Positions 1 through 20,711 of a stretch of DNA of 20,711 nt are shown piece by piece (positions within the stretch are counted from its first letter, which is position 1; each line of letters starts with the position of its first letter). Under the pieces are notes generated by a model, which saw only the letters and a program-made list of their open reading frames with translations, was not told the origin of the DNA and made no database searches. The translations under genes and the position numbers were made by a program. This DNA comes from a virus, in the IMG/VR virus record IMGVR_UViG_3300021599_003039, positions 1-20,711 of that record. One strand, 5' to 3'.

Positions 1-2
1 CC

Positions 3-515
3 TGGGAAGAATTCACCGCCGAGCGCCCCGATGTCTCCTATGACGACTACCAAAGCTATGCCGCCTATCAATTCGACAAGGGCCCTCTTGGCATCGGCCT
101 GATCCGCGGCACCACCCGCAATCTCGACGGTGAACCCGAGGCCGCCATGATGGGTTTCCGCGTACCGCTCTCTGCCGCAACGGCCGCGGCGGGTGCCATG
201 GCTGGTGGCTACCTCGGCGCCACCAACGCCGAGCAGCTCATCAATACCGAGATGCAGGATCGCCTCAAGCTCGGCACCGCCGGTGGTCGCCGCCTTGCCG
301 GCGCCGCCGTTGGCGGTCTGCTTGGCGCCATCGGCGGCAAGATCAGCGGCAACCTTGCCAATGATCTGGTCATTCAGCCGATCCTCAATCCAGAGCGGGT
401 TGCCGCTGCCGCTGCTTGGCAAACCCTCACCCCAGAGCAGAAGATCGCCATCGCAGAAGGCAAAGGCTCCAACAAGAAGGACCAGGGCACGCAGCTCGCC
501 TTGGTCCAGGCCTAA
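3..515 (+). CDS. Gly-zipper virion-like protein (5' end cut off)
   Basis: The frame is open from the first bases of the window (codons from position 3) to the TAA at 513-515, so the gene begins upstream. The visible 170 residues start with an acidic, aromatic stretch (WEEFTAERPDVSYDDYQSY) followed by two Gly/Ala-rich hydrophobic segments with GxxxG spacing (around AGAMAGGYLGA and GAAVGGLLGAIGGKISG) and a short polar Lys/Gln-rich tail. This is a glycine-zipper pattern often seen in proteins that insert in membranes or pack inside virions. An internal ATG at 147 is not a likely start because coding character continues before it. I do not recognise a family. A role as an internal or ejected virion protein is inferred from composition and from similar neighbours. 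Confidence 0.75.
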   Translation, partial: WEEFTAERPDVSYDDYQSYAAYQFDKGPLGIGLIRGTTRNLDGEPEAAMMGFRVPLSAATAAAGAMAGGYLGATNAEQLINTEMQDRLKLGTAGGRRLAGAAVGGLLGAIGGKISGNLANDLVIQPILNPERVAAAAAWQTLTPEQKIAIAEGKGSNKKDQGTQLALVQA

Positions 516-525
516 ATACTCTCGG
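516..525 (+). promoter_or_regulatory. weak copy of the CATACCCTC promoter element
   Basis: ATACTCTCGG resembles the element found before most operons here, with TACTCT at 517-522 as a possible -10 box. It starts in the stop codon of the upstream gene and ends only a few bases before the ATG at 529, so any transcript would be nearly leaderless. It may be chance. Confidence 0.3.
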
Positions 526-528
526 ACC

Positions 529-1248
529 ATGGCTAATTCCTTCAGCAGCTCGATCGGCTCCCACCGCGCCAGCGCGTTGCAGGGTGCCATGCAGGCCATG
601 AGCGGTGGCAGCTTCTCGTCGCTGCCCAGCACCCAAAGCGGTCTCGACAACAGGCAGCGCGCCATTGAAAAGGCCAGCGCCTGGAGCGATCGCGGCCTCA
701 GCGCTTTCGGTGGCATGGGCGACTCAATGAACAACATGGCCGCCAATGCCGCCAACGCCGGCCTGCAGCTGAAAGCCAGTGACGCCATCCACGAAGCCAA
801 CATGGACGCGGCGCGAGCAGCTCAGGCCTCCCAGGGCCTAAGCGGCGCTCTCGGCATCGCCTCCTCCGTTGCCGGGTTGTTCCTCTGCGAGCGCCGTCTC
901 AAAACCAACATCCACACGCTTGACGCCAATCGCGCCTGGGCGGTGGTGCGCGAGCTGCCGCTTTACGGCTTCAACTACAAGGCCACGCCGGGTCCGACGG
1001 TCTACGGCCCGATGATCGATGAGGTCGAGCCTCTCGACACCTCTCTGGTCCGTCCCACGCTTCTCCCCCCAGATGAAGACGGCGAGGTGCGGGGCTTTGA
1101 TGTGATGCGGCACAAGGCCTACGAGTCCGTCGCCCTGCAGCAGGCCCTGCATCGCATCGAGGCCCTCGAGGCGGATCTCGCCAAACTGCAGGACGGCGTT
1201 GCCCGCCTGCTGCTGCAATCCGCGCCTTCACTTGCGGTGGCCGCCTGA
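529..1248 (+). CDS. virion protein with C-terminal S74 self-processing chaperone domain
   Basis: A 239-residue protein. Residues 1-105 are Ser/Ala/Gln-rich and probably helical, 104-119 form a Gly/Ala hydrophobic segment, and 120-225 match the intramolecular chaperone (peptidase S74) domain: CERRLKTNI at 120-128, YGFNYK at 146-151, YGPMIDEVEPL at 159-169, and a closing coiled coil (HRIEALEADLAKL). In known members this domain helps trimeric fibres fold, then cuts itself off just before a Ser, with a Lys five residues later. Here the Lys is kept (K125) but the nucleophile position is Cys120. I chose the ATG at 529 because the frame upstream overlaps the previous gene. The stop overlaps the next start (TGATG, 1246-1250), suggesting coupling. 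S74 domains usually sit on fibres, but this carrier is short, so a minor virion protein is also possible. Confidence 0.8.
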   Translation: MANSFSSSIGSHRASALQGAMQAMSGGSFSSLPSTQSGLDNRQRAIEKASAWSDRGLSAFGGMGDSMNNMAANAANAGLQLKASDAIHEANMDAARAAQASQGLSGALGIASSVAGLFLCERRLKTNIHTLDANRAWAVVRELPLYGFNYKATPGPTVYGPMIDEVEPLDTSLVRPTLLPPDEDGEVRGFDVMRHKAYESVALQQALHRIEALEADLAKLQDGVARLLLQSAPSLAVAA

Positions 1249-1787
1249 TGGCTGACTTCGAAGGCACCTACAACGGGTTCTCCTCGCGCTTCGGCGATGG
1301 CGCCGGTGCAGCCCAGCGCGGCAAATTCGCACGCTTCCTGGATGAAGGCGGCGGCGACTTCTCGCAGTTCGCCGGCCAACTCAAGAACACCTTCACCCCC
1401 CCTGCTGGCACCAACGCCGCAGAGGAAACGGCTTTTGCTGATGCCGCTGATGGGCGAAGCGTCGAGCAGTGGGGGCAGAACCTCAATCGCGTCACCCAGC
1501 AGCACGATCAATTCGCCCAGATGGGCTTCAATGCCGTCGGCCAGGTGCAGCAGGTGCAGCAGGCCAAAGAGATGGCGCAGATGAACGCCCAGTCCGCGCA
1601 GCAGCAAGGCATGTTCAGTGCCATCAGCTCCGGCATCGGCCTGCTCGGCGGCATTGGCGGCAGCTTGTTCTCAGGTGGTGGTAGCAGTGCCGCGTTACCC
1701 AAAACCAACTGGACCGACAGCAGCGGCATCAACTGGCAGCAGACACCATCGATCGGGTCGATGAGTTACGGCGGCCGCCTCTTCTGA
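1248..1787 (+). CDS. small virion-like protein with Gln-rich coiled coil and Gly-zipper
   Basis: A 179-residue protein that I do not recognise. It starts at the ATG overlapping the previous stop. An N-terminal Gly/Phe-rich part (MADFEGTYNGFSSRFGDG) is followed by a Gln-rich helical stretch (residues about 100-125, VGQVQQVQQAKEMAQ), a Gly-zipper-like hydrophobic segment (about 127-145, ISSGIGLLGGIGGSLF) and a Gly/Ser/Trp-rich end finishing in GGRLF. The order coiled coil, then Gly-rich hydrophobic segment, recurs in several neighbours and suggests a set of internal or ejected virion proteins. It is followed directly by the promoter element at 1792. Confidence 0.75.
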   Translation: MADFEGTYNGFSSRFGDGAGAAQRGKFARFLDEGGGDFSQFAGQLKNTFTPPAGTNAAEETAFADAADGRSVEQWGQNLNRVTQQHDQFAQMGFNAVGQVQQVQQAKEMAQMNAQSAQQQGMFSAISSGIGLLGGIGGSLFSGGGSSAALPKTNWTDSSGINWQQTPSIGSMSYGGRLF

Positions 1788-1791
1788 TCGC

Positions 1792-1810
1792 CATACCCTC
1801 GGCTCAGAGC
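1792..1810 (+). promoter_or_regulatory. CATACCCTC promoter element (copy 1)
   Basis: CATACCCTC lies at 1792-1800 with a TAnnnT -10-like box at 1794-1799. Six bases later comes AGAGC (1806-1810), where transcription could start. The gene at 1822 follows after a short leader. No conserved -35 box is visible 16-18 bases upstream. The same arrangement precedes most operons in this window. Confidence 0.6.
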
Positions 1811-1821
1811 TGGCGCTGCCG

Positions 1822-3318
1822 TTGAATCCGTATCAAGACTGGGATCCGTGGGCAGGCGGTTTTGATCCGGCCCAGCAGGGGATGAATGTCTCCTTTGACC
1901 TGACCGAGCAGGCCTACCGGACCCTGCGCAGTCAGGGCCTGAGCGAAGAACAGGCTGCTGCCGTCCTTCAACACCGCAACACGCGTCAGTCGAGAACCGG
2001 CCTGAGCCTGTGGGATCCAACGCGCCTGCAGCAGCGGCCGGCATATTCCGGTCCGGCGCCCTGGAACTTTAAAGTTGGCAATGGACTGACGGCCGAAGAA
2101 GCAATCCAGGCCAAGGCAACTGAGCGTCGCCAAGTGCAGAAGCGCAATGCGGAGCTCAACGTCCGTCGAATGGGCGAGGCCACTGCGCTGGAGACTGGCC
2201 CCGGTTTCCTCGGTGCTGGCGCCATGGCAGGCGTCACCCCTCAGCTGCCGCCCGCCCTCGCTGCTGGTCGCCCGATTGGCGTTGATGACGGCCTGGGGTT
2301 TGATCCCCTTGCCCTGGCCACGGCCGGCGCCAATCCGCTCAAGATCGACAGCACTCTCAGCTCGCCCTCTTCTCAGCCGATGCAGCGGGGCAGTGGCGGG
2401 GCAAGCCTCGATCCCCTCCAGGCCAGCCTGGCGGCCGTGGACATGGCCAGCTCAGTGCTGCCGTTGACGGGCGGCCAGTCGACGGTTCCGCCGGCGCCAT
2501 CGCTGGTTCCGCAGCCGGTGGTAGCTCGCGTCGGGCTTACGCGCGATGCCATTGAAGAGGCCATCGGTCGCCGGGCGCCCTCACCTGTCAACATCGCCCC
2601 CGATGTTGCGCCTGTGCCCAATGTCTCCGGCGGCGGCCCTGGCACCTCCACCGCCAAGGGCGAAGCCACCGTTGCCCGCCAAGCCGCCAAGCGCGGCGGC
2701 CTTGGCCTTGTTGATGACGCCCTTGGTGCTCCTGATCTGGGCATTGGCGGGATGGCGCAGCGCGGTCTTCAACGCGCCGGTGCAGCCGCCCGTTCTGGCG
2801 GCATGAAGAACCTCGGCAACGCGCTCTATCGCGCTGGTGGCGCCGCGCGCGTGCTGGCACCCGCTGCCGCTTTTGGCGGCGCTGTTCTCCCTGCTGTGTT
2901 CGGTGCCATAGATGGCTACGGCCAAGCCGGCACTGGTGGTGCGCTGATCCAAGGCGGCACGGGCGCAGCTGGCGCCCTGGCCGGCGGGGCCATTGGCACC
3001 GCAATCCTCCCGGGCGTTGGCACGGTGATCGGCGCTGGCATCGGCTCGATGCTCGGCAGTGGCGCCGGCAGCGGCCTCACCGGCCTGGCCCAGGGTGCCG
3101 TTGAAAAAGCTCAGGAAGGCGACACCGGCTTTATGGGCAGCATCGGCCGCGCCCTGGATCCGCTCATTGAGACTGACTTCGAGAAAGAGCAGAAGGCCGT
3201 CCTGCAGCAAATGAACTCACCCGCCATGCAGGCGATTCGGCAGCAGGAGCGCACCAGGCAAGAGATCGCGCGTGCCGATCAAGCACAAGCCCTGTTAATG
3301 CAAGCCTATCTCCGCTGA
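1822..3318 (+). CDS. large Gly-zipper protein, probable internal or ejection virion protein
   Basis: A 498-residue protein starting with TTG, placed 12 bases after the AGAGC block of the promoter element. The N-terminal 125 residues are mixed polar (PWAGGFDPAQQG, then helical segments rich in Glu/Arg). The middle (130-330) is Pro/Gly/Ala-rich and probably disordered. Residues about 340-425 form a long Gly/Ala hydrophobic region with repeated GxxxG spacing (GAAGALAGGAIGTAILPG, then IGAGIGSMLGSGAGSG), and 452-495 are a charged helical tail. That order suits a protein that packs with DNA or other proteins in the head and later inserts in the host membrane, as ejection proteins of short-tailed phages do. 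This is inferred. No named family was recognised. An alternative start is the ATG at 1882. Confidence 0.75.
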   Translation: MNPYQDWDPWAGGFDPAQQGMNVSFDLTEQAYRTLRSQGLSEEQAAAVLQHRNTRQSRTGLSLWDPTRLQQRPAYSGPAPWNFKVGNGLTAEEAIQAKATERRQVQKRNAELNVRRMGEATALETGPGFLGAGAMAGVTPQLPPALAAGRPIGVDDGLGFDPLALATAGANPLKIDSTLSSPSSQPMQRGSGGASLDPLQASLAAVDMASSVLPLTGGQSTVPPAPSLVPQPVVARVGLTRDAIEEAIGRRAPSPVNIAPDVAPVPNVSGGGPGTSTAKGEATVARQAAKRGGLGLVDDALGAPDLGIGGMAQRGLQRAGAAARSGGMKNLGNALYRAGGAARVLAPAAAFGGAVLPAVFGAIDGYGQAGTGGALIQGGTGAAGALAGGAIGTAILPGVGTVIGAGIGSMLGSGAGSGLTGLAQGAVEKAQEGDTGFMGSIGRALDPLIETDFEKEQKAVLQQMNSPAMQAIRQQERTRQEIARADQAQALLMQAYLR

Positions 3319-3322
3319 TCCC

Positions 3323-3721
3323 ATGGCAGCTCCAGCATTCGATTACGGCAACCTGCTGACGGCCCAAGCCCGCGGCAACTATCAAGTCCAGCGTCAGGGT
3401 GCTGCAGCGGCTCAGGCCGCCCTGGGGAATACTCAGAACTGGGCCGGCTTGGCCGCGGCAACCTCGCAGTCCGCCGCGCAGCGTGATGCCGCCACCATCA
3501 ACGCCGCCGCCGCCACAGCCCAGCAGGGCATCAGCTCCTACGGCAGCCTCGCTAGTTCGATCGTCAACGCCTATGGCGGCATCGCCCAGCAGGGCATCAG
3601 CAGCAAGGCCTCCGTTGCAGTCGCCGACAAGGCGATTGAGCAGGAGAAGGTGCGGCGCGGCAGTGGTATTGGCGCTATCGCCGGCGCTGCAGCTGGTCTG
3701 GCTGGGCTCTTCATCGACTAG
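3323..3721 (+). CDS. small Ala/Gln-rich virion-like protein with C-terminal Gly-zipper
   Basis: A 132-residue protein beginning at the ATG five bases after the previous stop. Most of it is Ala/Gln/Ser-rich and predicted helical (for example QAALGNTQNWAGLAAATSQS). The motif QQGIS occurs twice (around residues 67 and 92) in related contexts, hinting at an internal duplication. The C-terminus is a short charged segment (EQEKVRRGSG) and then a Gly/Ala hydrophobic stretch, IGAIAGAAAGLAGLF, ending in ID. The architecture resembles the 179-residue and S74-domain neighbours. The function is unknown; an internal virion or ejection component is my inference. Confidence 0.75.
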   Translation: MAAPAFDYGNLLTAQARGNYQVQRQGAAAAQAALGNTQNWAGLAAATSQSAAQRDAATINAAAATAQQGISSYGSLASSIVNAYGGIAQQGISSKASVAVADKAIEQEKVRRGSGIGAIAGAAAGLAGLFID

Positions 3722-3724
3722 CCC

Positions 3725-3743
3725 CATACCCTCGCCTTAGAGC
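3725..3743 (+). promoter_or_regulatory. CATACCCTC promoter element (copy 2)
   Basis: CATACCCTC at 3725-3733 (box TACCCT 3727-3732) is followed six bases later by AGAGC at 3739-3743 and by the ATG at 3760. It starts just after the stop codon of the previous gene. Confidence 0.6.
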
Positions 3744-3759
3744 GCAGCACTAAAACGGC

Positions 3760-4284
3760 ATGGCGGGCAATTACGGGCTAGCAGATCCCGGCTCTGTTCT
3801 GCAGAACGTCCCTGACTATGGCAATGCCGTCGCGGCATTAACCCCCCCGTCAGGACAAAGCTCAGGAGGTGGAGCGGATCCCGGGCCAACCGGCATTGTT
3901 TTTGTTGACGGCAAGGGTTACCGCCGACGCAAAGGCCTTGATGCCAACGGCAACGTCATCTACCGAGATCTCACAACGGATGAGCGCAGGATGAATGCCG
4001 GGCAGTATTCCTGGGGCATCGCAGGGATTAACCAACAAACAGCTGCGATTACCGCAAGTACGCTTTCTCGAGATAAGGATCGCACGCAGGCGGGCGATCA
4101 GTTCGCGGCCTCCATGGCGCAGCAAACCCGCCAGATGGAGCTCAACAACGATCTCCTTAGAGAGAAGCTCGGCGTAGAAGATCGCCACTTCCAGCAGCAG
4201 ATGGCCCTAGACGAGCGCAATGCGCGCCGCACAAAAGTCCTGGGCTCGCTCACACTGATTGCCCAGTCCCTGCAACGTCTCTGA
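3760..4284 (+). CDS. unrecognised virion-region protein with coiled-coil C-terminus
   Basis: A 174-residue protein. Residues 1-45 are Gly/Pro/Ser-rich. A compact segment around 45-75 (IVFVDGKGYRRRKGLDANGN) could be a small beta domain. Residues about 110-165 are a charged Gln/Leu-rich helix (MELNNDLLREKLGVEDRHFQ) that probably forms a coiled coil. It is led by its own promoter element and is followed by the gene at 4306 after 21 bases, so the two are probably one transcript along with terS. Base use is somewhat less GC-rich than the neighbours in the region around 4020-4090. No family was recognised and no function is proposed beyond a likely virion or packaging-associated role. Confidence 0.72.
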   Translation: MAGNYGLADPGSVLQNVPDYGNAVAALTPPSGQSSGGGADPGPTGIVFVDGKGYRRRKGLDANGNVIYRDLTTDERRMNAGQYSWGIAGINQQTAAITASTLSRDKDRTQAGDQFAASMAQQTRQMELNNDLLREKLGVEDRHFQQQMALDERNARRTKVLGSLTLIAQSLQRL

Positions 4285-4305
4285 TCAACTAACGGGAGAA
4301 CACTC

Positions 4306-4875
4306 ATGGCTAACTGGTGGGACGAGGCTTACTCCGACATCACAAAGTGGTCGGTCAATGCCGATCAGCTCAACAAGGATCGCGGCGCCTACAAGGACGC
4401 GTTCCAGATGAACGCTGCAGAGAAGGGCATCAACTACGAGCTCACCTCACGGCTGATGAGGGAGTCCACCGACCAAGAGCGGGGGATGATGCAGCTCTCA
4501 GCCGATCTGGACCGTCGCAACACCCTGGATCTGATGACGGGTGAGCATCAGTTCAAGATGGCTGGCATGCAGGAGTCCAACCGTCTCTCCAAGGATTACC
4601 TCGCTGCCCAGGGCTATCAGGAACGCGAGACCGTGGCCGAGCAAGGCAACCAGGCTCGCCGCACCCAGGAGGTCACCAACCGCGGCATGACGGATGTGGA
4701 AGGCATTCGCGCTGCTGCCTCCAACTACGCCCAGGATTCCGAGTCGCAGCGCGTCGGTCTCAAAGGCCGCGAAGATCGCGAGCTGGTTCGCACCCAGGGC
4801 GATGAGCAGCGCCGCACCACCTCGTTTGAGCGGGAGCACGCTGCTGGGCTGGCCACTCGCATGTCGCGGCGCTGA
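4306..4875 (+). CDS. unrecognised charged helical protein upstream of terS
   Basis: A 189-residue protein with a good ribosome site (GGGAGA, 4292-4297) before ATG 4306. It opens with a Trp-rich start (MANWWDEAYSDITKWS) and is otherwise almost entirely charged and Gln-rich helix (for example STDQERGMMQLSADLDRRNT, and EGIRAAASNYAQDSESQRV), with a basic end, RMSRR. Heptad-like spacing suggests a long coiled coil or helical bundle. Its stop overlaps the terS start (TGATG at 4873-4877), so the two are probably translationally coupled. A scaffold-like, internal or packaging role is possible. I cannot choose among these from the sequence. Confidence 0.72.
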   Translation: MANWWDEAYSDITKWSVNADQLNKDRGAYKDAFQMNAAEKGINYELTSRLMRESTDQERGMMQLSADLDRRNTLDLMTGEHQFKMAGMQESNRLSKDYLAAQGYQERETVAEQGNQARRTQEVTNRGMTDVEGIRAAASNYAQDSESQRVGLKGREDRELVRTQGDEQRRTTSFEREHAAGLATRMSRR

Positions 4876-5308
4876 TGACGGCCCTGGTCAAGCATGAGTC
4901 ACCTGTCGAAGGCTGGCTCTCTTCCCTGCCAGAGCGCAAACGCTCTGCCGCCCTGCAGTACGCCGCTGGTGAGCGCTCGATCGTCGCGTCCTACCTCTAT
5001 TGCGCCCTGCTGGGGATGGATGCCTCCATTGATGACTGGGAGGCCTACGCGATCAGCCGGTGGAAGAAATTGGACCACCGCGCCATTCTCGAAACCGAGA
5101 TCATGGCGCTCCATGACGACATCTCGGAAATTCGCCGTGCCGTTGAGGAGGGCAAGATCACGATCGCCGCAGCATGTTGCTGGCTGGCGTGGAAATCACC
5201 AGCAAGATGCTGCGCAAGGTGTTCGGGCGCGACACCAATGTCTGGCCGGCGATTGAAGCCACGGTCGAATCGGTGTTCGCAGAGATCGAGGCGAAACACC
5301 AGTCATAG
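4875..5308 (+). CDS. terS: terminase small subunit, interrupted by an apparent frameshift
   Basis: This lies directly before the large terminase and has the size (about 144 residues) and helical character of small terminase subunits, which bind the packaging site as a ring and hand the DNA to TerL. The first 95 residues read from ATG 4875 to EEGKIT near 5162. The coding sequence then clearly continues in the -1 frame as DRRSMLLAGVEITSKMLRKV and ends in EAKHQS at TAG 5306-5308. Without a shift, the starting frame runs to 5447 as a Cys/Arg-rich shadow through a promoter element. One missing base in ATCACGATC (5157-5165) would restore a single frame (KITDRRSM). No slippery heptamer is visible, so a sequencing or assembly indel, or a real mutation, is likelier than programmed slippage. 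The TerS assignment is by position and shape. Confidence 0.65.
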
Positions 5309-5331
5309 CCTGTGGCGCGGCCAAAACCGGC

Positions 5332-5340
5332 CATACCCTC
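5332..5340 (+). promoter_or_regulatory. CATACCCTC promoter element (copy 3), before terL
   Basis: CATACCCTC with -10-like box TACCCT at 5334-5339, starting 24 bases after the terS stop. Unlike the other copies, it is about 107 bases from the most likely start of the next gene (ATG 5447), and no AGAGC block follows. Confidence 0.5.
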
Positions 5341-5373
5341 GCTGCATGCCCCGGATTTTTTTCTGGCAATTTT

Positions 5374-5389
5374 CCTCGCGCACGCGAGG
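5374..5389 (+). other. perfect hairpin in the terL leader
   Basis: CCTCGCG-CA-CGCGAGG is a perfect 7-base inverted repeat between the promoter element and the terL start, preceded by a T-rich run (TTTTTTT at 5356-5362 on the upstream side). There is no downstream T-run, so it is not a terminator for the plus strand. It could be a leader RNA structure or chance in GC-rich DNA. Confidence 0.4.
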
Positions 5390-5446
5390 CCCTTCAGACA
5401 AATCGGGCAGGGGCTCAACAGATTTGTTCGCACCGGAGAAGCGCTG

Positions 5447-6994
5447 ATGGAACTGGCGATGGCCCACTTGCGCCGCGCCAAGTCCCTGGCAGCTGGCGTC
5501 ACCAAGGCTGAACTGGATGTGCCGCTGCAGACGCGGATGGCACGGACGGACTTCGGTGCGTTCTGCGAGGTGCTCGGCAAGCCCAACGCCAAGCACCACC
5601 GTCAGTGGGTGGACGAATTCGTCACGGGCGTTGACTCCACCCAGCTGCTGCGCTGCGGCGGCCCCAACACCGCTGTGCTCGCCCCGCGCGGCTCAGCGAA
5701 GTCCACCGTGCTGGGCATGCTGGTCGCGTGGCTGATCGGCGTTCACGCCCAGGAGCGGCGGATGCTCCGTCTGCTGTACCTGGGCTACAGCCTCGACATC
5801 GCCCGCTCCCGCTCGCACACGATCAAGGCAATCATCGGCAGTCGCGCCTACCAGGAGGTGTTCCCGATGGTGCGCCTCTCCAAGACGCGCCAATCGGATG
5901 AGCTCTGGGCCATCGACATGGAATTCGCCGGCATCGATGTGGCCGGTGACGACCCGTACACGTTGGTGGGTCAGGGTCTGAGCGGCTCGATCACCAGCCG
6001 CCGATCGCAGCTGATTGTGCTGGATGACGTCGTCAAAAGCTCGGAGTCGATTCAGAACCCGGAGATCCGCCGCAAGTTGATCACCAACTGGCAGGAGGTG
6101 GTGCAACCCACCCTCTTGGAAGGTGGGCGCTGCATCGCTCTGGGCACGCGCTTCTCCACCGTCGACATCTTCAACAGCACCTTCTGCGAGAAGAACGGCT
6201 GGCGGGTGATCACGCAGCAGGCGATCGTTTCCGATGACGAGGGGATGGAGCTGAGTTACTGGCCGGAGTTCTACACGCTCGAGCACCTGCGCAAGCTCAG
6301 GCGCGAGGATCCGATCGCCTTCTCTTTCCAGTTCCAGAACCAACCGGTCTCGACGTCCGAGATCGACTTCCCCGCGGACTGGCTCAAGCCTGGCGATCTC
6401 TCCAGCGAATACGACAGCCTTTGCGTCGGCATCGACTTGAGCTCCGGTCTCAAGGAGCGCAACGACTGGACCGTGATGACGCTGGCGGGCGTCAACGGCG
6501 ATCGGGTGGAAGTGATCGACTTCCGCCGGCTGCGCTCGATGGGCAACCTCGAGAAAATCGATGCACTCTGCGAACTGCTCGCCGATTGGGGCTTGCTGGT
6601 GGAGGGCGAGGAAAAGCCGGACGGCAGCGTCGATTGGTATCCAACCGATGTGCCGGTGACGATCAACATCGAGGCAATCAGCTACCAGCAGTCGATGCAG
6701 GCTGACGCCAAGGAGATCCTGCACGACAAGCGCAGCCTGCACAACCTCGTGCTGCGCGGCGTCACCGGTTACCGCGGTGACAAGCTCAGTCGCTTCCGCG
6801 GCATCCTCGGTCTGTTCCAGACGGGCCGGATCCGCTGGAATCGCTTCGTCAACTGGGAGCCCTTCTGGGCGGAGCTCACCAACTACGGCGCCACCGATCA
6901 CGACGACTGCCCAGACAGTCTGCTGCTGGCGATCAAGGGCCTGGTGGGCCAGGGCCGGCTCCAGCCCAGCTGGGGTGAGTGGCGCCAGGACTGA
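5447..6994 (+). CDS. terL: terminase large subunit (packaging ATPase and nuclease)
   Basis: A 515-residue packaging motor, the usual size for TerL. In the ATPase half, the Walker A-type loop APRGSAKST is at residues 79-87, Walker B LIVLDDV at 189-195 (acidic pair D193/D194), and a likely coupling segment ALGTRFS at about 231-237. In the RNase H-like nuclease half, GIDLSSG holds D330, INIEA holds E409, and HDDCPDS near 485-491 supplies the third acid. I chose ATG 5447 because GGAG at 5434-5437 gives a good ribosome site. The frame is open back to GTG 5312, but that start would lie upstream of the promoter element. It works with TerS and the portal to cut concatemers and fill the head. The stop is followed by the next promoter element. 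Confidence 0.93.
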   Translation: MELAMAHLRRAKSLAAGVTKAELDVPLQTRMARTDFGAFCEVLGKPNAKHHRQWVDEFVTGVDSTQLLRCGGPNTAVLAPRGSAKSTVLGMLVAWLIGVHAQERRMLRLLYLGYSLDIARSRSHTIKAIIGSRAYQEVFPMVRLSKTRQSDELWAIDMEFAGIDVAGDDPYTLVGQGLSGSITSRRSQLIVLDDVVKSSESIQNPEIRRKLITNWQEVVQPTLLEGGRCIALGTRFSTVDIFNSTFCEKNGWRVITQQAIVSDDEGMELSYWPEFYTLEHLRKLRREDPIAFSFQFQNQPVSTSEIDFPADWLKPGDLSSEYDSLCVGIDLSSGLKERNDWTVMTLAGVNGDRVEVIDFRRLRSMGNLEKIDALCELLADWGLLVEGEEKPDGSVDWYPTDVPVTINIEAISYQQSMQADAKEILHDKRSLHNLVLRGVTGYRGDKLSRFRGILGLFQTGRIRWNRFVNWEPFWAELTNYGATDHDDCPDSLLLAIKGLVGQGRLQPSWGEWRQD

Positions 6995-6997
6995 GAC

Positions 6998-7013
6998 GCC
7001 GCAGGAAAGCGGC
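6998..7013 (+). other. short hairpin between terL and the next promoter element
   Basis: GCCGC-AGGAAA-GCGGC lies just after the terL stop and nine bases before CATACCCTC. It has no T-run, so it is not a standard intrinsic terminator. It could slow or protect the 3' end of the terL message, or be chance. Confidence 0.3.
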
Positions 7014-7021
7014 AGCCGCTC

Positions 7022-7040
7022 CATACCCTCAGATCTGAAC
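7022..7040 (+). promoter_or_regulatory. CATACCCTC promoter element (copy 4), before the portal gene
   Basis: CATACCCTC at 7022-7030 (box TACCCT 7024-7029), then TGAAC at 7036-7040 after six bases, and the GTG start at 7051 preceded by AGGG (7043-7046) as a ribosome site. Confidence 0.6.
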
Positions 7041-7050
7041 GCAGGGTGCC

Positions 7051-9330
7051 GTGAGCCTCGACGAACAGCGCTTTCAAGCCATCCTCGAGGCCGCCCGCTC
7101 GCGCACGGCAAACGATGGTGTCGACACCATGGTGGTGGCGGCGCATCTCGCCCAGATGCGCCTGTTCATGGTTCGCCAGGGACTGGAGTTCTTTGCCCGG
7201 CAGGACAGCTTCTCTCAGCGCCGCGAATTCCTGCGCCGCGTTGTTGACTACAACGAGCTGCCAGGGCGACTCGAAGCAATCATTGATTCGTTCCTGATTG
7301 ATGGCCGCGGCCTGCTGTATTTTAGGCCTAGTAAAGATCTTTATCGCATTCACTTCTTCTCGAAAGATCAGTTCAGGACGTACTACGATGAAGAAGGTGG
7401 TTTAGAAGAAGTCCAGGTGATATACAGCTTCCGCGTGCGGCCGCCGCGGGGCTTTGGTTCTGGTCTCGGTGCTGAGCAGTTCAATTTCAATGCAGCCGGT
7501 GGCGGCAGCAACAGCGAGCTGCGCTGGATTCGCTTGTCGATCTACGCCGATCGGATCGAGCAGGTCATCACCAACCAGAAGCCCGACTTCAGCACTGAGG
7601 CGGTGCTGGGCGGCCAGGTCAAGTCGCTCACCAACACGCTGGGCTTCATCCCGGCGGTGGAGATCTTCAACAACCGCGGACTGATTGCCGGCTCTGGCCA
7701 CGGCGAGTTCGATGCCGTTGCCGCTCACATCCTGCAGCACGACAGGATGGTCAAGGCGATCAAGAGCAACCTCAGCTTCTTTGGCGGGCCGACGTTGGTC
7801 TCGAGCCGTCCGAAGCACGATCTGCTTGAGCCTGACGGCGAGGGCAGTGGCTACAAAGCCACGATCAGCAGCAACTCAGGCTTTGTTGGCCTGAGCCGTG
7901 CCAGCACGCGCTCTTCGGATCCGGCGCCTGGTGCCTTTGGTGGTGGCTTCCGCGTGCCGCGCATCATTGCCAACGTCGAGGCTGCCGATCGCGTCGCCTA
8001 CATCACGCCAGATGCCGTCAGCGGTGATCTGACGATGTACGCCCAGCAGTATCAAGAGATGATCCGCTCCGCCCTGGGCGGCGTGGACGATCTCTCGATC
8101 AACAGCGGCGCGACGGCCTATGAGGTGCGCACGCTTTATGGGCGGGTGGCCGCTACTGCCAAGAAGAAATGCCGCGATGTCTTCGAGTTCGGCTTCTGCA
8201 AGCTGTTCTCCTTGATGGTCACCCACGAGGAGACGCTGTTCCGTGAATCGCTTGGTCAGGCACTGGGCATCAAAAAACCTGAGCCGGTGATTGCTGAGGA
8301 GCTCGACCTGCCGCCTGAGGAGGTTGCAGAGCTGGAGCAGAAGTACGAGGAGGCAATGGGCAAGTGGCGCCAGCAGATCGGCGAAACCATCAACCAGATC
8401 AAAGAAACCGGCGAGGTGCCGCCGCAAGTGGTGGGCTTGATTCCCGATGGGTCGGCCTCCATAGACTGGAGGTGGATGGGGGAGATCTTCGAGGATTCTC
8501 CACAGGAGATCCTGCAGAACTCAATGGTCTGCAGAAACCTCCAGGAGCTCGGCGTCTCTTCTATCGAGGCCCTTCAGCATCTCTTCCCTCCACAAACTCC
8601 AGAAGAACGCGCCGCCATGCTGAACGGTTATCCGTTCCGCATGGTGGAAGCCACCCAACGATCGGCAGGTGTGTTCCTGGACATGCTGAGAGGCATGTTC
8701 CAGGTGCCGCACCCTCAAGAGCCTGATTTGCCCCTCGCGGCTGATCCCAATCTTGATGTCACTCCGTTCATCTATCGCACTCTCGACTTCCTGAGGCGAG
8801 AGTTGTCCTACTCAGGCAAGTACAACGATGTCGACCCAGCAAGTCTCCCAGCCACCCTCACAGACGCCGATCGCCTACGCGCCTCCCGCGGAGAGCCAAC
8901 AGAGCTGGAGCAACGCCGCGCCGAACGGCGGCGTGATGCCTTCGGCTCCTATCTCGCCGATGCCTGGGCAACCGGTGGCGGCACCTACACCAGCCAGCTG
9001 GGATTCGGGGCAAGCTCAGTGGCAGCAGGCGTTCAATCAGCTGGTCGGAGCGCAGACGCCGACTTCGCCCTACCAGGGCTGGGCGGCACCCTCTCTTTCG
9101 ACCCCCAGCGGCCTGACGCAGGCGCAGGTGGGCAACTGGGCCCAGGGCCAACAGGTGGCATCGGCGCCCCAGATCTCCTCGCCCCAAGCAACGCAGGGCT
9201 TGTCGGCGGCGGACGTCCAGTACCTGGCGGCCCAGGCGGCGCAGCAGACAATGGCGCAGCAGGCGCAGGCTCAGCAAATGGCGCTGATGCAGGCCGCCGC
9301 CGCTCAGCAGGGCGCCGCTCAGCGGGGTGA
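7051..9330 (+). CDS. portal protein
   Basis: A 759-residue frame directly after terL, where the portal gene usually lies. It has the expected mix: helical N-terminus (AILEAARSRTANDGVDTMVV), a middle with the segment GFIPAVEIFNNRGLIAGSG (about 211-229), a DxxSINSGATAYEVRTLYGR-like helix region (about 346-365) and a long Glu-rich helix (about 420-450) resembling the stem and wing helices of dodecameric portals. The product forms the gate through which TerL pumps DNA. GTG 7051 follows AGGG. From about residue 593 the frame is overlapped by the next gene in the +1 frame, and the last roughly 90 residues are Gly/Pro/Ala-rich with poor GC at third positions. The true C-terminus may differ from 9330. 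An AT-rich patch lies at 7320-7430. Confidence 0.85.
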   Translation: MSLDEQRFQAILEAARSRTANDGVDTMVVAAHLAQMRLFMVRQGLEFFARQDSFSQRREFLRRVVDYNELPGRLEAIIDSFLIDGRGLLYFRPSKDLYRIHFFSKDQFRTYYDEEGGLEEVQVIYSFRVRPPRGFGSGLGAEQFNFNAAGGGSNSELRWIRLSIYADRIEQVITNQKPDFSTEAVLGGQVKSLTNTLGFIPAVEIFNNRGLIAGSGHGEFDAVAAHILQHDRMVKAIKSNLSFFGGPTLVSSRPKHDLLEPDGEGSGYKATISSNSGFVGLSRASTRSSDPAPGAFGGGFRVPRIIANVEAADRVAYITPDAVSGDLTMYAQQYQEMIRSALGGVDDLSINSGATAYEVRTLYGRVAATAKKKCRDVFEFGFCKLFSLMVTHEETLFRESLGQALGIKKPEPVIAEELDLPPEEVAELEQKYEEAMGKWRQQIGETINQIKETGEVPPQVVGLIPDGSASIDWRWMGEIFEDSPQEILQNSMVCRNLQELGVSSIEALQHLFPPQTPEERAAMLNGYPFRMVEATQRSAGVFLDMLRGMFQVPHPQEPDLPLAADPNLDVTPFIYRTLDFLRRELSYSGKYNDVDPASLPATLTDADRLRASRGEPTELEQRRAERRRDAFGSYLADAWATGGGTYTSQLGFGASSVAAGVQSAGRSADADFALPGLGGTLSFDPQRPDAGAGGQLGPGPTGGIGAPDLLAPSNAGLVGGGRPVPGGPGGAADNGAAGAGSANGADAGRRRSAGRRSAG

Positions 9331-9952
9331 TTCTTACCTCGACAACATCTCCGATCAGTCCCTCGAGGTTCTGAGCCATTTCGGTTCAGAAGCACCCGTC
9401 AAGCTGAACCAGTACGCCTGTCAGGTGGAAGACGCCCTGCTGGAGGCCCTGGGCCATCAGCAGCAGCAGTCCATCGCCATTCAGCAGCAGCACGAGTACA
9501 TCGAGCGCGTGCAGGACGTGCTGGCCGCGGCCACCGCTGATCGCGAGGCCATGCTCTCGGTGCTGACCGATCCTGATGTCCTCAGCGATTACACCACTCG
9601 CTTCTTCGGCCCTGAAGGTCCCTATCCCATCGAGACACCTGCCGAGCAAGCCCAGCGTTCGCTCTACGAGGGAATGATTCAGGAAGGTCAGCCCCTGATG
9701 CCCCGCGCGGAAAACCCCCGCATGGACATCAGCGCTGAACTGGAAGCTCAGGCCCAGGCCCAGCGGTTCCAGCGTCCTCAGATGCCCATGCCCAACCCCT
9801 CTGCTGGTGGCGGTCAGCGCCTGGCCGGCAACGGCAATGTCTGGGGTCAGTTCAGCCAGATGATGGATGTCGCCCCCCAGGACGCCTGGAAGGTGCTCTC
9901 TCAGGCTGATCCTGAGTCCATCCGCACCAAAATGCTGTTCATGGAGGGCTGA
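8828..9952 (+). CDS. scaffold-like Gln-rich protein overlapping the portal 3' end
   Basis: A 374-residue protein. Residues 1-165 are Gln/Pro/Ala/Ser-rich (MSTQQVSQPPSQTPIAYAPP, later runs such as AAQQTMAQQAQAQQMALMQA). Residues 170-310 are acidic and helical (DNISDQSLEVLSHFGSEAPV; HEYIERVQDVLAAATADREA), and the C-terminus is Pro/Gly/Met-rich with an acidic-hydrophobic end, TKMLFMEG. A Gln- and Ala-rich disordered start plus long helices directly after the portal suits an internal scaffold that guides capsid assembly. GC is high at third positions of this frame across the overlap, for example at 9061-9300, where the portal frame instead shows many A-ending codons. The start is uncertain: ATG 8828 has no clear ribosome site, and ATG 8936 is an alternative. 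Confidence 0.78.
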   Translation: MSTQQVSQPPSQTPIAYAPPAESQQSWSNAAPNGGVMPSAPISPMPGQPVAAPTPASWDSGQAQWQQAFNQLVGAQTPTSPYQGWAAPSLSTPSGLTQAQVGNWAQGQQVASAPQISSPQATQGLSAADVQYLAAQAAQQTMAQQAQAQQMALMQAAAAQQGAAQRGDSYLDNISDQSLEVLSHFGSEAPVKLNQYACQVEDALLEALGHQQQQSIAIQQQHEYIERVQDVLAAATADREAMLSVLTDPDVLSDYTTRFFGPEGPYPIETPAEQAQRSLYEGMIQEGQPLMPRAENPRMDISAELEAQAQAQRFQRPQMPMPNPSAGGGQRLAGNGNVWGQFSQMMDVAPQDAWKVLSQADPESIRTKMLFMEG

Positions 9953-9955
9953 GCC

Positions 9956-10828
9956 ATGCCTGCACAGCGCAGGGCGGGCGGCGGGAGCGAAAGCTCTCGT
10001 CTGTTCGCCAGTGACTACATCCGTGGCGCGATGGCCAAGGATGCGGGATACGGCAATGCCAACCCCATCGGCGAGCAGCTTGCAGTGTTGGGCGCTGCGC
10101 GGAACAATCTCGACGCCCGCAGTGCTGGCGTGATCACTGGCAGTGATGACAAGGACTATCGAGTCTTTGCCAAGAAAGGCCAGGACTACGAGGCCCTGCG
10201 CAACGACACACTGAAGCGCGCTGGCGGCGGCACGGGCAATGCTCGTTTCTCTGACGCCGAGGCCTTCGATTCCGCTGTCGCCAGTTCCTATGGAGCTGAG
10301 GCTGTGGACGAGGAGATTGCCGGTCGTTTTGCTGCTGATGCCCACGCCGCTCATCTGGTTGCCGACAGTGCTCGGCTCTGGGCCGAGAAAGGCGCTGGCA
10401 ATGCCGTGCGCAATGTCGGTCGTGATCTGATCAGCGACAAGCCCGAGCTGCAGGCTCAAGCGCTCGAGGCGATGAACATCACCGCCGAGAAGATCCAGAT
10501 GGTGCATGGCGCGGCCGCGGCGGATGGCTTCAAGGTCGAAGTGGCCACGAAGCTCACCAGCGGGGACGGCAATGCCCAGAAGGAAGCCCTGGCAATGCTC
10601 GGCATTGCTGAGGACAAGTACGGCACCGTGCTCAAGCCGGAGGTGAATGACGCCACCACCTTCCAGATGCCCTATCTGCAGGACATGCCCCTGTGGGGTC
10701 ATGCCATCGGCGCCGGCTCAGCAGCGGCTGGGGCAGGCGCTTTGGCTTACCACCTGATGGTGGCCGGCCAGCAGCAACAGGATCCAGCGGCTTATGCCGC
10801 CACCGTTCAAGCCATGAACGCTTACTGA
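9956..10828 (+). CDS. unrecognised virion-region protein with C-terminal hydrophobic Gly/Ala segment
   Basis: A 290-residue protein with a strong ribosome site (GGAGGG, 9943-9948) inside the end of the scaffold-like gene. The body is Ala/Asp/Glu-rich and mostly helical (for example HAAHLVADSARLWAEKGAGN and AQALEAMNITAEKIQMVHG). Near residues 245-270 there is a Gly/Ala hydrophobic stretch (AIGAGSAAAGAGALAYHLMV) and then a short Gln/Ala tail. I do not recognise a family. Its place between the scaffold-like protein and the muralytic enzyme, and the zipper-like segment, suggest a virion or internal protein. It is followed after eight bases by the next gene. Confidence 0.75.
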   Translation: MPAQRRAGGGSESSRLFASDYIRGAMAKDAGYGNANPIGEQLAVLGAARNNLDARSAGVITGSDDKDYRVFAKKGQDYEALRNDTLKRAGGGTGNARFSDAEAFDSAVASSYGAEAVDEEIAGRFAADAHAAHLVADSARLWAEKGAGNAVRNVGRDLISDKPELQAQALEAMNITAEKIQMVHGAAAADGFKVEVATKLTSGDGNAQKEALAMLGIAEDKYGTVLKPEVNDATTFQMPYLQDMPLWGHAIGAGSAAAGAGALAYHLMVAGQQQQDPAAYAATVQAMNAY

Positions 10829-10836
10829 GTATTGCC

Positions 10837-11469
10837 ATGCCTCTTCAATTCGCTGCGCCGGGTTCTCTCGGCCGCGGCCGCAAGCCACAGGAGGTGCCGC
10901 CACCCAGCGGCGCCCTGATGACGCCGGCCACCAATGAAATGCCCGGCTTGATGCAGACCGCTGGCGACAACCTGCACCTGCAGGGCACGCCCGCACGGCC
11001 TGGCTTCAGCGCTCAGGTGCAACCGCTGGCTCGCCCCGTGGATCCCGGTGATCTCGAGGCTGCCGGTTCCGTTGGTGATCCCTACAAGCTGGGTGCGATG
11101 GCATCCCGCGCTGAGGTGCGCACTCAGGCGCTCGACACACCGCAGCAGATGATGCAGCGTGCCGAGCAGATGGGCAGCAACCGCAGCAACCAACAACTGC
11201 AAACCGAGATGCACGGCGCTGGGTCTCTGGCCCAAGCCGTCGCCGCGCCGCAGCTGGCGCAGAAGGCCCTCGGCCAGCAGCGGCTGATGAACCAGCAGGT
11301 GGCGCAGGCCACCGGCCAGGATCAGACCGGTGCGTTGGCGGATGCCCAGGCCCATGAGTTCAGCGCCCGCTACCGCCAGGGCGTGATGGACGAACGGCAG
11401 CTGGCCACGATCGACAACCTTGCTGCACGGATGGCATCCGGCGGCACGGCTTTCGCCATCGGAGGTTGA
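10837..11469 (+). CDS. unrecognised Gln/Met-rich protein
   Basis: A 210-residue protein starting at ATG 10837, eight bases after the previous stop. The frame runs further upstream, but there it overlaps the previous gene as a shadow. The first 75 residues are Pro/Gly/Arg-rich and probably disordered (LGRGRKPQEVPPPSG). Residues about 85-200 are Gln/Met/Ala-rich helix (DTPQQMMQRAEQMGSNRSNQ; LGQQRLMNQQVAQATGQDQT), and the end is TAFAIGG. The composition is like structural phage proteins. The next gene's ribosome site (GGAGGT) covers the last codons, so the pair is probably co-translated. The function is unknown. Confidence 0.72.
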   Translation: MPLQFAAPGSLGRGRKPQEVPPPSGALMTPATNEMPGLMQTAGDNLHLQGTPARPGFSAQVQPLARPVDPGDLEAAGSVGDPYKLGAMASRAEVRTQALDTPQQMMQRAEQMGSNRSNQQLQTEMHGAGSLAQAVAAPQLAQKALGQQRLMNQQVAQATGQDQTGALADAQAHEFSARYRQGVMDERQLATIDNLAARMASGGTAFAIGG

Positions 11470-11472
11470 GTC

Positions 11473-12054
11473 ATGTCTCGTCGTTCAGGTCGCCGCACCC
11501 CCACGGCGGCTGAGATGGTGCATCCCGCCGTCAACGCTCACCTTCAGGCTGGGTATGAGGCAACTGGTGGCGAGGTGATTCCTCGCCAGGAGCTGTTGAT
11601 GACGCCGCAGGTTGGCGTCGCTCCGCGAGCAGGGTTTGACGCGCGATATGCGCAAGAGGACTCGGAGATGATGCGCTCGATGCCGGGCGTTCAACCTCCT
11701 GACTACCAGGCCTTCGCCGATGCCGATGACATCGCGGCCAGCCGCGCCGGTGGCAGTGGAGCCGCCATCGGTCCAGGGCAAATCCAAGGATTCCAGGGCT
11801 ATGCACAGAATCCACTGGAGGAGGAGGGCCGCGCGCGCATCGGCCAGCAGTTCATGCAGGCGCCCTTGGGCGGCCATGTGCGCGATGCCCTTGATGGTCA
11901 GGAGATCTTCGGTCACACGATCACCAATCGCCAAGCCCGCATGGCCGAGCAGGGCCTGGCCGGTCTGACTGCTGTTGGCGTTGGCGTTCCCGCCTTCATG
12001 GCCGCTGTGCAGCAGCTCAGCACCCCCCAGGATCAGAACACCATTCCGTTCTGA
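11473..12054 (+). CDS. unrecognised virion-region protein
   Basis: A 193-residue protein beginning at ATG 11473 with a strong ribosome site, GGAGGT (11461-11466). The start is basic (MSRRSGRRTPTA), followed by a helical segment, an Asp/Ala-rich middle and a Gly/Gln segment (SGAAIGPGQIQGFQGYA). Residues about 160-180 form a hydrophobic Gly/Ala stretch (GLAGLTAVGVGVPAFMAAVQ) that could cross or touch a membrane, and the protein ends NTIPF. No family was recognised. It closes the run of four genes after the portal, and a promoter element begins nine bases after its stop. Confidence 0.72.
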   Translation: MSRRSGRRTPTAAEMVHPAVNAHLQAGYEATGGEVIPRQELLMTPQVGVAPRAGFDARYAQEDSEMMRSMPGVQPPDYQAFADADDIAASRAGGSGAAIGPGQIQGFQGYAQNPLEEEGRARIGQQFMQAPLGGHVRDALDGQEIFGHTITNRQARMAEQGLAGLTAVGVGVPAFMAAVQQLSTPQDQNTIPF

Positions 12055-12062
12055 ACTTGATC

Positions 12063-12082
12063 GATACCCTGCGCCATAGAAC
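12063..12082 (+). promoter_or_regulatory. CATACCCTC-type promoter element (copy 5)
   Basis: GATACCCTG at 12063-12071 (box TACCCT 12065-12070), then AGAAC at 12078-12082 after seven bases, then the TTG start at 12094. It would drive the small gene at 12094 and the muralytic enzyme. Confidence 0.55.
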
Positions 12083-12093
12083 CCGCAGGTGCC

Positions 12094-12378
12094 TTGGATC
12101 GCTTAGCCGCCTCACCGGAAATCGTCGAAGCGATCACCCGTCACTTCCGCAGTGATGGAGTGCCGCCCACAGCCGCTGGTCACCTGGCGGCTGAGGTGGT
12201 TTCCCACCCGGATGACATCGACACCAAGGTGAGTCGCTTCCAGGATTTCCTGGCGAATTACCGCAGCAAAGGCTTCAGCGATGAGGCCGCGCAAAACCTG
12301 GCAGTTGAAGCGCTGGAGGGCGGCGAGGAACCGTCACGCTCCAGGCGCTACCAACTGCTGTCTGAGGAGCAGAAGTGA
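12094..12378 (+). CDS. small helical protein upstream of the muralytic enzyme
   Basis: A 94-residue protein starting with TTG, with GCAGGTGCC immediately before it, almost the same leader end as the portal gene. It is charged and helical throughout (SPEIVEAITRHFRSDGVPP; DEAAQNLAVEALEGGEE) with no membrane segment, so it is not an obvious holin. Two segments of similar layout (a helix followed by G/V-P or F-S-D-E-A-A) might be related halves. The stop overlaps the enzyme's ATG (TGATG, 12376-12380), so the two are probably translationally coupled. It could be a chaperone, an inhibitor or a structural partner for the enzyme, but nothing in the sequence decides this. Confidence 0.7.
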   Translation: MDRLAASPEIVEAITRHFRSDGVPPTAAGHLAAEVVSHPDDIDTKVSRFQDFLANYRSKGFSDEAAQNLAVEALEGGEEPSRSRRYQLLSEEQK

Positions 12379-13166
12379 TGGCACAGATCAGCGCCAATGA
12401 GCGTGCCGCGCTCGACATGATCCGCATGGCGGAAGGCACCTGGCACGGCGGCGGACAGAAGGGCTACGGCACGATGTTCGGCGGCGGCCAGTTCGACTGG
12501 AGCAAGGGCCACCCCGATCGCGTTGTGCGCAGTGGTGGCTATGCCTCGGCCGCGGCGGGCGCCTACCAGTTCATGCCGGACACCTGGAAGGGTGTGACGA
12601 AACAGCTGGGCGTGAGCGCCAGTGACTTCTCGCCAGAAGCGCAGGACCGCGCTGCACTGCAGTTGATTCGCAACCGCGGCGTGGATCCCACCAAGCCGAT
12701 GGATACGGCGATGCTGGCCAAGCTGGCGCCGGAGTGGGCGTCGCTGCCGACCGCCGCTGGCAAGAGCTACTACAACCAGCCGGTGAAGGGGCAGAAGGAA
12801 CTGCTCAGCTTCTACGGCCAGCGCCTGGGCGCAGCGCCCAACCCTGGCAATCAAGCGCCCGCAGCCGCCCCTGCTGGAGGAGCGGCCATTGCCGGCGTTG
12901 TTAGTGGTGGCGGCGGTGCCCTGGCCGGGATTGATTTCGCTTCTCTGTTTGGTGACAGCAGCTCACCTGTTAATCGCCCCGTCGGGTCTGCAGCGGCCGC
13001 GGCGGTGTTGCAGCAGCAGCGGCAGGAGATCAACAGCACGGCGCCGATGCTCAACTCGGTGCGCCGTCAGGCCATCACCCGCATGGCGGGCAGCCCTGGC
13101 CCCAGCTTCATGCAGCAGCTGCTGGAGCTGACGCAACGGCCGGGGGCTGGGCAATTTCTTGCTTGA
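12378..13166 (+). CDS. lambda-R-type (GH104) muralytic enzyme with long C-terminal extension
   Basis: A 262-residue protein. Residues 1-155 follow the layout of the lambda endolysin R family, lytic transglycosylases that cleave the glycan strands of peptidoglycan. The segments are LDMIRMAEGT (12-21, with the likely catalytic Glu19 at the same position as in lambda R), FGGGQFDWSKGHP, AAGAYQFMPDTWKGVTKQLG, DFSPEAQDRAALQLI and PEWASLP. Residues 160-262 are extra compared with the roughly 158-residue lambda enzyme. They are Ala/Pro/Gly-rich with a Gly/Ala hydrophobic stretch (GGAAIAGVVSGGGGALAGI) and a helical end. There is no signal peptide or anchor and no holin nearby. The extension and the location among virion genes make a virion-carried lysozyme at least as likely as a free endolysin. 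The ATG overlaps the previous stop and follows GAGGAG. The last 59 bases overlap the convergent minus-strand gene. Confidence 0.88.
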   Translation: MAQISANERAALDMIRMAEGTWHGGGQKGYGTMFGGGQFDWSKGHPDRVVRSGGYASAAAGAYQFMPDTWKGVTKQLGVSASDFSPEAQDRAALQLIRNRGVDPTKPMDTAMLAKLAPEWASLPTAAGKSYYNQPVKGQKELLSFYGQRLGAAPNPGNQAPAAAPAGGAAIAGVVSGGGGALAGIDFASLFGDSSSPVNRPVGSAAAAAVLQQQRQEINSTAPMLNSVRRQAITRMAGSPGPSFMQQLLELTQRPGAGQFLA

Positions 13167-13983
13167 GTAGCGGCGGTCCCTCGGGCCGCGGCAGATCGTG
13201 GCTGGTGCCTGGCACCCGGCGGCCGCCACCTTCTCGCCGCTGCAGCAGTGAGCCGGGTGCGCGGCGGGTGAGCACCTGGGGCATCAACATCTCGGCCTGC
13301 AGCCGCTCGTGGCCGCCGGCGCGGGAATCACGCAGGAAGCGATCGGGTGTCCTGAACTTCCGTGCCAGACATTCGGCCTGGGCCATCCAGGTGCCGCGCA
13401 GTGCCGCGATCAAGCCCTCGGTGGCGAGGGAGTCGTAATAGAGCATCGGCGCGTCCACCGAGCGGGGCGAGTGATGCAGCCGCCCTTCGGTGCCGGTCAG
13501 CTTGTAGATCCACTCGGCCACCAGCTGCGCCTCCTCAAAGCTGTAGCGGCTGAGGTTGAGGCGGCCATTGCAGTAGTTGGCGCCACGGGTCATCAGCACC
13601 CGGCCGCGGTCAGCCCAAAGCGCACCAATGGCTTCAGCACCCAGGAGCTCAAGGACCGCAGAGCTGAGGCGGAAGCCGTCGGGATAGAGCAGGTGGAAGG
13701 CCGTCTCAAAGCTCTTGCTGCTCACCCGTAGGCGCCACTGCCCTGTACCTGCCTTGCCGTCTCCGGTGGGGTGGTACTTGGGCTCTTTGGTGGTGGGCAG
13801 GAACTGGCGCAATCGCCGCCACTGGTAGTGGGTGTATTCCTTGTGTGCACTGGGTTGATGTAGCTGCAGGGAGTAGGTGCGACTGCACAGGCAGATGGAG
13901 CCCCGCCCCAGGCAGTAGCTCAGCACGAGGCGGGTGAGAGCGGCGGACTCATCGGGGTTGAGGCGGGCACGGGTCTGGCTCAT
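13108..13983 (-). CDS. LAGLIDADG homing-endonuclease-like protein, apparently lacking catalytic acids
   Basis: This is the only minus-strand gene. From ATG 13983 it is 291 residues long. Residues about 14-195 show the two-motif layout of LAGLIDADG proteins. The first motif region is ALTRLVLSYCLGRGSI (15-30). The second, EAIGALWADRGRVL (117-130), is followed by RYSFEEAQLVAEWI, as after the second motif of this fold. Where active enzymes carry an acid before the Gly (xxGDG, DDG), this protein has Arg27 and Arg126. Residues 200-291 are Arg/Pro-rich and end in an Ala run. It may be a decayed or repurposed homing protein, for instance a DNA-binding regulator (WhiA is a known non-cutting relative). 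A promoter element faces it at 14012-14020. The upstream part of the open frame (to 14025) overlaps that element, so I prefer ATG 13983. The family call rests on motif layout only. Confidence 0.62.
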   Translation of the reverse strand: MSQTRARLNPDESAALTRLVLSYCLGRGSICLCSRTYSLQLHQPSAHKEYTHYQWRRLRQFLPTTKEPKYHPTGDGKAGTGQWRLRVSSKSFETAFHLLYPDGFRLSSAVLELLGAEAIGALWADRGRVLMTRGANYCNGRLNLSRYSFEEAQLVAEWIYKLTGTEGRLHHSPRSVDAPMLYYDSLATEGLIAALRGTWMAQAECLARKFRTPDRFLRDSRAGGHERLQAEMLMPQVLTRRAPGSLLQRREGGGRRVPGTSHDLPRPEGPPLLKQEIAQPPAVASAPAAAA

Positions 13984-14011
13984 CGGCTGGGCGGCGTCCT
14001 TACACAGGCAA

Positions 14012-14020
14012 GAGGGTATG
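14012..14020 (-). promoter_or_regulatory. CATACCCTC promoter element (copy 6), minus strand
   Basis: GAGGGTATG on the plus strand is the exact reverse complement of CATACCCTC. On the minus strand it lies 28 bases before ATG 13983, the same distance class as for the plus-strand genes. The AGAGC block is not obvious here; AAGGA follows instead. Confidence 0.55.
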
Positions 14021-14038
14021 CACACTCAGCAATAAGCA

Positions 14039-14054
14039 CAGGCCTCGTGGCCTG
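14039..14054 (+). promoter_or_regulatory. hairpin enclosing the capsid gene start codon
   Basis: CAGGCC-TCGT-GGCCTG is a perfect 6-base stem with a 4-base loop. The GTG start (14047-14049) lies across loop and stem, and there is no Shine-Dalgarno sequence before it. If formed in the message it could limit initiation; it may also be chance. Confidence 0.35.
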
Positions 14055-15270
14055 GCTCTCTACTATCGATTTCGCGCGGGGGGCGCTGTTCACTTTGTGG
14101 ATTGATTCCGATTTTCCCAAACTGCTAGGCGCAGAGCTCTATCGTCCTCACCCGACGTATGTTGCTGAGCTGGCGATTGAGCCTGTCGTGGTTCACGACT
14201 TCTCAAAGATGCCCGGCCAGACGGTGCAACTCGATCGCTATTCCTACTGGGGAGCTCCTGGTTCCAAGGAAAGCCGCGAGCGCACCCCTGATCAAACCAT
14301 CGGTACTGCGTCCTCCCGCAATATCACCAAGCAGAAGGTCTTGGTGACACTTAAAGAATACACAGGACCCGCAGATCCCTCCGAGCCCGATCAGCCCAGC
14401 ACCTTTAAGGTCAGCCGGGAAAACCTGATGACGGCCCAGCGCCTGCTCGTCGACTCTGGCAACCTTGGCGTCTTCCACCAGTCCATTGGTTCGCTGACTC
14501 TGCTGGACGACTATCGCCGCTGGCGCGATCGTGTGTTCATCAATGAACTCTACAAGTCCTATTCCCGCGGTAAGGCCAACAACGAGCAGGGCGGTTACTA
14601 CTTCCCTGGCGATCTCGATGAAGCCGGTCTTGCTGCTCCTGGCTATGACGTGTCCGTCGCTGGCGCACACGACAACGCCAAGTTCTCGGTGAAGAACGAT
14701 CTGCTGCGTGTCGTCAAAGACATGCGCGCTCGTAACACCCCCACCTTCCAGGACGGTTATTACCGTTGCCTGTGTGATCCTGAGTTCATGATGCACATGC
14801 GTCAGGACTCTGACTTCCGCGAAGTCGCCCGTTATCCCGGTAACGGCATGGTTAATCCCATGCAGCCTTTCCTGGCTCCCAATGCCAGCAACTACCTGGG
14901 AATGGGCCCTGCTTATGGTCAAGCAGGCTTCGTGGCTGGCGCTCCTTCGATGCCAACCGGCTTCCTGTTTGAAGGCGTGCGGTTCTTCGAAACCACCAAC
15001 ATGCCCGAGTACAGCTACAACGTAGCCATCAAAGGCGCCAAGGGCTTTACCGGAACCACCGCAAAATCCAGCAAGGCTGCTTGCGGTATGTTCTTCGGTC
15101 CTCAGGCTGTGGGTATAGGCGTCGGCGGCAACAATGCCCAAGTTTTGATCAACTCAAACGATGACTTTTCTCGTTTCGTGATCTTAATTTGGAGCCTCTT
15201 TGCTGGCTTCGAGGTTCTCAACTACGACTTCACCACCATCGCCCACAGCTTCGTCTATCAGAACGCCTGA
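14047..15270 (+). CDS. major capsid protein (probable HK97 fold)
   Basis: A 407-residue protein. Its length, position after portal, scaffold-like and lysozyme genes, and its content fit a major head protein. A segment MPGQTVQLDRYSYWG (56-70) resembles the GDTV-F strand common in coat proteins of the N4-gp56/P22 type. Next come mixed alpha/beta segments (KVSRENLMTAQRLLVDSGNL; YYRCLCDPEFMMHMRQDSDF) and a late strand pair (GFLFEGVRFFETTNMPEY). A C-terminal SRFVILIWSLFAGFEVLNYD closes the domain. Codons are visibly less GC-rich than those of the neighbours, as often seen in highly expressed capsid genes. The GTG start is the first start codon in the frame; TTG 14095 is the next. I see no clear promoter on this strand within 60 bases, so its message probably comes from further upstream or from an unrecognised site. 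Protein-family assignment is by layout, not by search. Confidence 0.82.
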   Translation: MAWLSTIDFARGALFTLWIDSDFPKLLGAELYRPHPTYVAELAIEPVVVHDFSKMPGQTVQLDRYSYWGAPGSKESRERTPDQTIGTASSRNITKQKVLVTLKEYTGPADPSEPDQPSTFKVSRENLMTAQRLLVDSGNLGVFHQSIGSLTLLDDYRRWRDRVFINELYKSYSRGKANNEQGGYYFPGDLDEAGLAAPGYDVSVAGAHDNAKFSVKNDLLRVVKDMRARNTPTFQDGYYRCLCDPEFMMHMRQDSDFREVARYPGNGMVNPMQPFLAPNASNYLGMGPAYGQAGFVAGAPSMPTGFLFEGVRFFETTNMPEYSYNVAIKGAKGFTGTTAKSSKAACGMFFGPQAVGIGVGGNNAQVLINSNDDFSRFVILIWSLFAGFEVLNYDFTTIAHSFVYQNA

Positions 15271-15309
15271 TTCGGAGGCCATCCCTAACCAACATCGAGG
15301 TTCCATCTA

Positions 15310-16068
15310 ATGGCTGAGACTTACAAGAAGATTTTCCCGGGCAACTGGGTAGAGCGCATCAGCGCCTACCCTCTGCCCAACGCTGACTTCAAAAAGAACA
15401 AGCGTCCCTCTGGCGATCCCCACGATCGTCAGCAGCAAGGCGTGCTCTATATGCCCGGCGCTATTGCCGTGCACAAGGTGGGCTACGTCCACATTGAGGG
15501 CGCCATTCCCGCCGGTACTGGCGTGGTCGGCTACGGCGTCACCATCCCCTCCCCTGATGCGCGCGGCGACGACAAGCCCCGCGCTGATGTCGCCGGCCTG
15601 ATTGTTCCCTCCGGCGCTTACATCTACCGCATCGGTCTGCGGGTGCCCCGGGTTGCTCTGCAGCCTGGCTCCTTCAGCTCCGGCGCCAAGGATCCCGCCA
15701 GTGGTGATCTCTCTGGCCTCATCGCCAACGCTGGCACCAAGCTCTGGCTGGAAGCCAAGGCTGGCGCCCCAACCGCTGCTCCTGCGGACTCTGGCACCGT
15801 CGCCGCTGCCGGCTCCCACACCGGTCCCCTCACCGTGGGTGGCACTGGTGAGTTTGCGGCCGACGAGTTCAGCAACTCCCTGCTGACTCCTGTGGCCACC
15901 ACCTCGGAGCAGGAGTTCAAGATCTATGCCGACAAGGGCGGCCTGGGCTCCACCTTCCTCGGTGGCGTCTATCTCGTCGCTGAGGTCTGCTACATCGTCG
16001 AAGACGCTGTGGCTGACTTGGAAAGTTTAGTGCTCCCGGGCGCGCGCTATTCAGGATACACGGGCTAA
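15310..16068 (+). CDS. probable capsid decoration or second head protein
   Basis: A 252-residue protein 39 bases after the capsid gene, with GAGG (15297-15300) before ATG 15310. It is rich in Gly, Ala, Pro and beta-forming residues (GAIPAGTGVVGYGVTIPSPD; GLIVPSGAYIYRIGLRVPRV), with a Gly/Ala/Thr linker around residues 150-180 and no membrane segment. This reads as a beta-sandwich protein made in large amounts. It shares the capsid transcript and is followed by the only clear terminator of the window, which closes the capsid operon. A cement or decoration protein on the head surface is the likely role, inferred from position and composition. No named family was recognised. Confidence 0.72.
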   Translation: MAETYKKIFPGNWVERISAYPLPNADFKKNKRPSGDPHDRQQQGVLYMPGAIAVHKVGYVHIEGAIPAGTGVVGYGVTIPSPDARGDDKPRADVAGLIVPSGAYIYRIGLRVPRVALQPGSFSSGAKDPASGDLSGLIANAGTKLWLEAKAGAPTAAPADSGTVAAAGSHTGPLTVGGTGEFAADEFSNSLLTPVATTSEQEFKIYADKGGLGSTFLGGVYLVAEVCYIVEDAVADLESLVLPGARYSGYTG

Positions 16069-16089
16069 TTAGCTCTTTTGAATCATATC

Positions 16090-16115
16090 AAGCCCGGCTA
16101 ACTACCGGGCTTTTT
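16090..16115 (+). terminator. intrinsic terminator after the capsid operon
   Basis: AAGCCCGG (16090-16097) pairs with CCGGGCTT (16105-16112) around a 7-base loop, CTAACTA, and runs into TTTTT (16111-16115) followed by ATTGTTT. It lies 22 bases after the stop of the decoration-like gene. The remaining gap up to 16204 shows no promoter element or gene. Confidence 0.92.
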
Positions 16116-16204
16116 ATTGTTTGAACGGCGGGCGACTGGTTCGCTCAAGGCGCGCTCGACGCTCCAGCCGGCCACCTTGATGCGGTGATGCAGCGTTGAT
16201 CGTC

Positions 16205-16561
16205 ATGGTCAAGGGGCCGGACGGAGTGCCCTACTACGCCTCGCTGGCGCAGCTGATGCCCTGCGACGACAAGGGCACGCCTGACTTTGATGCCCGCTAT
16301 GAGAAGCCGGAAGATCCCGAAGAGGCCATCCCCGCACCGGTGATCGACATCATCGAGACGCGGCTCAACATCAATACCGCCACCGCTGAGGAGATCGCCC
16401 GCCGGGTGCCGGGCCTTGGCTACCGCACCGCCAAGAAGCTCAAGAGCCTGCAGCTCACCCTGCCGGGCGAGGTGTTCCGCAACCTGGATCAGCTCAAGGT
16501 CAGCAGCACCCGGGTGAACTGGGACGAGATCTTCCGTCAGAACCAGATCTTCCTCGGTTAA
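16205..16561 (+). CDS. small helix-hairpin-helix (ComEA-like) protein
   Basis: A 118-residue protein starting at ATG 16205 (TTG 16196 is possible). After a short N-terminal part (VPYYASLAQLMPCDDKG) and an acidic linker, residues about 56-100 carry a helix-hairpin-helix of the ComEA type: LNINTATAEEIARRVPGLGY, then RTAKKLKSL, where the PGLGY turn is the hairpin that contacts the DNA backbone without sequence preference. A second partial motif (FRNLDQLKVSSTRV) follows, as in ComEA repeats. There is no signal peptide, unlike secreted ComEA. Between the capsid operon and a possible head-completion gene, it could be a DNA-contacting connector or head-filling protein. That role is a guess. The HhH reading is firm on motif grounds. 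Confidence 0.8.
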   Translation: MVKGPDGVPYYASLAQLMPCDDKGTPDFDARYEKPEDPEEAIPAPVIDIIETRLNINTATAEEIARRVPGLGYRTAKKLKSLQLTLPGEVFRNLDQLKVSSTRVNWDEIFRQNQIFLG

Positions 16562-16595
16562 GCGCTGGCTCGCTCGTCTTACACCCCATATCGAG

Positions 16596-16609
16596 GCCCC
16601 TTTGGGGGC
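16596..16609 (+). other. hairpin abutting a promoter element
   Basis: GCCCC-TTTG-GGGGC is a 5-base stem whose last C is the first base of the CATACCCTG copy at 16609. It may be the 3' end of the upstream message or act with the promoter. There is no T-run. Confidence 0.35.
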
Positions 16610-16628
16610 ATACCCTGCGATCAAGAGC
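16609..16628 (+). promoter_or_regulatory. CATACCCTC-type promoter element (copy 7)
   Basis: CATACCCTG at 16609-16617 (box TACCCT 16611-16616), then AGAGC at 16624-16628 after seven bases. The gene start is at 16639 (or GTG 16633). Confidence 0.6.
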
Positions 16629-16638
16629 TTGAGTGGCC

Positions 16639-17133
16639 ATGCGGCTGAATGATTACGACATCAGCCGCGCCGCCTTTCACTTGGGGATGAATGATGGCAG
16701 CCAGGTGCCTGCCGGTGACATGGCGCGCTTCGAGGAGTCCGTCAATCGCATTCCCGACAGCCACTGGTACGACCGCATCGTCAACCAGTTGGACCGCTGC
16801 GATCGCGCTTGGTATGCCAGCGAGGTGCTCAAGGATGTGAGCAGCACGGGTCAGCTGGCACCCAGCCGCACGCAGAACATCTTCGGAGATGCGAACAGGT
16901 CCATTGCGATCTCCGATCCGCTCAATGCCGATAGCCAGTACCGCGAGATCTACCTGCGGGAATGTGATCGCCTGGCCGAATCGCTGTTCGTCGCCAACTA
17001 CCGCCGCGAAGAGGTGAGGCGTTACGCCTTCGAGCGCAGTGGTGGTGACTTCATCCTCAGCTGCCCTGGCCCCGCAGACACCTCCCCCGGCACACGCATC
17101 CTCGAATTCACCGGTGGCCTGGGTTGGCGCTGA
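16639..17133 (+). CDS. possible head-completion or adaptor protein
   Basis: A 164-residue protein from ATG 16639; GTG 16633 would add two residues. It is mainly helical and charged (LNDYDISRAAFHLGMNDGSQ; SHWYDRIVNQLDRCDRAWYA; YREIYLRECDRLAESLFVAN) and ends with a short beta-like tail, TRILEFTGGLGWR. Small helical proteins of this size placed after the capsid genes are commonly head-tail adaptors binding below the portal. I found no decisive motif, so the role is inferred from position and fold character. It has its own promoter element and is followed by a weaker one at 17142. Confidence 0.65.
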   Translation: MRLNDYDISRAAFHLGMNDGSQVPAGDMARFEESVNRIPDSHWYDRIVNQLDRCDRAWYASEVLKDVSSTGQLAPSRTQNIFGDANRSIAISDPLNADSQYREIYLRECDRLAESLFVANYRREEVRRYAFERSGGDFILSCPGPADTSPGTRILEFTGGLGWR

Positions 17134-17141
17134 GTGCGCTC

Positions 17142-17160
17142 AATACTCTGCAGGCAGAAG
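17142..17160 (+). promoter_or_regulatory. weak copy of the CATACCCTC promoter element
   Basis: AATACTCTG at 17142-17150 (TACTCT 17144-17149), then AGAAG at 17156-17160 after six bases, then ATG 17171. It has the same layout as the stronger copies but one base differs in the box and one at the front. Confidence 0.4.
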
Positions 17161-17170
17161 TGGCTAGCTG

Positions 17171-18211
17171 ATGGCACGGCGCGTTTTCATTGACGGGCAG
17201 TGGGTGGATGCACCAGATGCACCCATTCTCCCCCCTGCACCGCAGCAGGTGGCCACGGGCTCGCCGCCGCCCTCGGTGCCGCAACCCGCTGGTGTGGCCA
17301 GCCTGGAGAACGCCAGTGCAGTGATCAGGGACATGAGCGGCAGCTTTGGAACGACACCGCGCATTGCGCAGGATGCGCCGGTCGTGAGAGACCAGAGCGG
17401 CCTAAGCATTGGTGGCAGCCCGCTGGCCGCGTCCGCTGGTGCCGGTGGTGCTGGCACCTGGCGATCACCCGAGGATCTGCATCTGGCTCGGCGCCGTGCC
17501 TTCCTTGATGGCAAGGATTCGATGGCCGGCCTGAAGGCGGTGCGCGGTCTGCTGGCTGAGGAAGTCGCCAACCGCGGCGGCGACGTCAGTGCCGGTGGCT
17601 CCATCCCCTCGGTGTCATTCCTTGAAGGGCAGCTGGCCAAGCTCGGTCCCTACAGAGGGATCAAGACGAATGAGAAGGGCGAGTGGACGGTGAGCAACGA
17701 CAAGGCCGGCGAAGACGCCACGCTGGCCGCAATGGCGTTTGATCCGCAGCAGCCCACAGCCGCGGGCAGTGGGCTGACTCCCGGGCAAATGGCTGGCGTC
17801 GGCCTTGATCCCGCCACGCCGCAGCTGGCGCCGTCGGGCAACTTGCCCCAGGCGGCCGTCAATGAATGGATGCAGACAGCGCTGCGCGGCAAGGTGAGCG
17901 CCGGCCAGCAGCCCCTCGATCAAGTGGCGACTTGGCAGGTCACGCCGCAGCCGATTCCCGGTCTGCGTCAGGATCCCGGCCGTGAGGCCGCCCTGGCTGC
18001 CTTTGCGGCACGCCGTGAGGCCGCACCCACCAGCCCGGGCGAAGCCCTGTTGGCTGTCGGCGCCGGCAATGCCTATGGCACTCGCGCTGGTCAGTTCAAG
18101 CCCGGCAACACGATGAACCTGGGTTTCTTTGATCCCAGGCAGCTGAAGCCGCTGAACAGCGACGGCCATTACAGCGGCTACAACCCCGGCAACTTCCAGG
18201 CGCTGTTCTGA
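17171..18211 (+). CDS. unrecognised Pro/Gly/Ala-rich virion-like protein
   Basis: A 346-residue protein. It opens with MARRVFIDGQWVDAPDAPIL, a short beta-like start, then a disordered Pro/Gly/Ser stretch to about residue 90, helical segments (RRRAFLDGKDSMAGLKAVRG; LLAEEVANRGG) and further Pro/Gln-rich linkers. It ends with an aromatic/Gly tail (NLGFFDPRQLKPLNSDGHYS...ALF). I do not recognise a family. The final TGA overlaps the next ATG (TGATG, 18209-18213). The composition matches other structural proteins here. A tail or internal virion role is inferred only. Confidence 0.72.
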   Translation: MARRVFIDGQWVDAPDAPILPPAPQQVATGSPPPSVPQPAGVASLENASAVIRDMSGSFGTTPRIAQDAPVVRDQSGLSIGGSPLAASAGAGGAGTWRSPEDLHLARRRAFLDGKDSMAGLKAVRGLLAEEVANRGGDVSAGGSIPSVSFLEGQLAKLGPYRGIKTNEKGEWTVSNDKAGEDATLAAMAFDPQQPTAAGSGLTPGQMAGVGLDPATPQLAPSGNLPQAAVNEWMQTALRGKVSAGQQPLDQVATWQVTPQPIPGLRQDPGREAALAAFAARREAAPTSPGEALLAVGAGNAYGTRAGQFKPGNTMNLGFFDPRQLKPLNSDGHYSGYNPGNFQALF

Positions 18212-18873
18212 TGGATCCCCTTAAGAAAGCCACCCGGCCGGCCACTGATTACATGGGCCGCGGCAGCGATCCAGGCAACGTGCCGGTGGCGCGGGGTCAA
18301 AAGCTGGCGCAGCAGTTCTATACCCAGCCTGGAGCGCGGGTGCCGAACAACACGATGGTCGGCAACCAGATCCAACAGGAGCTGGCGGCATCGGATAACG
18401 CCCGCATCAGCAGCAATCTTTACGGCGACTGGCGGGCGCAGAACCTGCCGGGCACGGGCGTGAACTACGGCATGCAGGCCCCCGCCTGGGGTGCTGGTCG
18501 GGCGATGGCGCCGCAGGGAATGCCTGAAACCGAGGGGCTGGGTGATTTGCGTTGGGCCGGACAGGTCAATGGCGCTGGCGGCCCGTTGATGGGTCCGCCA
18601 AATGAGTGGGTTGCCAACCCAGGGCTGGCGAAAGAAACCGCGCGCTATCCAGACACCGGTCAGCCAATGGGCCTGCCGCTGCCGGCTTCACCGCCGATGG
18701 GACTGGAGGATCTCGCCAGCTCTCAGAGCCTGATGCCGGCTGCGCCGGACATGATGTTTGCCTCGCGCGTTGAGGGGCACCCGGCCGAAGCAGCGCTGCC
18801 CGCTGCTGGCTTTGGCGCTACACCCACCCAGGGCGGCATGCCGCCTGCAATGCCACAACCTAAGGAGGCCTGA
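18211..18873 (+). CDS. unrecognised Pro/Gly/Met-rich protein
   Basis: A 220-residue protein starting at the ATG that overlaps the previous stop. It has few predicted helices after about residue 75 and many Pro, Gly, Met and Asn residues (NYGMQAPAWGAGRAMAPQG; PMGLPLPASPPMGLEDLASS), so it is probably extended or disordered, like virion linkers or minor tail proteins. The ribosome site of the next gene (AAGGAGG) lies in its last codons. The function is unknown. Confidence 0.7.
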   Translation: MDPLKKATRPATDYMGRGSDPGNVPVARGQKLAQQFYTQPGARVPNNTMVGNQIQQELAASDNARISSNLYGDWRAQNLPGTGVNYGMQAPAWGAGRAMAPQGMPETEGLGDLRWAGQVNGAGGPLMGPPNEWVANPGLAKETARYPDTGQPMGLPLPASPPMGLEDLASSQSLMPAAPDMMFASRVEGHPAEAALPAAGFGATPTQGGMPPAMPQPKEA

Positions 18874-18877
18874 TCTC

Positions 18878-19954
18878 GTGAACAAGAAGAGCAAGGCCAA
18901 TCCCGCCACGAACCAAGCAGACAAGCAGCGGATGGCAGGCGAGGTTTGGCGGGAGTATGACGCCAGCAGCCAGGGCGGTGCTGGTTTTGATGGCAAGGAT
19001 CTCAAGCAGCTGGTGAAGGATGGCTGGAGTTACAACAACATCTACAAAGCAGCAGCCGCGGCGGGTCATGTCAACGCCAATGCGGATCGTCAGCTGAAGT
19101 TACTTGGCACCAAAGAAAGCAAGTATTCACCGCTGAAGAAAGACGGTTTCCGCGTGCCCGGGGACGTGTTCTATGGCGCGGTTGATATGTTCGGCGAGGG
19201 CGCCAATGACTCTGAATCATTACGCAATCGCGTGCGCTTCCTCGGTGGTGATCCCAACAAGGCCAAGAACTGGATTACAGCCAACAGCGACAAGGACAAA
19301 GCAAGCGCCCAGGCGTCGTCGTATTACGGCTCACTGGGTAATGACGATGGCTTGAGTTGGCATCGCCCCAACACGCGCTGGTCTGACGAAAAAGGCAAGC
19401 AGCAGGATGTCTACACCTGGGGCGGCCTGGACGGCGAGGGTCGCGCGCTGGCCTTGAACGGGATCTCGATCAAGGGAGATGACTCCAAGTTCAACCGCCA
19501 AAACCGCGGCACCAGCTGGACGCTGCCTCAGGATGTGGTGCTTGATCGCCGCAGGGGTGATGTCGAGACCGCGCTGGCAACGATCAATGCTGAGAAGCCT
19601 GCAACACCGGCCGATGGCGCTGGCGGCTTGACGCCAGAGCAGCCCAAGACGGTGCCGACGTTCAACTTGAATGATTGGACGACATCGTCGCCCTCGGTGT
19701 CCAACGAGACGGCGGTGACCAATGAATCCACGAGCAGTGGTTCCAGTGATAACTACAAGGTGATCGCGCCGAAGCCGGTCACGCCCGACATCGGCGACGA
19801 TTCCTTCTACATCGGCGGCTTTGAGAGCAAGATCAACAAGCTCTACGACAGGCCAATGGACTGGACTGGTGATGTGTGGGATCAGGGTGAGTCGAACCGC
19901 TTTGCCTCGTCGTCGCGCTTCCGCGAGGACCTGCGCGATCGCACCGGCTTCTGA
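18878..19954 (+). CDS. unrecognised virion-region protein with Ser/Thr-rich linker
   Basis: A 358-residue protein starting at GTG 18878 after a strong ribosome site, AAGGAGG (18862-18868). The longer open frame from 18758 is a shadow over the previous gene. The N-terminus is basic (MNKKSKANPATNQADKQRMA), followed by a compact part rich in Asp, Lys and Tyr (VKDGWSYNNIYKAAAAAG; KYSPLKKDGFRVPGDVFYG) to about residue 235. A Thr/Ser/Pro linker (about 245-305) leads to an acidic-aromatic end (DDSFYIGGFESKINKLYDRP) closing in RDRTGF. It is more hydrophilic and Lys-rich than its neighbours. I recognise no family. It could be an internal or tail-associated protein. Confidence 0.72.
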   Translation: MNKKSKANPATNQADKQRMAGEVWREYDASSQGGAGFDGKDLKQLVKDGWSYNNIYKAAAAAGHVNANADRQLKLLGTKESKYSPLKKDGFRVPGDVFYGAVDMFGEGANDSESLRNRVRFLGGDPNKAKNWITANSDKDKASAQASSYYGSLGNDDGLSWHRPNTRWSDEKGKQQDVYTWGGLDGEGRALALNGISIKGDDSKFNRQNRGTSWTLPQDVVLDRRRGDVETALATINAEKPATPADGAGGLTPEQPKTVPTFNLNDWTTSSPSVSNETAVTNESTSSGSSDNYKVIAPKPVTPDIGDDSFYIGGFESKINKLYDRPMDWTGDVWDQGESNRFASSSRFREDLRDRTGF

Positions 19955-19977
19955 GCACTGCCGTGAAGGTTGGGCGC

Positions 19978-19986
19978 CATACCCTC
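19978..19986 (+). promoter_or_regulatory. CATACCCTC promoter element (copy 8)
   Basis: CATACCCTC with box TACCCT at 19980-19985, 22 bases before ATG 20009. An AGAGC block is not clear; ACGAG follows after nine bases. CCTCG (19983-19987) could also pair with CGAGG (19996-20000) in the leader. Confidence 0.55.
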
Positions 19987-20008
19987 GGGAAATCACGAGG
20001 CTGAGCGC

Positions 20009-20524
20009 ATGGCAGCGAGCTCCACGAACAAGCAGCCCCTGCTGATTGATCGCCCGCTGATGGTGGTCACCAAGCTGGATAACACCACCTCGCCAAGCGG
20101 TGCGGTGGATCCAGGCACGGGTAGCAACGGCGTGTTGCTGGTGGATTGCACCAGTGGTGACGGTGCGGTGATCGATTCGATCTGGTTGATCCAGCGCGTG
20201 GCTTCCAACCAGGGCGCGGTGAACCTCTACATCTCCAGCAGCGCCCACAGCCTGGGGGTGACAGCCACGGGCGGCGCGGCCAATGCGCACTTCCTGGGGC
20301 GGCTGGCGTTTACCGGGGCCGTGGCGGTGGGCGAGACCACTGAGTTCAAGCTGCCGAAGATCCTGGCGCCCGTGCCCCATGCCGGCTCGAATGACGCCGG
20401 CGGCAATCCGCCCCAGTACCGGGCCCTGTATCTACAGAAGGGTCAGGCGCTGTGGGCTGCAGTGGAGAGCACCACAGCAGTGGCTGGAGCGCCCAACATC
20501 GCCTGCCAGGGCGGCTACTTCTGA
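20009..20524 (+). CDS. small beta-rich virion protein
   Basis: A 171-residue protein starting at ATG 20009; the longer frame from 19970 would begin before the promoter element. It is almost all beta-forming and small residues: LLIDRPLMVVTKLDNTTSP, IDSIWLIQRVASNQGAVNLY, then FLGRLAFTGAVAVGETTEFK, YRALYLQKGQALWAAVES and a closing ACQGGYF. The alternating strands, with a late pattern of Leu-x-x-x-G-x-x-L followed by a QGG end, resemble a group of small phage surface beta-sandwich proteins found near fibre or tail genes. I cannot name the family. A tail or capsid surface role is probable. Confidence 0.72.
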   Translation: MAASSTNKQPLLIDRPLMVVTKLDNTTSPSGAVDPGTGSNGVLLVDCTSGDGAVIDSIWLIQRVASNQGAVNLYISSSAHSLGVTATGGAANAHFLGRLAFTGAVAVGETTEFKLPKILAPVPHAGSNDAGGNPPQYRALYLQKGQALWAAVESTTAVAGAPNIACQGGYF

Positions 20525-20539
20525 GTCGTGCTGAATTCG

Positions 20540-20711
20540 ATGTCACAGGCGCCGCAGTCGCTGCTGCGCTATGAGCTGTATCGCGGCAGCAAGCTGGCCG
20601 TGCGGCGCTCGGGGTTGCACCGCTGGGGCGTGTTCGCGCTGGAGGCGATCCAGCGTTACGAGTTACTGGAGGAAGCGCCCTACTTCGCTGTGGCGAAAGA
20701 AGAGCTAGCGG
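20540..20711 (+). CDS. SET-domain protein (N-terminal part, cut by window end)
   Basis: The frame is open from GTG 20528 / ATG 20540 to the end of the window; 57 residues are visible from the ATG. The segment LAVRRSGLHRWGVFALEAIQ, then RYELLEEAPYFAV, matches the start of SET domains, where a Ser-x-x-x-G-x-GVFA turn and a following I-x-x-GE-hIEE-P strand begin the S-adenosylmethionine-binding fold of protein-lysine methyltransferases. Here the usual G-x-G turn reads H-R-W-G. The catalytic Tyr and NHxxxPN motif lie beyond the window, so activity cannot be judged. It begins 15 bases after the beta-rich gene and probably shares its promoter element. A virus-coded protein methylase, virion-carried or acting on host or virion proteins, is possible. 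Confidence 0.7.
   Translation, partial: MSQAPQSLLRYELYRGSKLAVRRSGLHRWGVFALEAIQRYELLEEAPYFAVAKEELA

Follow-up and report, generated by a model that had tools for sequence, protein, structure and literature searches.

The window, by which we mean the whole 20.7-kb stretch of a virus record that was analyzed (63% GC), encodes a large terminase subunit, a portal-like virion protein, an endolysin-like protein and a major capsid protein. Its capsid protein shares 61.5% identity with that of Synechococcus phage S-EIV1, and homologues with 66-90% identity are common in IMG/VR. From the kinship with S-EIV1, we infer that the host is a picocyanobacterium. The window was compared with a close clade of contigs, labelled G001-G011 (portal identity 68-87%), on which genes were called from codon usage in this analysis and not taken from curated annotation. 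These contigs are fragmentary, and the early genes fall outside them. Because some of the contigs are near-identical copies of one another, sites were clustered ahead of statistics. S-EIV1 replication genes were looked for in G012 and among the clade contigs and found in neither, and a search for the early region of the clade through scans with flanking genes and long DNA patterns yielded no further clade contig. One candidate, L301, was rejected as unrelated (42% GC).

A short sequence with the core ATACCCT recurs between the genes of the window (Table 1). Exact CATACCCTC occurs six times versus 0.11 expected from shuffles, and ATACCCTS, which adds the close variants at 12063 (two mismatches to CATACCCTC) and 16609, occurs eight times versus 0.34 expected. 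All eight copies are intergenic and point at the downstream gene; thus, the eight good copies listed by the sequence-only reading are real. That reading had also listed two weak copies. A two-mismatch search with the 9-mer returned 52 matches in the window versus 47 expected, which is chance level, and these copies are indefensible from the window alone; both are upheld by the relatives, which carry perfect ATACCCT in the orthologous gaps. The further claim that the copies stand just before gene starts holds for orientation and intergenic location and needs amendment at 5332, where a small ATG follows after 5 nt and the start of terL after about 107 nt. Directly ahead of the major capsid gene (14047), the plus strand carries no copy.

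Table 1. Copies of the element and an intrinsic terminator in the window.
Feature	Position	Strand	Predicted +1	Downstream gene or context	Remark
Weak copy AATACTCTC	515..523	+	529	529-1248 (tail-fibre-like)	+1 is the A of the gene's ATG, leaderless mRNA predicted; G004 and G008 have AATACCCTC in the orthologous gap
CATACCCTC	1792..1800	+	A 1806	1822-3318 (tape-measure/tail-lysin-like)	
CATACCCTC	3725..3733	+	A 3739	3760-4284	
CATACCCTC	5332..5340	+	A 5346	Short ORF, then terL	+1 is the A of the short-ORF ATG; terL start ~107 nt further
CATACCCTC	7022..7030	+	~7036-7037	7051-9330 (portal-like)	Same gap of six relatives also has the element
GATACCCTG	12063..12071	+	~12077-12078	TTG-started gene 12094, then 12375-13166 (endolysin-like)	
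CATACCCTC	14012..14020	-		LAGLIDADG-like gene	28 nt before ATG 13983
CATACCCTG	16609..16617	+	A 16623	16633/16639-17133	phrog_29158 match
Weak copy AATACTCTG	17142..17150	+	A 17156	17171-18211	Perfect ATACCCT in orthologous gaps of G001, G002 and G009
CATACCCTC	19978..19986	+	A 19992	20009-20524	
Intrinsic terminator	16090..16120	+		After capsid-gene operon	8-bp stem, T-rich tail

Several neighboring genes showed features of their own. The gene upstream of terL (4875-5308), which probably encodes the small terminase subunit, aligns with its relatives in two different frames, and about 16 residues are lost at the junction, as would result from a deletion and frameshift, either real or an assembly error. 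The similarity of S-EIV1 TerL (KJ410740.1, 54080-56620) to the window clade is split in two around residues ~210-530, which suggests that it may carry an intein or other insertion. The major capsid gene of G009 (10847-13558) is in three pieces, separated by inserts of ~370 and 1120 nt that are likely self-splicing introns; Rfam gave no match at gathering cut-offs. Beside the capsid gene of the window, on the opposite strand, stands the LAGLIDADG-like gene (13108-13983, minus strand) with its own copy of the element, and relatives keep both. Its Pfam LAGLIDADG_2 match is weak and lies below the cut-off of that family.

Position and orientation of the element were then computed over about ten clade contigs. 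In 9.7 kb of upstream DNA, ATACCCT was counted 55 times in the sense direction and 5 times in antisense, and in 322 kb of coding DNA it was counted 4 times on both strands together, which makes its density about 450-fold higher in upstream-sense than in coding DNA. Equal density within genes or on the wrong strand, named beforehand as the outcome that would speak against the element, was therefore not what we found. The copy at G001 20103, counted as coding, belongs to the same orthologous gap as window 19978 and overlaps a called gene only at its end. Whole clade records hold up to 14 ATACCCTS on one strand versus 0-2 on the other, the reversed control giving 0, and the element is present in 45 of the 66 clade gaps of 25-95 nt. 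It is also conserved: in ten orthologous gaps (32 pairs), the computed identity was 97% for the core and 43% for the flanks. Every copy seen, on contigs that cover the structural module, lies in that module; judged from gene content alone, this location would fit late use.

Outside the clade, an enrichment in distant S-EIV1-like relatives was rejected since ATACCCTS is about as common there as its reversed control, and an enrichment of CATACCCTC in S-EIV1 was rejected on its single copy. In eight whole picocyanobacterial genomes, CATACCCTC stays near its control (50 versus 36 copies in total), and its copies are mostly scattered across genes and on both strands. A literature search for the letters of CATACCCTC gave, among the matches listed, only unrelated ones.

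The alignment of 62 sites (53 clusters) reads T-16 C-15 C-14 A-13 T-12 A-11 C-10 C-9 C-8 T-7 S-6, and the consensus of the aligned sites is TCC-A-TACCCT-S-N4-C-A(+1)-G. As the sites were picked by their core, the strictness of the core in this logo is partly built in, and the tolerance of variants served as the correction: upstream of genes there is enrichment of ATACTCT, of ATACCTT and of variants with another first A, and no changes at -11, -10 and -7 were seen. Downstream, the computed logo shows C-1 in 62%, A+1 in 64% and G+2 in 57% of sites, with no information at positions -5 to -2. Among 52 non-redundant sites, an A stands at the fixed offset in 33 (p ~5e-13, background 18%) and a G or A at +2 in 46. 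Of the fixed downstream block described earlier, C(-1) A(+1) G/A(+2) at a constant distance is thus retained, and AGAGC as such is not conserved. The logo of 53 clusters contains no -35 signal, which bears out the earlier statement that a common -35 box is absent; likewise, no TTGACA-TATAAT promoter was found in the window, versus 2.8 expected by chance.

T-12, A-11 and T-7 are retained, and we therefore refer to TACCCT as a "-10 box". Its assignment to the TAnnnT type, with a start 6-7 nt on, is backed by position, orientation, phylogenetic footprint, the start-base signature and the -10 boxes of sister phages. RNA would accordingly be predicted to start at the +1 position of this alignment. 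The ATG falls exactly on the predicted +1 A at window 515, window 5332 and G009 21678, so leaderless mRNAs are predicted there; elsewhere, the predicted leader has a median length of ~16 nt.

We also weighed whether the element acts in RNA, as a start-associated sequence or leader structure, and is not a promoter. Its spacing to start codons is rather regular (median 21 nt), and GAGG/CAGG/AGGG are somewhat more frequent in the leaders than in shuffles (22 versus 14.7, sd 3.1). Pairing between leader and motif, only slightly above shuffles, was set aside. However, it is the distance to the A that is fixed, whereas that to the start codon ranges from 5 to >100 nt; CCCT is unable to serve as a Shine-Dalgarno sequence, and the gaps of the clade would be left with no alternative promoter. 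A role in RNA is consequently very unlikely. An operator or stoperator of a phage repressor would also be an asymmetric intergenic repeat in one orientation, as in L5-type phages, but an element placed exactly at the -10 position, with a start-site signature, and confined to the structural module as far as seen makes such a function scarcely credible.

Two further structures were noted next to the element. Some copies come after a shared block TCTYACACCCCATAT and a G+C hairpin whose end directly adjoins the element (window 16572-16617; G002 ~17236-17274, 20578-20617 and 21942-21979); block and hairpin may form a terminator or an additional regulatory site. In one orthologous leader (G001 ~28220-28275, G002 ~21972-22030, G009 ~30136-30190, with the virion genes turned to plus), the CCCTG of the element could pair with a CAGGG that precedes a T run ahead of the start codon, and the pairing would enclose a CCCCTTGTTAGGGG hairpin. 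A terminator could form from this leader in read-through RNA and would be impossible in RNA begun at the element.

Taken as a promoter, the element has to be set against those of sister phages and hosts. The sister S-EIV1-like phages G013 and G025, of similar GC, carry TAGAAT/TAGACT between stop and start codons, and upstream DNA of S-EIV1 is enriched for TAAACT, TAGAAT and TATAAT. In the window clade, TACCCT stands 60 times sense and 5 times antisense, and all TAnnnT outside TAC[CT][CT]T amount to 14 sense and 16 antisense. TACCCT has taken over from other, host-like TAnnnT boxes throughout this clade, as these counts record. Among TAnnnT boxes, three picocyanobacterial genome samples prefer others, for example TAGGGT, TAGGAT and TAGAGT, and do not prefer TACCCT, of which 0-1 copies were found upstream of genes versus 1.1-3.1 expected. 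The uniform CCC is therefore foreign to the hosts examined (three genomes for -10 usage), which suggests a dedicated reader.

These boxes bear directly on the alternative that the sites are ordinary sigma-70-type promoters of the host, read by its housekeeping or a group-2 sigma factor, and that CCC is a habit of the clade without a reader of its own. The conservation of T-12, A-11 and T-7, the predicted start at a normal distance and the host-like boxes at similar places in sister phages would all fit. The TAnnnT frame and a predicted start ~7 nt on are indeed shared with picocyanobacterial sigma-70 promoters, from which the element differs in lacking a -35 box and the box that hosts use. The -35 box is weak in cyanobacteria generally. 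A host sigma factor would nevertheless be tolerant of the inner bases, but the clade gaps retain no other TAnnnT, TACCCT stays below its expected count ahead of genes in the host samples, and -13, -14, -15 and -6 are constrained as well. We consider ordinary host promoters unlikely for these reasons.

A promoter for a single-subunit RNA polymerase of the T7 type, made by the phage, was a further candidate. The conserved stretch from -16 to -6 with +1/+2 overlaps the region read by such enzymes, and the early region of the clade, in which a polymerase gene might lie, is outside the contigs. However, no PF00940 gene was found in S-EIV1-like records, in a search in which the positive control Syn5 scored E 4e-77 and which covered the clade outside its early region. 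In Syn5, the promoter word spans 15 bp (ATTGGGCACCCGTAA) and is dissimilar to the element, which in turn shows no continuous word of at least 15 bp reaching to the start site and carries no information from -5 to -2. Moreover, the kept TAnnnT frame and the TAGAAT boxes of the sister phages indicate recognition of the sigma type, and a T7-type promoter is improbable.

After weighing these alternatives, we regard the element as very probably the core of a single-element promoter, presumably a late one, a reading drawn from sequence comparison. Such a promoter would consist of TACCCT at -12 to -7, extended by (T)CCA upstream and by C/G at -6 downstream, without a -35 box. Transcription would start at an A ~7 nt downstream (C-A-G at -1 to +2) and produce leaders of ~16 nt, and two or three copies would give leaderless mRNAs starting with AUG. 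Many virion genes or small operons of the structural module would each have their own copy. The reader is probably a factor made by the phage. The host RNA polymerase might carry either a sigma-like specificity factor encoded by the phage or a co-factor from the phage by which recognition of the -10 region is altered. The sequence-only reading had proposed a phage-modified host polymerase or an activator, which stays an inference. The available records contain neither Sigma70_r2 nor, among S-EIV1-like records, the T4 gp55 family, the early region of the clade being outside the contigs in both searches. Of the weak matches to sigma region 4 in distant relatives, the best (G015) is a small HTH protein and was discarded. 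The gene for a specificity factor would be expected in the early region of the clade. We hold it about evenly balanced whether the clade switched the promoters of its structural genes from host-like TAnnnT to TACCCT while encoding a specificity factor, possibly non-homologous to known ones, that enables cyanobacterial RNA polymerase to recognise and melt a C-rich -10 box in the absence of a -35 box.

For uncultured phages that infect freshwater picocyanobacteria, these results provide a predicted promoter map that names position, strand and start base, and the TACCCT box can be used to spot further contigs of the clade. A natural comparison is available in the sister phages, whose capsid genes are related but whose -10 boxes, at similar places, are host-like. 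With it, how phages came to control a cyanobacterial RNA polymerase can be tested directly, as can candidates for the factor.

Among known systems, the start-associated sequences of cluster K mycobacteriophages are also short, asymmetric sense repeats before gene starts, clade-specific and rare in the host, but they are 13 bp long, partially complementary to 16S rRNA and directly abut start codons (PMC3203893). In contrast, the element of the window clade stands at promoter distance, a median of 21 nt from the start codon, with a start-site signature and a C-rich core unlike a Shine-Dalgarno sequence. Syn5, a T7-like cyanophage of Synechococcus, likewise uses a promoter word; however, its 15-bp word serves a single-subunit RNA polymerase, whose gene was not found in the available S-EIV1-like records. 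The host-type boxes of the sister S-EIV1-like phages (TAGAAT/TAGACT, TATAAT) share the TAnnnT frame and the location between stop and start codon, but their inner bases vary, whereas in the window clade these are CCC throughout, and positions -13 to -15 and -6 are constrained as well. The late promoters of T4 (gp55, gp33, gp45), with ~50 copies per genome, similarly consist of a short box in the -10 region alone, the -35 region not being conserved (PMC2988020); their box is A+T-rich, unlike the present one, and a gp55 homologue is absent from the available S-EIV1-like records. The gp36-dependent middle/late promoters of phiEco32 (tAATGTAtA, start 6-8 bp downstream, ahead of late genes) resemble the element as a single ~9 bp element without a -35 box (PMC8948821). 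There, the phage sigma factor is known and tested and the element is A+T-rich, whereas here the sequence is different and C-rich and the factor is a prediction. T4 late and phiEco32 gp36 promoters are both read by the core polymerase of the host together with a small sigma factor from the phage (PMC2988020, PMC8948821). Because T4 and phiEco32 are the best precedents, we propose that a phage sigma-like protein acting on host RNA polymerase would be the most likely reader of the TACCCT element.
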